Assembly (NCBI RefSeq): GCF_009829685.1
Contig: NZ_VWSD01000008.1
Coordinates: forward strand, 1-46,392
Source of the DNA: Cellulomonas citrea
GTDB taxonomy: Bacteria; Actinomycetota; Actinomycetes; Actinomycetales; Cellulomonadaceae
DNA length: 46,392 nt
Reading direction: 5' to 3'
In this document: one piece after another, positions 1-46,392 of the stretch
How the letters are laid out: the number at the start of each line of letters is the position of its first letter
How positions within the stretch are numbered: position 1 is the stretch's first letter
Position numbers and translations under genes: made by a program
The notes under the pieces: generated by a model
Seen by the model: the letters and a program-made list of their open reading frames with translations, nothing else
Database searches by the model: none
What the model was told of the DNA's origin: nothing

Positions 1-164
1 CCGTCCCGGTGCCCGCCGGGCCGGGCGTGCCCGACGGCGCCGCGACCGTCCTGGCCGGCTGGTCGCCCGACGAGACATGGTGGCTGCACCCCGAGGCGGT
101 CGAGCGCACCGGGGTCGCCGCGACGTGTGTCCGCACCCAGCAGGACTGGGCGCCGCTGGGCTGA
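1..164 (+). CDS. C-terminal end of an unidentified protein (5' truncated)
   Basis: An open frame runs in from the window edge and stops with TGA at 162-164. The roughly 53 visible residues include WSPDETWWLHPEAVERTG and end DWAPLG. I do not recognise the family. Codon use is typical for this genome, with strong G/C at third positions, and the frame ends shortly before the convergent MATE gene, so a real gene end is likely. No function is assigned. Confidence 0.5.
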   Translation, partial: VPVPAGPGVPDGAATVLAGWSPDETWWLHPEAVERTGVAATCVRTQQDWAPLG

Positions 165-250
165 GGGGCGCGGCTGGGCGGCGTGGGCACGCGCGGACCG
201 CGGGTCGCCGCGGGGCTGGGGCGCCACTGGCACCCGACCCGCCGGCCCGG

Positions 251-1576
251 TCAGACCCCGAGCACCAGCCAGCGTGACCCGCGCGCCCGGACGCCCAGCG
301 TGACGAGCCGCACCAGCATGTAGCCCACCCCGAACACCCACCAGATGGCCGTGACCGCGCTGGTCACCGGCATCGACGCCTGCCCCACCCACAGCAGGGC
401 GGGCAGCGTCACCGCGACGTTGATCGCACCGGCCAGCGCCAGGTACCGGTTGTCACCGGCGCCCATGAGCACCCCGTCCAGCGCCCACACCACCCCGCCG
501 ACCGGCAGCCCCACCGCCACGACGACGAGCCCGGCGGCGATCGCGGCAGCCACGGCGCCGTCCGAGGTGAACACCGCCGCGAGCGGCGGGGCGCAGGCTG
601 CGAGCAGGAGGCCGAGCAGCAGCCCGCCCACCCCGGCCAGCTCCAGCAGCCGGCGCAGCACGGCCCGGGCCTGTGTGCCGTCCCCGGCGCCGAGCGCGTG
701 CCCCACCATCGCCTGCCCGGCGATCGCGAGCGCGTCCAGACCCAGCGCAGCGGTGCTGAACACCGTGAAGACGGCCTGGGTCGCGGCCAGGGCGACGGTG
801 CCGTGCGCGGTCGCGGCGACCACCGTGGCCACGAGCACGACGCGCATCGACAGGTTCCGCAGGAACAGCCAGCCGCCCGACCGTGCCGTCGCCGCGAGCC
901 CGACGCGGCCGGGTCGCAGGCTCACCTTCCCCCGCCGGGCGTGGCGCACCGCGATGAGCACGCACGCCGTGGCCATCCCGGTCTGCGCGAGCACGGTGCC
1001 GACCGCCGACCCGTCCAGCCCGAGCCCCGCGGGGTAGATGAGCAGGGCGTTGAGACCGGCGTTGGCCGCGAACCCCACCCCGGCCACCACGAGCGGGGTG
1101 CGGGTGTCCAGCAGCCCGCGGAACAGCCCGGTCGCGGCTACCACGACGAGCATGGCCGGCAGGCCGAGGCAGGAGATCCGCAGGTAGCGTGCCGCGGCGG
1201 CGGCCACGTCGGGCTCCGCGCCGAACAGCCCGGTGAGCCACGGCCCGGTCGCCCAGCCCGCGACGGCGAGCACCACCCCGAGCCCGGCGGCCAGCCACAT
1301 GCCGTCGATCCCGGCGTGCAGCGCCCCGCGCCGGTCGCCGGCACCCAGCCGCCGCGCGACGAGGGGCGTCGTGGCGTAGGCCAGGAAGATGAGCAGCCCG
1401 AGGGCGGTCTGCAGCACGGTCGACGCGACCCCGAGCGCGGCCAGCGGCGGCGCCCCCAGGTGCCCGACGAGCGCGGTGTCGGTCGCCAGGAACAGAGGTT
1501 CGGCGACGAGCGCCCCGAGCGACGGCAGGGCGAGGCGCAGGATCGGCCCGTCGTACCGGCTGCGCAGGACGCTCAC
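251..1576 (-). CDS. MATE family (DinF-type) efflux transporter
   Basis: Multidrug and toxic compound extrusion transporter of 441 residues, the usual MATE length. Such proteins export cationic drugs or metabolites using a Na+ or H+ gradient. The sequence is almost entirely hydrophobic helices. The N-terminus (ILRLALPSLGALVAEPLFLATDTALVGHLG) carries the typical first-helix pattern of the DinF/NorM family, and a second, internally repeated half begins near residue 230. The start is GTG; TACCGT lies 7 nt upstream on the minus strand, so the mRNA may be leaderless. It is the last gene of a minus-strand run that begins with the patatin-like gene. The substrate cannot be deduced. Confidence 0.9.
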   Translation of the reverse strand: MSVLRSRYDGPILRLALPSLGALVAEPLFLATDTALVGHLGAPPLAALGVASTVLQTALGLLIFLAYATTPLVARRLGAGDRRGALHAGIDGMWLAAGLGVVLAVAGWATGPWLTGLFGAEPDVAAAAARYLRISCLGLPAMLVVVAATGLFRGLLDTRTPLVVAGVGFAANAGLNALLIYPAGLGLDGSAVGTVLAQTGMATACVLIAVRHARRGKVSLRPGRVGLAATARSGGWLFLRNLSMRVVLVATVVAATAHGTVALAATQAVFTVFSTAALGLDALAIAGQAMVGHALGAGDGTQARAVLRRLLELAGVGGLLLGLLLAACAPPLAAVFTSDGAVAAAIAAGLVVVAVGLPVGGVVWALDGVLMGAGDNRYLALAGAINVAVTLPALLWVGQASMPVTSAVTAIWWVFGVGYMLVRLVTLGVRARGSRWLVLGV

Positions 1577-1612
1577 GCCAGGGACGGTAGCCGGACCCGG
1601 CGTGGTCGGTGC

Positions 1613-1864
1613 TCAGTGCTCGCGGTCGTCGGGTGCGGGGTAGATGCTGCGGTCCTCGGCCCGCCGGTTCCGGCCGCCGAACCACGACCCGGGGTAGATC
1701 CTCGGCAGCACCTTGAGCACCGCGAGCGCCACGTACATGAGGGTGTTGAGCGCGACGAACGTCGCCAGCACCTGGAACGCCGGGGACCAGAGCACCTGCT
1801 CGGGCAGCAGCAGCCCGGTGCGCGCGGCTGCCGCGTGCAGCGCCATGACCAGGGTCGTCGTCAT
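1613..1864 (-). CDS. Small membrane protein encoded with the glycosyltransferase
   Basis: An 83-residue protein with a hydrophobic stretch at about residues 28-52 (AFQVLATFVALNTLMYVALAVL), followed by a short polar tail with basic and acidic residues. Its ATG overlaps the stop codon of the upstream glycosyltransferase by 4 nt (ATGA), which implies translational coupling. I do not recognise the family. The coupling suggests a membrane partner of the glycosyltransferase, but this is inference. Confidence 0.7.
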   Translation of the reverse strand: MTTTLVMALHAAAARTGLLLPEQVLWSPAFQVLATFVALNTLMYVALAVLKVLPRIYPGSWFGGRNRRAEDRSIYPAPDDREH

Positions 1865-3537
1865 CGGGCCACCGCCTCCGGGTCGTCATCGGCTGGGCGG
1901 TCATCGGCGCGGCCGCCGTCTGCCGGGCCGTCGTCCCCCGCACCGGGTGCCGCGGTCCGCACGACGTGCGTCCAACGCGCCGTGCGGCCGAAGGAGATGT
2001 CCAGCACACCCTTGACGTAGACGACGTCGAGGAACGTGGCGAACACCAGCTCGGGCAGCAGCGCCGCACCGAGCAGCCGGGCCCGCCAGCCGCCGGCCCA
2101 CACGCTCACCACCCGTTCGACGGCGAAGACCCCGCCGAGCCCGAGCCAGAACGGGAACCAGATCCAGGTGTCGATCGCCAGCGCCATCACGGTGAACAGC
2201 AGGAAGTAGGAGGCCAGGGCGATGACGCCGTACCCGATGCCCAGCTGCTGCGCCCAGTACCGGAAGGTGCGCGGGGTGAGGCCGTACGCGCCGAGGTTCT
2301 CCAGGGCGCCGCGCTGCCAGCGCAGCCGCTGGTTCCACAGGGCGCGCCAGGTCGGCATCACCTCGGTGATGACCGTGCACCGGTCGGGGGAGATCATGAG
2401 CGCGCCCAGGGACTTGAGGGCGATGGTGAGCTCGTTGTCCTCGGTGAGGGCGGACGTGTCGTAGACGTCGCCCGGGGTCCCGGGGAGCGCCGCGCCACGG
2501 CTGGCCGCGACGGTCCGCAGCGCCGTCGGCCGGAACAGGGAGGCGGTCCCGGTGAGCACGAACACCCGGCCGCGTCGACGTCGGATGTCCCGGCTGTACC
2601 GGGTGTACTCGTTGCGCTGGAACTGGCCGAGCAGCCCGGCGCCCTCCTCGCCGTAGAACAGCCCGCCGATCGCCATGAGGCCGCGGTCCGCCGTCAGCCT
2701 GGCCACGGCGGCCTCGAGGAACCCGTCGTCCAGCGTCGTGTCCGCGTCCATGATCATGACGGCGTCGTTGTCGCCCAGCGTGGGCAGCAGGTCGCGCAGC
2801 ACCTGGTTGAGCGCGCCGGCCTTCTTGTGGGTGTTGTCGACGGAGGCCACGACGTCGGCGCCGGCCCGCCGGGCCACGTCCACGGTCGAGTCGGTGCAGT
2901 TGTCCGCGACGACGAGGATCCGCTCCGGCGGGTGCGACTGGCCGACGAGCGAGGCGATGGTGTGCGGCAGCGACGCCTCCTCGTTGTGCGCCGGGATGAG
3001 CACCGTCACGGTGACCGGTCCGGCGAACACGCCGCGGGTGCGGGCCATCACCACCTTGGGCGCCAGCGGGTTGGCGCCGGCGTCGGCGGACCGTCGGGCG
3101 TGGGTGCTGATCCGCAGCTCGGCGAGCGCCACCCCGGCGGCGAGCAGCACGGCCAGCGCGATCGCCGACAGCGCCACCCGGGGGGTGGGTGCCTGGGTCG
3201 CGTACAGCACGTCCCAGACCCCGAAGAGGAAGCCGCGGGTGGGGGCGACGTCGGCGCTGCCCCCCGCGGCGCGCGCGGCCAGCAGCAGGAGCACGGCTGC
3301 ACCGGCCGCGAGGCCGAGGATCACCAGGCCGATGAGTCGCGGGAACCCGGCCCCGGCACCGCGCCCGTCGGACGTGGTCGTCGGTGGCGTCGGGGCCCCG
3401 CCGTCCGGGTCGCCGCGGGGTGTGGGCACGGCACCGGTCCGCGGTGGTCCCGCGAGCGTGCGCCGGTCCGCGGCCGTTGCCGAGGACCGCCCCGTGAGGG
3501 GGCGACCGCTGTCGCCGTCGACGTGGTGCTCAGTCAT
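1861..3537 (-). CDS. Processive family-2 glycosyltransferase, membrane-bound
   Basis: A 558-residue protein. The first ~60 residues are a Pro/Thr/Gly-rich cytoplasmic tail, followed by two membrane helices (about 66-90 and 118-140). The GT2 catalytic domain (about 173-410) has VTVLIPAHNEE, the metal-binding DAD at 264-266, TEDNE at 365-369 (catalytic base) and QRLRW at 403-407. These match the D, DXD, (T/G)ED and QxxRW set of processive polysaccharide synthases such as poly-GlcNAc, cellulose or hyaluronan synthases. Three C-terminal membrane helices follow. The open frame extends further upstream, but the ATG at 3537 is preceded by GGAGGTGA at good spacing and the upstream extension is Arg/Pro-rich shadow sequence, so I chose this start. 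A membrane or extracellular glycan is the likely product; sugar specificity is unknown. Confidence 0.9.
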   Translation of the reverse strand: MTEHHVDGDSGRPLTGRSSATAADRRTLAGPPRTGAVPTPRGDPDGGAPTPPTTTSDGRGAGAGFPRLIGLVILGLAAGAAVLLLLAARAAGGSADVAPTRGFLFGVWDVLYATQAPTPRVALSAIALAVLLAAGVALAELRISTHARRSADAGANPLAPKVVMARTRGVFAGPVTVTVLIPAHNEEASLPHTIASLVGQSHPPERILVVADNCTDSTVDVARRAGADVVASVDNTHKKAGALNQVLRDLLPTLGDNDAVMIMDADTTLDDGFLEAAVARLTADRGLMAIGGLFYGEEGAGLLGQFQRNEYTRYSRDIRRRRGRVFVLTGTASLFRPTALRTVAASRGAALPGTPGDVYDTSALTEDNELTIALKSLGALMISPDRCTVITEVMPTWRALWNQRLRWQRGALENLGAYGLTPRTFRYWAQQLGIGYGVIALASYFLLFTVMALAIDTWIWFPFWLGLGGVFAVERVVSVWAGGWRARLLGAALLPELVFATFLDVVYVKGVLDISFGRTARWTHVVRTAAPGAGDDGPADGGRADDRPADDDPEAVAR

Positions 3538-3707
3538 CGTGCTCACCTCCGGGGTCCCTCGCCCCGTGGCCGGCGCAGCACCGGTCACGCTGTGGCATCG
3601 ACACGTCGTGCCGGTCGGATGAGGCCGTGGGGCGCACGAGGTCGGGTGAAACGGAGGAATCGGGCGGCGGCGCCGCAGCCGGACCGGCTCGGCGGCTGCT
3701 CGCCGCG

Positions 3708-4442
3708 CTACGCCAGGTCGCTCCCGACCAGCGTCACCATCGCGGCCCGCACGCTCGCGCCGGCCTGGGTCGCGGTCTGCTCCGGGTCGGACGGCACCCG
3801 CAGGGCGCGGACGGTGATGGTCGGACGCCGGCGCAGGCGGAGCCGTGGTGCGCTCCGTCCCGGCGGCCAGGCGTCGTCGGCCCCCGTGATGGCCAGGACG
3901 GTGACGTCCGCCCCGTCGGCCGCGAGCCGTCCGGTGCCGGCACGGAAGCGTCCGACGCCGTCGGCCCGCTCGGCGGCGTGCACGAGCCGGCCCTCGGCGG
4001 CGATCGCGACGACCCGGCCCTCGTCGAGCAGGTCGCCCGCACGGCGCAGCCCGTCGGGGGCGCCGCGTCCGGTCGCGGCGGGGATGAGCGCGAGCGACCT
4101 CAGCAGCAGGCGCAGCGGTGCCGGGGCGAAGAAGTCCTCCCGGGCGAACATCGCCGGCCAGCGTCCGTCGGCGCGGCACACCGTGACCACGACGCAGTAG
4201 TCGAGCGGGCTGCGGTGGTTGGTGACGAGCAGCGGGCGCGGGCCGAGGTCAGCGGGCAGTCGGCCGCCGGGCAGCGACGAGGTGTCGAGCCGGGCGCAGC
4301 TGTGCACCACGGCGGCGAGGGCTGCCCCGGCGAACCGGCGCAGGGCCCGGGCGGGCAGCGTGTCGATCGGGTCGAGCCGGGTGGGGGTCGCCGGTGCGGC
4401 GGAGCGCTCCGGTTCAGCTCGCGACACGTGCTGCGCCGTCAT
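3708..4442 (-). CDS. PlsC-like 1-acylglycerol-phosphate acyltransferase
   Basis: A 244-residue lysophospholipid acyltransferase family member, expected to transfer an acyl chain to lysophosphatidate or a related acceptor at the membrane. The H(x4)D catalytic motif is NHRSPLD with His76 and Asp81; a second acyltransferase block appears as AAEGR at 148-152 in place of the more usual FPEGTR. The start lies 29 nt inside the upstream patatin-like gene, so the two are probably co-transcribed. One enzyme of the pair would remove acyl chains and the other add them, consistent with phospholipid remodelling. The exact acceptor cannot be read from the sequence. Confidence 0.85.
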   Translation of the reverse strand: MTAQHVSRAEPERSAAPATPTRLDPIDTLPARALRRFAGAALAAVVHSCARLDTSSLPGGRLPADLGPRPLLVTNHRSPLDYCVVVTVCRADGRWPAMFAREDFFAPAPLRLLLRSLALIPAATGRGAPDGLRRAGDLLDEGRVVAIAAEGRLVHAAERADGVGRFRAGTGRLAADGADVTVLAITGADDAWPPGRSAPRLRLRRRPTITVRALRVPSDPEQTATQAGASVRAAMVTLVGSDLA

Positions 4443-5259
4443 CGGTCGCGCAGCCGCAGGTCAGCGGGGGTTCGGTGAGCAGCTCGTCGACGTCGACCCG
4501 GTCGAGCGCCTCGAGGGTGGTCTCGTAGCCGAGGGCGATGAGGCGGTCGGCGTCGCGGGCCGACCAGGACGCGTAGCCCTCGGTGTCGATGACCACGTCG
4601 AGGTCGGGGGTGACCTCCTCGGCGGGGGTGAGCACCTTGCGCTGCACGGTGGCGCGCGCACCGGCCGGTGCCTGGGGGCGCAGCCGCACGGCGATGGTCC
4701 GCGTGGCGCCGAGGTGGTGGGCGGCCCACACCGGCACGGGCGAGGTGAGCACCCCGTCGACGAGCGTGCGGCCGTCGGTGCGCACTGCGGGGAAGACGCC
4801 GGGGACGGCGATGGACGCCAGGATGGCGGTGGTCGCGTCGCCGTGGTCCAGCAGGACGGCGCTGCGGGTGCGCACATCGGTGGCGACGGCGCCGAACCGC
4901 CGGGGCAGGTCCTCGATGGCCTTGCGGCCGAGCATCCAGTCGAGGGTGCTGTGCAGCGCCGTGGTCTCGATGAGCGCGAGCGCGCGGGTGGGACGCGGCC
5001 GGCCGATGTCGGACCAGGTGAGGGACGCGAGGCGTTCGACGATGAGCTCGGGCGACATCCCTGCGGCGTACAGGCCGCCGACGAGGGCCCCCGCGCTGGT
5101 CCCGACGATCACCTGCGGCGCGATGCCGCGCTCCTGCAGGGCGAGCAGGGCGCCGGCGTGGGCCGTGCCGCGGGCGGCGCCGCTGGACAGCACGAGCCCG
5201 AGCTGCGCGCGACGGTTCGGTCGGTGCTCGGCCGTCGTTGCGGCGGTGCTGCGTCCCAT
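4414..5259 (-). CDS. Patatin-like phospholipase / serine hydrolase (RssA-like)
   Basis: A 281-residue protein with the patatin fold: the oxyanion-loop region SSGAARG at 25-31, the nucleophile elbow GTSAG with Ser55, and the Asp of the Ser-Asp dyad in VDG at Asp168. Patatin-like enzymes of this size (E. coli RssA/YchK type) are cytoplasmic or membrane-associated lipid acyl hydrolases. It is the first gene of the minus-strand block and overlaps the acyltransferase gene by 29 nt. An AAGGAG ribosome site precedes the ATG. A 12-bp inverted repeat sits just upstream, between this gene and the divergent TetR gene. Confidence 0.88.
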   Translation of the reverse strand: MGRSTAATTAEHRPNRRAQLGLVLSSGAARGTAHAGALLALQERGIAPQVIVGTSAGALVGGLYAAGMSPELIVERLASLTWSDIGRPRPTRALALIETTALHSTLDWMLGRKAIEDLPRRFGAVATDVRTRSAVLLDHGDATTAILASIAVPGVFPAVRTDGRTLVDGVLTSPVPVWAAHHLGATRTIAVRLRPQAPAGARATVQRKVLTPAEEVTPDLDVVIDTEGYASWSARDADRLIALGYETTLEALDRVDVDELLTEPPLTCGCATDDGAARVAS

Positions 5260-5276
5260 GCCACTCCTTCGAACCG

Positions 5277-5288
5277 ATAGTCAACTAT
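5277..5288. promoter_or_regulatory. Candidate TetR operator between patatin and tetR genes
   Basis: ATAGT-CA-ACTAT is a perfect inverted repeat 18 nt upstream of the patatin ATG. On the minus strand a TACGAT -10-like hexamer (5292-5297) lies directly beside it, so a bound repressor would cover the transcription start region. The divergent TetR gene at 5417 is the obvious candidate regulator. Confidence 0.5.
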
Positions 5289-5416
5289 TAGATCGTACCC
5301 CCCTCGCCCCTCGGTGCGCTGACCAGGGCAGACGCATCGCGGCCGTGTGCAGTTGGTAGCCTCGCTGGACCGAGGCCAGACCTGCTGTCGCCTCCTGCGG
5401 GGAGGAGGGGGACCGG

Positions 5417-5977
5417 GTGGACGTCAGGACGATGCGCGCCGACGCCGTCGCGAGCGTGACCCGGATCCTCGACGCGGCCCGCCGGGTCTTCCAGTCCGGT
5501 GACGGCACCGGGACCCTCGACAAGGTCGCCCAGGAGGCCGGGGTCGGGATCGCCACGCTCTACCGGCACTTCCCCAACCGGCAGTCGCTCGCGGCCGGTG
5601 TGTACCAGCGCCTGTTCGACCAGGAGATCGAGCCGTACCTGCTCCAGGTCGAGGCGGGTGACGGCTCGCACGCCGAGCTGCTCGCCCTGGCCGAGCGGGT
5701 CGTCACGGTGAGCCGCCGCGAACGCGCGCTCATCGCCTCCCTCGGCGACCTGGGCGGGACGACGGCCGAGCTGCTGCGCCCGCACATCGCGGGGTTCGAG
5801 GCGTTCGTCGCGCGCGGGCAGGCGGCCGGCACGCTGCGTCCCGAGCTCACCGGGGCCGATGTGCCGCAGCTGCTCGCGATGCTCGCCGCCGCCGGTCTGG
5901 TGCTCGACGCCGACGAGGCCGGTCGTCGCCGCTACCTGCACCTGCTGCTCGACGGTCTGCGCCCGCAGCTCGGCTAG
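5417..5977 (+). CDS. TetR family transcriptional regulator
   Basis: A 186-residue one-component repressor. The N-terminal helix-turn-helix spans about residues 10-55 (ILDAARRVFQSG, then TLDKVAQEAGVGIATLYRHFPNRQSL), followed by a helical ligand-binding and dimerisation domain. The GTG start is preceded by a strong purine-rich ribosome site; an in-frame ATG 15 nt downstream is the alternative. It diverges from the patatin/acyltransferase operon and probably controls it and itself through the inverted repeat at 5277-5288. The ligand is unknown. Confidence 0.9.
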   Translation: MDVRTMRADAVASVTRILDAARRVFQSGDGTGTLDKVAQEAGVGIATLYRHFPNRQSLAAGVYQRLFDQEIEPYLLQVEAGDGSHAELLALAERVVTVSRRERALIASLGDLGGTTAELLRPHIAGFEAFVARGQAAGTLRPELTGADVPQLLAMLAAAGLVLDADEAGRRRYLHLLLDGLRPQLG

Positions 5978-6030
5978 AGGTGGTCGCCCGCCCCCTGGCC
6001 GCTGCCGGCGGCAGGCCGCAGAATCGGGCC

Positions 6031-6600
6031 ATGGCCGCCGCCGACGAGCCCCCGCCCGCCCTCACGGTGCCCGATGTCACCGCCTGGCGCGCCTGGCTCG
6101 ACGTCCACGAGGACGCCTCCGACGGCGTCTGGCTCGTCCTGGCCAAGAAGGGCACGACGCACCCCACGTCGCTCACCTACGCGCAGGCGCTCGACGAGGC
6201 GCTGTGCAGCGGCTGGATCGACGGGCAGAAGCGCGGCGGTGACGACCTCACGTTCCGCCAGCGGTTCACCCCGCGGCGCGCCCGGTCGCTGTGGTCCGCG
6301 CGCAACGTCGAGCACATCGCCCGGCTCGTGGACGACGGGCGGCTGCGACCGCGCGGGCAGGCGGAGGTCGACCGTGCCCGGGCTGACGGGCGCTGGGACC
6401 GCGCCTACCCCGGGTCGGCGGAGGCCGAGGTCCCCGCCGATCTGCTCGCTGCGCTCGACCCTGCGGCCCGGGACCGGTTCGAGGCCCTCACCCGCGCCCA
6501 GCGCTACTCGGTGCTGCACCCGCTCATGACGGCACCCACCCCGGCCGCACGCCAGGCCCGGCTCGAACGGACGCTCGCGCGGCTGCGTGACGAGCAGTGA
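6031..6600 (+). CDS. YdeI/OmpD-associated family protein
   Basis: A 189-residue protein of the YdeI-like family (also annotated as bacteriocin-protection YdeI/OmpD-associated). The visible family core is AWRAWLDVHEDASDGVWLVLAKKG, SLTYAQALDEALCSGWIDGQ, then FTPRRARSLWSARNVEHI and a C-terminal VPADLLAALDP segment. The biochemical role is not established. I chose the ATG at 6031 over the upstream in-frame start because CAGAAT lies 6 nt before it, matching a leaderless -10, and the extra 17 residues look non-coding. A degraded paralogue lies at 12262. Confidence 0.85.
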   Translation: MAAADEPPPALTVPDVTAWRAWLDVHEDASDGVWLVLAKKGTTHPTSLTYAQALDEALCSGWIDGQKRGGDDLTFRQRFTPRRARSLWSARNVEHIARLVDDGRLRPRGQAEVDRARADGRWDRAYPGSAEAEVPADLLAALDPAARDRFEALTRAQRYSVLHPLMTAPTPAARQARLERTLARLRDEQ

Positions 6601-6633
6601 CGACGTCCGAGCGGCCGGTCGCCACGGGGTCGC

Positions 6634-7335
6634 TCAGCGGTCCAGCTCCAGGTACCGCAGCACCGCGAGCACCCGGCGGTGGTCGCCGGCGTCGGGTGCC
6701 AGGTCGAGCTTGGTGAAGATCGACGTCACGTGCTTCTCGACCGCACCGTAGGTCAGCACCAGGTGCTCGGCGATCGCTCCGTTGGACCTGCCCTGCGCCA
6801 TGAGCTCGAGCACCTCACGCTCGCGGGCGGACAGCCGACCCAGCCCGCCGTCGGACCGGGAGGCCCCCAGCAGCTGGGTGACCACCTCGGGGTCGAGCAC
6901 GGTCTGCCCGTCGGCGATCCGTTCCAGGGCTGCGAGGAAGTCGCCCACGTCGGCGACGCGGTCCTTGAGCAGGTAGCCCACCCCGCGCGCCCCGCCGGCC
7001 AGCAGCTGGGCGGCGAACCGGGTCTCGACGTACTGGGAGAACAGCAGCACCCCGAGCTCGGGGAACCGGGCGCGCAGCTCGAGCGCGGCGCGCAGGCCCT
7101 CGTCCCGGAACGTCGGCGGCATCCGCACGTCGACCACTGCGACGTCCGGCAGGCCGGTGCCCTTGGCCGTCTCGGATCCCTTGGTCTCCCCGGTGCCCTC
7201 CGCGAGCGCGGTGACGGCCGCCACCAGGGCGGTCGCGTCGCCGACGGCCCCGACCACCTCATGCCCGCGGCGGGTGAGCAACGCCGCCAGCCCGTCCCGC
7301 AGGATGGCGGAGTCCTCGGCGATCATCACCCGCAT
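6634..7335 (-). CDS. NarL/FixJ-type response regulator
   Basis: A 233-residue DNA-binding response regulator. The receiver domain (residues 1-135) has acidic Glu7/Asp8, the phospho-acceptor Asp69 in VVDVRMP and Lys near 122 (LLKD). A LuxR-type helix-turn-helix (about 168-225) contains LSAREREVLELMAQGRSN and AIAEHLVLTYGAVEKHV. A Gly/Thr/Lys-rich insertion of roughly 15 residues lies just before the phospho-Asp. The gene sits 54 nt behind the sensor kinase gene on the same strand and is its probable partner. Target genes are not evident. Confidence 0.93.
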   Translation of the reverse strand: MRVMIAEDSAILRDGLAALLTRRGHEVVGAVGDATALVAAVTALAEGTGETKGSETAKGTGLPDVAVVDVRMPPTFRDEGLRAALELRARFPELGVLLFSQYVETRFAAQLLAGGARGVGYLLKDRVADVGDFLAALERIADGQTVLDPEVVTQLLGASRSDGGLGRLSAREREVLELMAQGRSNGAIAEHLVLTYGAVEKHVTSIFTKLDLAPDAGDHRRVLAVLRYLELDR

Positions 7336-7389
7336 CGGTGCGGCCTCGCCGCCCTCACCGGCGGTTCGTGGACGACGGTGGCCGACGGG

Positions 7390-8757
7390 TCATCGAGCAG
7401 CGCGCATCGGCAGGGACATGGTGACCACGGTAGGTCCCCCGGCGGGGCTGTCGATCTCGACGGTGCCGTCCACCGTGGACACCCGCTCGACGAGCCCCTG
7501 CAGGCCCGTCCCGCCGGAGGCCCCGGGCAAGGCCGGCCGGGCGCCGCCGTGCCCGTCGTCGCGCACCCGCACCCGCACCGTGTCGTCGAGGGTGTCCACC
7601 CGCACGTAGGCGCCCGTGGCACCGGCGTGCCGCTGCACGTTGGTGAGCAGCTCGGCGACCCCGAAGTAGGCGATGGCGGCGAGCTCGGGCGCGGGCTCCG
7701 TCGGCAGGTCGACGTCCAGCGTGACGGGGACGGCGCTGCGGGTGACCAGGGTCTCCAGGGCGAGCGTGAGGCCGTTGTCCAGGGCCGGCGGGTGGATGCC
7801 GCGGGCGATCTCGCGCAGCTCGACGAGGGTGTCCTTCATCTCGCGGTGCGTCTCGTCGAGCAGCAGCAGGGCCGCGGCGCGATCGGCCTCGTCACCGCCG
7901 GCCAGCCGGTCGCGGACGTCGTCGACCTGCATGGCCAGGGTCACCAGGCGGGCCTGGGTGCCGTCGTGCAGGTCGCGCTCGATCCGCCGGAGCCGGGCGT
8001 CGGCGTCCTGGACGGCGTGGCTGCGGGTCTGCTCGAGGTGGGCCACCCGCAGGCTCGCCGCCGTGGGGCCGAGCAGCAGCCGGCTCAGCAGCCGGAACCC
8101 GTGCGCCAGGCCGTGGGTGACCTGCGGCCACAGCAGGAGGAACACCACGCCGAGCGCCACCATCGCCCACAGCCGGCCGGGGGTGTCGACGAAGTAGTCG
8201 TTGTTGATGCTCGCGCCCCGGTGCCAGCTTCCGTCGAGCGCCTGCTGCCAGGGCAGGAACCGGTACCAGAACCAGTAGGTGAGCCCGCCGAGGCCGAGGG
8301 CGAGGAACAGCCAGGACAGCGTCACGGACAGGATCGACAACGGCAGGCTCACCGCCCCGAACGCCAGGGCGCGCCAGCCGGCGGCGTCCCCGAGCATGGC
8401 CCCGATCTGGCCCCAGAACCCCCTGCCCCGACGGTGCGGGGGCGGGGTGGGCACATCGGTGTCGAGCAGCGTGCGGGCCAGCCCGCGGTAGGCGCCGCCC
8501 AGGACGCGGGCGCCGACCACGATCCAGCCCGCCGCGTACAACCCGAACGCGGTGATCGCGACGGACACGCTGAACGTCACGGCGAGCACCCCCCAGGCGA
8601 ACCCGACCGGCGCGAGCAGCAGCACGACGTTCAGGTAGCCGAGCTCGCGCCAGGTGCGGCCCGCGACCGGCCCGAGCAGCAGCGCGACCCCTCGGGAGAT
8701 GTTCTGTGCGACGACGGGCCGGGTGGTGCCCGGCAGGTCCGCGACCGGCGTGCTCAT
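7390..8757 (-). CDS. Membrane sensor histidine kinase (HisKA_3 type)
   Basis: A 455-residue kinase. The N-terminal half has several membrane helices (about 42-72, 75-92, 130-165, 197-212), matching the multi-pass sensor domain of actinobacterial LiaS/NarX-like kinases. The HisKA_3 dimerisation domain holds RIERDLHDGTQARL with His264 as the phosphorylation site. The HATPase domain ends in a G-box (GGTGLQGLVERV). I chose the ATG at 8757, preceded by AAGGGG; the longer upstream frame is shadow sequence. It forms a two-component system with the response regulator at 6634-7335. Cell-envelope stress is a common input for such kinases, but this is inference. Confidence 0.92.
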   Translation of the reverse strand: MSTPVADLPGTTRPVVAQNISRGVALLLGPVAGRTWRELGYLNVVLLLAPVGFAWGVLAVTFSVSVAITAFGLYAAGWIVVGARVLGGAYRGLARTLLDTDVPTPPPHRRGRGFWGQIGAMLGDAAGWRALAFGAVSLPLSILSVTLSWLFLALGLGGLTYWFWYRFLPWQQALDGSWHRGASINNDYFVDTPGRLWAMVALGVVFLLLWPQVTHGLAHGFRLLSRLLLGPTAASLRVAHLEQTRSHAVQDADARLRRIERDLHDGTQARLVTLAMQVDDVRDRLAGGDEADRAAALLLLDETHREMKDTLVELREIARGIHPPALDNGLTLALETLVTRSAVPVTLDVDLPTEPAPELAAIAYFGVAELLTNVQRHAGATGAYVRVDTLDDTVRVRVRDDGHGGARPALPGASGGTGLQGLVERVSTVDGTVEIDSPAGGPTVVTMSLPMRAAR

Positions 8758-8896
8758 CGGTGACCCCTTCTGGTGGCTGAGGTCCCCATCGTGTCGGCCG
8801 GGCTCGGCCCGCCGACAGCAGGCAGCCCACCGTGACCTGCGGGGGATGTCCCCCGGTCCGGACCGGAGGGCGCGGGCCTGGCTGACCAGTGCCGGG

Positions 8897-9814
8897 TCAT
8901 CGCGTCCTGGTCGGGGCCGTGACCGGACGTGCGGTGGCGAGCAGGTGCTGGGCCGCGGCCCGCAGCCGGGTGCCGCGCCGCCACACCGCGTCGAGCGACC
9001 GGCTGAGGTCGAGGTCGCCGAGCGGGACCTCGACGAGCCGCCCGTCGCGCAGCTCACCGGCGACCGCGAGCTCGCTGATGACGGCGGGGTAGGCGCCCGA
9101 GCCGACGAGCACCTTGACGGCCGCGTTGGAGTCGAGCTCGACGGCGGGCGCCACCATGGGCCGGCCGACGGCGACCTCGAGCGTGTCCCGGGTGCCCGAC
9201 CCGTCCTCCCGCGTGGCCAGGGGCATCGCGGCGAGCTCGTCGCGGGTGACCGGGGTGCGGCGGCGGGCGAGCCGGTGGCTGGGGGACACGACGAGCACGA
9301 GCCGGTCGCGCGCCACCTGCCGGCTCACCAGGTCGCTGGGGATGGTCGGCGTCTCGACGAAGCCGAGCTCGATCTCGTGCGACCGCAGCGCCCCGATGAC
9401 GCCCTGGGAGTTGGCCACCCGCAGGTGGACGGGGGGCTGGCCGCCGCGCCGGTGGAACTCGCCGAGCCAGGACGGGGCCAGGTACTCGGCGATGGTCTGG
9501 CTGGCGCCGATGCTCAGCTGGGCGAGGTCGCGGGCGGCCAGCGCCTGGCTGCCGGTGACGAGGGTGTCGGTGGCGTCGAGCACGGCGCGGCACCAGCCGG
9601 TGACGACGCGCCCGTGGTCGGTGAGGGTCGCCCCGCGGGTGCGCCGGTCGAGCAGCTCGAGGCCGAGCTGGCGTTCGAGGCTCTGGATGCGCTTGCTGGC
9701 CGAGGGCTGGCTGATCTGCTCGGCGCGGGCCGCGGCGGAGATGCTGCCGAGGTCGGCCACGAGGGTGAGGACGCGCAGCGCGTCGAGGTCGAGGTCCGGC
9801 CGGTGCATGGCCAC
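8897..9814 (-). CDS. LysR family transcriptional regulator of the yeiH-type gene
   Basis: A 305-residue LysR regulator. The winged helix-turn-helix covers about residues 8-66 (LRVLTLVADLGSISAAARAEQISQPSASKRIQSLERQLG), followed by a two-lobe effector-binding domain. The gene diverges from the YeiH-like transporter at 9955, and a T-N11-A palindrome lies between them. The arrangement equals the conserved yeiE/yeiH and cysL-type pairs, so it most likely controls the transporter. The inducer is unknown; sulfur-compound ligands are known for relatives. Confidence 0.92.
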   Translation of the reverse strand: MAMHRPDLDLDALRVLTLVADLGSISAAARAEQISQPSASKRIQSLERQLGLELLDRRTRGATLTDHGRVVTGWCRAVLDATDTLVTGSQALAARDLAQLSIGASQTIAEYLAPSWLGEFHRRGGQPPVHLRVANSQGVIGALRSHEIELGFVETPTIPSDLVSRQVARDRLVLVVSPSHRLARRRTPVTRDELAAMPLATREDGSGTRDTLEVAVGRPMVAPAVELDSNAAVKVLVGSGAYPAVISELAVAGELRDGRLVEVPLGDLDLSRSLDAVWRRGTRLRAAAQHLLATARPVTAPTRTR

Positions 9815-9880
9815 GGCGGGGCTCCTTCCGGTGCACGGGTGCCACGAGGTGCGCCCTCACCATCGCACACCTGCATAGGT

Positions 9881-9895
9881 ATAGCCGAAGGCTAT
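9881..9895. promoter_or_regulatory. LysR-type operator (T-N11-A palindrome)
   Basis: ATAGCC-GAA-GGCTAT is a perfect inverted repeat containing the LysR consensus T-N11-A. It lies 67 nt before the LysR start and 60 nt before the YeiH start, the usual position of the recognition half of a LysR operator in divergent pairs. Confidence 0.7.
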
Positions 9896-9954
9896 GGAGC
9901 CATCGGCCTTCGGGGGCTACTCGCCCGGCCTGCGCCGGACGAGAGTCGTCGGAC

Positions 9955-11067
9955 GTGGACCTCACCCCCCGAAACCAGGAGCAGCCCTCGCCCGCACTCA
10001 CCGGTGAGCCGGCCGCGCCCGCGGCCGGTCGCTGGGCGCGGCTGACGGCGTTGCTGCCCGGGCTCGGGCTGGCCGTCGCCGTCGCCGTGGTCGCGACCGT
10101 CGTGGGACGGCGGTTCCCGCTCGTCGGCGGACCGGTCACCGGCATCGTGCTCGGGGTCGTGCTCGCCGCCACGATCAGGCCCGGTGCCCGGCTGCGCCCC
10201 GGGATCACCTTCTCCAGCAAGGCCGTGCTGCAGACCTCCGTCGTCGTGCTCGGGTCGCAGCTGTCGCTCATGCAGATCGTGCGGGTCGGCGTCGGGTCTC
10301 TGCCGGTGATGCTCGGCACGCTCGTGGTCGCGCTGGGCGCCGCGTACCTGCTCGGCCGGTGGCTGGGCGTGGTCGGCAACCTGCGCACGCTCATCGGGGT
10401 CGGCACCGGCATCTGCGGTGCGTCGGCCATCGCGGCCGTCACGCCCGTCATCGGCGCCGTCGGCGCGGAGGTCACCTACGCGGTCTCGACGATCTTCCTG
10501 TTCAACGTCGCGGCCGTGCTCGCGTTCCCCGTCGTCGGGCACCTGCTCGGCATGAGCCAGCACGCGTTCGGGCTGTTCGCCGGGACCGCCGTCAACGACA
10601 TGTCGTCGGTCGTCGCCACCGCCACCACGTACGGGCCGGAGGCCGCGAACTTCGCGGTCGTCGTCAAGCTCACCAGGACCCTGCTCATCATCCCGATCGT
10701 GCTCGCCCTGGCCGCGATGACCGCCCGCCGCGACCGGCGCGCGGCGGCGGACGTCCTCGTCCCGGCCGACGTCGCGGCCATCCGCCCGCCACGGGTCGAC
10801 GTGTGGCGCCTCGTCCCGACGTTCCTCATCGGGTTCCTCCTCGTGGCCGCGGCCAACACCGCCGGCCTCATCCCCGCGGCCGTGCACCCCGCGCTCAGCC
10901 AGGTCTCGGTGTTCCTCATCACGGTGGCGCTGTCGGCCATCGGCCTGTCCACCGACCTGGCCGGTCTGCGCCGCGCCGGCCACCGCCCGCTGCTGCTCGG
11001 CGCCCTGCTGTGGGTCGTCGTCTCGCTCGCGAGCCTCGGGCTGCAGAGGGTGACCGGGACGTGGTGA
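9955..11067 (+). CDS. yeiH: YeiH family putative sulfate exporter
   Basis: A 370-residue membrane protein of the YeiH/UPF0324 family, with about ten hydrophobic helices. Family-typical blocks are GVGTGICGASAIAAVTPVIGA near the middle and GTAVNDMSSVVATATTYG after it. The family is annotated as putative sulfate exporters, but transport has rarely been tested. The GTG start has no obvious ribosome site. The last 205 bp, including the stop codon, are repeated at 15726-15930 with eight mismatches. Confidence 0.9.
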   Translation: MDLTPRNQEQPSPALTGEPAAPAAGRWARLTALLPGLGLAVAVAVVATVVGRRFPLVGGPVTGIVLGVVLAATIRPGARLRPGITFSSKAVLQTSVVVLGSQLSLMQIVRVGVGSLPVMLGTLVVALGAAYLLGRWLGVVGNLRTLIGVGTGICGASAIAAVTPVIGAVGAEVTYAVSTIFLFNVAAVLAFPVVGHLLGMSQHAFGLFAGTAVNDMSSVVATATTYGPEAANFAVVVKLTRTLLIIPIVLALAAMTARRDRRAAADVLVPADVAAIRPPRVDVWRLVPTFLIGFLLVAAANTAGLIPAAVHPALSQVSVFLITVALSAIGLSTDLAGLRRAGHRPLLLGALLWVVVSLASLGLQRVTGTW

Positions 11068-11072
11068 GGGGT
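10868..11072 (+). repeat. Copy A of a 205-bp direct repeat (3' end of yeiH)
   Basis: This segment, ending 5 nt after the yeiH stop codon, recurs ungapped at 15726-15930 with eight mismatches counted by eye. Identity stops abruptly on both sides. This copy belongs to the intact gene. Confidence 0.95.
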
Positions 11073-11236
11073 GCGGGTGTGCGCGCAGGGACGCCAGCGC
11101 CTTGATCGCACCTGCGGCGAGGTGACCGCGATTGAGGGAGAACAGCGACGCGGAGCCGGCCGGCGTCCTGCCCGCGATGCCCGCCTCGACGAGTTCGCAG
11201 CTCGGTGGAGCCCGTTGCCAAGGCTCTCTTGCGTCC

Positions 11237-11255
11237 ATACCTCTAGCGGTATAGT
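11237..11255 (+). promoter_or_regulatory. Leaderless promoter and operator of the mntA-hepT module
   Basis: ATACC-N6-GGTAT (11237-11252) is a perfect inverted repeat that overlaps the -10 hexamer TATAGT (11250-11255). The GTG start follows after exactly 6 nt, so transcription should begin at the start codon. The repeat is well placed for autorepression by the HTH domain of the antitoxin. The 170 nt between yeiH and this site hold no other recognisable feature. Confidence 0.6.
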
Positions 11256-11261
11256 CGCACT

Positions 11262-11771
11262 GTGGATGTCGCGACCCTGATCCGCACGAGGCGCGAGGCG
11301 GCGGGCCTGAGCCAGGACGCTCTGGCGGCGCGCGCCGGGACGTCGCAGCCGGCGGTGTCGCGCTACGAGTCCGGCGCCAGCTCTCCCTCCGTCGAGACGC
11401 TCGACAGGTTGCTCGCGGCGATGGGGGCGCGCCTGGAGCTGAATGCCACAGTCTCGCCGCGCCGCCTCGACGTCCGTACCCCTCGGATGGCGAAGCTGCG
11501 CGCGAACCGAGATCGCGTCCGCCGCATCGCGCACAAGCACGGAGCCTCGAACGTCCGGGTCTTCGGGTCGGTTGCGCGAGGTGAGGACGGCCCAGGGTCC
11601 GACATCGACCTGCTCGTCGACCTCGATGTGCACAAGCGTGGCCTGCTCCCGCTCGGGGCGATCGCGGATGAGCTGTCGGCGCTCCTGGGCGAGCGTGTCG
11701 ACGTCGCGCCGGCCAGCGCCTTGGCGGCGCGTGTCGCGGGCTCGGCACTCGCCGAGGCGGTGCCCCTGTGA
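11262..11771 (+). CDS. mntA: HTH-fused MntA-type antitoxin nucleotidyltransferase
   Basis: A 169-residue fusion. Residues 1-58 are an XRE-type helix-turn-helix (LSQDALAARAGTSQPAVSRYESG). Residues 75-160 are a minimal nucleotidyltransferase of the MNT family with the motif GSVARG then SDIDLLVD, where Asp114 and Asp116 would bind Mg-ATP. In characterised MntA/HepT systems the MNT protein AMPylates a Tyr of the HEPN toxin and so inactivates it. Here the antitoxin carries its own DNA-binding domain and probably represses the operon. The stop overlaps the start of the toxin gene (GTGA). Confidence 0.88.
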   Translation: MDVATLIRTRREAAGLSQDALAARAGTSQPAVSRYESGASSPSVETLDRLLAAMGARLELNATVSPRRLDVRTPRMAKLRANRDRVRRIAHKHGASNVRVFGSVARGEDGPGSDIDLLVDLDVHKRGLLPLGAIADELSALLGERVDVAPASALAARVAGSALAEAVPL

Positions 11772-12118
11772 GCCGATCGAGCAGGCGCCGGCTGGCCGAC
11801 ATCCTGACAGCGATCGCGGCGATCGAAGGGGCTGAGGCCGTCGGGCGGCGTCATGCGGAAGATGACGAGCTGCCCGAGGTTGTCCTGGCCGCCATCCAGT
11901 TCCACGTCTTCACGATCGGCGAGGCCGTCAAGGCGCTGCCCAGCGAGCTGACAGCCCGACGGTCCGACGTGCCGTGGTCCGACATCGCGCGGATGCGCGA
12001 CCTCATCGGGCACCACTACGACAAGCTCGACGCGGTCATCGTCCGAGCGACGATCGGCGAGCCTCTTGAACGGCTCCGCGCCGCGTGCGAGGCGATGCTG
12101 GCTGAGGACCTCGCCTGA
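11768..12118 (+). CDS. hepT: HepT-like HEPN toxin ribonuclease
   Basis: A 116-residue all-alpha HEPN (DUF86) protein. The catalytic RNase motif with the AMPylation target is present as R-x4-H-x-Y: Arg77, His82, Tyr84 in RDLIGHHY. By analogy with the Shewanella HepT/MntA pair it should cleave RNA and be silenced by AMP addition on Tyr84 by the upstream protein. The GTG start overlaps the antitoxin stop by 4 nt, so synthesis is coupled. A role in phage defence or plasmid/island maintenance is inferred. Confidence 0.88.
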   Translation: MSRSSRRRLADILTAIAAIEGAEAVGRRHAEDDELPEVVLAAIQFHVFTIGEAVKALPSELTARRSDVPWSDIARMRDLIGHHYDKLDAVIVRATIGEPLERLRAACEAMLAEDLA

Positions 12119-12261
12119 CGCACGTCGCCGAGACCGGCGCGACGCCTGACCAGCGCTGGTGCGCGCGATGATCGGCGGCGGCTGCTCATGCGTCTCGTGA
12201 TGTTCGCGGGGTCCCGTCGTGGGCCGTGGCCGCTGCCACCGGCAGGTCACCGAACCGGCCC

Positions 12262-12395
12262 GTGCACGCTGCCGATCGGACCACGCCGGCCGTGCCGGTA
12301 CCCGATGCCCTCGCGGTGCCCGCGGACCTGCTGAGTGCGCTCGACCCGCAGGTGGGGGCGAGCTCTGGCTACCTCACCGTCGCCCTAGGCCAGGG
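12262..12395 (+). pseudogene. Internally deleted ydeI-like pseudogene
   Basis: A GTG-started stretch reads VHAADRTTPAVPVPDA, which parallels the YdeI-like protein start MAAADEPPPALTVPDV (at 6031). It then jumps to AVPADLLSALDP, matching EVPADLLAALDP near that protein's C-terminus. About 110 intervening residues are missing. The DNA just upstream also resembles the leader of the gene at 6031. It looks like a paralogue or transferred homologue collapsed by an internal deletion. The 3' limit is uncertain because it runs into the end of the convergent TetR gene. Confidence 0.5.
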
Positions 12396-12972
12396 GCCTC
12401 CTGCTCACGGCGTGCATGAGCGGCAGGCACACCGAGTCGACGATCTCCTCGATCCGCTCGTCGTTCGGCTCCTCGGTGAGCAGGAGATCGTGCCGGAACA
12501 GGATGACGGGCACGGAGGAGACCAGCGGGGGGATGGGCACGGGACCGAGCTCGCCGCGCTCGCGGGCGCGCTGGAGGACGCTCCGGGAGATCTCGTCGAC
12601 GAGCGCATCGGTCAGCTCGAGGAGGGCGCTGCGGAGGTCGGAGTCCGCATCGGCGACGATGCCCCGAAGCGTCTGCGCCCCGGCGACCTCGAACCGGGAG
12701 CGCATGAGGTGGAGCAGCCCGATGAGGTCGCCCCGCAGGCCCCCGGTGTCCGGGGGTGGGATCACCAGGTCGAGCTGGTCGCTCAGGGCGTCGAGGACGA
12801 GGTGGGCGCGGGAGCGCCAGCGCCGGTAGAGGACCGGTTTGCTGGTCTGGGCCCGTCGCGCGACGCCGTCGTAGGTGACTCCGGCGTAGCCGTGGTCGCG
12901 CAGCTCGTCCCGCACCGCACCGAGGATCTCCGAGCGCAGAGCATCGCCGCGCCGCCGCGTGACCGGGTCCAC
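12385..12972 (-). CDS. TetR family transcriptional regulator
   Basis: A 195-residue TetR regulator. The DNA-binding domain covers residues 10-60 (ILGAVRDELRDHGYAGVTYDGVARRAQTSKPVLYRRWRSR), followed by a C-terminal domain of the TetR_C type. The GTG start has a GGAGGTG ribosome site. The gene diverges from the membrane-protein gene at 13078, and the shared intergenic region holds a palindrome and a 13-bp direct repeat, so it probably represses both genes. Confidence 0.9.
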   Translation of the reverse strand: MDPVTRRRGDALRSEILGAVRDELRDHGYAGVTYDGVARRAQTSKPVLYRRWRSRAHLVLDALSDQLDLVIPPPDTGGLRGDLIGLLHLMRSRFEVAGAQTLRGIVADADSDLRSALLELTDALVDEISRSVLQRARERGELGPVPIPPLVSSVPVILFRHDLLLTEEPNDERIEEIVDSVCLPLMHAVSRRPLA

Positions 12973-12997
12973 CAGGGCACCTCCGATTGAGTACTTG

Positions 12998-13051
12998 CCG
13001 TATCTTAACGGCCCGCGCTACTCTCCAAGAGATACGAGCCGTATCTTAACG
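12998..13051. promoter_or_regulatory. TetR operator region: palindrome plus 13-bp direct repeat
   Basis: CCGTATCTTAACG occurs at 12998-13010 and again at 13039-13051, 41 bp apart. The second copy forms the right arm of the perfect palindrome AGATACG-AGC-CGTATCT (13030-13046). Two related sites between divergent genes fit one TetR operator per promoter. Confidence 0.65.
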
Positions 13052-13077
13052 ACTCTTGGCCGCGGAGGAGTAGACCC

Positions 13078-14160
13078 ATGGTGACGGCACCCAGCCCCGT
13101 GCGAGACGCGCAGAGCCCCACGCGAGACGCGCAGAGCCCCACGCGAGACGCAGCCAGCCCCACCCGGAGCGCGCCGTCGAGCTGGTCCCACGTCGCGGTC
13201 ATGACTCTCGCGCTGGTCGGCGCGATCATGGTCCTGCTCACCGCGTTCGCCCTGCCCGGGATCAAGTCCGGTCTCCACGAGGTCCCCGTGGCGGTCGTGG
13301 GACCCGCCCCGCAGACCGCCGCACTCACCGCACGTCTCGACGCGGCCGCTCCCGGCGCGTTCGACGTGCGAGTGCTCACGAGCGCCGACCAGGCGCGCGA
13401 GCAGATCCTCGGCCGTGAGATCTACGGGGCGCTCCTCATGGGCGGCTCCGGGCTCACGCTGGACGTCGCGTCGGCGGCCAGCCCTGCCGTGGCCACCGCA
13501 CTCACCCAGGCCGTGACGTCCCTCGGAGCCGCGGCGTCCATCCCGGTGCAGGTCAAGGATGTGCGCCCGTTCCCGGCCGATGACCCGAAGGGTGTGGGAC
13601 TGTCCACGGGGGCCGTCCCCCTCGCCCTGGGCGGGTGGATCGCCGCCGTGGGGATCATGGCCGGTGTGCGCGGAGCTCGGCAGCGGCTGATCACCGGGGC
13701 GGGGTTCGCCGTCGTCGGTGGGCTCGGGCTGGTCGCGATCCTGCAGTACGGGTTCGGGACCATCGACGGCAGCTACTGGCTCACGGCGCTGGGCGCCATG
13801 CTCGGCGCAGGAGCCGCCTGCTTCGCGGTGCTCGGGCTCCAGCGGATGTTCGGGAAGGTGGGGCTCGGCCTCGCGGTCGTCGCGCTCATCCTGCTGGGCA
13901 GCCCGCTGTCTGGTCTGACCAGCGCGCCCGAGCTGCTTCCTGCCCCGTGGGGTGCCATCGGCCAGTTCCTCCCGCCCGGCGCGACCGGAACCCTGCTGCG
14001 CAACCTCGCACTGTTCGACGGCGCCGCGACCACCGGTCCGATCCTCGTGCTGGCCGGATGGCTGCTCGGCGGGCTTGCGCTGTTCAGCGTAGGGACGCTC
14101 CGGGCGCGCCGGCGGGCTGCCCGGCTCGCGATGCACCAAACCGCTGCTGCGGCGGACTGA
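13078..14160 (+). CDS. Multi-pass membrane protein (ABC-2/YhgE-like), TetR-linked
   Basis: A 360-residue protein. The N-terminal ~35 residues are polar and contain a heptapeptide repeated three times (RDAQSPT, RDAQSPT, RDAASPT). A membrane helix (about 40-60), an extracytoplasmic domain (about 65-175) and five or six helices in the C-terminal half follow. This layout resembles YhgE/Pip-like and ABC-2-type permeases that are commonly encoded beside TetR repressors. No ATPase gene is adjacent. The start has a strong ribosome site (GGAGGAG). A role in export or envelope stress is plausible but unproven. Confidence 0.75.
   Translation: MVTAPSPVRDAQSPTRDAQSPTRDAASPTRSAPSSWSHVAVMTLALVGAIMVLLTAFALPGIKSGLHEVPVAVVGPAPQTAALTARLDAAAPGAFDVRVLTSADQAREQILGREIYGALLMGGSGLTLDVASAASPAVATALTQAVTSLGAAASIPVQVKDVRPFPADDPKGVGLSTGAVPLALGGWIAAVGIMAGVRGARQRLITGAGFAVVGGLGLVAILQYGFGTIDGSYWLTALGAMLGAGAACFAVLGLQRMFGKVGLGLAVVALILLGSPLSGLTSAPELLPAPWGAIGQFLPPGATGTLLRNLALFDGAATTGPILVLAGWLLGGLALFSVGTLRARRRAARLAMHQTAAAAD
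13101..13163 (+). repeat. Three tandem 21-bp repeats in the coding sequence
   Basis: Units at 13101-13121 and 13122-13142 are identical, and the third at 13143-13163 differs at a few positions. Each encodes one RDAxSPT heptapeptide in the cytoplasmic N-terminal tail of the membrane protein. The repeat number may vary between strains by slippage. Confidence 0.9.
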
Positions 14161-14285
14161 CCGGGGTTCGCCGCAGTCGGCGGACCGCTTGAGGACGTAC
14201 CGGCCCGGCGGGCTCTCCGGCGTGGAGGCTCGGGGTCTTCGGGGCGCTCGTCGTGGGTGACTGCCACGGCCCAGGAGCGGGTTCT

Positions 14286-14345
14286 TGACCTGCGTAAACG
14301 ATGGAGCGGGTGACGGGAATCGAACCCGCGCTCTCAGCTTGGGAA
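14286..14345 (-). repeat. attL-like copy: 3' half of tRNA-Gly plus flank
   Basis: This 60-bp segment matches 29623-29682 without gaps and with two mismatches (14294, 14295). Positions 14302-14345 are the T-arm, variable region and part of the anticodon arm of tRNA-Gly including the encoded CCA; the 5' half is absent. Identity continues 16 nt past the tRNA 3' end. This is the expected second attachment core after integration into the tRNA gene; the left flank 14161-14285 holds no gene. Confidence 0.9.
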
Positions 14346-14601
14346 ATCGACCCTGCCGGGCTTCTTGTCCTGCTGAGACGATCAAGATTGCTGGTCAGAG
14401 GCTTGCGCACACGCGCCGAGGTGAACCGAGAGGCGCCGATCTGATCGTGCTACAGGCACGTTGTGGCATGGCCTGTAGGGGCTGACTCTGTGGGTTCTTG
14501 CGTTGGTACTAGAGGGTGTGAGCGCGTAGGGAAGCTGGGCCGTCCTACGCTGAGAGGTCAAGACGGCGAGCGGGCGCGGCAGAGGTGTGGCCGGTGCTAA
14601 G
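14346..14601. other. Island left end, no gene seen
   Basis: About 256 nt between the truncated tRNA copy and the stop codon of the first island gene. I see no convincing frame, tRNA or recombinase here. An integrase gene would normally lie close to one end of such an element, but none is present. Confidence 0.6.
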
Positions 14602-15303
14602 TCACGCGTCCGGCCTTGACTCCGCCGGTTCGGGCGGTGGGGCAGGTCGCTTTGTTCGGACGGCGCGCCGGGGGGCCGGGCGCACCTGCCTTCCCGCAAA
14701 CAGCTCGGCCGCGCGGGCCAACTCCTCAGCCGCACTCGCGTACTGCTTGGCCTCCTCAGCGTCCGGCAAGTGCTCGCCGTGTGCGACCGCGTTCCGGAGG
14801 AAGTAGAGCTCGCGTACAGCTGCGACGAAGGTGTCGTTCACGATCCCCGCCCCGGCAAGGCTTCCCGCGAGTCGGATCACTGATGAGTGCGGCCTCGCCT
14901 CTAGCCCAGCCGACTCGTGGAGGTGACGGATGTTGGCTGCCAGGCGCTCCCACGACATGAGGACCGACGCCGTCGGTTCGATCTCCGGCCGAGCGCTGTG
15001 GCCGGGCTCAGGGCCGGTCTTTCCCTTCTCATCCTCGGCGAGGGCAACGGATGCCGCCGAGAGCTCGGTCGCTCGACCTAGGGACTGGTCGAAGTCCACC
15101 ACCTGCCCGGCGACTTCTACGCGCTTCACCCGCTGGATCAGTTCGCCTACTGGCTTCCGGAAGAGCAGGAAGAGAACCAGCACGACGACCGGCCAGGAGA
15201 GGACATGTCCGAGCAAGGTAGCCACAAACTCGCGCCAGTCCACGCCTAGAAGGTCCCACGGCGGTGTTCGTGAGCGCGGCGCGCCACGCCAGGGCACCTG
15301 CAC
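14602..15303 (-). CDS. Membrane-anchored HEPN-like protein
   Basis: A 233-residue protein with one membrane helix (about 33-49, VLSWPVVVLVLFLLFRK), a short linker and a helical C-terminal domain. That domain contains LYFLRNAVAHGEH, an R-x4-H motif (Arg170, His175) of the HEPN/DUF4145-like kind. HEPN domains with this motif are often RNases or RNA-binding modules in defence and toxin systems. The C-terminal tail is Arg/Pro-rich. GTG starts at 15303 and about 15240 are both possible; neither has a strong ribosome site. The family was not identified with certainty. Confidence 0.65.
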   Translation of the reverse strand: MQVPWRGAPRSRTPPWDLLGVDWREFVATLLGHVLSWPVVVLVLFLLFRKPVGELIQRVKRVEVAGQVVDFDQSLGRATELSAASVALAEDEKGKTGPEPGHSARPEIEPTASVLMSWERLAANIRHLHESAGLEARPHSSVIRLAGSLAGAGIVNDTFVAAVRELYFLRNAVAHGEHLPDAEEAKQYASAAEELARAAELFAGRQVRPAPRRAVRTKRPAPPPEPAESRPDA

Positions 15304-15346
15304 TTGGCCAGACGTGTCAGCCGAGAGGCGACCGCCGGGTGTCTGG

Positions 15347-15535
15347 CTATGCGACGGCGGACCGGTCCTCCTCGATCCCGTCGACGAGGCTCTGCAACGT
15401 TCGCGTCTGCAGTGCCGGGTCGTCCGCGGCCCGGCAACGGGAACTGACCAGCTCTCGCGGCTCCTTGGCGCGCACGAGCCGATCCGTCTCTGCCTTGGCG
15501 CGCCACGCCGCCGGCGAGTCCATGAGTGCTGCCAT
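15347..15535 (-). CDS. Short ORF or gene remnant, unknown
   Basis: A 62-codon frame starting at an ATG (MAALMDSPAAWRAKAETDRLVRAKEP) with a protein-like composition rich in charged residues and predicted helix. No strong ribosome site and no recognised family. It lies among gene fragments at the left end of the island and may itself be a remnant of a longer gene. Confidence 0.3.
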   Translation of the reverse strand: MAALMDSPAAWRAKAETDRLVRAKEPRELVSSRCRAADDPALQTRTLQSLVDGIEEDRSAVA

Positions 15536-15591
15536 CTCGGCCGCCGAGCATGCAGGTAGAGACCTCTGTGGTCCGCGACCGGACCCAGAAT

Positions 15592-15729
15592 CTAGTTGGC
15601 GCAGGCACCGATGCGGCAGCCAAGGCGGGTGGGGATGTCGCTGTACCCGAGTAGGGCCTCGGCCCGCTTCCTGCTCAGGGTGATCGCCAGCCCGGGGAGG
15701 TAGACGCCCTGCCACCGGCCGCCCTTCAT
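15592..15729 (-). pseudogene. C-terminal gene fragment cut by the yeiH duplication
   Basis: A minus-strand frame reads KGGRWQGVYLPGLAITLSRKRAEALL and ends in TRLGCRIGACAN before a TAG. It looks like real protein sequence, but its upstream part runs directly into the antisense of the yeiH fragment at 15726, so the N-terminal part of the gene has been lost at that junction. The family is not recognised. Confidence 0.4.
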
Positions 15730-15930
15730 CCCCGCGGCGGTGCACCCCGCGCTCAGCCAGGTCTCGGTGTTCCTCATCACCGTGGCGCTGTTGGCCATCG
15801 GCCTGTCCACCGACCTGGCCGGTCTACGCCGCGCCGGCCACCGCCCGCTGCTGCTCGGCGCGCTGCTGTGGGTCGTCGTCTCGCTCGCCAGTCTCGGGCT
15901 GCAGAGGGTGGCCGGGACGTGGTGAGGGGT
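15726..15930 (+). pseudogene. Truncated yeiH 3' end (copy B of the 205-bp repeat)
   Basis: This is the last ~66 codons, stop codon and 5 following bases of a yeiH gene, matching 10868-11072 with eight differences. In frame, six of the eight are synonymous and two change residues (Ser to Leu, Thr to Ala). The frame is intact but lacks everything upstream, so it cannot encode a transporter. The pattern points to a fragment of a functional gene from a related strain rather than a decaying local duplicate. Confidence 0.9.
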
Positions 15931-16119
15931 CGGGGCTGCGTGCGGTCTGCGTTCGACCGCGAGTAAGGCCGGAAGCCTGTCTCAAACCGCAGCCGCAGAC
16001 CTCGTGAGCGTCGGGCTGCGGCAGGTCGCTGGAGGGTTTGCCAGCCGTGGTCGTCGGTGTGAGCAGTGCCCGAACCACGCCAGCCCCGCGCCGCGCGGCC
16101 GGTCCTGGAGCTGCCCTAC
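15931..16119. other. Intergenic region with a hairpin
   Basis: No gene is seen. CCGCAGCC (15987-15994) pairs with GGCTGCGG (16014-16021) to give an 8-bp stem with a 19-nt loop. It lies downstream of the HNH gene stop and could be a terminator or the relic of one, although no T-run follows. Confidence 0.35.
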
Positions 16120-17118
16120 CTATCCCGTGATCTTGGCGCCCTTCGAGCGGTTGCACTTCCAGCAGAGGGTCTGGAGGTTCTCTGGGATGCTCTGCCCGCC
16201 CCTGGACACGGGGAGGATGTGGTCCACTTCAAGCAGCAGGTGCGGTTCCATGAACACCGAGACGCCACAGTTCCTGCAGGTGTGGTTGTCGCGTTCCTTG
16301 ATGTGGCTGCGGAGTCGCGTTGTCATCAGGGCGCGCTGCCCGGCAGCAGACTTGGTCCACCGGATCTTCTCGACGAGAGTCACCGACACTGCCTCGAGTG
16401 TTGGGGTGTCGAGCGCGATCTTCACCTGCTGGCTGCTGTTTCCCCCGGCAGAGACGTACTGGAACCTGTACTGGGGATAAGGCACCTCGACCGGCGACAG
16501 GTGCGCGCCAATCTGGTTCCAGTACTCCGCGCGGTAGTGCTTGAGGATGAAGGCAGGTGGATCAATCTTTGCCGTGATGTCGGCCTCGCGCCGCCTCACG
16601 TTGGCGACCGCCTCCTCGAGTCGGGCGATGTCATCGGCGACGCGCTGCACATCAGCGAGGGTGTCCTGGTCCGGCCGGATAGAGAAGTACTTCATCAGGT
16701 ACTTGATTGGGTCCGCGCTGGCGTTCCGCACGACCTGGAGCGATGCGTTATGCACGTGCGGGGCGTACTCGGCCACGTTGCGGTCGCGCCGATAGTTCCA
16801 CGCCGAGGTGTTGTCGAACGAGGCGAGGTGGGCATACTGGCCGCTGGACGATGACCCGAGTTCAAAGGCCCCCTGGGCACGAATCTCGTCCACGTAGTCG
16901 ACGACGTCGTTGTGTTCGGCGACCACCGCGGCGATCTCAGACTTGAGCGTCTGGAAGTGCTCAGAAGCGAAGTAGCGGTTCTTGCGGACGGTGCGGACGA
17001 TCGGGTTGGCGATGAGGACCGCGATGATTGCGGCCACCGTCAGCCCGAAGTTCCCAGTTGCCACTGGCACGACGATGACCGCAGCGAGAAGCATCAGAAT
17101 GAAGATCGGTACGGGCAT
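16120..17118 (-). CDS. Membrane-anchored HNH endonuclease
   Basis: A 332-residue protein. Two hydrophobic segments at the N-terminus (about 3-20 and 24-41) would anchor it in the membrane. A charged middle part with a likely coiled coil (about 175-205) follows. The C-terminus is a complete HNH nuclease domain: paired zinc ligands Cys281/Cys284 and Cys319/Cys322, the DH motif at Asp299/His300, Asn314 and the closing CNRSKG. A good GGAGG ribosome site precedes the ATG. HNH proteins of this layout are rare; within the defence island it may be an effector acting on incoming DNA at the membrane. That role is inference. Confidence 0.85.
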   Translation of the reverse strand: MPVPIFILMLLAAVIVVPVATGNFGLTVAAIIAVLIANPIVRTVRKNRYFASEHFQTLKSEIAAVVAEHNDVVDYVDEIRAQGAFELGSSSSGQYAHLASFDNTSAWNYRRDRNVAEYAPHVHNASLQVVRNASADPIKYLMKYFSIRPDQDTLADVQRVADDIARLEEAVANVRRREADITAKIDPPAFILKHYRAEYWNQIGAHLSPVEVPYPQYRFQYVSAGGNSSQQVKIALDTPTLEAVSVTLVEKIRWTKSAAGQRALMTTRLRSHIKERDNHTCRNCGVSVFMEPHLLLEVDHILPVSRGGQSIPENLQTLCWKCNRSKGAKITG

Positions 17119-17274
17119 GGGCGCTGCCTCCGAATCCGGCTGGTGCTCACAGGCTAGGGGTAGGCCGCCGCGCCCGTCGACTGAATGCTAGGTGACTTGC
17201 AGAAGGTCGTTCCAGAACACCAGACGACCCGTTGGCAACAGCCTCCGTGGCCCGCTCCTTGCTGGATCGCCGAC

Positions 17275-17556
17275 CTAGAACCTCGGAAGAGACAGGAGGT
17301 TGTCCGTCCACGTGCCGTTGGCGAATGTTCGGAGGTACGGCGTCCCACCTTGTGGCTTCACCACCCCGACCTCGACCTTGCTCGTGGACGTCTCGACGTA
17401 GACCTTCCCGTCCTCCACGTCGATGAACCTCACCATGTCGGCCTTCGTGCTCTGCCCCGTGCTGCCGTCGCCGTAGGAGGTCCACTTCACGTCCGTGATG
17501 TGCTCGTTGAGGTACCCGCCCTGCGACAGGTGTACAGCTACGACCCTGACTGCCAT
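17275..17556 (-). CDS. DUF3892 domain protein
   Basis: A 93-residue protein. The pattern ITDVKW near the start, a central short strand region, and the C-terminal block PYLRTFANGTWTDNLLSLPRF match the DUF3892 family, small proteins of unknown function often found on mobile elements and near defence genes. The ATG at 17556 has an AGGAG ribosome site; the longer upstream frame is rejected. A perfect 19-bp palindrome lies 17 bp upstream of the start. It is separated from the HNH gene by about 156 nt with no other feature. Confidence 0.8.
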   Translation of the reverse strand: MAVRVVAVHLSQGGYLNEHITDVKWTSYGDGSTGQSTKADMVRFIDVEDGKVYVETSTSKVEVGVVKPQGGTPYLRTFANGTWTDNLLSLPRF

Positions 17557-17573
17557 GGCACTGCTCCTCTCAG

Positions 17574-17592
17574 TTGGCGAACCGTTCGCCAA
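17574..17592. promoter_or_regulatory. Perfect 8+8 palindrome upstream of the DUF3892 gene
   Basis: TTGGCGAA-CCG-TTCGCCAA is a perfect inverted repeat immediately upstream of the DUF3892 ribosome site. Its position suggests an operator for an unknown repressor; alternatively it could form an RNA hairpin in the leader. Confidence 0.55.
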
Positions 17593-17639
17593 GATCAGAG
17601 TCGCAGGCGCCTCCGACATCGCCGCGCTCTGTCGAGTCA

Positions 17640-17907
17640 AGTGACCTCACCAGGCCGGGGCGGGGCGTCGATTTCGTCAGCGACGTGCCGGGCGTCCCCG
17701 ATCCGGGGCACCAGACGAGCGGGTGGAGCAGGTCCTCGAGGTTGATGCGGCGGATGCGGACGACGTGGGCACCGGTCTTGACGGCGCGGGGCCGGCAATC
17801 TCGGACAGCTCGGCATGCGTGGTGGCAAGGCCCCGCTGGGGCCTCGCGGCCGGTGGAGCAGGTCGGCGCGAAGAGGCGTGCACCTCAAGGGCGCAGGTGC
17901 CGATGGT
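17640..17907 (-). pseudogene. Probable degraded gene remnant
   Basis: The ~270 nt between the DUF3892 promoter and the ATPase stop hold no intact gene. On the minus strand two frames read like protein in succession, LATTHAELSEIAGP and then, after a frame change, AVKTGAHVVRIRRINLEDLL, HPLVWCPG. This suggests a frameshifted, truncated gene. The family is not recognised. Confidence 0.3.
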
Positions 17908-19173
17908 TCAGGGCCCGAGCGCCCCGATCGGGATGGTGACGACTCCGTCGGGCCGGGTGAGGCCGTAGCCGTTCGAGGTGATCACGCCGAGCACGGCGGG
18001 TGGGCCGACCTTGTCGGTGTCGACCTTGGCGGCGAACTTCAGCAACGACGTTGCGGCCGTGTCGATCTGGCCTGCGCCGAGCTTGACCTCGAAGGCGCCC
18101 CAGGTGCCGTCGCGAGCCTCGACGACGATGTCGACCTCGAGGTTGTCGGAGTCTCGGTAATGGCTCACCGTGGCGTCGAGCGCATCGGCGTAGACGCGCA
18201 TGTCGCGGACGACGAGCGACTCGAAGAGCAGGCCGAGGGTGTTGAGGTCGCGCACGAGCGTGGCCGGGCTCGCATCCAGCGCAGCCGCAGCGAGCGAGGG
18301 GTCGACGAGGTGTGTCCGGGGCTTGTCCCGCAGCCGCGATCGTGAACGCAGGTGCGTCGACCACGCGGGCTGCAGCTCCAGCACCATGAGACGAGCCAGG
18401 GCGTCCTGGTACCGGTAGGCCGTCGGTCTGGTGAGCGAGCCGGCGTCGTCCGGGGTGTCGGAGATCGTCTCGCCGACGAGGCGCTCGACGACGTGCTCCA
18501 TCGCGGTGTTGCGCGCGAGCGCCTGGAGGAACCGGGTCACGCGGACGGGGTCACGGCGCGACCCGGCGACGCGTGCGAGGTCGACCTCGGCGATCGTGCG
18601 CAGGTGGTCGCGGTTCGCTGCGGCGGCCTGCGTCGGGGTCATCGGGAGGTTGAGCGGCCAACCGCCGCGGACGATGAGCTCGGCGGTGCGGTGGATGTCG
18701 ACGTCGGCGGCCGGCGCCGACGGTCGCTCACCGGCGAGCAAGGCCCGCAGAGACATCGACCCCGTCGAGTCACGCGACTCGAACAGGCTCATCGGTCGCA
18801 TCATCAGGCGCGCGAACCGGCCGGCGCCGGAGTGCCGGCGGGCGTCGTCGTCGGGAACCGAGGACCCGGTGAGGACGAACTGACCGGCCGCCTGACGCGT
18901 GTCGACCTGGGCGCGAACCTGGTTCCAGACGCGGGTCGCGTCGAGCTGCCACTCGTCGACCAGCTGCGGCGGCTCGCCACCGAGGACGAGCGAGGGGTCC
19001 ACCTGGAGGGCCGTCAGGGCGCTCTCGTCACGGTCGAGGTAGACGGCGCTGCGGGTGGCCTGCTCCGCGGTACGGGTCTTCCCGCAGGCGCGCGGTCCCT
19101 CGATGAGGACCGCGCCGGTCGATGCGAGGCGGTCGGCGAGCAGCTCATCGGCGATGCGTGGCAGGTAGTCCAT
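17908..19173 (-). CDS. ATPase with C-terminal DUF4143 nuclease-like domain
   Basis: A 421-residue AAA-type ATP-binding protein. Walker A is GPRACGKT (26-33), Walker B LVDEWQ (Asp73/Glu74), and the sensor segment is FVLTGSS. The C-terminal DUF4143 region has a PD-(D/E)xK-like pattern, LEVDIVVE followed by FEVKLG (Asp348, Glu362, Lys364), as in related predicted nucleases. These proteins are widespread on accessory DNA; the cellular role is unknown, with toxin or defence functions proposed. The ATG is preceded by a GGGAG site. Confidence 0.88.
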   Translation of the reverse strand: MDYLPRIADELLADRLASTGAVLIEGPRACGKTRTAEQATRSAVYLDRDESALTALQVDPSLVLGGEPPQLVDEWQLDATRVWNQVRAQVDTRQAAGQFVLTGSSVPDDDARRHSGAGRFARLMMRPMSLFESRDSTGSMSLRALLAGERPSAPAADVDIHRTAELIVRGGWPLNLPMTPTQAAAANRDHLRTIAEVDLARVAGSRRDPVRVTRFLQALARNTAMEHVVERLVGETISDTPDDAGSLTRPTAYRYQDALARLMVLELQPAWSTHLRSRSRLRDKPRTHLVDPSLAAAALDASPATLVRDLNTLGLLFESLVVRDMRVYADALDATVSHYRDSDNLEVDIVVEARDGTWGAFEVKLGAGQIDTAATSLLKFAAKVDTDKVGPPAVLGVITSNGYGLTRPDGVVTIPIGALGP

Positions 19174-19409
19174 CGTGACTCCCAGGAGGTGGCAGCGCCG
19201 AGTTTACACTCTGCAGCCCCTCTGGTTGACGATCTGCAGGCGTGGGAGTTTACGGTTTGCGGCTCGGAGGTCGCCAGGTGGCGAGCACGGCGGTGGCGGC
19301 GCGAGGCGGTCGAAGCGCTCATGGCCGGGACCGCCAGCTCCAGGCACCTGACGGCGCGAACCGACCGGCGCGAGGGGCCCAGGAGGAACGAAGGAGGGCT
19401 CGATATGGC
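19174..19409. other. Intergenic region with GAGTTTAC repeats
   Basis: No gene is seen. GAGTTTAC occurs at 19200-19207 and 19246-19253 (GTAAACTC on the minus strand), 46 bp apart, upstream of the ATPase gene. They may be binding sites controlling that gene. The 19254-19409 part has no recognisable feature. Confidence 0.4.
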
Positions 19410-19431
19410 TCTGACCTGGGAAAACGATGGA
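19410..19431. repeat. Partial third copy of the att flank
   Basis: TCTGACCTG then 3 nt then AAACGATGGA equals the sequence at 29622/29623-29643 that spans the tRNA-Gly 3' end, with only the three central bases different; the same motif is at the 14286 copy. Similarity ends within the first bases of the tRNA. A second TCTGACCTGGG follows at 19450-19460. It may be the scar of an older element end. The neighbouring bases up to 19522 hold no gene. Confidence 0.5.
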
Positions 19432-19522
19432 AGCTGGTTCCGGAAAGGGTCTGACCTGGGGTGATGCGCGCTCACGCCGATTCGCTCCACAAACGAAGGG
19501 GAGTCTGTCCCACAGCCGCAGG

Positions 19523-20533
19523 TCAGCGCGCCGCCCGTCGTCCAGCCGGCGGCGGGACGTGCTGCCAGAGGTCAAGGTCCTTCCATCCCTCAGGGAAGCC
19601 CATCATGTTCGTCGGCGTCATACCGTGTGAGCCGGGGAACTTGCCGATGACCGTGGCGAACTGTCGTGGCCAGTTAGTAGCCGGGTCCAGACAGATGAGG
19701 ATGTACGCCGTGATCGCGGCAAGGAAGTAGAGCCGGTTGTTGTCGACGGTCGCCAGGTGGTGCAACCGCGCGCCGGTCAGGTTCGCCGCGGGCACCCGCG
19801 GGGGGTAGACCGTCGCCCTGTTCCAGATCCGAGCGTTGTGTGCGCAGTGGTTCCGCAGGACGTTGAGAGCCTTGAGCCATCCATGCAGCACGTCGCGGTT
19901 CTTGATGCCAAGGTTCGTCGCGATGACTCCGGCGTCTCGCGAGCTGAGCAGGCCGTAGAGCGCCGTCAGACAGCCGAAGGTCATGAACTCGGTGGCTGCC
20001 CAGATGGGGATGTCTCCGTCGTACTTGAGTAGGAAGTGCCTGACGAAGTCCTCGGTCTTGGACTCGCTGAGGAGCTTCTCGTAGCGACTGAGCCAGTCCT
20101 CGTAGCGAGTCCGCGCGCCCCCGAAGCCGTCCGTCACAACCTCTGCGCAGCGCGCAGCATCGAGGTGCTCCACCTTGAGGTGTCCGTGGGCGTGCGTCTT
20201 GCCCAGCTGGTAGGCGACTTGGACTCGAAGACCAAGCTCGACCTGCTGCAGGCCCGTCAGCAGCACGCCTCGCAACTTGTCGTCGAAGTCGCTGAGCGCG
20301 ACAGCCTGCTCGAGAGTTGCGCCCTCGACGAACGTGTCGAGCCGAGAGGGTCGCTGGCCGGCGGCGGTAGGCGCGCCCGGCTGCCGCAGCACGTAGGTGT
20401 ACGCCGAGAGCCGGTAGTAGCCGATCCGTTTGAGTGCTCGCACTGCGGCCGGAGCGTGATCGATGGCCAGGCCCCTGCTCCGAAGGAGCTCCCCCTGCTC
20501 GTTGTAGTTCAGGTGCGGTTTGGCGTATTTCAC
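19523..20533 (-). CDS. Abi_2 family abortive infection protein
   Basis: A 336-residue protein of the AbiD/AbiF (Abi_2) family. The N-terminal signature is LKRIGYYRLSAYTYVLRQ (about 33-50). The C-terminal HEPN-type motif is LRNHCAHNARIWNR with Arg227 and His232 (R-x4-H). Abi_2 proteins abort phage infection, probably through RNA cleavage. The GTG at 20533 (VKYAKPHLNYNEQ) agrees with where family members begin; the 20 residues upstream are rejected. It is the first of the rightward defence genes after the 19410 scar. Confidence 0.88.
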   Translation of the reverse strand: MKYAKPHLNYNEQGELLRSRGLAIDHAPAAVRALKRIGYYRLSAYTYVLRQPGAPTAAGQRPSRLDTFVEGATLEQAVALSDFDDKLRGVLLTGLQQVELGLRVQVAYQLGKTHAHGHLKVEHLDAARCAEVVTDGFGGARTRYEDWLSRYEKLLSESKTEDFVRHFLLKYDGDIPIWAATEFMTFGCLTALYGLLSSRDAGVIATNLGIKNRDVLHGWLKALNVLRNHCAHNARIWNRATVYPPRVPAANLTGARLHHLATVDNNRLYFLAAITAYILICLDPATNWPRQFATVIGKFPGSHGMTPTNMMGFPEGWKDLDLWQHVPPPAGRRAAR

Positions 20534-20768
20534 GGTGCGTCCCCGCACACGAAAACCGACCCATCGGTGCCGGTGACGCGAAGTCGGTGGCACCCAGAGG
20601 GGTCGGTGTTGATGCCATCACGGTACCCGATCAGCGCTCGACTGGCAGCGTGAACTCTGTCACGGAACCACAACGACTCCAGATGGGGTGTGCCCACCGC
20701 TTCGCGGCGAGCGATCGGCGGGCGGTGAGCCCGTGGGGATGCGGGTGTCCGTCGCGTGCGCGGTTCGA

Positions 20769-21161
20769 TCATCGTTGGCGCCGTAGCGTCTGAAGGAGCT
20801 CACCGCTGGACGACACCGTCCAGAAGGTCAAATCACTGCGGCTTGGGTTGACGCTTGGCCGGTAGTGCGTGACGACGGAGATGGCTGCGCCGCTGGGACT
20901 CTTGTAGGACTCACCCGCGAGCGGGCCCTCGGTGATGGTGACCCTGTGTGTGGCTGGCTCGTACGTCGCTGTTGTCCGGTGACCCTCGTAGAGGGCGAAC
21001 ACCGCCACTGTCGCACTCGCGGCTCGGTCACCTTTCGGCGCCGCTTCCGGCCGGTGCCGCTTGATGAGGCGGCGTACCACCTCAGCTTCGCTGATGCCGG
21101 CGGTGTCCGCGGCGAGCTGGAGCGCCGCAGCAGTGTGATCGTCAGCTTCGATTGTCGGCAT
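20769..21161 (-). CDS. Small protein with RAMA-like C-terminal domain
   Basis: A 130-residue protein. Residues 1-35 look like a short helical segment (TAAALQLAADTAGISEAEVVRRLIKRH), possibly ribbon-helix-helix-like. Residues 55-127 contain VTITEGPLAGESYKSPSGAA, then LTFWTV and LLQTLR. This order (SPSaAA, fW, L..LR) resembles RAMA domains associated with restriction enzymes and adenine methylases. The start ATG at 21161 has GGAGGGG; the upstream extension is rejected. It diverges from the membrane PLD-like gene at 21328. Function is unknown; DNA or modified-base recognition is inferred. Confidence 0.65.
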   Translation of the reverse strand: MPTIEADDHTAAALQLAADTAGISEAEVVRRLIKRHRPEAAPKGDRAASATVAVFALYEGHRTTATYEPATHRVTITEGPLAGESYKSPSGAAISVVTHYRPSVNPSRSDLTFWTVSSSGELLQTLRRQR

Positions 21162-21315
21162 CTGGCCCCTCCGCGTCGACCTGTCCTTGCTACGAAAACT
21201 GCTATCGGGTCTGCCGGTCGTCAACCAGATGCTGCGGACCGCCTCGCCAACGGCCGCGTCTTCCTGCTCCATGCGCCTCACCCAGTGGGCCGTGTGCCTT
21301 GTTGCTGCACACGGC

Positions 21316-21327
21316 TAGCGTTCAGGC
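21316..21327 (+). promoter_or_regulatory. Leaderless -10 of the membrane PLD-like gene
   Basis: TAGCGT (21316-21321) is followed by 6 nt and the ATG at 21328, the spacing expected for a leaderless transcript. No ribosome site is present. Confidence 0.5.
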
Positions 21328-22071
21328 ATGGGATCCAGCGGTAGCGTCCGGCGCGCGATGACGAACCTCCGGATGATGCTCGTCGGCGCGTTCTTCGCCG
21401 GCGTCGGTCTTCTGCTCCTGTGGTGGTCAAGTGGCGCTGTGTCGCCCCAGTTGTCTGCCTTCACCGGGCAGCTCGGCGGGCTGCTGGTCGCAACCGGTCT
21501 GCTGAGCGTCGTCTGGGAGCTTGTTGGACGACGAGCGCTGGTCAAGGAAGTCCACGACGTCGTACGCCTCAACGAGGAGGTGGTCGACGCAGGCATCGTG
21601 CGGGTCCCACGCCGGTTCTACGAGGACACGCCATGGAGCGACCTGTTTCGCGACGCCAAGGACGTTGACATCTTCGTCGCCTACGCGCGGGCGTGGCGGA
21701 ACCAGCATCAGGCTGAGCTGAAGGCTGTCGCCAAGCGCGGGCGCCTCCGAGTGTTCCTGCCCGACCCGAACGACCCGGCGACGGTCGGGCGGCTCCAGGC
21801 TCGATTCGACTACCCCGAAGCAGCCGACGGTGTCCGGCAGGCTGTCGAGTGGTTTCGGAAGCTGGGACCGAACGTCGAGGTCTACTTGCACAAGGGTGAC
21901 GGCCTGTTCACGTGCTACCGCTTCGGGTCTACGGCGGTGCTCGCGCTCTACACCCACGGCACCGACTCCCACATGGACGTGCCGACCTTCGTCGCCCGCG
22001 ATGGTGCGCTCCACCGCTTCATTGAAGGGGAGATCGCCGCGATTTCGGCCGTGAGCAGACCAGCGCCGTGA
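21328..22071 (+). CDS. Membrane protein with phospholipase-D-like domain
   Basis: A 247-residue protein with two membrane helices (about 17-33 and 44-64). The cytoplasmic domain resembles a single PLD-type fold: VDIFVAYARAWRN, RVFLPDPNDP, VEVYLHKG and TAVLALYTHG in order. The usual HxK(x4)D is not intact (LHKGD is the nearest), so it may be inactive as a nuclease or a divergent form. It diverges from the RAMA-like gene and is convergent with hsdR. Because it combines a sensor-like neighbour with a membrane effector, it is a candidate defence component; that is inference. Confidence 0.65.
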   Translation: MGSSGSVRRAMTNLRMMLVGAFFAGVGLLLLWWSSGAVSPQLSAFTGQLGGLLVATGLLSVVWELVGRRALVKEVHDVVRLNEEVVDAGIVRVPRRFYEDTPWSDLFRDAKDVDIFVAYARAWRNQHQAELKAVAKRGRLRVFLPDPNDPATVGRLQARFDYPEAADGVRQAVEWFRKLGPNVEVYLHKGDGLFTCYRFGSTAVLALYTHGTDSHMDVPTFVARDGALHRFIEGEIAAISAVSRPAP

Positions 22072-22132
22072 CCCCGAGACGCCATATCGGCAGCCCCGTG
22101 CGCCCGCCTCGCGCAGGGAGGCCAGCTGGCCC

Positions 22133-25090
22133 CTACGCGCTCTTGCCGTAGGTCTGCCGGAACACGGCATCCGCCAGCCAGGCGCGGAAGCTGTCGTTGT
22201 CGCTGAACTGCTTGAAGAGCTGGGTCTCGTCTCGCATCATCGACAGCACCACCCTGCCCAGGGCCTTGTCGAGCTCGATGCGGGCGTTGACCGGATCGTT
22301 GTTCTTCTGGGCGTTCTGGTAGGCGACGTCCTCGGCGACCCTCGCGGGGATCTCCTCGGTGATGCGCTTACGAACGCGGTCGGCGTCGTCCCACTCGATG
22401 TTGCCGAACTGGTCGTTGAAGGACTCCAGGATCAGCGAGAGGCGCTCGAGGTCGGGGTCAGGCCTCACCCCGCCGCCGGCGGACGGGACGGGGTCGAGCT
22501 CGCCGTCCTCGTCGGCCAGCGCGATCGCCATGGCGGTGCGCTTCTCCACTCGGTAGGAGTCCATGTCGATGGTCTCCAGGATCCCGGCGGACAGGTCGTC
22601 CTCCTTGGGAGCGGGGAGCTTGGGCACGAGGAAGTCGAGGAAGATCGACAGCTTCTCCCACTCGACATTGGAGTACGGCAGGATCGCCGAGAGGAACCCA
22701 TAGGTTCGCAGCAACGCCTTGGCTGAGCCCTTGAACGCGACCTGGTCGTCCTCGTCGAGGTGCTCGATGTACTCGGCGGCGCACGCGTCAAGCAGCGGGT
22801 CGAGCTGGTCGCGAGGTGCACCGGCCAAGTACTTCTCGACGAAGGTGTCGACGTGCTCCGGCGTGTACACACCGGACGCGCGCAGTTCGCCCGCCAGGTC
22901 GTGGAGCTTGTTGGGGTCGGTCTCCTCGGCCAGCACTGTGGTGCGGTAGTAGGGCGCGAACGACAGCTCGATCGCGTCGGCGTCGTTGGCGAAGTCGAGG
23001 ATCGCCACGTCGCGCTTGTCGGGGTGGGCGCGGTTGAGCCGCGAGAGGGTCTGCACCGCCTTGACCCCGGAGAGGGTCTTGTCCACGTACATGGTGTGCA
23101 GCAGAGGCTCGTCGTAGCCGGTCTGGAACTTGTCCGCGCAGACCAGGATCCGGTAGGGGTCTTCACGGATGCGGTCGGGGATGTCCTTGCTGGGGAATCC
23201 GTTGTAGTCGGACTCGGTGACCTTGAATCCGCCGCGTTCGGTGTCGGAGAACGCCACGATTGCTCGGTAGGGGCTCTTGCGCTCGATCAGGTAGGCGCTG
23301 ATCGCCTCGTAGTAGTCGATCGCCCGATCGATGCTTGAGGTGACGACCATTGCGCGCGCCTGGCCTTTGATCTTCTGCTTGGCCAGGACCTGGGTGTGGA
23401 AGTGGTCGACCATGATCTCGGCCTTGAGCCGGATCGCGTGGCGGTTGGACTCGACATAGGCGCGCAACTTCTTGGAGGCGCGGCCCGCGTCGAACTCCGG
23501 GTCGTCCTCGACGGTCTTGACGAGCTTGTAGTAGCTGTCCACCGGGACGTAGCTGGCCAGAACGTCTAGGATGAAGCCCTCGCCGATGGCCTGCTTCATC
23601 GTGTATGCGTGGAACGGGCGGTGCCCGGTCGTCCCGTCCGGCTGGGGGAACGGCACTCCGAAGGTCTCAAGGGTCTTGTTCTTCGGGGTGGCGGTGAATG
23701 CGAAGTACGACGCATTGGCCGGCATCTTCTTGGCCGCCACGAGCCGGTTGAGCTGGTCCTCGACCTCCTCACCGTTCACCGGCGGGAGCCCTTCCGCGGA
23801 CAGTGCGGTGGCCAGTGCCGCGGTCGCCTTGCCGCCCTGGCTGGAGTGGGCCTCGTCGATGATGATCGCGAACCGGCGGTCTCGGTGGGCGGTGCCGAGG
23901 TTGGCAACGATGTAGGGGAACTTCTGCACCGTGGTGACGATGACCTTCTTGCCTGCCTCGATCGCGGTGCGCAGGTCGGCGGACCGGTCGGCGTGCACGA
24001 CCGTGGAACCCACCTGGGTGAACCCCTTGATGGTGGCCTCGATCTGACGGTCGAGGATCTTGCGGTCGGTGACGACGATGACCGAGTCGAACGCTGGCGC
24101 TCCCTCGTAGCGAGCGGTGGTGAGTTGGTGCGCGAGCCACGCGATGGAGTTGGACTTGCCGCTGCCGGCCGAGTGCTCGATGAGGTAGCGCTGGCCCGCG
24201 CCCTTGGCTTCGACGTCGGCGAGCAGGCGCCGCACGACGTCGAGCTGGTGGTAGCGAGGGAAGATCTGGGCGCTGGTCTTCTTGCCCGTCTGAGGGTTCT
24301 TGACCGTGACGATCTGGGCGTAGCTCTCGATGATGTTCGCCAGCGACGCTGGGGCGAGGATGCGCCGCCACAGGTAGTCGGTGGCGATCCCGTCGGGGTT
24401 GGGCGGGTTGCCGGCGCCGTCGTTGAAGCCCTGGTCGAACGGCAGGAACCATGACGCCTTGCCGGCCAGGCGCGTGCAGAACCGGACCCTGTGATCGTCG
24501 ACGGCGAGGTGGGCCATGCATCGACCGAACCCGAACAGCAGCTCCCGCGGGTCCCGGTCGCGCTTGTACTGCTCGACGGCCTCCTCGACGGTCTGCTTGG
24601 TGATGGAGTTCTTCAGCTCGAACGTCAGCAGAGGCAGACCGTTGACGAACACCGCCAGGTCCAGGGCGCGGCCGGTGTCGGTGGGGCTGTAGCGCAGCTG
24701 GCGGGTGACGGTGAACCGGTTGAGGGCGAACCGCCCCGCTGCGCGCTCGTTCCCCGGGGTAGGGCTGGGGTAGTACAGGTCGATGGTGTGTGGGCCGTGC
24801 TGCACGCCGTTGCGCAGGGCGGCCACCCCACCGCGCTTGGTCAACTCGCCCTGGAGTCGGGCGAGGAACGAGCGTCGAGTGGTCGAGTCGTGTCCCAGGT
24901 CGAGCGCGTCTGCCGTGGCGGGTTGGGTGGCCTGGAGGAACGCAGTGAGCTGGGCCAGGTCCACCGCGTGCGCACGGTCGTAGTCGCCGGGGTCGCCCTC
25001 GACCCAGCGCACCGCGTTGCCCGCGGTGTCGCCGGTCATCTGGGCCACGATCAGCGCTTCGAGGCTCGCCTCATTCAGGCTGGTGACCAT
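22133..25090 (-). CDS. hsdR: Type I restriction enzyme subunit R (HsdR)
   Basis: A 985-residue motor and nuclease subunit that translocates DNA and cuts at a distance from the recognition site. The N-terminal PD-(D/E)xK nuclease has LDLAVFVNGLPLLTFELK (Asp144, Glu158, Lys160). The helicase has Walker A SAGSGKS (307-313), DEAH (412-415) and later SF2 motifs such as QTGYDEPLL. A C-terminal helical region would contact HsdM/HsdS. Length is normal for the family. It is the last gene of the operon and overlaps rhuM by 20 nt. Confidence 0.95.
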   Translation of the reverse strand: MVTSLNEASLEALIVAQMTGDTAGNAVRWVEGDPGDYDRAHAVDLAQLTAFLQATQPATADALDLGHDSTTRRSFLARLQGELTKRGGVAALRNGVQHGPHTIDLYYPSPTPGNERAAGRFALNRFTVTRQLRYSPTDTGRALDLAVFVNGLPLLTFELKNSITKQTVEEAVEQYKRDRDPRELLFGFGRCMAHLAVDDHRVRFCTRLAGKASWFLPFDQGFNDGAGNPPNPDGIATDYLWRRILAPASLANIIESYAQIVTVKNPQTGKKTSAQIFPRYHQLDVVRRLLADVEAKGAGQRYLIEHSAGSGKSNSIAWLAHQLTTARYEGAPAFDSVIVVTDRKILDRQIEATIKGFTQVGSTVVHADRSADLRTAIEAGKKVIVTTVQKFPYIVANLGTAHRDRRFAIIIDEAHSSQGGKATAALATALSAEGLPPVNGEEVEDQLNRLVAAKKMPANASYFAFTATPKNKTLETFGVPFPQPDGTTGHRPFHAYTMKQAIGEGFILDVLASYVPVDSYYKLVKTVEDDPEFDAGRASKKLRAYVESNRHAIRLKAEIMVDHFHTQVLAKQKIKGQARAMVVTSSIDRAIDYYEAISAYLIERKSPYRAIVAFSDTERGGFKVTESDYNGFPSKDIPDRIREDPYRILVCADKFQTGYDEPLLHTMYVDKTLSGVKAVQTLSRLNRAHPDKRDVAILDFANDADAIELSFAPYYRTTVLAEETDPNKLHDLAGELRASGVYTPEHVDTFVEKYLAGAPRDQLDPLLDACAAEYIEHLDEDDQVAFKGSAKALLRTYGFLSAILPYSNVEWEKLSIFLDFLVPKLPAPKEDDLSAGILETIDMDSYRVEKRTAMAIALADEDGELDPVPSAGGGVRPDPDLERLSLILESFNDQFGNIEWDDADRVRKRITEEIPARVAEDVAYQNAQKNNDPVNARIELDKALGRVVLSMMRDETQLFKQFSDNDSFRAWLADAVFRQTYGKSA

Positions 25091-26114
25091 CGCCCGGTTC
25101 CCCCTGTGTCAGGTGCCGCTCGGCTTCGAGCAGCGCATCAAGGTCACTGATCTCATCGGCCGCTGCACGCTGGGACTCCAGCTCGCGGCGCTGGGCGTCC
25201 CACTCGGCGTACCGCTCGGCCACGATCTGCTCGACGTGGCTGTGCGCCACCGACCCGGCGCCGGTCAGCACCGGGTACTCCTGGAACTCAACGAACCGAT
25301 CAGTCTGCGCGACCCAGTCCGCCATCGACGTCGTCTGCCGCCGGCGGGCCCGCCCCTCGGCGAAGTCCAGGAACTGGGTCGTCAGCAGGTTCAGGTCACT
25401 CACCTCCGCTTCGGTGAGGTAGTTCTTCGCGACCGAGGCGTCGGTCTTGCGCGGGCGGTCGCCCTTCCAGGTCGTCAGGCCCAAGGTGCCCGATGCCGGG
25501 TCGCATCGTTCACGGATCAGCTCCCCGGCAGTGCGGCCCGTGACGGCGTGCAGGAGCTTGTTCTGGATGGTCGCGAAGAACGTCCTGGCGAGGTCGCTGG
25601 TGCCGTCGTAGTCCGCACTCGTGGTCGCGAAGAGGTCGCGGACCTTGAGGTAGAACCGCTTCTCCGAGGCCCGGATGTCGCGGATGCGTTCGAGCAGCTC
25701 GTCGAAGTAGTCAGCGCCCGGGTCCTTGAGTCGCTCGTCCTGTAGCGCGAAGCCCTTTACGAGGTACTCCGTCAGGACGGTGGTGGCCCACTGGCGGAAC
25801 TGGACGGCCCTCGCGGTCGTGACCCGGTACCCGACGGCCAGGACCATGTCGAGGTTGTAGATCTTCAGCTCGCGACGGACCTGGCGCGTGCCCTCGGTGC
25901 GAACCATCAACTCAGAGTTGACGGTTGACTCGTCGACCTCCCCGTCGGCGAGTACCCGGGCGATGGTCTGCTGGACGTTCTGAGCCGAGGTCCCGTAGAG
26001 ATCGGCCATCTGGGCCTGAGTGAGCCATACCGTCCCGCCGACCGCGCGCAGCTGAACCACCGAGCCACCGTCATCGGCCCGGTACAGGATCAGCTCACCG
26101 GCGAGTTCACTCAC
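25071..26114 (-). CDS. rhuM: RhuM family protein inside the type I R-M operon
   Basis: A 347-residue RhuM-type protein. The N-terminal virulence-RhuM domain is clear: VWLTQAQMADLYGTSAQNVQQTI, then the NSELMVRTEGTRQVRRELK region and IYNLDMVLAVGYRV. The middle resembles a Fic/Bro-like helical region, and the C-terminal part carries charged helices (AEWDAQRRELESQRAA). RhuM genes frequently lie in type I R-M operons, but their role is unknown. The GTG start overlaps the hsdS stop (GTGA) and its end overlaps hsdR by 20 nt, so it is fully embedded in the operon and coupled to it. Confidence 0.9.
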   Translation of the reverse strand: MSELAGELILYRADDGGSVVQLRAVGGTVWLTQAQMADLYGTSAQNVQQTIARVLADGEVDESTVNSELMVRTEGTRQVRRELKIYNLDMVLAVGYRVTTARAVQFRQWATTVLTEYLVKGFALQDERLKDPGADYFDELLERIRDIRASEKRFYLKVRDLFATTSADYDGTSDLARTFFATIQNKLLHAVTGRTAGELIRERCDPASGTLGLTTWKGDRPRKTDASVAKNYLTEAEVSDLNLLTTQFLDFAEGRARRRQTTSMADWVAQTDRFVEFQEYPVLTGAGSVAHSHVEQIVAERYAEWDAQRRELESQRAAADEISDLDALLEAERHLTQGEPGDGHQPE

Positions 26115-27418
26115 GCGTCGACGTCCTCCAAGAGCTCTGCAGCCTCGTCGACAAGATCATCGTCCATGCCACCGACATCGGCGGTGACCTCGTCCGGAGC
26201 CAGGTCAGGGAGCGTCGCCGAGATGTGCCGCACGTCGACCTGACCGGTGACGACATCGGACGTCAGGCGGGTCCGGAACTCGCGCAGCAGGCCGATCTCG
26301 CGTAGGACGGCTGATCTTGCCGCATCGGCACGCACGGCTTCCGCTTCAATCCGATTGACGATGTCGCGCTGCTCGCTGAGCGAAGGGAGTTCGATGGGGA
26401 ACGACGAAAGCACGGGCAGTCGCAAAGACTCCATGGTGACGGTGTTGCTCTGGGATAATGCAAAGCGGCGAAAATGTGTTGACAGATACCAGTAGAAGAA
26501 GCGCCCATCGACACCGTCGAAGTCTGAGAAGATGTAGACGCGCTGATGGGCCTGGAACTTGCCATTGAAGTAGTGGAAGACCTTGCCCACCCCACCCTGG
26601 CCGTCGCCCGGCGTCATCACGGCCTCGGTGTCCATCAAGAAGCCGCGCGCACGGAGAATCTCGCGACCACGCACGAAAAACGGGTACTCACCCTCGGGAT
26701 CAGCGTTCCCCGAGTCCTCGACGCCCGTTGAAATCTTGCATAGACGCCCGGCGGAGACACGTCGCCAGCCCGTGGAGTCTCCATCTGATGTGGACGTCAG
26801 GAGGCGCCTGGTCAAGGCCTGATGTTGCTCATCGATCAGACCGCTAAGGCGCCGCTTGGCGGCGATGGCGCGGTCGATGCGGCGGTGGGCGTGGGCGAGG
26901 TACTTGACGATCGCCGCCTGCTCGTCGCGTGACGGAAGCGGAACTGGGTCGCGCGCAAGACGCGGGTACTCGATGTTCTGGCCCTCCCGGATCCCCGTCA
27001 CGGTCAGGGTCAGCGCGTCAACGAAAGGCCGCGACTTGAAGAGTAGCGTCAGGTAGTCCGCATCAGCTGGCTCGCGGGATTCGAGGACTGTGTAGGCAGG
27101 GCTGATGATGCCCCGGGCGTGGGCGCGCTCGATTCCGCCTTGAAACGAGCGGAGGCTGATGACGAAGTCGCCGACCTCGACCAACTTGAGCAGGTCGAGG
27201 TCCTTCTGTGCCGTGACGGTCCTCGACCCGTAGTCGGCCTTGCGGATCACCCCGCGGGACTGGGTCGCGGCGAGAAGCGGCTCGTCTGGGAACCCGCGTA
27301 CGTTCTTCTCGGTCAGAACAGTCTTGAGTCGCGGAGATGCCCAGTGACTGGGCAATCGTGGCAGCCATGGCGTGCCAGAGCCCCGATAGGACTCGTGCGG
27401 CTTGAGCTCGCTGAACAT
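26111..27418 (-). CDS. hsdS: Type I restriction-modification specificity subunit (HsdS)
   Basis: A 435-residue specificity subunit with two target-recognition domains and two helical spacers. TRD1 is about residues 1-165 and ends with the spacer DPVPLPSRDEQAAIVKYL, the typical LPxxxEQxxIv motif. TRD2 is about 215-370 and ends with FPIELPSLSEQRDIVNRI. Each TRD reads one half of a bipartite DNA target. The start ATG overlaps the hsdM stop (TGATG). The C-terminal tail is unusually long and acidic (DDDLVDEAAELLEDVDA). Confidence 0.93.
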   Translation of the reverse strand: MFSELKPHESYRGSGTPWLPRLPSHWASPRLKTVLTEKNVRGFPDEPLLAATQSRGVIRKADYGSRTVTAQKDLDLLKLVEVGDFVISLRSFQGGIERAHARGIISPAYTVLESREPADADYLTLLFKSRPFVDALTLTVTGIREGQNIEYPRLARDPVPLPSRDEQAAIVKYLAHAHRRIDRAIAAKRRLSGLIDEQHQALTRRLLTSTSDGDSTGWRRVSAGRLCKISTGVEDSGNADPEGEYPFFVRGREILRARGFLMDTEAVMTPGDGQGGVGKVFHYFNGKFQAHQRVYIFSDFDGVDGRFFYWYLSTHFRRFALSQSNTVTMESLRLPVLSSFPIELPSLSEQRDIVNRIEAEAVRADAARSAVLREIGLLREFRTRLTSDVVTGQVDVRHISATLPDLAPDEVTADVGGMDDDLVDEAAELLEDVDA

Positions 27419-29391
27419 CAGCCAACGATCTCGCTGAGCAGGGTGTCGGTCTTGGCTTCGAGGGCGCGGATGTCGGCTCGGATCTCGTCCAGCGTGCGGA
27501 GCGGTGTCGGCTTGTAGAAGTGCTTGGTGAAGCTGATCTCGTAGCCGATCTTCGTCTTGGTCTCGTCCACCCAGGCGTCGGACGCGTAGGGCAGCACTTC
27601 GCGTCGGATGAACGCCTCGATGCCGTCGCGCCACTGCCCTGCGGGCTCGGTGAGCGGGATCTGCTCGGTGTCGCGCAGATCGGTGTCGGGCTCGTACTCG
27701 ACCACTCGGGTGTGCCCGTCGATCGTTGCCTCGAACCGGCCGAGCACCGGGTCAGCCGGGGTGCCGGCCCGGTGCACCTTCTTGATGACCGGCGCGGCGG
27801 TCTCGTCGCGCTCGGCGGACTCCTTGAGCTTGCGGATCTCGGCGGCGGTGTAGACCCGTCCGGCCTCGACGCCGGCGAGCCGCAGCGGCCGCTCCACCAC
27901 GACCTTGGAGTACCCGAAGTCGGCGTTTTCGAACACCTTGGAGCGCTCGTCGTTGGCACCGTCGAACGCGAGGAACGTTGCGACCACATGGTCGATGTCG
28001 GCTGCGGACAGCTCGCAGTTCTTCTTGCCGAGGTTCTTGCGCAGCGGGGTGGACCAGGCGCTTGCGTCGATGAGCTGGACCTTGCCCTTGCGGTGGGCGG
28101 GCTTGCGGTTGCTCAGCACCCACACGTAGGTGGCGATGCCGGTGTTGTAGAACATGTTCAGCGGCAGGGCGACGATGGCCTCGAGCCAGTCGTTCTCGAT
28201 GATCCAGCGGCGGATGTTGGACTCGCCCTGGCCGGCGTCGCCGGTGAACAGCGACGAGCCGTTGTGGACCTCGGCGATGCGGCTGCCGAGCGGGGTCTTG
28301 TGCTTCATCTTCGAGACCAGGTTGGCCAGGAAGAGCAGCTGGCCGTCGCTAGACCGTGTGATTAGCGAGTACTCGGGGTCGCCGTCGTGGGTGACGACGA
28401 AGCGTGGGTCGCGGATGCCGGTCTTGCCGCCCATGCGGTCGAGGTCGGTCTTCCAGGACTTGCCGTATGGGGGGTTGGAGAGCATGAAGTCGAACTCCAT
28501 GCTCGGGTAGGCGTCGTTGGACAGGGTCGACCACTCGGGCCCGCCGACGACGTCGTCGGCGGCCTGGCCCTTGCCCTTGAGGATGAGATCGGCCTTGGCG
28601 ATGGCGTAGGTCTCGGCGTTGATCTCCTGGCCGTACAGGTGCGTCGAGACCTGGATGCCTCGCGCCGCGGTGAGTCCTTCGAGGGTCTCCTCGGCGACCG
28701 TGAGCATGCCGCCAGTACCCATCGCGCCGTCGTAGAGCAGGTACGTGCCCGAGGGGATCTGGTCGGCGATCGGCTCAAACATCAGCCGCGTCATCAGCCG
28801 CACAGCGTCACGCGGGGTCCAGTGCTCGCCGGCCTCCTCGTTGTTCTCCTCGTTGAAGCGGCGCACCAGCTCCTCGAACACCGAGCCCATGCCGTGGTTG
28901 TCCAGGCCGCCAGGGTTGGCTGCGGTGCGGGGGGAGACGTCCAGGGAGGGGTCGAGGAACTTCTCGATGAGCGCACCCAACGCGTCGGCCTTGGTCAGAC
29001 GTGGGATCTGGTTGCGGAACTCGAAGTTGTCGAGGATCTCCTGGACGTTCGGAGAGAAGCCGTCCAGGTAGGCCTCGAAGTCGGCCCGGAGCTGGGCCTG
29101 GGATCGGGCGGCCCGCAGGTCGCGCAGAGTGAATGGCGAGGTGTTGTAGAAGTCCTGCTCGGCCGCCTGGCGCAGAGCGGCGTCCTGGTTATCGATCCCG
29201 CTGTTGTCCAGCGCAGACTTCATCGTCAGGACGGCCTTCTTGGTCGGCTCCAGAACGCTGTCCAGGCGCCGCAGCACCGTGAAGGGAAGGATGACGTCGC
29301 GGTACTTGCCGCGTACGTACAGGTCGCGCAGCACGTCGTCGGCGATGCCCCAGATGAACGAGATGATCTTGCTGTGGGTGCTGCTGTTCAC
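27418..29391 (-). CDS. hsdM: Type I restriction-modification methyltransferase (HsdM)
   Basis: A 657-residue N6-adenine methyltransferase. The N-terminal HsdM helical domain (residues 8-130) is followed by the catalytic domain: GEHWTPR (188-194), AdoMet motif I DGAMGTGG (221-228) and catalytic NPPY (306-309). With HsdS it methylates the target; with HsdR it completes the restriction complex. I chose the GTG at 29391, preceded by AAGGAG; the in-frame extension to 29634 would run over the promoter region. First gene of the operon, close to the tRNA end of the island. Confidence 0.95.
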   Translation of the reverse strand: MNSSTHSKIISFIWGIADDVLRDLYVRGKYRDVILPFTVLRRLDSVLEPTKKAVLTMKSALDNSGIDNQDAALRQAAEQDFYNTSPFTLRDLRAARSQAQLRADFEAYLDGFSPNVQEILDNFEFRNQIPRLTKADALGALIEKFLDPSLDVSPRTAANPGGLDNHGMGSVFEELVRRFNEENNEEAGEHWTPRDAVRLMTRLMFEPIADQIPSGTYLLYDGAMGTGGMLTVAEETLEGLTAARGIQVSTHLYGQEINAETYAIAKADLILKGKGQAADDVVGGPEWSTLSNDAYPSMEFDFMLSNPPYGKSWKTDLDRMGGKTGIRDPRFVVTHDGDPEYSLITRSSDGQLLFLANLVSKMKHKTPLGSRIAEVHNGSSLFTGDAGQGESNIRRWIIENDWLEAIVALPLNMFYNTGIATYVWVLSNRKPAHRKGKVQLIDASAWSTPLRKNLGKKNCELSAADIDHVVATFLAFDGANDERSKVFENADFGYSKVVVERPLRLAGVEAGRVYTAAEIRKLKESAERDETAAPVIKKVHRAGTPADPVLGRFEATIDGHTRVVEYEPDTDLRDTEQIPLTEPAGQWRDGIEAFIRREVLPYASDAWVDETKTKIGYEISFTKHFYKPTPLRTLDEIRADIRALEAKTDTLLSEIVG

Positions 29392-29425
29392 TGGGCATTG
29401 CTCCTTGCGGTGGTGCGCGGCTCGT

Positions 29426-29439
29426 GAGACGCGCGTCTC
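29426..29439. promoter_or_regulatory. Perfect palindrome upstream of hsdM
   Basis: GAGACGC-GCGTCTC is a 14-bp perfect palindrome 34 nt upstream of the hsdM start. It may be the operator that delays or limits expression of the R-M operon; no controller (C) protein gene is visible, so the regulator is unknown. Confidence 0.45.
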
Positions 29440-29622
29440 GGGGAAGCCTAGCCAGTTGCTCGCGGTGGAGCAGATCGCGCCGTCCGATGCGCTCGACTGA
29501 CCTCGGATACGAGTGAGAGGGGCCGCGTCGAGTGTCTCGGCGAGCGGGTCAGGGAAACGGGCTGGACCTGGCAGACGGGATCGTTGGCCGCTCCAGGCGC
29601 CGAAGCGGCCGCCCCGGATCTC

Positions 29623-29682
29623 TGACCTGCACAAACGATGGAGCGGGTGACGGGAATCGAACCCGCGCTCTCAGCTTGGGAA
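29623..29682 (-). repeat. attR-like core overlapping tRNA-Gly
   Basis: The 60-bp partner of 14286-14345. It covers the 3' half of the tRNA-Gly gene and 16 nt beyond. Because the tRNA is intact here and only its 3' half is at the left copy, the island inserted into the tRNA 3' half and restored the gene. Confidence 0.9.
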
Positions 29683-29712
29683 GCTGAAGTTCTACCATTG
29701 AACTACACCCGC
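29639..29712 (-). tRNA. tRNA-Gly(CCC)
   Basis: A 74-nt cloverleaf including encoded CCA. On the minus strand the acceptor GCGGGTG pairs with CACCCGC, the D-stem GTTC with GAAC, the anticodon stem TCAGC with GCTGA around loop TTCCCAA (anticodon CCC), and the T-loop is GTTCGATTC-like. The gene is complete, so Gly-CCC decoding survives the island insertion. A TATGCT hexamer about 45 nt upstream could be its -10. Confidence 0.97.
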
Positions 29713-29849
29713 GTGGCGATCCCTTGACCCGCGAACGGTGCGGGGTTCAGGACAGCGCCGACAGCATACCGACTCCGGGGCCCTGCTCCCCACCCCGTTC
29801 CGACGACGGCCCGGACCACCCCGTTCCGACGACGACCGCCGGGATCACC

Positions 29850-30671
29850 TCAGCGCGAGGCCCCCCCGAGCATCCCGCGCACGAAGTGCTTCTGCGCGAA
29901 CGCGTAGGCGATCACGACGGGCGCGGCGACGATCATGCCGCCCGCGGCGAGCAGCGCGTAGTCGGTGGACCGGCGGCCCTGGAAGAACGCCATCCCGAGC
30001 GGTGCGGTGCGCAGCGACTCGTCGGTCACCATGACGAGGGGGATGAGGAACTCGTTCCAGGTCCACATGCCCAGCAGCAGGCACATGGTGAGCACCGCGG
30101 GCCGCAGGGCCGGCAGCGCGACCTGCCACATGAGCCGCCACTCCGACGCCCCGTCGAGCCGGGCAGCCTCGATGATGGACGTCGGGAACTGCTTGAAGTT
30201 GTTGCGCATCCAGAACGTGCCGAAGGCCAGCGACTGCGCCACCTGCGGGGCGATGAGGCCCCAGTAGGTGTTCGTCAGGCCCATCCCGCGCAGGTTGTAG
30301 TACAGCGGGATGATGAACGCCTCGGCCGGCAGCATGAGGCCGATGAGCAGCAGGAAGAACAGCGGGGTGGACCCCGGGAAGTCCAGCCGGGCGAACCCGT
30401 AGCCCGCGGCGGACGCGAGCGCGACGGTGAGGGCCACGACCGCGACCGTCACGATCACCGACGAGCGCATGTAGACGGTGAAGTGGCCCTCCGCCCAGGC
30501 GGCCTTGAAGTTGCTCCAGGCCAGGGACGACGGGATGGCGAGCCCACCGGTGGCCTCGGCCCGCGGGGTGAGCGCCGAGAGCACGACGCCGACCAGGGGC
30601 AGCAGCGCGCTGATCGTGAACAGCGACAGGACCGCGTAGTTGAACCCTGCCTCGAGCCGGGAGATCTTCAT
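29850..30671 (-). CDS. CUT1 carbohydrate ABC transporter permease (MalG-like)
   Basis: A 273-residue inner-membrane permease with six predicted helices. The EAA loop that docks the ATPase is visible (EAARLDGASEWRLMWQVALPALRP). Its ATG overlaps the stop of the upstream MalF-like gene (ATGA). It is the last gene of the minus-strand import operon. No ATPase gene follows, so a shared MsiK-type ATPase encoded elsewhere, as is common in Actinobacteria, probably energises it. Confidence 0.93.
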   Translation of the reverse strand: MKISRLEAGFNYAVLSLFTISALLPLVGVVLSALTPRAEATGGLAIPSSLAWSNFKAAWAEGHFTVYMRSSVIVTVAVVALTVALASAAGYGFARLDFPGSTPLFFLLLIGLMLPAEAFIIPLYYNLRGMGLTNTYWGLIAPQVAQSLAFGTFWMRNNFKQFPTSIIEAARLDGASEWRLMWQVALPALRPAVLTMCLLLGMWTWNEFLIPLVMVTDESLRTAPLGMAFFQGRRSTDYALLAAGGMIVAAPVVIAYAFAQKHFVRGMLGGASR

Positions 30672-31588
30672 CCGTCGTCCTTGGGGTTGAAGCGGTTGAT
30701 CACGACGGACACCAGCAGGATGAGCGCGGTGAGCACCACGGCGATGGCGGCGGCCTGGCCGACCTCACGCTGCTGGAACGCCTTGGAGTAGGCCTCGTAG
30801 GCGGGGACGGTGGTCGACCCGCCCGGTCCGCCGCGGGTGGTGACGTACACCAGGTCGAAGGTCTTGATGGCGCCGATCACGGTGAGCGTGAGCGCCACGA
30901 CGATCTGCCCGCGCAGCGCCGGCAGCGTGATCGCGCGGAACTCGGTGAAGATCCCCGCACCGTCGAGCCGGGCGGCCTCGAACACCTCGGTGTCGATGCT
31001 GGAGACGCCGGACAGGAACAGCACGAGGCACAGCCCGATGCCCAGCCAGGTCCCGATGAACCCGATGGCGGGCAGTGCGAAGGTGAAGTCGCCCAACCAG
31101 GCGCGGGCGAACGAGCCGAGCCCGACGGCCCGCAGCAGCTGGTTGACCAGGCCGTTCGGGGAGTAGATCGCGACCCAGGTGGACGCGACGACCACCGAGG
31201 CGATGACCTGCGGCAGGAACAGCAGGGTGCGGAACACCCCGACGCCGCGCAGCCGGATGCTGCGCGACAGGATGGCGGTGAGGCCGAGCGCGATCGTCAC
31301 GGGCAGCACCGCGTAGAAGATCACGAGCACCCCGGCGTGCCCGAAGGAGGTGCGCAGGCCGTCGTCGTGCAGCAGGGCGGTGTAGTTCGACAGACCGGCC
31401 CAGGTCGCGGTGGAGAACCCGTCCCAGTGCCACAGCGAGTACCACAGGCTCTGCGCCAGCGGGACGCCGAGGAACACGATGAAGACGAGCAGCGCCGGCG
31501 CGACGAACGCCAGCCCGAGCCAGGACCGGCGGCGCCGGGCCCGGGGGCGTGCCCCCGGACCCGACGTCACCATGGGAGCCGTCGTCAC
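30668..31588 (-). CDS. CUT1 carbohydrate ABC transporter permease (MalF-like)
   Basis: A 306-residue permease with an Arg-rich N-terminus (RPRARRRRSW) and six helices. The EAA motif is EAARLDGAGIFTEFRAITLPAL. The GTG start overlaps the stop of the binding-protein gene (GTGA) and the stop overlaps the MalG-like start, so all four genes are coupled. It forms the membrane channel with the MalG-like subunit. Confidence 0.93.
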   Translation of the reverse strand: MTTAPMVTSGPGARPRARRRRSWLGLAFVAPALLVFIVFLGVPLAQSLWYSLWHWDGFSTATWAGLSNYTALLHDDGLRTSFGHAGVLVIFYAVLPVTIALGLTAILSRSIRLRGVGVFRTLLFLPQVIASVVVASTWVAIYSPNGLVNQLLRAVGLGSFARAWLGDFTFALPAIGFIGTWLGIGLCLVLFLSGVSSIDTEVFEAARLDGAGIFTEFRAITLPALRGQIVVALTLTVIGAIKTFDLVYVTTRGGPGGSTTVPAYEAYSKAFQQREVGQAAAIAVVLTALILLVSVVINRFNPKDDG

Positions 31589-32937
31589 TTGCCGGCGGCG
31601 AACTTGTCGGCGTCGGCCTGCAGGGCCTGGGTGAACGCCTGCGGGGTGATCCGCTGGGCGACCAGCTCCTGCACGTTCGACGTGATGGTGTCGTAGAACG
31701 TCGTCGTCGTGTAGTCGAGGTACGGCGTCAGCGAGTCGGCGGCGTTGACCTTGTTCCAGTAGTCGACGACATCGGCCTGCACACCCGGGGTCGGGGTGTA
31801 GCCGGAGGGCACGACGGCGGCCAGGTTGCCGGACTTGAGCATCGCGAGCTCGGCGTCGGCGTTGGTGACCCAGTCGATGTAGGCGGCGGCGACGTCCGGG
31901 TGCTTCGACGCGGTGCTCATCGCCCAGGCCAGGCCGATGCCGCCGGTGCTGGTCGGGGTCGTGGTGCCCTTCGGGGACAGCACGGTGAAGCCGGCGTCGG
32001 TGCCCAGCGCCTCGGCGACGGGCGCCGCGTTCCAGGTGCCGGAGATGTAGAAGGCCGCCTGGCCCTTGGTGAACGCGTCACGGGCCGCGTCGGGGGCCAC
32101 ACCGCCGGAGTCGGGGGTGAGGTAGCCGTTGGACGCCCAGCTCTGCAGCGTGGTCGCGGCGGCGACGGTCGCGTCGTCGGTCCACTTGCCGCCGGAGCCG
32201 GTGACCAGGCCCTTGACCGCGTCGGCACCGGCCGTCGCGGACTGCACGACGCCGAACTCGTGGATGCCGGGCCAGCCCTCGGAGTTGCCGAAGGACAGCG
32301 GCAGGATGCCGGCGGCCTTCACCTTGGCCATCGCGGCCTCGAGCTCGGGCAGCGTGGTCGGCACGGTGGCGCCGGCCTGGTCGAGCAGCTTCTTGTTGTA
32401 GTAGACGCCGACGATCTCACCGGTCTGCGAGACGCCGTAGAGGTTGCCCTTCTGCCACGTCTTGCCGTCCGAGGAGAACGTGTTGATGGCGAGCTGGCCG
32501 GCGGGGAACGTGGTGTCCCAGCCGTAGAGCGTCGAGTAGTCGTTGAGCGGGCGCAGCAGGTTGCCCGAGACGAACGTGCCCATGTCCGGGTAGCCCTGGT
32601 TGGCCTGGACCACGTCGGGCGCGTCGGCGGAGTCGAGCGCCAGGCCGAGGGTCGTCTTGATGTCGGCGAAGGTGCGGGCGACGCGCTTGATGGTGACGTT
32701 CGGGTACTTGTCGGTGAACGCCTTGTTGAGCGCTTCCTGGGTGTCGTTCCCCGAGCCCTCGACGTTGACGTCCCACACGGTGAGGGTGACGTCGCCGGCA
32801 CCGGCCACGTCCTTGGAGACCGCCGACGAGCTGCTCGCGGCGGGCTTGCTCGAGCCGCTGCCGGGGGCGCAGGCGGTCAGGCCGAGTGCGCCGACGACTC
32901 CGACGGCGAGCACACGGGACAGATGAACGGCTTTCAC
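31585..32937 (-). CDS. CUT1 extracellular sugar-binding lipoprotein
   Basis: A 450-residue substrate-binding lipoprotein. The signal peptide ends in the lipobox LTAC with Cys23 as the lipidated residue, followed by a Ser/Ala linker and a type-1 solute-binding domain (about 48-445). Aromatic residues characteristic of oligosaccharide sites are abundant. I chose the GTG at 32937 because it gives a proper signal peptide and has a GGAGG site; the longer frame is shadow. It determines uptake specificity; a glucosamine-containing glycoside is inferred from neighbouring genes. Confidence 0.93.
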   Translation of the reverse strand: MKAVHLSRVLAVGVVGALGLTACAPGSGSSKPAASSSSAVSKDVAGAGDVTLTVWDVNVEGSGNDTQEALNKAFTDKYPNVTIKRVARTFADIKTTLGLALDSADAPDVVQANQGYPDMGTFVSGNLLRPLNDYSTLYGWDTTFPAGQLAINTFSSDGKTWQKGNLYGVSQTGEIVGVYYNKKLLDQAGATVPTTLPELEAAMAKVKAAGILPLSFGNSEGWPGIHEFGVVQSATAGADAVKGLVTGSGGKWTDDATVAAATTLQSWASNGYLTPDSGGVAPDAARDAFTKGQAAFYISGTWNAAPVAEALGTDAGFTVLSPKGTTTPTSTGGIGLAWAMSTASKHPDVAAAYIDWVTNADAELAMLKSGNLAAVVPSGYTPTPGVQADVVDYWNKVNAADSLTPYLDYTTTTFYDTITSNVQELVAQRITPQAFTQALQADADKFAAGK

Positions 32938-33938
32938 TGGGGGTCCTCCGATGCGGGTGCGGAACTGCGAGGGGTCAACCAGTCGTGGATGCGGGCCCAG
33001 CCCGCGGCATCCGGTTCGGGGAGCGAACCGGTGTGGTCGGTGAGGTGGGCGGCGAGCTCGGCGGTCGTGGGGGCGCTCGCCGCACCGCCGAGGCCGCGCA
33101 CCGAGAGGGCGGCGGCGAGGTTCGCCAGCCGCAGCCGGTCGGCGAGCGGCCAGCCCAGGTCGTAGCTGGCGGCGAAGCCGGCGACGAAGGTGTCGCCGGC
33201 GCCGGTCGGGTCGGCGGCGGCGACGGTGACCCCGGGCACGTGCGCGACCTCGTCGGTCGACCGCTCGTAGGCCACGACACCGTCGGGGCCGCAGGTGACG
33301 ACGACCATCGGCACGTACCGGCCGAGGAGGCGCGCGGCCTGCGCGGGGTCGTCGACCCGGGCGAAGCTGCAGGCCTCGACGCTGTTGAGGACGAAGGCGT
33401 CGAGGTCGACGAGCCGGTCGAGCTTGTCGGTGCGCCACTCGCCGGTGGCGTCCCAGCCGGCGCCGGCGTAGAGCAGGGTGCCGGCCGAGCGCAGCGCGTC
33501 GGCCCAGGCGGGCAGCGGGGCGTCGATGCCGATGTCGAGCACACCGACCGTCGGCAGGTCGCCGTCGATGCCGACCGGGGTGGTCGGCTCGTAGTAGGTG
33601 ATGAAGCTGCGGTCGTCGGCCCCGCTGATCGCGACGCTCACCGGGGTCTGCCACCCGGGCCGGTGCGCGAGCCAGGTGAGGTCGAGGTTCGGTTCGTCGG
33701 CCATGACGTCGAGCACGGCGCGGCCGAGCGGGTCGTCGCCGACGGCGGACAGCAGACCGGCGTGCCGGCCGAGCCGGGCGCTGGCGACCGCGCGGTTGAC
33801 CGCGCCGCCGGGGGAGAACGCGTACCGGTCGGCGAAGGTCTCGGTGCCGGGGTCCGGGATGTGCACCCCGGTGAACACGAGGTCGCAGAACACCTCGCCG
33901 GTGACCATGAAGTCGACCACGGCGTGCTCTGTGCCCAC
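32934..33938 (-). CDS. PfkB family carbohydrate kinase
   Basis: A 334-residue ribokinase/PfkB-type kinase. The N-terminal glycine motif is GGAVNRAVASARLG (44-57), and the C-terminal signature ADPTGAGDT (242-250) supplies the anion hole and catalytic Asp249. It is the first gene of the import operon and overlaps the binding-protein start by 4 nt (GTGA). Such kinases phosphorylate sugars or nucleosides at a hydroxymethyl group. In this locus it is the only visible source of the 6-phosphosugar that GH4 and NagB need. Substrate identity is inferred, not seen. Confidence 0.9.
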   Translation of the reverse strand: MGTEHAVVDFMVTGEVFCDLVFTGVHIPDPGTETFADRYAFSPGGAVNRAVASARLGRHAGLLSAVGDDPLGRAVLDVMADEPNLDLTWLAHRPGWQTPVSVAISGADDRSFITYYEPTTPVGIDGDLPTVGVLDIGIDAPLPAWADALRSAGTLLYAGAGWDATGEWRTDKLDRLVDLDAFVLNSVEACSFARVDDPAQAARLLGRYVPMVVVTCGPDGVVAYERSTDEVAHVPGVTVAAADPTGAGDTFVAGFAASYDLGWPLADRLRLANLAAALSVRGLGGAASAPTTAELAAHLTDHTGSLPEPDAAGWARIHDWLTPRSSAPASEDPQ

Positions 33939-33990
33939 GGACCGCTCCGTTCGTGTCGGCGGCCGCTCACCGGCGGCCTCGTGGGGGGTG

Positions 33991-34055
33991 ACCCTACGCG
34001 CACAGATGATCAGCGTCTAGCATCGTTATCAATCAGAGATGATCAAAGATGAGCA
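33991..34055. promoter_or_regulatory. DeoR operator repeats and divergent sugar-operon promoters
   Basis: AGATGATCA at 34004-34012 and 34037-34045, and AGATGAGCA at 34047-34055, form a set of direct repeats with the last two 10 bp apart. The minus-strand -10 TAGGGT of the import operon lies at 33991-33996, immediately beside the first repeat. Direct repeats of this kind are typical for DeoR-family regulators, so the divergent DeoR gene is the likely binder and would control both directions. Confidence 0.6.
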
Positions 34056-34064
34056 GAGTCGCGC

Positions 34065-34076
34065 TAGGGTGAGCAC
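34065..34076 (+). promoter_or_regulatory. Leaderless -10 of the DeoR gene
   Basis: TAGGGT (34065-34070) plus 6 nt precedes the ATG at 34077, with no ribosome site. This matches the leaderless promoter pattern seen elsewhere in the window. Confidence 0.55.
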
Positions 34077-34841
34077 ATGCTTCCGGACGAGCGCCATCGC
34101 CAGATCGTGGAGGCCCTGCGTGGCGGGGGCCGTACCGTGCGCGACCTCGCGGGTTCGCTGCAGGTGAGCGAAGCCACCATCCGGCGCGACCTCGAACGCC
34201 TCGACCGCAACGGCGACCTCGTGCGCACCTACGGCGGGGCGGTGCTCGCCTCCGGGCCGCGCACCGACAACGGCGACACCGAGCCCCCCTTCGGCATGGG
34301 GCCGTTCGCCGACCAGCGGCAGGCCGTGGCCGCCGCGGCCGCACAGCTGGTCGAGGACAACTCCGTCGTCCTGCTCGACATCGGCTCCATCACCGCCCAG
34401 GTCGCCCACCTGCTGCGTGGGCGCCCGGTCACGGTCATCACCAGCAGCCTGGCCGTGCTCGACGAGCTGCGCGACGACCCGCAGGTGCGGCTCGTGCTGC
34501 TCGGCGGCATCCTGCGGCGCAACTACCGCACGCTCGTCGGCTCGCTCACCGAGGCCGCCATGCGCCAGGTGAGCGCCGACCTGCTGCTGCTGTCCTGCAC
34601 CGGGGTGCGCCCCGGCGGTGTCGTCGTCGACGACATGCAGGTGGAGGCACCCATCAAGCTCGGCCTCATCGAGGCCGCGGACCGGGTGGCGCTCCTCGCC
34701 CCCGAGATGAAGTTCCCCGGGACCGGCGCCCAGCGGCTCACCACGCTCGCAGACGTCGACGTGGTGGTCACCACCGCAGGAGCCCCGGCCGAGACCCTGG
34801 ACCTGTGCCGGAACGCCGGCGGAGAGGTGATCGTCGCATGA
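34077..34841 (+). CDS. DeoR/GlpR family transcriptional regulator
   Basis: A 254-residue regulator. The DeoR helix-turn-helix (residues 2-57) has RHRQIVEALRGGGRTVRDLAGSLQVSEATIRRDLERL. The C-terminal sensor domain has the phosphosugar-binding DIGSITAQVAHLL and ITSSLAVLDEL segments. DeoR regulators typically repress sugar genes and respond to a phosphorylated intermediate, which fits a pathway producing 6-phosphosugars. Its stop overlaps the GH4 start (ATGA). Probable operators lie at 34004-34055. Confidence 0.93.
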   Translation: MLPDERHRQIVEALRGGGRTVRDLAGSLQVSEATIRRDLERLDRNGDLVRTYGGAVLASGPRTDNGDTEPPFGMGPFADQRQAVAAAAAQLVEDNSVVLLDIGSITAQVAHLLRGRPVTVITSSLAVLDELRDDPQVRLVLLGGILRRNYRTLVGSLTEAAMRQVSADLLLLSCTGVRPGGVVVDDMQVEAPIKLGLIEAADRVALLAPEMKFPGTGAQRLTTLADVDVVVTTAGAPAETLDLCRNAGGEVIVA

Positions 34842-36208
34842 AGCTCGCAATCCTCGGCGGAGGCGGTTTCCGCACCCCCCACGTGTGGGAGGCCCTGATC
34901 CGGGACACCGCCACCCCCCGCGTCACCGACGTCGTCCTCATGGACACCGACGCGCACCGGCTCGCGGCGATGAAGGCCGTGCTCGACTCGTTGGCGGTGG
35001 GCTTCGACGCCCCCGCGCTCACCAGCACCACCGATCTGCGCGAGGCGCTCACCGGTGCCGACTTCGTGTTCGCGGCGATCCGCGTCGGCGGGCTCGACGG
35101 CCGCTGCTGCGACGAGCACGTCGCGCTCGACCTCGGCGTGCTCGGCCAGGAGACCACCGGCCCCGGCGGTCTCGCCTATGCGCTGCGCACCATCCCGGTG
35201 ATGCGGCACGTCGCCGAGGTCATGCAGGAGGTCTCGTCCCCGCGCGCCTACCTGCTCAACTTCACCAACCCGGCCGGCATCATCACCGAGGCCGTGCAGG
35301 AGGTCCTCGGCGACCGCGTGCTCGGCATCTGCGACACGCCCTCGGGCCTGGGCCGGCGCGTCGCGCTCGCGCTCGGCAAGGACGCCTCGCGCGTCCAGAT
35401 GGACTACGTGGGCCTCAACCACCTGGGCTGGATGCGGCGCGTGCTCGTCGACGGCGCCGACCTGCTGCCCCAGCTGCTGGCCGACGACGCCGCGCTGTCC
35501 ACCATGGAGGAGGCCGAGGTCTTCGGTCTGCCGTGGCTGCGCACCCTCGGCGTCATCCCGAACGAGTACCTCTACTACTACTACGACAACAAGGACGCGG
35601 TCGCTGCGATCCGGGCCGCCAAGCAGACCCGCGGCGACTTCCTCAAGGTCACCCAGACCCGCTTCTACGACACCGTGCTCGACCAGCCCGACGCCGGTGC
35701 CTACTGGCGGGCCGCGGTCGACGAGCGCGGTGCGAGCTACATGGCCGAGGCCAAGGGCCGCCAGCAGGGTGACCCGAACCCGCACCAGCAGGACGAGGTG
35801 CACGACTCCGACCCGGCCGACGAGGGCTACGCGGGCGTCGCGCTCAAGGTGATGAAGGCGATCAGCCGCAACGAGCGCGCCACCATGATCCTCAACGTGC
35901 GCAACCGCGGCACCGTGCACGCCCTGCCCGACGACGCCGTCGTCGAGGTCCCCACGATGGTGGACGCCAACGGCGTGCACCCGCTCGCCCTGGAGACCCA
36001 GCCGACGCTGCACCAGCTGGGTCTCATGGCCAGTGTGAAGTCGGTCGAGCGCCTCGTCATCGAGGCCGCCACGAAGGGTGACCCGCAGCGGGCGTTCCAG
36101 GCCTTCGGCCAGCACCCGCTCGTCGGGTCCATCCGGGTCGCCGGTGGGCTCGTCGACGGCTACCGCGCCGCGATCCCGCAGGTCGACGCGGTGCTCGGCC
36201 GCCGGTGA
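34838..36208 (+). CDS. GH4 family 6-phospho-glycosidase (6-phospho-beta-glucosidase-like)
   Basis: A 456-residue NAD+- and divalent-metal-dependent glycosidase. The Rossmann motif is ILGGGGFRTPHV (5-16); NFTNPAG is at 141-147. The metal-site Cys165 sits in CDTP and His195 in GLNHLGW. GH4 enzymes hydrolyse glycosides through redox chemistry at C3. Those with CNVP-type motifs are 6-phospho-beta-glucosidases and those with CDMP 6-phospho-alpha-glucosidases; CDTP is closer to the latter pattern, but overall the protein looks like the beta group, so anomer preference is open. ATG at 34838 overlaps the DeoR stop; the upstream frame is excluded. Confidence 0.88.
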   Translation: MKLAILGGGGFRTPHVWEALIRDTATPRVTDVVLMDTDAHRLAAMKAVLDSLAVGFDAPALTSTTDLREALTGADFVFAAIRVGGLDGRCCDEHVALDLGVLGQETTGPGGLAYALRTIPVMRHVAEVMQEVSSPRAYLLNFTNPAGIITEAVQEVLGDRVLGICDTPSGLGRRVALALGKDASRVQMDYVGLNHLGWMRRVLVDGADLLPQLLADDAALSTMEEAEVFGLPWLRTLGVIPNEYLYYYYDNKDAVAAIRAAKQTRGDFLKVTQTRFYDTVLDQPDAGAYWRAAVDERGASYMAEAKGRQQGDPNPHQQDEVHDSDPADEGYAGVALKVMKAISRNERATMILNVRNRGTVHALPDDAVVEVPTMVDANGVHPLALETQPTLHQLGLMASVKSVERLVIEAATKGDPQRAFQAFGQHPLVGSIRVAGGLVDGYRAAIPQVDAVLGRR

Positions 36209-36960
36209 GCACCCTGGCCCTGCGTCGGCGCCTCACGCTCGACGTCGTCACCGACCCGGCGGCCGCAGGACGTGCGGTCGCCGGGCGGATCGGCGAGCTG
36301 GTGGCCGCGCGCCCCGACGCTGTCATCGGGGTGGCCACCGGGTCGTCGGCCGAACCGGTCTACACCGCGCTGGCCGCCCTGGTCCGGCGCGACGGCCTCG
36401 ACCTGCGGGCCGTGCGCTGGTTCGCGCTCGACGAGTACCTGGGGCTGCCCGCCGGGCACCGCGAGGGCTACCGGCAGGTGCTCACCCGCCAGCTCGTCGA
36501 ACCGCTGGGCCTCGACCCGGCGGCGCTGCACGTGCCCGACCCGAGCGGTGACCCGGCCGTAGCGGCGCTCGCCTACGAGCGGGCGATCGAGGAGGCCGGC
36601 GGGGTCGACCTGCAGCTGCTCGGGATCGGGGCGAACGGGCACCTGGCGTTCAACGAGCCCGGTACGCCGTTCGAGCAGCGCACCCACGTCACCGAGCTGA
36701 CCGCGAGCACCCGGGCCGCCAACGACCGGTTCTTCGTCGGCGGCGAACGCACCCCCACCCACGCCCTCACCCAGGGGCTGGGGACGATCGCGGCGGCTCG
36801 GGAACTCGAGCTCGTCGCGTTCGGCGTGGCGAAGGCCGAGGCGTTGTACCGTGCGATCGAGGGGCCCGTTGACCCCTCGTGCCCCGCCTCCCTGATCCAG
36901 CGGCACCCGTGCGCGAAGGTGACCGCCGATGACGCCGCAGTCGCGCTCCTCGTGGTGTAA
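36205..36960 (+). CDS. nagB: Glucosamine-6-phosphate deaminase
   Basis: A 251-residue NagB. It converts glucosamine-6-phosphate to fructose-6-phosphate and ammonia. Visible active-site segments are ATGSSAEPVY (phosphate loop), FALDEYLGL with Asp76/Glu77, and GIGANGHLAFNEPG with His146 and Glu151; Asn144 replaces the Asp of the E. coli enzyme, as in the Bacillus type. The GTG start overlaps the GH4 stop (GTGA). No nagA deacetylase is present, so the sugar entering the pathway may carry a free amino group. Confidence 0.93.
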   Translation: MSTLALRRRLTLDVVTDPAAAGRAVAGRIGELVAARPDAVIGVATGSSAEPVYTALAALVRRDGLDLRAVRWFALDEYLGLPAGHREGYRQVLTRQLVEPLGLDPAALHVPDPSGDPAVAALAYERAIEEAGGVDLQLLGIGANGHLAFNEPGTPFEQRTHVTELTASTRAANDRFFVGGERTPTHALTQGLGTIAAARELELVAFGVAKAEALYRAIEGPVDPSCPASLIQRHPCAKVTADDAAVALLVV

Positions 36961-37051
36961 CCCCTGCACACTGCGATGGAGCGCGGCTGCGGCCCTCGCC
37001 CCCGGCCGATCGCGAGCCTGGGACGCCCGGCGTGTCATCAGGTCGGCGCGC

Positions 37052-37063
37052 TAGCGTGCACCC
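37052..37063 (+). promoter_or_regulatory. Leaderless -10 of dcd
   Basis: TAGCGT (37052-37057) plus 6 nt precedes the GTG start, with no ribosome site. The rest of the gap between nagB and dcd shows no other feature. Confidence 0.5.
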
Positions 37064-37639
37064 GTGCTGCTCTCCGACCGTGACATCCGCGCCCAGCTCG
37101 CGGCCGGGCGCGTCGTGCTCGACCCGCTCGACCTGGCGATGGTCCAGCCGTCGAGCATCGACGTGCGGCTCGACAAGTTCTTCCGGCTGTTCGACAACCA
37201 CCGCTACCAGGTGATCGACCCGGCCGTCGAGCAGCCCGAGCTCACCCACCTCGTCGAGGTGCCCGCGGGCGAGCCGTTCGTGCTGCACCCCGGGGAGTTC
37301 GTGCTCGGCTCGACGTACGAGCAGGTCACCCTGCCCGACGACGTGGCGGCGCGGCTCGAGGGCAAGAGCTCGCTCGGGCGGCTGGGCCTGCTCACCCACT
37401 CCACCGCGGGGTTCGTCGACCCGGGCTTCAGCGGGCACGTCACGCTCGAGCTGTCCAACGTCGCGACCTTGCCCATCCTGCTGTGGCCCGGGATGAAGGT
37501 CGGCCAGCTGTGCTTCTTCCAGCTGTCCTCGCCCGCCGAGCACCCGTACGGCTCGTCCGAGTACGGCTCGCGCTACCAGGGGCAGCGCGGCCCGACGGCC
37601 TCCCGGTCCTGGCAGAGCTTCCACCGCACGGCGGTCTGA
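37064..37639 (+). CDS. dcd: dCTP deaminase, probably bifunctional (dUMP-forming)
   Basis: A 191-residue Dcd. It deaminates dCTP, and in the actinobacterial bifunctional form also hydrolyses the dUTP to dUMP. Conserved blocks are [40 protein letters not shown] (catalytic region) and [11 protein letters not shown] with Glu129. Length and sequence closely follow the Mycobacterium bifunctional enzyme. The stop overlaps the next start by 1 nt (TGATG). Confidence 0.95.
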
Positions 37640-38790
37640 TGGCCTCAGCCCTGCCCGTGCTCGAGCCCGAGGACCCGCGCACCCGGACCCACCACCTCCT
37701 GGCGCTGCCGCCCGACGTCGAGCCGGCAGAGCTGGAGGCGCTCGCCGTCTCCCGGTTCGGTGCGGTGGCCTGGGAGCAGGTCGAGACGGTCGCACCCCGC
37801 ACCGGCATCCTGCCGGCCGTGACCTCGGCGTTCGGCGTGCGCGCCGTCGGCGCCCGCCCGGCACCGGTGAGCCGGTTGCGGGTGGCCCGCCAGTCCGGGC
37901 TCATCGGGCCGTACGAGCTGGTCGGTGGTGTCACGCTCGGGCTGCCGGCGGCCTGCGACCGCGCCTGGCTGGTCGAGACGCCGCACGAACGGGGCGAGGT
38001 GCCCCCGCCCTGGGGCGGCGACCGGGACGGGTTGCGGCGGGCGTTCGGCGACGGGCTGCCGGTGCGCGAGGAGGAGCGCGTGGTGCGCTGGCTCATCGCG
38101 TCGGCCCGACGGGTCGGCGGGGCGCTGCGCACGGCCGGGGACGGCGTCGTGCTGGTGCCGGACCCGGAGGCCGCCGTCGACCTCACCCTGTTCACCACGG
38201 CCCGCCCGACGCCCGACGAGCTGCTCGCCCTGGTGCGCCGCGTGCTGCCGCGTGCCAAGCCCCCGGGCGGTGGTGGCTGGTCCGGGCCCCTCATCGACCG
38301 CGCGCCGGCCGGCCGGCACGCACGGGTGCGCCCGCAGCCGCTCACGGGCGAGGTGGCGGCGCTGCGCGAGGCGCTCGACCGGCACGGCGTGGCCGACGAG
38401 CAGCTGCGTGAGCACCTCGCCGCCGAGGCCGCCGCCTACGACGAGATGATGGCCGGCCGGCGCCGGCCCACGGTGTTCGGGGTGCTCGCCGACCTCGACC
38501 TGGACGGGTTCGTCGAGGTGGTCGCCGAGTACCTCGAGGAGCCGCCCACCGTGCTGCGCGAGGCGGTGTGGGCCACCGCCGGCCTGGTCGCGGTGCGGGT
38601 GCGCTGGCATGCGGTGGACCCCGAGCAGCAGCAGCTCGAACGGCCCTCGGCCCTGCACCGGGTCGCCCGCGGCCGCGCGACCCCCCTGGTCAACGCGGTC
38701 GCGGTGCGGCTGTGGGAGGACCTGGGCGGCGAGATCGCCGACGAGTCCGAGTTCCTCATCCACCCCGACGACCTGCGGCCGGGGCTGTAG
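37639..38790 (+). CDS. Conserved-looking protein of unknown function behind dcd
   Basis: A 383-residue soluble protein without signal peptide or membrane helices. It is rich in Arg, Glu and Pro; recognisable blocks such as LIGPYELVGGVTLGLP, AYDEMMAGRRRPTVFG and ALHRVARGRATPLVNAVAVRLWEDLGG suggest a folded enzyme-like protein, but I do not recognise the family. The ATG overlaps the dcd stop, so the two are translationally coupled. The end GEIADESEFLIHPDDLRPGL is acidic. Confidence 0.8.
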   Translation: MASALPVLEPEDPRTRTHHLLALPPDVEPAELEALAVSRFGAVAWEQVETVAPRTGILPAVTSAFGVRAVGARPAPVSRLRVARQSGLIGPYELVGGVTLGLPAACDRAWLVETPHERGEVPPPWGGDRDGLRRAFGDGLPVREEERVVRWLIASARRVGGALRTAGDGVVLVPDPEAAVDLTLFTTARPTPDELLALVRRVLPRAKPPGGGGWSGPLIDRAPAGRHARVRPQPLTGEVAALREALDRHGVADEQLREHLAAEAAAYDEMMAGRRRPTVFGVLADLDLDGFVEVVAEYLEEPPTVLREAVWATAGLVAVRVRWHAVDPEQQQLERPSALHRVARGRATPLVNAVAVRLWEDLGGEIADESEFLIHPDDLRPGL

Positions 38791-38817
38791 GGCGCGTTGA
38801 CGCGGGCGGCCCTGCAC

Positions 38818-38837
38818 CCGAGGCGACGCCGCCTCGG
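38818..38837 (+). terminator. Hairpin after the dcd operon
   Basis: CCGAGGCG and CGCCTCGG form an 8-bp stem with a 4-nt loop 27 nt after the stop codon, extendable by three more pairs across a bulge. No T-run follows, as is common for actinobacterial terminators. From 38838 to 39100 there is no gene; G+C drops here and the accessory islet begins. Confidence 0.45.
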
Positions 38838-39100
38838 TGCCACCTCGCAGGTGCTTGCGCAGAAGCTGGCAAGCAGCTCCGACGCGGGGCCGATCTGCGA
38901 ACTGGGGCATCGCACTTCGAGTCGGACCCCGACCGACCTCGGCCCTGCAGAGTGACTGGGCGTGCGTAACCAATGCGGCCCTGCTCGGCGTGGAACTCGA
39001 CAAGACCACCCATTTGCTCCTAGTTCGCCAGTCGCTACGGCTGTAGCGTCCACCTTGTGGTCCGCTCACAGGGGGCGAGCCGGGAATGGAGGTGCGGGCG

Positions 39101-39514
39101 ATGCATACGGGATTCCGCCGATTCGGACGACTCGCGGCAGTTGTTGCGCTGGCGACTGCGGCTGTCACGGGCCTGGCGAGCACGGCGTTGGCCGACTATT
39201 CTCTGAATGGGAGCGTGACGGCCCGTAGCTACCTGGGGTCAACAGGGACGAGTGGCGTCTACAAGTCGTACTCGTATTCGGTCAATGGCAGCGCGAAGGT
39301 CTGCGTGCGCTCATCCTCCAATTCGCAGAACAACCCGACTGACGCCGCCAATTTCAGCAAGATCTTCATCGTGAGCGGTGGGACTCAGTCGTGGGGGGGA
39401 TATGGCAACATCGCGGTAGGTGACACAGTGAAGATGTACGTGAACACCGACGCGCCCTCGCCCCTCGGGTGCAATGGATACAAGCTCGCCTACATGGTCT
39501 GGGTGTACAAGTGA
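39101..39514 (+). CDS. Small secreted protein, unknown function
   Basis: A 137-residue protein. Residues 1-36 form a classic signal peptide: basic HTGFRRFGRL, a hydrophobic core AAVVALATAAVTGLAST and a cleavage site near ALA-DY. The mature ~100 residues are Ser/Tyr/Gly-rich, likely beta-stranded, with two Cys (KVCVRS and LGCNGY) that could form a disulfide. ATG at 39101 is preceded by GGAGGTG; the upstream in-frame start is less likely. Codon use is less G/C-biased than in neighbouring operons, suggesting acquired DNA. Not recognised; it might be a bacteriocin- or antifungal-like protein, but this is speculation. Confidence 0.75.
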   Translation: MHTGFRRFGRLAAVVALATAAVTGLASTALADYSLNGSVTARSYLGSTGTSGVYKSYSYSVNGSAKVCVRSSSNSQNNPTDAANFSKIFIVSGGTQSWGGYGNIAVGDTVKMYVNTDAPSPLGCNGYKLAYMVWVYK

Positions 39515-39956
39515 TCGTCGGCTGACCACGGGGTAGTCCCAGGGCGCGGTCGGTCTGACCTCGGCGCCACCCGCCCCTGGCCCCCGGCAGTCCGCCGGCG
39601 GTCGTGCTAGCAATGGCCGAACGGGGTCATGTTCCGGCCGGTGCGGGAGAGTTCGCCTCCAATTGCAACAGGCGTGGAGTCTTTCCATGTGGTGCGAAGA
39701 GTCGACCGGAAGTGATGCCAGTCCTGTCGGGCGTTGGCGTCGAACGAGTTCGACTCAACTCGGGCCCGAGGGGATCTGCCATAGTTCGCGCTGACTTCGG
39801 GCGACCGCAAGGCCGTGCAGAGAAGTTCCGAGTTCCGTGTCGCGGGTGGCTCCATGGCGCAGGTGCGGCATGGCGGATGCCCGGAGAGCAGGCACGTTGC
39901 CGAAATCAGCGTGGGTTCACCGCTCGCGGGGGCCGGGTTCGCGTACTCTCCTGGAC
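39515..39956. other. 442-nt non-coding stretch with nested inverted repeats
   Basis: No convincing gene on either strand. GTCGAAC-GA-GTTCGAC (39739-39754) and the overlapping CGAGTT-N6-AACTCG (39746-39763 region) are perfect inverted repeats that share bases, so two alternative hairpins could form. A non-coding RNA or a regulatory element is possible. Confidence 0.35.
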
Positions 39957-39970
39957 ATGCCGTCCAGGAG
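39948..39970. promoter_or_regulatory. Inverted repeat enclosing the HNH start codon
   Basis: CTCCTGGAC and GTCCAGGAG are perfect 9-bp arms separated by ATGCC, which contains the ATG of the HNH gene. A -10-like TACTCT begins at 39944. As DNA it could be an operator at the transcription start; as RNA the start codon would sit in the loop of a 9-bp hairpin. Confidence 0.7.
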
Positions 39971-40490
39971 GCCCGCGATCCCGACAGCCATTGAACGAGC
40001 GGTTCGGGTCGAGGCTGGTCACAGATGTGCGATTCCGACGTGCCGTCAGGCGGTGGGTCTTGAGATCCACCACATCGTGCCTTGGGCGCGAGGCGGCGAG
40101 CACCTCTTCGAGAATTTGATCTTGCTGTGCGCAAACTGTCATTCGCGGGTGACCCGCGGTGAGATCGATTCGAAGTCTGTTAGGGCGTACAAGGCCAACC
40201 TAGGAATAATAGGGGCGCGTTACGGGGACCTCGAGCGCCGCGTGCTCGAGCGCTTCGTCAAAGACTCGGCCTTGGAACATATAGTTGTCGATAGGAGTCA
40301 CGAAGTCCTACTCACATATCTGGTAGCAGACGGGATGCTGGTCTTGAGCGGGCCGGCCGAGGGTGCAGTTGCCATTTCCAAGCCGGATGGCGGTGAACCC
40401 GAGGTCTACATGGGTCCGGCGGTTTGGCGGCTGACTGCGGAAGGGCGTGAACTCGTAGATCGGTTGCGCAACGCGGACTCGGCGTCGTAA
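39957..40490 (+). CDS. HNH endonuclease domain protein
   Basis: A 177-residue protein. An HNH domain at residues 12-75 has paired zinc ligands Cys24/Cys29 and Cys58/Cys61, the LEIHHIVPWARGG core (His38/His39), and Asn53. The remaining ~100 residues contain LTYLVADGMLVLSGPAEG and a C-terminal WRLTAEGRELVDRLR that resembles a winged-helix wing. It lacks a ribosome site; a TACTCT -10 lies 7 nt before the ATG, so leaderless translation is likely. It might be an orphan restriction-like nuclease. Neighbours are unrelated accessory genes. Confidence 0.8.
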   Translation: MPSRRPAIPTAIERAVRVEAGHRCAIPTCRQAVGLEIHHIVPWARGGEHLFENLILLCANCHSRVTRGEIDSKSVRAYKANLGIIGARYGDLERRVLERFVKDSALEHIVVDRSHEVLLTYLVADGMLVLSGPAEGAVAISKPDGGEPEVYMGPAVWRLTAEGRELVDRLRNADSAS

Positions 40491-40817
40491 ATGTCGAAGT
40501 TCCCTTCCAAGCGGGCTGGCCAGTCGGGGGATCGCTGCTGAGCACTCCGAGCTCGATCAGGGTCGGGCGCGTGGATCTCCCCGCCTGGCTGTTGAGCGTC
40601 GCGGCGACGGGCGCAAGTCTTGCTTGTCGTGAACTCTGGCGCCGCGCGTCGTGTGTTCCAGATGGCAAGGCGCGGGTCCGATCGGTGAAGAGGACCATCG
40701 CAATCGTCTGACCGTTGTCTCACCCGGCGAGTTTTCGCCCCGCCGCAGAGCTCGACTCCGGTGTAATGAATGCGTCCGGTGCGGCGGTTTGACTCAAGTT
40801 TCCTTGGGAGTGCTGGA
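40491..40817. other. 327-nt non-coding stretch
   Basis: No gene is recognised. A TGTAAT hexamer at 40762-40767 could be the -10 of the following membrane-protein gene. Composition remains lower in G+C than the chromosomal flanks. Confidence 0.4.
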
Positions 40818-41597
40818 ATGGGGAAGAGCGATCTACTGGAGCAACAGGAACCGCTGTCGTACATGCGGCGTGACCGGTCTTGGTTGAGTTGGTTGAACGG
40901 CCTTCGGCGTCGCCCGGTGTCTGCGTTTGCGGTTTTGCTCTGCCTCTCCCTTGTTGGGTCCGTGCTCGCGCTGGCTCCGACCCTCCTGAGTTTGGCTCAG
41001 TCGTCTGTAGATGGTTCGGCGCGTGTCCTCGCTCGAGTTCCGGTCGCTGGACCTGGCGACGTTCGAGGTCTGAGTCTGCGCGAGAATGCCGAGTCTCATC
41101 TCGCCGAGGCGAGAGCAGTGCTTAGTAGTTGGAGGACCCTCGAGATTGTGGCGAGTGTCCTTGTGGTGCTCGCTATCCTCATGTTCGTGGGAATTCTCTC
41201 AAAGTGGTTCCGAGGCGTCCTTCACATTGGACCGCTGGCGGTTTTGGCGGCGGGAATCGCTGGGCTGTCGGGGAACTTCGCAGTTTCGTCAGACCTTGAC
41301 GAGGGATTGACCTCGACGAGTCTGCGGAGCTTTTCGGCGGCGGTCCTGCTGCTCACCTTTGCCGCTGCTCTGGATCAGACTCTGACACAGAGTGAACGTC
41401 ACGAAGAGATCCGCGGAGCGCTCGAAGGCGCCGCTTCGATCAAGGCTGCTTCAACTGCTCCAACTGCGCGATTTGCACCCGCCGTCCGCTCAGGGAATCG
41501 GCGAAGCTGTCTCCTCGCGATCAGTCTTGTTGGGGCGGCAACTCTGGCGGGACGTGTGCGACGTACCAGGTCAGTTCGACGATCGCTTGGAGGCTGA
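40818..41597 (+). CDS. Multi-pass membrane protein, unknown
   Basis: A 259-residue protein with four clear hydrophobic segments (about 37-60, 109-132, 138-160, 170-188) and a weaker one near the C-terminus, separated by a short extracytoplasmic segment with Arg/Glu-rich helices. The N-terminal 30 residues are polar. The ATG at 40818 has GGGAG upstream. The family is not recognised. Codon usage is less biased than in the neighbouring chromosomal genes, consistent with horizontal acquisition. Confidence 0.65.
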   Translation: MGKSDLLEQQEPLSYMRRDRSWLSWLNGLRRRPVSAFAVLLCLSLVGSVLALAPTLLSLAQSSVDGSARVLARVPVAGPGDVRGLSLRENAESHLAEARAVLSSWRTLEIVASVLVVLAILMFVGILSKWFRGVLHIGPLAVLAAGIAGLSGNFAVSSDLDEGLTSTSLRSFSAAVLLLTFAAALDQTLTQSERHEEIRGALEGAASIKAASTAPTARFAPAVRSGNRRSCLLAISLVGAATLAGRVRRTRSVRRSLGG

Positions 41598-42419
41598 TTG
41601 TAGGAACCCCGGGAATGTGAATCACTGTGCTCGTCGCTAGGATCTTTGGCTGGTGCCCTCTGGTTTTCCAGGAGAGACTGACGCACGATGCGCTGCGCTC
41701 GAGTCTGGTTTTGGAAGTTTCTATTGGGGCGCGGTGATCCCACCTCGTTGCCTTCGTCCGAGCATTCTGCAGTGCGCCGCCGAACTAGAGGTTCTTGTTC
41801 GCCGACCGCGCCGCTTCTCGGCATCCCGGAGCTGCTCGGCTTCGTGTGTTTCGTCTTTGGTCTTCCACTTCCTCCAGGGTTCCACCTGCGATCCGCGACT
41901 CATTCCCGAGGAAATGTGGCATCGGGATGGGGCGACCGTGGGTGCGTTCGACGGCGATTCTCGCGGTCGACGCAATGCGTACGTTTTCGGGAATCTACGT
42001 GTGCAAGGTCCCGTCCACCTGGCGCCGGTGCTGTGGCTGTTCTTCTGGCGAGTGACGTCGTCTGCTGTTTCGGCGGCCCGAGCGCTTCTTCGAAGCCAAT
42101 GTTGTCGGGAGCGAGGAGGTCGTCGATCCGGGAGTTGCTTGGAGCACGACTTTGGTGGGGTCTCGGGCGTGCGCATCTGCATCGATGTCGCGGGCCCGGC
42201 TATCGGTCGCCCTGGTCCCAGAGATGAGAGCGGATTGTCGAAGGCGCAACTAGCCCTGTCGTGGTGCGTTGCGCCGTCGTTCCCTCCACTCGTGGCGAAG
42301 TTCCCGTTCTTGGCGGATCAAGATGACTGCCATCCGCCGAGGTTCAGTGCGGAAGGTTCTTGATCGCGTCAGGACGAGAACCCTTCGAGGGCGGTGTACT
42401 GACCCGCGTCCTCCCCCGC
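41598..42419. other. 822-nt stretch without a confident gene
   Basis: The longest gap in the window. An uninterrupted plus-strand frame of 236 codons exists at 41653-42363, but its codon bias is weak, it is very rich in Cys, Arg and Ser, and two other frames on the same strand are also long and open. No ribosome site, signal or known motif is seen. It could be a decayed gene, a genuine orphan gene, or non-coding DNA. Confidence 0.4.
41653..42363 (+). CDS. Doubtful ORF in the accessory islet
   Basis: 236 codons starting at GTG. Composition (many Cys and Arg, few acidic clusters) is unlike the proteins around it, and competing open frames overlap it. One hydrophobic patch (VHLAPVLWLFFWRVTSSAVSA) lies near residues 117-137. 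I list it only because the space has no other occupant. Confidence 0.2.
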   Translation: MPSGFPGETDARCAALESGFGSFYWGAVIPPRCLRPSILQCAAELEVLVRRPRRFSASRSCSASCVSSLVFHFLQGSTCDPRLIPEEMWHRDGATVGAFDGDSRGRRNAYVFGNLRVQGPVHLAPVLWLFFWRVTSSAVSAARALLRSQCCRERGGRRSGSCLEHDFGGVSGVRICIDVAGPAIGRPGPRDESGLSKAQLALSWCVAPSFPPLVAKFPFLADQDDCHPPRFSAEGS

Positions 42420-44291
42420 TCAGGCCGCCGGGGCGAACTGGGTGCGGTAGAGGTCGGCGTAGAGCCCACCGGTGGCGAGCAGCTGGGCGTGGGTGCCCTG
42501 CTCGACGACCTGCCCGCCGTCGATCACGACGATGAGGTCGGCCTGGCGCACGGTCGACAGCCGGTGCGCGATGACCAGGCTGGTGCGGCCGACGAGCGCC
42601 TCGTCGAGCGCGGCCTGGACGGCGGCCTCGGACTCGGAGTCCAGGTGCGCGGTGGCCTCGTCGAGCACGACGACGTCGGGGGCCTTGAGCAGCAGCCGGG
42701 CGATGGCCAGGCGCTGACGCTCGCCCCCGGACAGGCGGTAGCCGCGGTCGCCCACCACGGTGTCCATCCCGTCGGGCATGGCGGCGACGAGGTCCCAGAT
42801 GCGGGCGGCGCGCAGCACGGTCTCCAGCTCGGCGTCGGTCGCCTCCGGGCGGGCGTAGCGCAGGTTGCCGGCGACGGTGTCGTGGAACAGGTGCGCCTCC
42901 TGGCTGACGACGCCGATGACGTCGTGCAACGAGGCCTGGGTGACGTCGCGCAGGTCGGCGCCGGCGATCCGGACGGCGCCGCGGGTGGGGTCGTACATCC
43001 GGGTGACGAGCTGGGAGATGGTCGTCTTGCCGGCGCCGGACGGGCCGACGAGGGCGACCATCGCACCGGCCGGCACGGTGAAGCTGATGTCGGTGAGGGT
43101 GTCGGCGCTCGCGTCGTGCGGCAGCGTGGCGACCGACTCCAGGGAGGCGAGCGACACCTCGTCGGCCGCGGGGTAGCGGAAGCCGACGTGGTCCAGCTCG
43201 ACGCTCGCCCCGTGCGCGGCGACCTCGCCCCGCAGGTCACGGGCGTGCGGGGCGTCGGCGACCGACGGGCGCAGGTCGAGCACCTCGATGACGCGCTCGA
43301 ACGAGACGAGGGCCGTCATCACGTCGACCTGCACGTTGGACAGGGCGGTGAGCGGTCCGTAGAGCCGCTGCAGGTAGGCCGTGAGCGCCACGACGACGCC
43401 GACCGTGAGGGCGCCGGAGATCGCGGACAGCCCGCCGACGCCGTAGACGATCGCGACGGCGACGGCGGCCACGGTGGTGAGCCCGACCCGGAACCAGGTG
43501 GCGTACAGCGCGCGGCGCACACCGATGAGCCGGACCCGCTCGACCTGGGCGCCGTAGGCGGCGGACTCGCGCGCCGGGGTGCCGAACACCTTGACCAGGT
43601 GCGCACCGGCGACGTTGAACCGCTCGGTCATGGTCTGCGCGGCGGTCGCGTTGAGCTCGTACGACTCGCGGGTGATCGCCGACATCCGGCTGCCGAACCA
43701 GCGTGCCGGGGCGATGAACACCGGGACCAGGACGAGCGAGAGCAGCGTGAGCCGCCACGACATCGACACCATCGCGGCGAGCACGAAGGTGACTGTGAGC
43801 ACGTTCGAGACGACGTTCTGCAGGGTCGAGGTGAACGCCTCCTGCGCACCGAGCACGTCACCGTTGAGGCGCTGCACGAGCGCACCGGTCTTGGCGCGGG
43901 AGAAGAAGGCGAGCGGCATCCGCTGCACATGGTCGAACACCTCGGTGCGCAGGTCGCGGATGAGGCCTTCGCCGACCCGTGCGGACAGCCAGCGGTCGAC
44001 GACGGACAGGCCGGCGCCGACCAGGGCGAGGACGGCGGCACCCGTCGCGGCCAGCACGACGACGCGCTTGTCGCCCGGGGTGATGCCGCGGTCGATGAGC
44101 TCGCGGAACAGCAGCGGGGTGAGCGCACCGGCCGCGGCCTCGAGCGCGATGACGAGCAGGAAGAGGGCGAGCTGACCGCGGTACGGCCGGGCGAAGCCGA
44201 GGATCCGGCGCAACGTGGCGCGGGAGAGCTTGTGCTCGGTGACCGAGCGGTCCCGGGTGTACCCGGAGAGCTGCGGACGCATGTGGGACAT
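42420..44291 (-). CDS. ABC exporter, fused permease and ATPase
   Basis: A 623-residue half-transporter. Residues 45-330 form the six-helix ABC transmembrane domain. The nucleotide-binding domain (about 365-615) has Walker A GPSGAGKT, the Q-loop in VVSQEAHLF, signature LSGGERQ and Walker B VVVLDEAT, followed by the switch His in IAHRLS. Such exporters pump drugs or lipids as dimers. I chose the ATG at 44291, preceded by GGAAGG; the in-frame extension to 45812 is antisense to two other genes. It diverges from the MarR gene, the likely regulator. Confidence 0.93.
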   Translation of the reverse strand: MSHMRPQLSGYTRDRSVTEHKLSRATLRRILGFARPYRGQLALFLLVIALEAAAGALTPLLFRELIDRGITPGDKRVVVLAATGAAVLALVGAGLSVVDRWLSARVGEGLIRDLRTEVFDHVQRMPLAFFSRAKTGALVQRLNGDVLGAQEAFTSTLQNVVSNVLTVTFVLAAMVSMSWRLTLLSLVLVPVFIAPARWFGSRMSAITRESYELNATAAQTMTERFNVAGAHLVKVFGTPARESAAYGAQVERVRLIGVRRALYATWFRVGLTTVAAVAVAIVYGVGGLSAISGALTVGVVVALTAYLQRLYGPLTALSNVQVDVMTALVSFERVIEVLDLRPSVADAPHARDLRGEVAAHGASVELDHVGFRYPAADEVSLASLESVATLPHDASADTLTDISFTVPAGAMVALVGPSGAGKTTISQLVTRMYDPTRGAVRIAGADLRDVTQASLHDVIGVVSQEAHLFHDTVAGNLRYARPEATDAELETVLRAARIWDLVAAMPDGMDTVVGDRGYRLSGGERQRLAIARLLLKAPDVVVLDEATAHLDSESEAAVQAALDEALVGRTSLVIAHRLSTVRQADLIVVIDGGQVVEQGTHAQLLATGGLYADLYRTQFAPAA

Positions 44292-44360
44292 GGGGCCTTC
44301 CGGAGTGTGAGGGCGGACCGCCGGGCTCCGCACCACCGGTGGGAGGGGGTCCCGATGTAC

Positions 44361-44408
44361 TGAGGTTAACTCATCATGTGCCAGGCTCACAACTGATAGG
44401 GTCCCTGC
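44361..44408. promoter_or_regulatory. MarR operator and leaderless promoter
   Basis: TGAG-GTTAA-CTCA (44361-44373) is an inverted repeat in the divergent promoter region. TAGGGT (44397-44402) plus 6 nt precedes the MarR ATG, the leaderless pattern. A MarR dimer on this site would control both the exporter and itself. Confidence 0.5.
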
Positions 44409-44843
44409 ATGGCCGACGACGCTTCCGCCGAGCTGCTCGACCTCGTCCACACGCTGCTGCACTCGGTGCGCCGCGAGACGTTGGCCGCCGGTGCGCCCGA
44501 CGGCGTCACCCCTGGTCAGCTGCGCTTCCTGCGGATGCTGCAGCGCTGCGGCGGCCCGCAGCGCCCCGGTGAGCTGGCTACCCGGCTCGACATGGCGCCG
44601 CGGTCGGTCACCAGCAAGGTCGACCTGGCCGCGGCCGAGGGGTTCGTCGAGCGGCGGCCCGACCCGACCGACCGGCGCGCCACCCTCGTCGAGCTCACCC
44701 CGGCCGGGCGCCAGCTGCTCGACCGGGTCGCGCAGGACCGTGCCGCCGGTGCCGCGGCCCGCCTCGCCCGGCTGTCCCCGGCGGAGCAGACCCAGCTGCT
44801 CGCGCTGCTGCACCGCGTGGTCGACGAGCCCACCGACGGGTAG
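44409..44843 (+). CDS. MarR family transcriptional regulator
   Basis: A 144-residue winged-helix regulator. The DNA-binding part has TPGQLRFLRMLQRCGGPQRPGELATRLDMAPRSVTSKVDLAAAEGFV and the wing RRPDPTDRRATLVELTPAG, the MarR DxRxxxxxLT signature. It is divergent from the ABC exporter and probably represses it until a toxic ligand binds. Confidence 0.93.
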   Translation: MADDASAELLDLVHTLLHSVRRETLAAGAPDGVTPGQLRFLRMLQRCGGPQRPGELATRLDMAPRSVTSKVDLAAAEGFVERRPDPTDRRATLVELTPAGRQLLDRVAQDRAAGAAARLARLSPAEQTQLLALLHRVVDEPTDG

Positions 44844-44891
44844 GCCGCGCCCGTCGGTCGCGAGCCGGGCCGTTGCTAAGGTCGCTGGCTC

Positions 44892-45821
44892 GTGACCACC
44901 CCTGCGCCCGCCCTCGACGAGCTCACCGTCGGTATCGTCGTCACCGACAGCTATCCCGAGCAGGACCCGGACCAGGACACCGGTCCGCTGCTGGCCGCGC
45001 TGCACGCGCGCGGGGTGCGCGCGCAGGCCGTGGTCTGGCACGACGGCAGCGTCGACTGGGCGTCGTACGCGCTGCTGCTGCTGCGCAGCCCGTGGGACTA
45101 CCCGGAGCGGCTCGCCGAGCTCGACGCCTGGTTGACCACCGCGGGGGCGGCGACCACCGTGCTCAACGACCCGGCCCTGGTGCGCTGGAACCTCGACAAG
45201 CGGTACCTCGACCAGCTCGCCGGGCTCGGCGTCGCCGTCGTGCCGACCACCTACTGCGGCACCGTGGCGCAGGTGCGCGACGCCCTGGCCGCGGCCGGGC
45301 CCGACGCCCGCGTGGTGCTCAAGCCGACCGTCTCGGCCGGCGCCCGCGACACCGGCCTGTTCCGGGCCGACGACCCGGCCGCGCTCACCCTGGCCGCGAC
45401 CATCCTCGCTGCGGGTGGCGAGGTGATGGTGCAGCCCGAGGTGCCCGAGCTGTCGGACGGGCGCGAGAAGGCGGTCTACGTGATCGACGGACGGGTCACG
45501 CACGCCATCGCCAAGGGTGCGCTGCTGGCCGACGGCGGCGGGCTGCGCGGCGGGGTGTACGTGGAGAACCCGGTGCGGGTGCCGGTGAGCGACGCCGAGG
45601 AGAGGTTCGCCGCCGAGGTGCTCGCGGCCGTCGGGCGGGCCACCGGGCTCGCCGCGCCGCTGTACGCCCGGGTCGACCTCGTCGACTCCGCGGCCTTCGG
45701 GCTGGTGCTGCTCGAGGCGGAGCTGTTCGAGCCGGCGCTCAACCTGCACGTCGCGCCCGAGGTGACGGACGTCGTCGCCGACGCGGTGCTGGCGCGGCTG
45801 CGCGGGTTGCACACGGTCTGA
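44892..45821 (+). CDS. ATP-grasp family protein
   Basis: A 309-residue protein resembling ATP-grasp ligases related to glutathione synthetase and the cycloserine ligase DcsG. Typical blocks are LLLLRSPWDYPERLAELDAWL near residues 57-77, LNDPALVRWNLDKRYLDQLAGLGVAVVPT, the ATP-binding lysine in RVVLKPTVSAGARDTG, and the metal-binding Glu near LLEAELFEPALNLH. It should form an amide or ester bond using an acyl-phosphate intermediate; substrates are unknown. The GTG is preceded by TAAGGT 9 nt upstream, so the leader is very short. Confidence 0.82.
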   Translation: MTTPAPALDELTVGIVVTDSYPEQDPDQDTGPLLAALHARGVRAQAVVWHDGSVDWASYALLLLRSPWDYPERLAELDAWLTTAGAATTVLNDPALVRWNLDKRYLDQLAGLGVAVVPTTYCGTVAQVRDALAAAGPDARVVLKPTVSAGARDTGLFRADDPAALTLAATILAAGGEVMVQPEVPELSDGREKAVYVIDGRVTHAIAKGALLADGGGLRGGVYVENPVRVPVSDAEERFAAEVLAAVGRATGLAAPLYARVDLVDSAAFGLVLLEAELFEPALNLHVAPEVTDVVADAVLARLRGLHTV

Positions 45822-45842
45822 GGCCGGGGCGTCGCGCCCTAG

Positions 45843-45879
45843 ATAGATCTATTGCTCTAATAGAGCATATGATCTAGCA
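45843..45879 (+). promoter_or_regulatory. Operator and leaderless promoter of the last tetR gene
   Basis: Two palindromes lie side by side: ATAGATCTAT (45843-45852) and TGCTCT-AAT-AGAGCA (45853-45867). TATGAT (45868-45873) plus 6 nt precedes the ATG at 45880. The repeats lie where a repressor would block the -35/-10 region, so autoregulation is likely. Confidence 0.6.
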
Positions 45880-46392
45880 ATGCCCACCCCGAGCCGTACC
45901 CCGCAGCGCACCGCCCGCCGTCGCGAGCAGATCCTGCGCACGGCGCGCACCCTGTTCGCCGACGAGGGGATCGCGCAGGTCACCACCGGGCGGATCGCCG
46001 AGGTCGCCGGCATCAGCCCCGGGAACCTCTACTACTGGTTCGCCAACAAGGGCGAGATCGTGCAGGCCCTGTTCGAGGAGTGGGCCGCGCGCTCGGCCGT
46101 CGACCTGGATGCGGTCGCCGACCCCGCGCAGGTGCTGCAGGCGCTGTGGCGCCAGGGACCGCACCAGGCCCAGGTCACCGACGAGTACGCATTCTTCGCG
46201 CGCGAGCTGTTCCCGCTGCTGCACGTCGACACCGAGCTCGCCGAGCGGTACCTCCAGCACGTGCAGCAACGCACCGCCGCGTTCGCCGCCCAGCTCGAAC
46301 GCCTCGTCGCGGCCGGGCTGCTGCGGCCGCCGGCGCCGCCGACCAGCCTCGGGCAGGTCGTCGCCGTGGCCTGGCTCGTGGCCGAGACCGCG
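45880..46392 (+). CDS. TetR family regulator (3' truncated by window end)
   Basis: The first 171 codons of a TetR regulator. The helix-turn-helix is ILRTARTLFADEGIAQVTTGRIAEVAGISPGNLYYWFANKGEIV. The C-terminal domain continues past the window edge with no stop codon. It starts as a leaderless transcript and has palindromes directly upstream. The regulated genes are probably outside the window; the ATP-grasp gene upstream is on the same strand and a less likely target. Confidence 0.9.
   Translation, partial: MPTPSRTPQRTARRREQILRTARTLFADEGIAQVTTGRIAEVAGISPGNLYYWFANKGEIVQALFEEWAARSAVDLDAVADPAQVLQALWRQGPHQAQVTDEYAFFARELFPLLHVDTELAERYLQHVQQRTAAFAAQLERLVAAGLLRPPAPPTSLGQVVAVAWLVAETA

Follow-up and report, generated by a model that had tools for sequence, protein, structure and literature searches.

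Cis-mobilizable elements (CIME) and CIME/IME tandem accretion, in the sense of PMC5704250, are the closest described counterparts of the locus studied here. Our island resembles them in keeping its attachment (att) copies, in the lack of detectable integration and transfer genes and in probably consisting of stacked layers with a relic site, but its internal site is decayed, and its excision or mobilization in trans would be a prediction. With the tRNA islands described for Islander (PMC4383910), it shares an intact tRNA gene, a displaced and equally oriented 3' fragment and a crossover of class A (anticodon loop), whereas the filters given there demand an integrase gene, one per member of a tandem array, and our island has none. 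In the pan-genome of Escherichia coli, 18 defense hotspots are reported in tRNA loci (PMC10121019); these are similar in that one locus holds different defense systems in each genome, although the host group and the tRNA are different and the present island is integrase-less. As in the restriction-modification (RM) loci with RhuM-like and HEPN proteins reported in PMC3710099, a rhuM gene lies here within an hsd operon with an AbiD-family gene nearby, but AbiD is a separate gene past one for a phospholipase D (PLD)-fold protein, and no PrrC-like protein was present among the open reading frames (ORFs) scanned. This kind of island is already known, and the window (a stretch of 46,392 nucleotides from Cellulomonas citrea, contig NZ_VWSD01000008.1) adds one more well-documented case. 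For Cellulomonas, it contributes a well-resolved defense hotspot for which the attachment core, the crossover point, a probable cognate integrase and a pair of occupied and empty sites are at hand. It also illustrates how defense genes may accumulate at a tRNA gene while no integrase is retained.

The first-pass annotation had placed a 60-bp direct repeat with two mismatches around positions 14286 to 29682, one copy in an intact tRNA gene and the other representing its 3' half, and both observations hold. The copies (14286-14345 and 29623-29682) are identical at 58 of 60 positions (97%) with a start-to-start distance of 15,337 bp, and they form the sole direct-repeat family of ≥25 nt between 13500 and 30500 (seed, 14). 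The right copy belongs to tRNA-Gly(CCC), the single tRNA gene of the window, while the left one matches positions 31 to 74 of this tRNA at 100%, so that both mismatches fall within the 16 bp outside the gene. There is therefore an intact tRNA at one end and, at the other, an equally oriented 3' fragment that begins in the anticodon loop, a recognized tRNA subsite for crossover. Site-specific integration into tRNA-Gly(CCC) stands, but we revise the crossover point from the 3' tip of the tRNA to the anticodon loop. The features of the region are as follows.

29639..29712, reverse strand: intact tRNA-Gly(CCC), target gene (ARAGORN; Rfam RF00005, 72 bits)
29623..29682, no strand: attachment copy on the tRNA side, comprising 16 bp and the 3' half of the tRNA from the anticodon loop onward (repeat search)
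27418..29391, reverse strand: hsdM, type I DNA methyltransferase, 657 aa, NPPY motif (HsdM_N, N6_Mtase; longer ORF 27418-29634, start from the gene caller)
26111..27418, reverse strand: hsdS, specificity subunit, 435 aa (Methylase_S; PADLOC Specificity_I on the longer ORF)
25071..26114, reverse strand: rhuM-family gene within the hsd operon (PF13310, E 1.6e-98; PADLOC candidate PDC-S05)
22133..25090, reverse strand: hsdR, type I restriction subunit, 985 aa (family and PADLOC matches; D...ELK, SAGSGK and DEAH motifs)
21328..22071, forward strand: membrane protein of no family, two N-terminal helices, phospholipase-D-like fold (predicted structure)
20769..21281, reverse strand: ORF of 170 aa, no family, doubtful gene (passed over by the gene caller)
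19523..20593, reverse strand: Abi_2/AbiD abortive-infection protein, R-x4-H (PF07751, E 7.2e-44; PADLOC AbiD)
19412..19447, no strand: internal core whose tRNA-like end has decayed, proposed as a relic of the junction of two insertions (exact motif, 19412-19430)
17908..19173, reverse strand: AAA_14/DUF4143 ATPase, recurrent at tRNA-Gly(CCC) (family matches; PADLOC candidate PDC-S01)
17275..17640, reverse strand: DUF3892 protein (family match)
16120..17118, reverse strand: HNH endonuclease-type protein (family matches), N-terminal hydrophobic segment seen by eye
15713..15943, forward strand: gene fragment, 93% copy of 10857-11086, the 3' end of the PF03601 gene 9955-11067
14602..15303, reverse strand: ORF of 233 aa, doubtful gene (one weak PHROG match, function unassigned; passed over by the gene caller)
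14286..14345, no strand: attachment copy at the distal end, comprising 16 bp and the displaced 3' half of the tRNA (100% over positions 31-74; repeat search, tRNA comparison)

The repeat is not dispersed: searched genome-wide, the 60-mer gave four matches, the two island copies and two short ones (31 and 43 bases) that fall in different tRNA-Gly genes, with no further near-full copy, and a dispersed genomic repeat was rejected on these grounds. The lower G+C content expected inside was found, with 0.679 (14346-19411) and 0.660 (19431-29622) versus 0.745 in the left flank and 0.725 in the right flank up to 39000. GC3 dropped from 0.95 and 0.97 (9 and 2 flank genes) to 0.88 in both parts of the island (2 and 6 genes).

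HsdM, HsdS and HsdR, catalytic motifs included, make up a type I RM system in which the start of hsdS overlaps the stop of hsdM; the NCBIfam hsdR and hsdM models match below their own cutoffs. The AbiD protein matches PDB chain 8vz6_A by sequence, its R-x4-H motif having been spotted by eye. For the membrane protein, a Foldseek search with the structural model (pLDDT, 84.5) pointed to folds of the PLD type, at low TM-scores. Several distinct defense-type systems thus lie side by side according to PADLOC models (type I RM, AbiD and the candidates PDC-S01 and PDC-S05). The contents are largely of defense type, but the impression that nearly every gene is so goes somewhat too far in view of the fragment at 15713-15943 and four ORFs that gave no defense-family match (14602-15303, 17275-17640, 20769-21281 and 21328-22071), the first of which had no match in Pfam, NCBIfam or PADLOC. 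From these similarities, the defense-type genes may have a protective function. The molecular function of RhuM is described as unknown in PMC7449626, so it is we who infer that it is a defense gene. No solved structure matched RhuM or the DUF4143 ATPase by sequence, and a keyword search found no literature tying DUF4143 AAA ATPases to defense.

Unlike a typical tRNA-targeted island, the region has no integrase inside, nor the integrase and relaxase of an autonomous IME or ICE. The window contig gave no match to the integrase family PF00589 in six frames or to the relaxase families TrwC (PF08751) and Relaxase (PF03432), and other transfer families were missing from the ORFs scanned. With both att sites retained, and integration and transfer genes absent for the families searched, a CIME-like, integrase-less island is the best explanation of the sequence; the missing genes were presumably lost, as opposed to never present. 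A tblastn search with the integrase of a related element (in genome G027, see below) found no remnant in the window (best E, 0.14), so the identity of the acting integrase can only be deduced. Of the five PF00589 loci in the C. citrea genome, three were compared and discarded as cognates (27 to 30% identity over the main stretch), and at E 1e-40 this genome gave no match.

The 3.4-Mb assembly contains the motif that forms the outer part of the repeat, TGACCTGNNNAAACGATGG, at three places (≤2 mismatches), 14286, 19412 and 29623, always inside the window and on one strand; the reversed pattern and 100 shuffles of the window gave none. The exact motif was found in 3 of 197 other genomes of the order with no tRNA in the 3-kb locus around it, indicating that the exact core is not order-wide. 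At 19412, the core is kept (19412-19430) while the tRNA half has decayed, and the tRNA-like part taken alone does not rise above shuffles, of which 550 in 1,000 reach its score; this tells against reading the site as a relic left from an earlier insertion. An alignment of 19170-19480 with the tRNA junction of the relatives G001 and G258 runs through the core and a block preceding the ATPase gene, although the stretch ahead of the ATPase in G021 aligns poorly with that of the window. A third core matching the tRNA end/ATPase stretch of two relatives suggests that the region is probably not one insertion. The island of 15.3 kb proposed by the first-pass annotation is indeed an insert at tRNA-Gly, but most likely two stacked insertions of ca. 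10.2 and 5.1 kb. Neither the third core nor the absence of an integrase had been noted in that annotation.

We consider it probable, with fairly good confidence, that the whole is a composite, integrase-less island of the CIME type, built by at least two successive insertions at the 3' half of tRNA-Gly(CCC). At least two elements would have entered in succession through tyrosine integrases that belong to a family specific for glycine tRNAs and recombine at the anticodon loop, each insertion rebuilding the tRNA 3' half and displacing the earlier half outward. The two layers and their order are what we infer from this arrangement: the older (ca. 14286-19430) would hold the DUF4143 ATPase, DUF3892 and HNH genes, and the younger (ca. 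19412-29682) the type I RM operon with rhuM, the PLD-fold membrane protein and AbiD. The integrase would later have been lost, so that excision would require its supply in trans. A single 15.3-kb element, integrated once, with the core at 19412 as an internal binding site or chance relic, appears unlikely to us. It would fit the outer copies being the only full-length repeat and the internal one having no clearly recognizable tRNA half, but not so well three motif copies in 3.4 Mb gathered in one window in the same orientation, the alignment of 19170-19480 with the junctions of G001 and G258, or the pairs of integrase-family genes that three genomes of the order carry at distances of 5 to 13 kb.

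DNA downstream of tRNA-Gly(CCC) was compared in 77 of 80 other Cellulomonas genomes (G266, G267 and G270 were left out), all 77 stretches having the anticodon CCC. Seven stretches were <5 kb, 11 were 5 to 18 kb, 58 were 18 to 20 kb and that of G012 was 27.8 kb, lengths from which longer islands would escape detection. A displaced tRNA copy was present in 4 of the 77 relatives examined. The displaced fragment starts at tRNA position 31 also in G010, G377 and G351, and at positions 26, 29 and 39 in G258, G027 and G243, respectively; in G028, a tRNA match of 14 nt (E 0.004) was set aside as chance. G258, a single contig, and G001 provide a clean occupied/empty pair at the same tRNA. These stretches mark the locus as a hotspot within the genus Cellulomonas, where relatives have other defense genes in its place; no literature on it was found by titles and abstract openings.

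The flanks common to the window, G012 and G260 stop at the 3' ends of the tRNA and of an ABC-2 gene, and the interval between them (ca. 15.5 kb, 24.9 kb and 2.8 kb, respectively) holds different DNA. An empty site joining 14285 to one core and the sugar operon had been predicted, but these closest relatives hold other DNA there, and no exact empty site was found in the 77 stretches or in the eight loci of a named-genome scan (six tRNA-scanned, four compared with the window). Different DNA inside the same flanks, together with the 93% partial copy of a flank gene at 15713-15943, might also reflect a swap by homologous recombination in the flanking genes, with the tRNA repeat as an older leftover. 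We regard this as improbable, given that all three genomes break at the 3' end of the tRNA, that the displaced half of the window begins at the anticodon loop and that the G258/G001 pair is clean. An assembly or binning artifact fusing foreign DNA to the flanks is conceivable in an assembly of 434 contigs but extremely improbable, since completeness is listed as 99.9% and contamination as 0.23%, both junctions lie in one contig with the expected repeat and displaced tRNA halves occur in other genomes, including the single-contig G258.

When 12 island proteins were searched in the downstream DNA of the 77 relatives, the DUF4143 ATPase alone was found. It adjoins the tRNA in G001 and G021, where no displaced tRNA copy was detected; the objection that relatives might carry the same genes there without the truncated tRNA is touched on by this one gene. 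The ATPase is 94% identical in G001 and G258, and in these genomes and G021 it is the only DUF4143 match, beside or near tRNA-Gly(CCC). In G012, the better-matching ATPase (73%) lies beyond the ABC-2 and TetR genes without the core and a distant one (33%) within the 24.9-kb interval, indicating that the ATPase is not always tied to the att site.

An integrase adjoins the tRNA in 5 of the 77 relatives, intact in G027 and G007, broken in G243 and as N-terminal remnants in G258 and G001. The G027 element shares with our island the same tRNA, a displaced tRNA half and a DUF4143 ATPase, but retains the integrase and a TrwC-type relaxase (also a UvrD-type helicase) and resembles an integrative mobilizable element. 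Across 396 genomes of the order, the integrase family has 16 loci, 11 with a tRNA-Gly within ca. 0.4 kb; the remaining ones are close to contig ends (two) or are second members of the above-mentioned pairs (three). This glycine-tRNA-specific tyrosine integrase family is the probable cognate of the island, which would provide a testable att/integrase pair tied to two glycine tRNAs. More tentatively, and with considerable doubt, tyrosine integrases with an Lsr2-like DNA-binding insertion might be a dedicated order-wide loader of defense genes into glycine-tRNA genes, leaving integrase-less, remobilizable blocks stacked at the tRNA, and the DUF4143 ATPase would be a recurrent occupant, perhaps with a role linked to the site (e.g., a maintenance or defense function selected at each turnover); nothing relevant pairing Lsr2 with an integrase appeared among the titles listed. 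Read by eye, 13 of 15 tRNA-Gly/integrase junctions were followed by a looser version of the core, CAGGT or CTGGT.

The interval from 14286 to 29682 is bordered by the two copies of a direct repeat of 60 bp, identical at 58 positions; the right copy sits in the only tRNA gene of the window:

29639-29712, minus strand, tRNA-Gly(CCC)

The left copy includes tRNA positions 31 to 74 with zero mismatches, both differences between the copies falling in the 16 bp past the tRNA end. The anticodon loop starts at position 31, with the anticodon itself at 33 to 35, so that the displaced piece begins at the crossover point described for class A tRNA attachment sites (PMC4383910). The insertion site proposed in the first-pass annotation was correct, with the repeat in the tRNA gene and a displaced tRNA 3' half at the far end. 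The 60-mer is not a dispersed repeat, as the two further matches in the genome are short ones inside other tRNA-Gly genes.

The same annotation had assumed a single insertion of 15.3 kb, which is probably wrong, given a third core at 19412. The motif TGACCTGNNNAAACGATGG, derived from the outer copies, was found at only three places in the 3.4-Mb assembly with up to 2 mismatches (14286, 19412, and 29623, all on one strand) and nowhere in shuffled window sequence. Exact matches appeared in 3 of 197 other genomes of the order (evenly drawn), with no tRNA in the 3-kb loci around them. The core at 19412 has a decayed tRNA-like end on its tRNA side, which alone was matched by 550 of 1,000 shuffles and so is not above them. 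Because window positions 19170 to 19480 align with the tRNA 3' end, the core, and the block preceding the ATPase gene in two Cellulomonas genomes (G001 and G258), we read 19412 as a putative old junction between two insertions. In both genomes, a DUF4143 ATPase 94% identical to that of the window comes after the tRNA or its displaced half. The counterpart stretch of a third genome, G021, aligned poorly.

Most likely, an incoming circle carried the tRNA 3' half and the outer core and would have recombined at the anticodon loop, restoring the tRNA and displacing the resident half. Such an insertion probably happened at least twice, and the integrase was probably lost afterwards. PF00589, TrwC, and Relaxase were all without a match in six-frame searches of the window contig; for other families, the scan took in part of the window ORFs. 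The island may be excisable by an integrase acting in trans. The kind of element is already known. Tandem accretion and cis-mobilizable elements (CIMEs) are described in PMC5704250. Our literature search returned nothing relevant on this site in Cellulomonas, which does not speak for novelty beyond the literature searched; the site, the core, and the integrase association are useful detail.

Two genomes sharing both flanks with the window, G012 and G260, were the closest relatives by flank search. In G012, homology reaches the tRNA on one side and restarts where the ABC-2 gene ends, leaving an interval of 24.9 kb with metabolic and regulatory genes among the nine ORFs scanned and a distant (33%) DUF4143 ATPase near its far end. 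G260 has the two flanks on a single 8.8-kb contig, separated by 2.8 kb in which a transporter-like and a TetR-like ORF were recognized by eye. Since the window and these two relatives differ between common flanks, one interval holds three different contents, and the exact empty site that had been expected in relatives was not found, in these two genomes or in the other relatives examined. The tRNA-Gly(CCC) of both is 88% identical to that of the window, though the flank stretches are 86 to 93% alike; the differences fall in both halves, and paired changes could be made out by eye.

Across the genus, the tRNA sequence was matched in all 81 Cellulomonas genomes searched (own genome included). 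The DNA downstream was examined in 77 of the 80 others, the anticodon being CCC in every case, and four had a displaced tRNA 3' half, at 16.7 kb (G027), 9.3 kb (G243), 4.8 kb (G258), and 4.7 kb (G010). None was present in one set of 20 downstream stretches, nor in G012. G258 and G001 form a clean occupied/empty pair, with coinciding tRNA starts, in which G001 positions 26 to 253 match G258 4840 to 5065 (96%) and 237 to 4054 match 5118 to 8964 (98%). The cargo included, in G258, a type IIG/ISP restriction enzyme and an NYN protein; in G243, proteins of GmrSD and PIN type and a cytosine methylase; in G010, Mrr-type and PIN proteins; and in G027, a TrwC-type relaxase together with a UvrD-type helicase. 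G007 carried Avs2, and the 8.4 kb examined there contained no displaced copy.

A candidate cognate integrase adjoins tRNA-Gly(CCC) in G027 (442 amino acids, PF00589 plus an Lsr2-like DNA-binding match). Searching the genus with it gave eight matches in 7 of 81 genomes (E ≤1e-40). The top three (G027, G007, and G243; 61 to 100% identity) adjoin tRNA-Gly(CCC), the G243 copy being broken, the fourth (G020, 47%) adjoins tRNA-Gly(UCC), and no tRNA lies within 1.5 kb of the remaining four matches, which are weaker and partial. Order-wide, with up to four candidates scored per genome, 16 loci were found in 13 of 396 genomes (E ≤1e-60). In 11 of them, a tRNA-Gly lies 151 to 402 bp from the integrase gene, CCC in seven cases and UCC in four. 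Two of the other five lie near a contig end, where the upstream DNA extends for 23 and 407 bp (in the latter, a tRNA could have shown and none was seen). The remaining three come from genomes that hold two copies spaced 5 to 13 kb, and each is the second of its pair. G377 (own tRNA as query) and G351 (tRNA of another genome as query) yielded displaced halves starting at position 31, and the G402 integrase locus yielded none. The sequence CATCGTTTNNNCAGGTCAGAG occurs with up to 6 mismatches in 19 of 78 Cellulomonas post-tRNA sequences (window included), versus ca. 0.08% of random places. Overall, the integrase family with the Lsr2-like insertion adjoins tRNA-Gly CCC or UCC in 12 of 17 loci (L189, L194 to L209). 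Another contig of the window genome, C111, has TrwC-relaxase and integrase matches ca. 0.4 kb apart (ca. 51983 to 53564), possibly an integrative mobilizable element; this integrase was not accepted as cognate because it is just 29% identical to that of G027.

Outward from the tRNA, the island encodes hsdM, hsdS, rhuM, hsdR, a membrane protein on the opposite strand, and AbiD, followed by the core and then a DUF4143 ATPase, DUF3892, an HNH protein, a flank-gene fragment, and a 233-amino-acid ORF. Within the island, 15713 to 15943 (231 bp) is a 93% copy, in the same orientation, of 10857 to 11086, the 3' end of the left-flank PF03601 gene. The type I genes have open reading frames that retain the D...ELK, Walker A, DEAH, and NPPY motifs; AbiD retains R-x4-H. 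PMC3710099 describes the AbiD family as a HEPN group predicted to act as RNases and places genes of the RhuM-like and Abi2 families within restriction-modification loci. The molecular function of RhuM is termed unknown in PMC7449626. The contents were rightly described as of defense type, type I restriction-modification and AbiD being among the families matched, and a defense function is suggested by families only.

21328-22071, strand opposite to the hsd genes, membrane protein with two helices and a phospholipase D (PLD)-like fold

This protein matched nothing in Pfam, NCBIfam, PADLOC, or PHROGs. Its structure model (pLDDT 84.5) hit phospholipase-D-type folds, including bacterial Nuc and NucT as well as FAM83 and TrmB proteins (Foldseek E down to 1e-6), but for the 27 matches at E ≤0.001 the TM-scores over the query were just 0.34 to 0.44. 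It belongs to a family of such two-helix proteins (25 found) with no named domain.

The predicted steps in composition were also observed. G+C was 0.679 (14346 to 19411) and 0.660 (19431 to 29622) in the two putative layers versus 0.745 and 0.725 in the flanks, and GC3 was 0.88 in each layer (two and six genes) versus 0.95 (nine genes) and 0.97 (two genes), the flank gene adjoining the boundary (13201 to 14160) also having 0.88. A second stretch of low G+C lies at 39001 to 42000 (0.618); ORFs 39604 to 40119, 40770 to 41597, and 41653 to 42363 gave no Pfam or PHROG match.

DUF4143 proteins were detected in 28 of the 81 genomes. The sole match of G001, G258, and G021 lies within 7 kb of tRNA-Gly(CCC). 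Others downstream of the tRNA were in G032 (2 of 2), G262 (3 of 3), G027 (1 of 2, inside the island), the window (1 of 2), and G012 (2 of 4, 23 and 27 kb away), the remaining genomes having theirs elsewhere or past the DNA examined. Four genomes (G004, G254, G255, and G256) have 8 to 17 matches each, versus 0 to 4 in the other 77. A series of gene clusters spanning ca. 10 kb next to tRNA-Gly(CCC) is common to G032 and G262, with DUF4143 ATPases in both genomes on either side of it.
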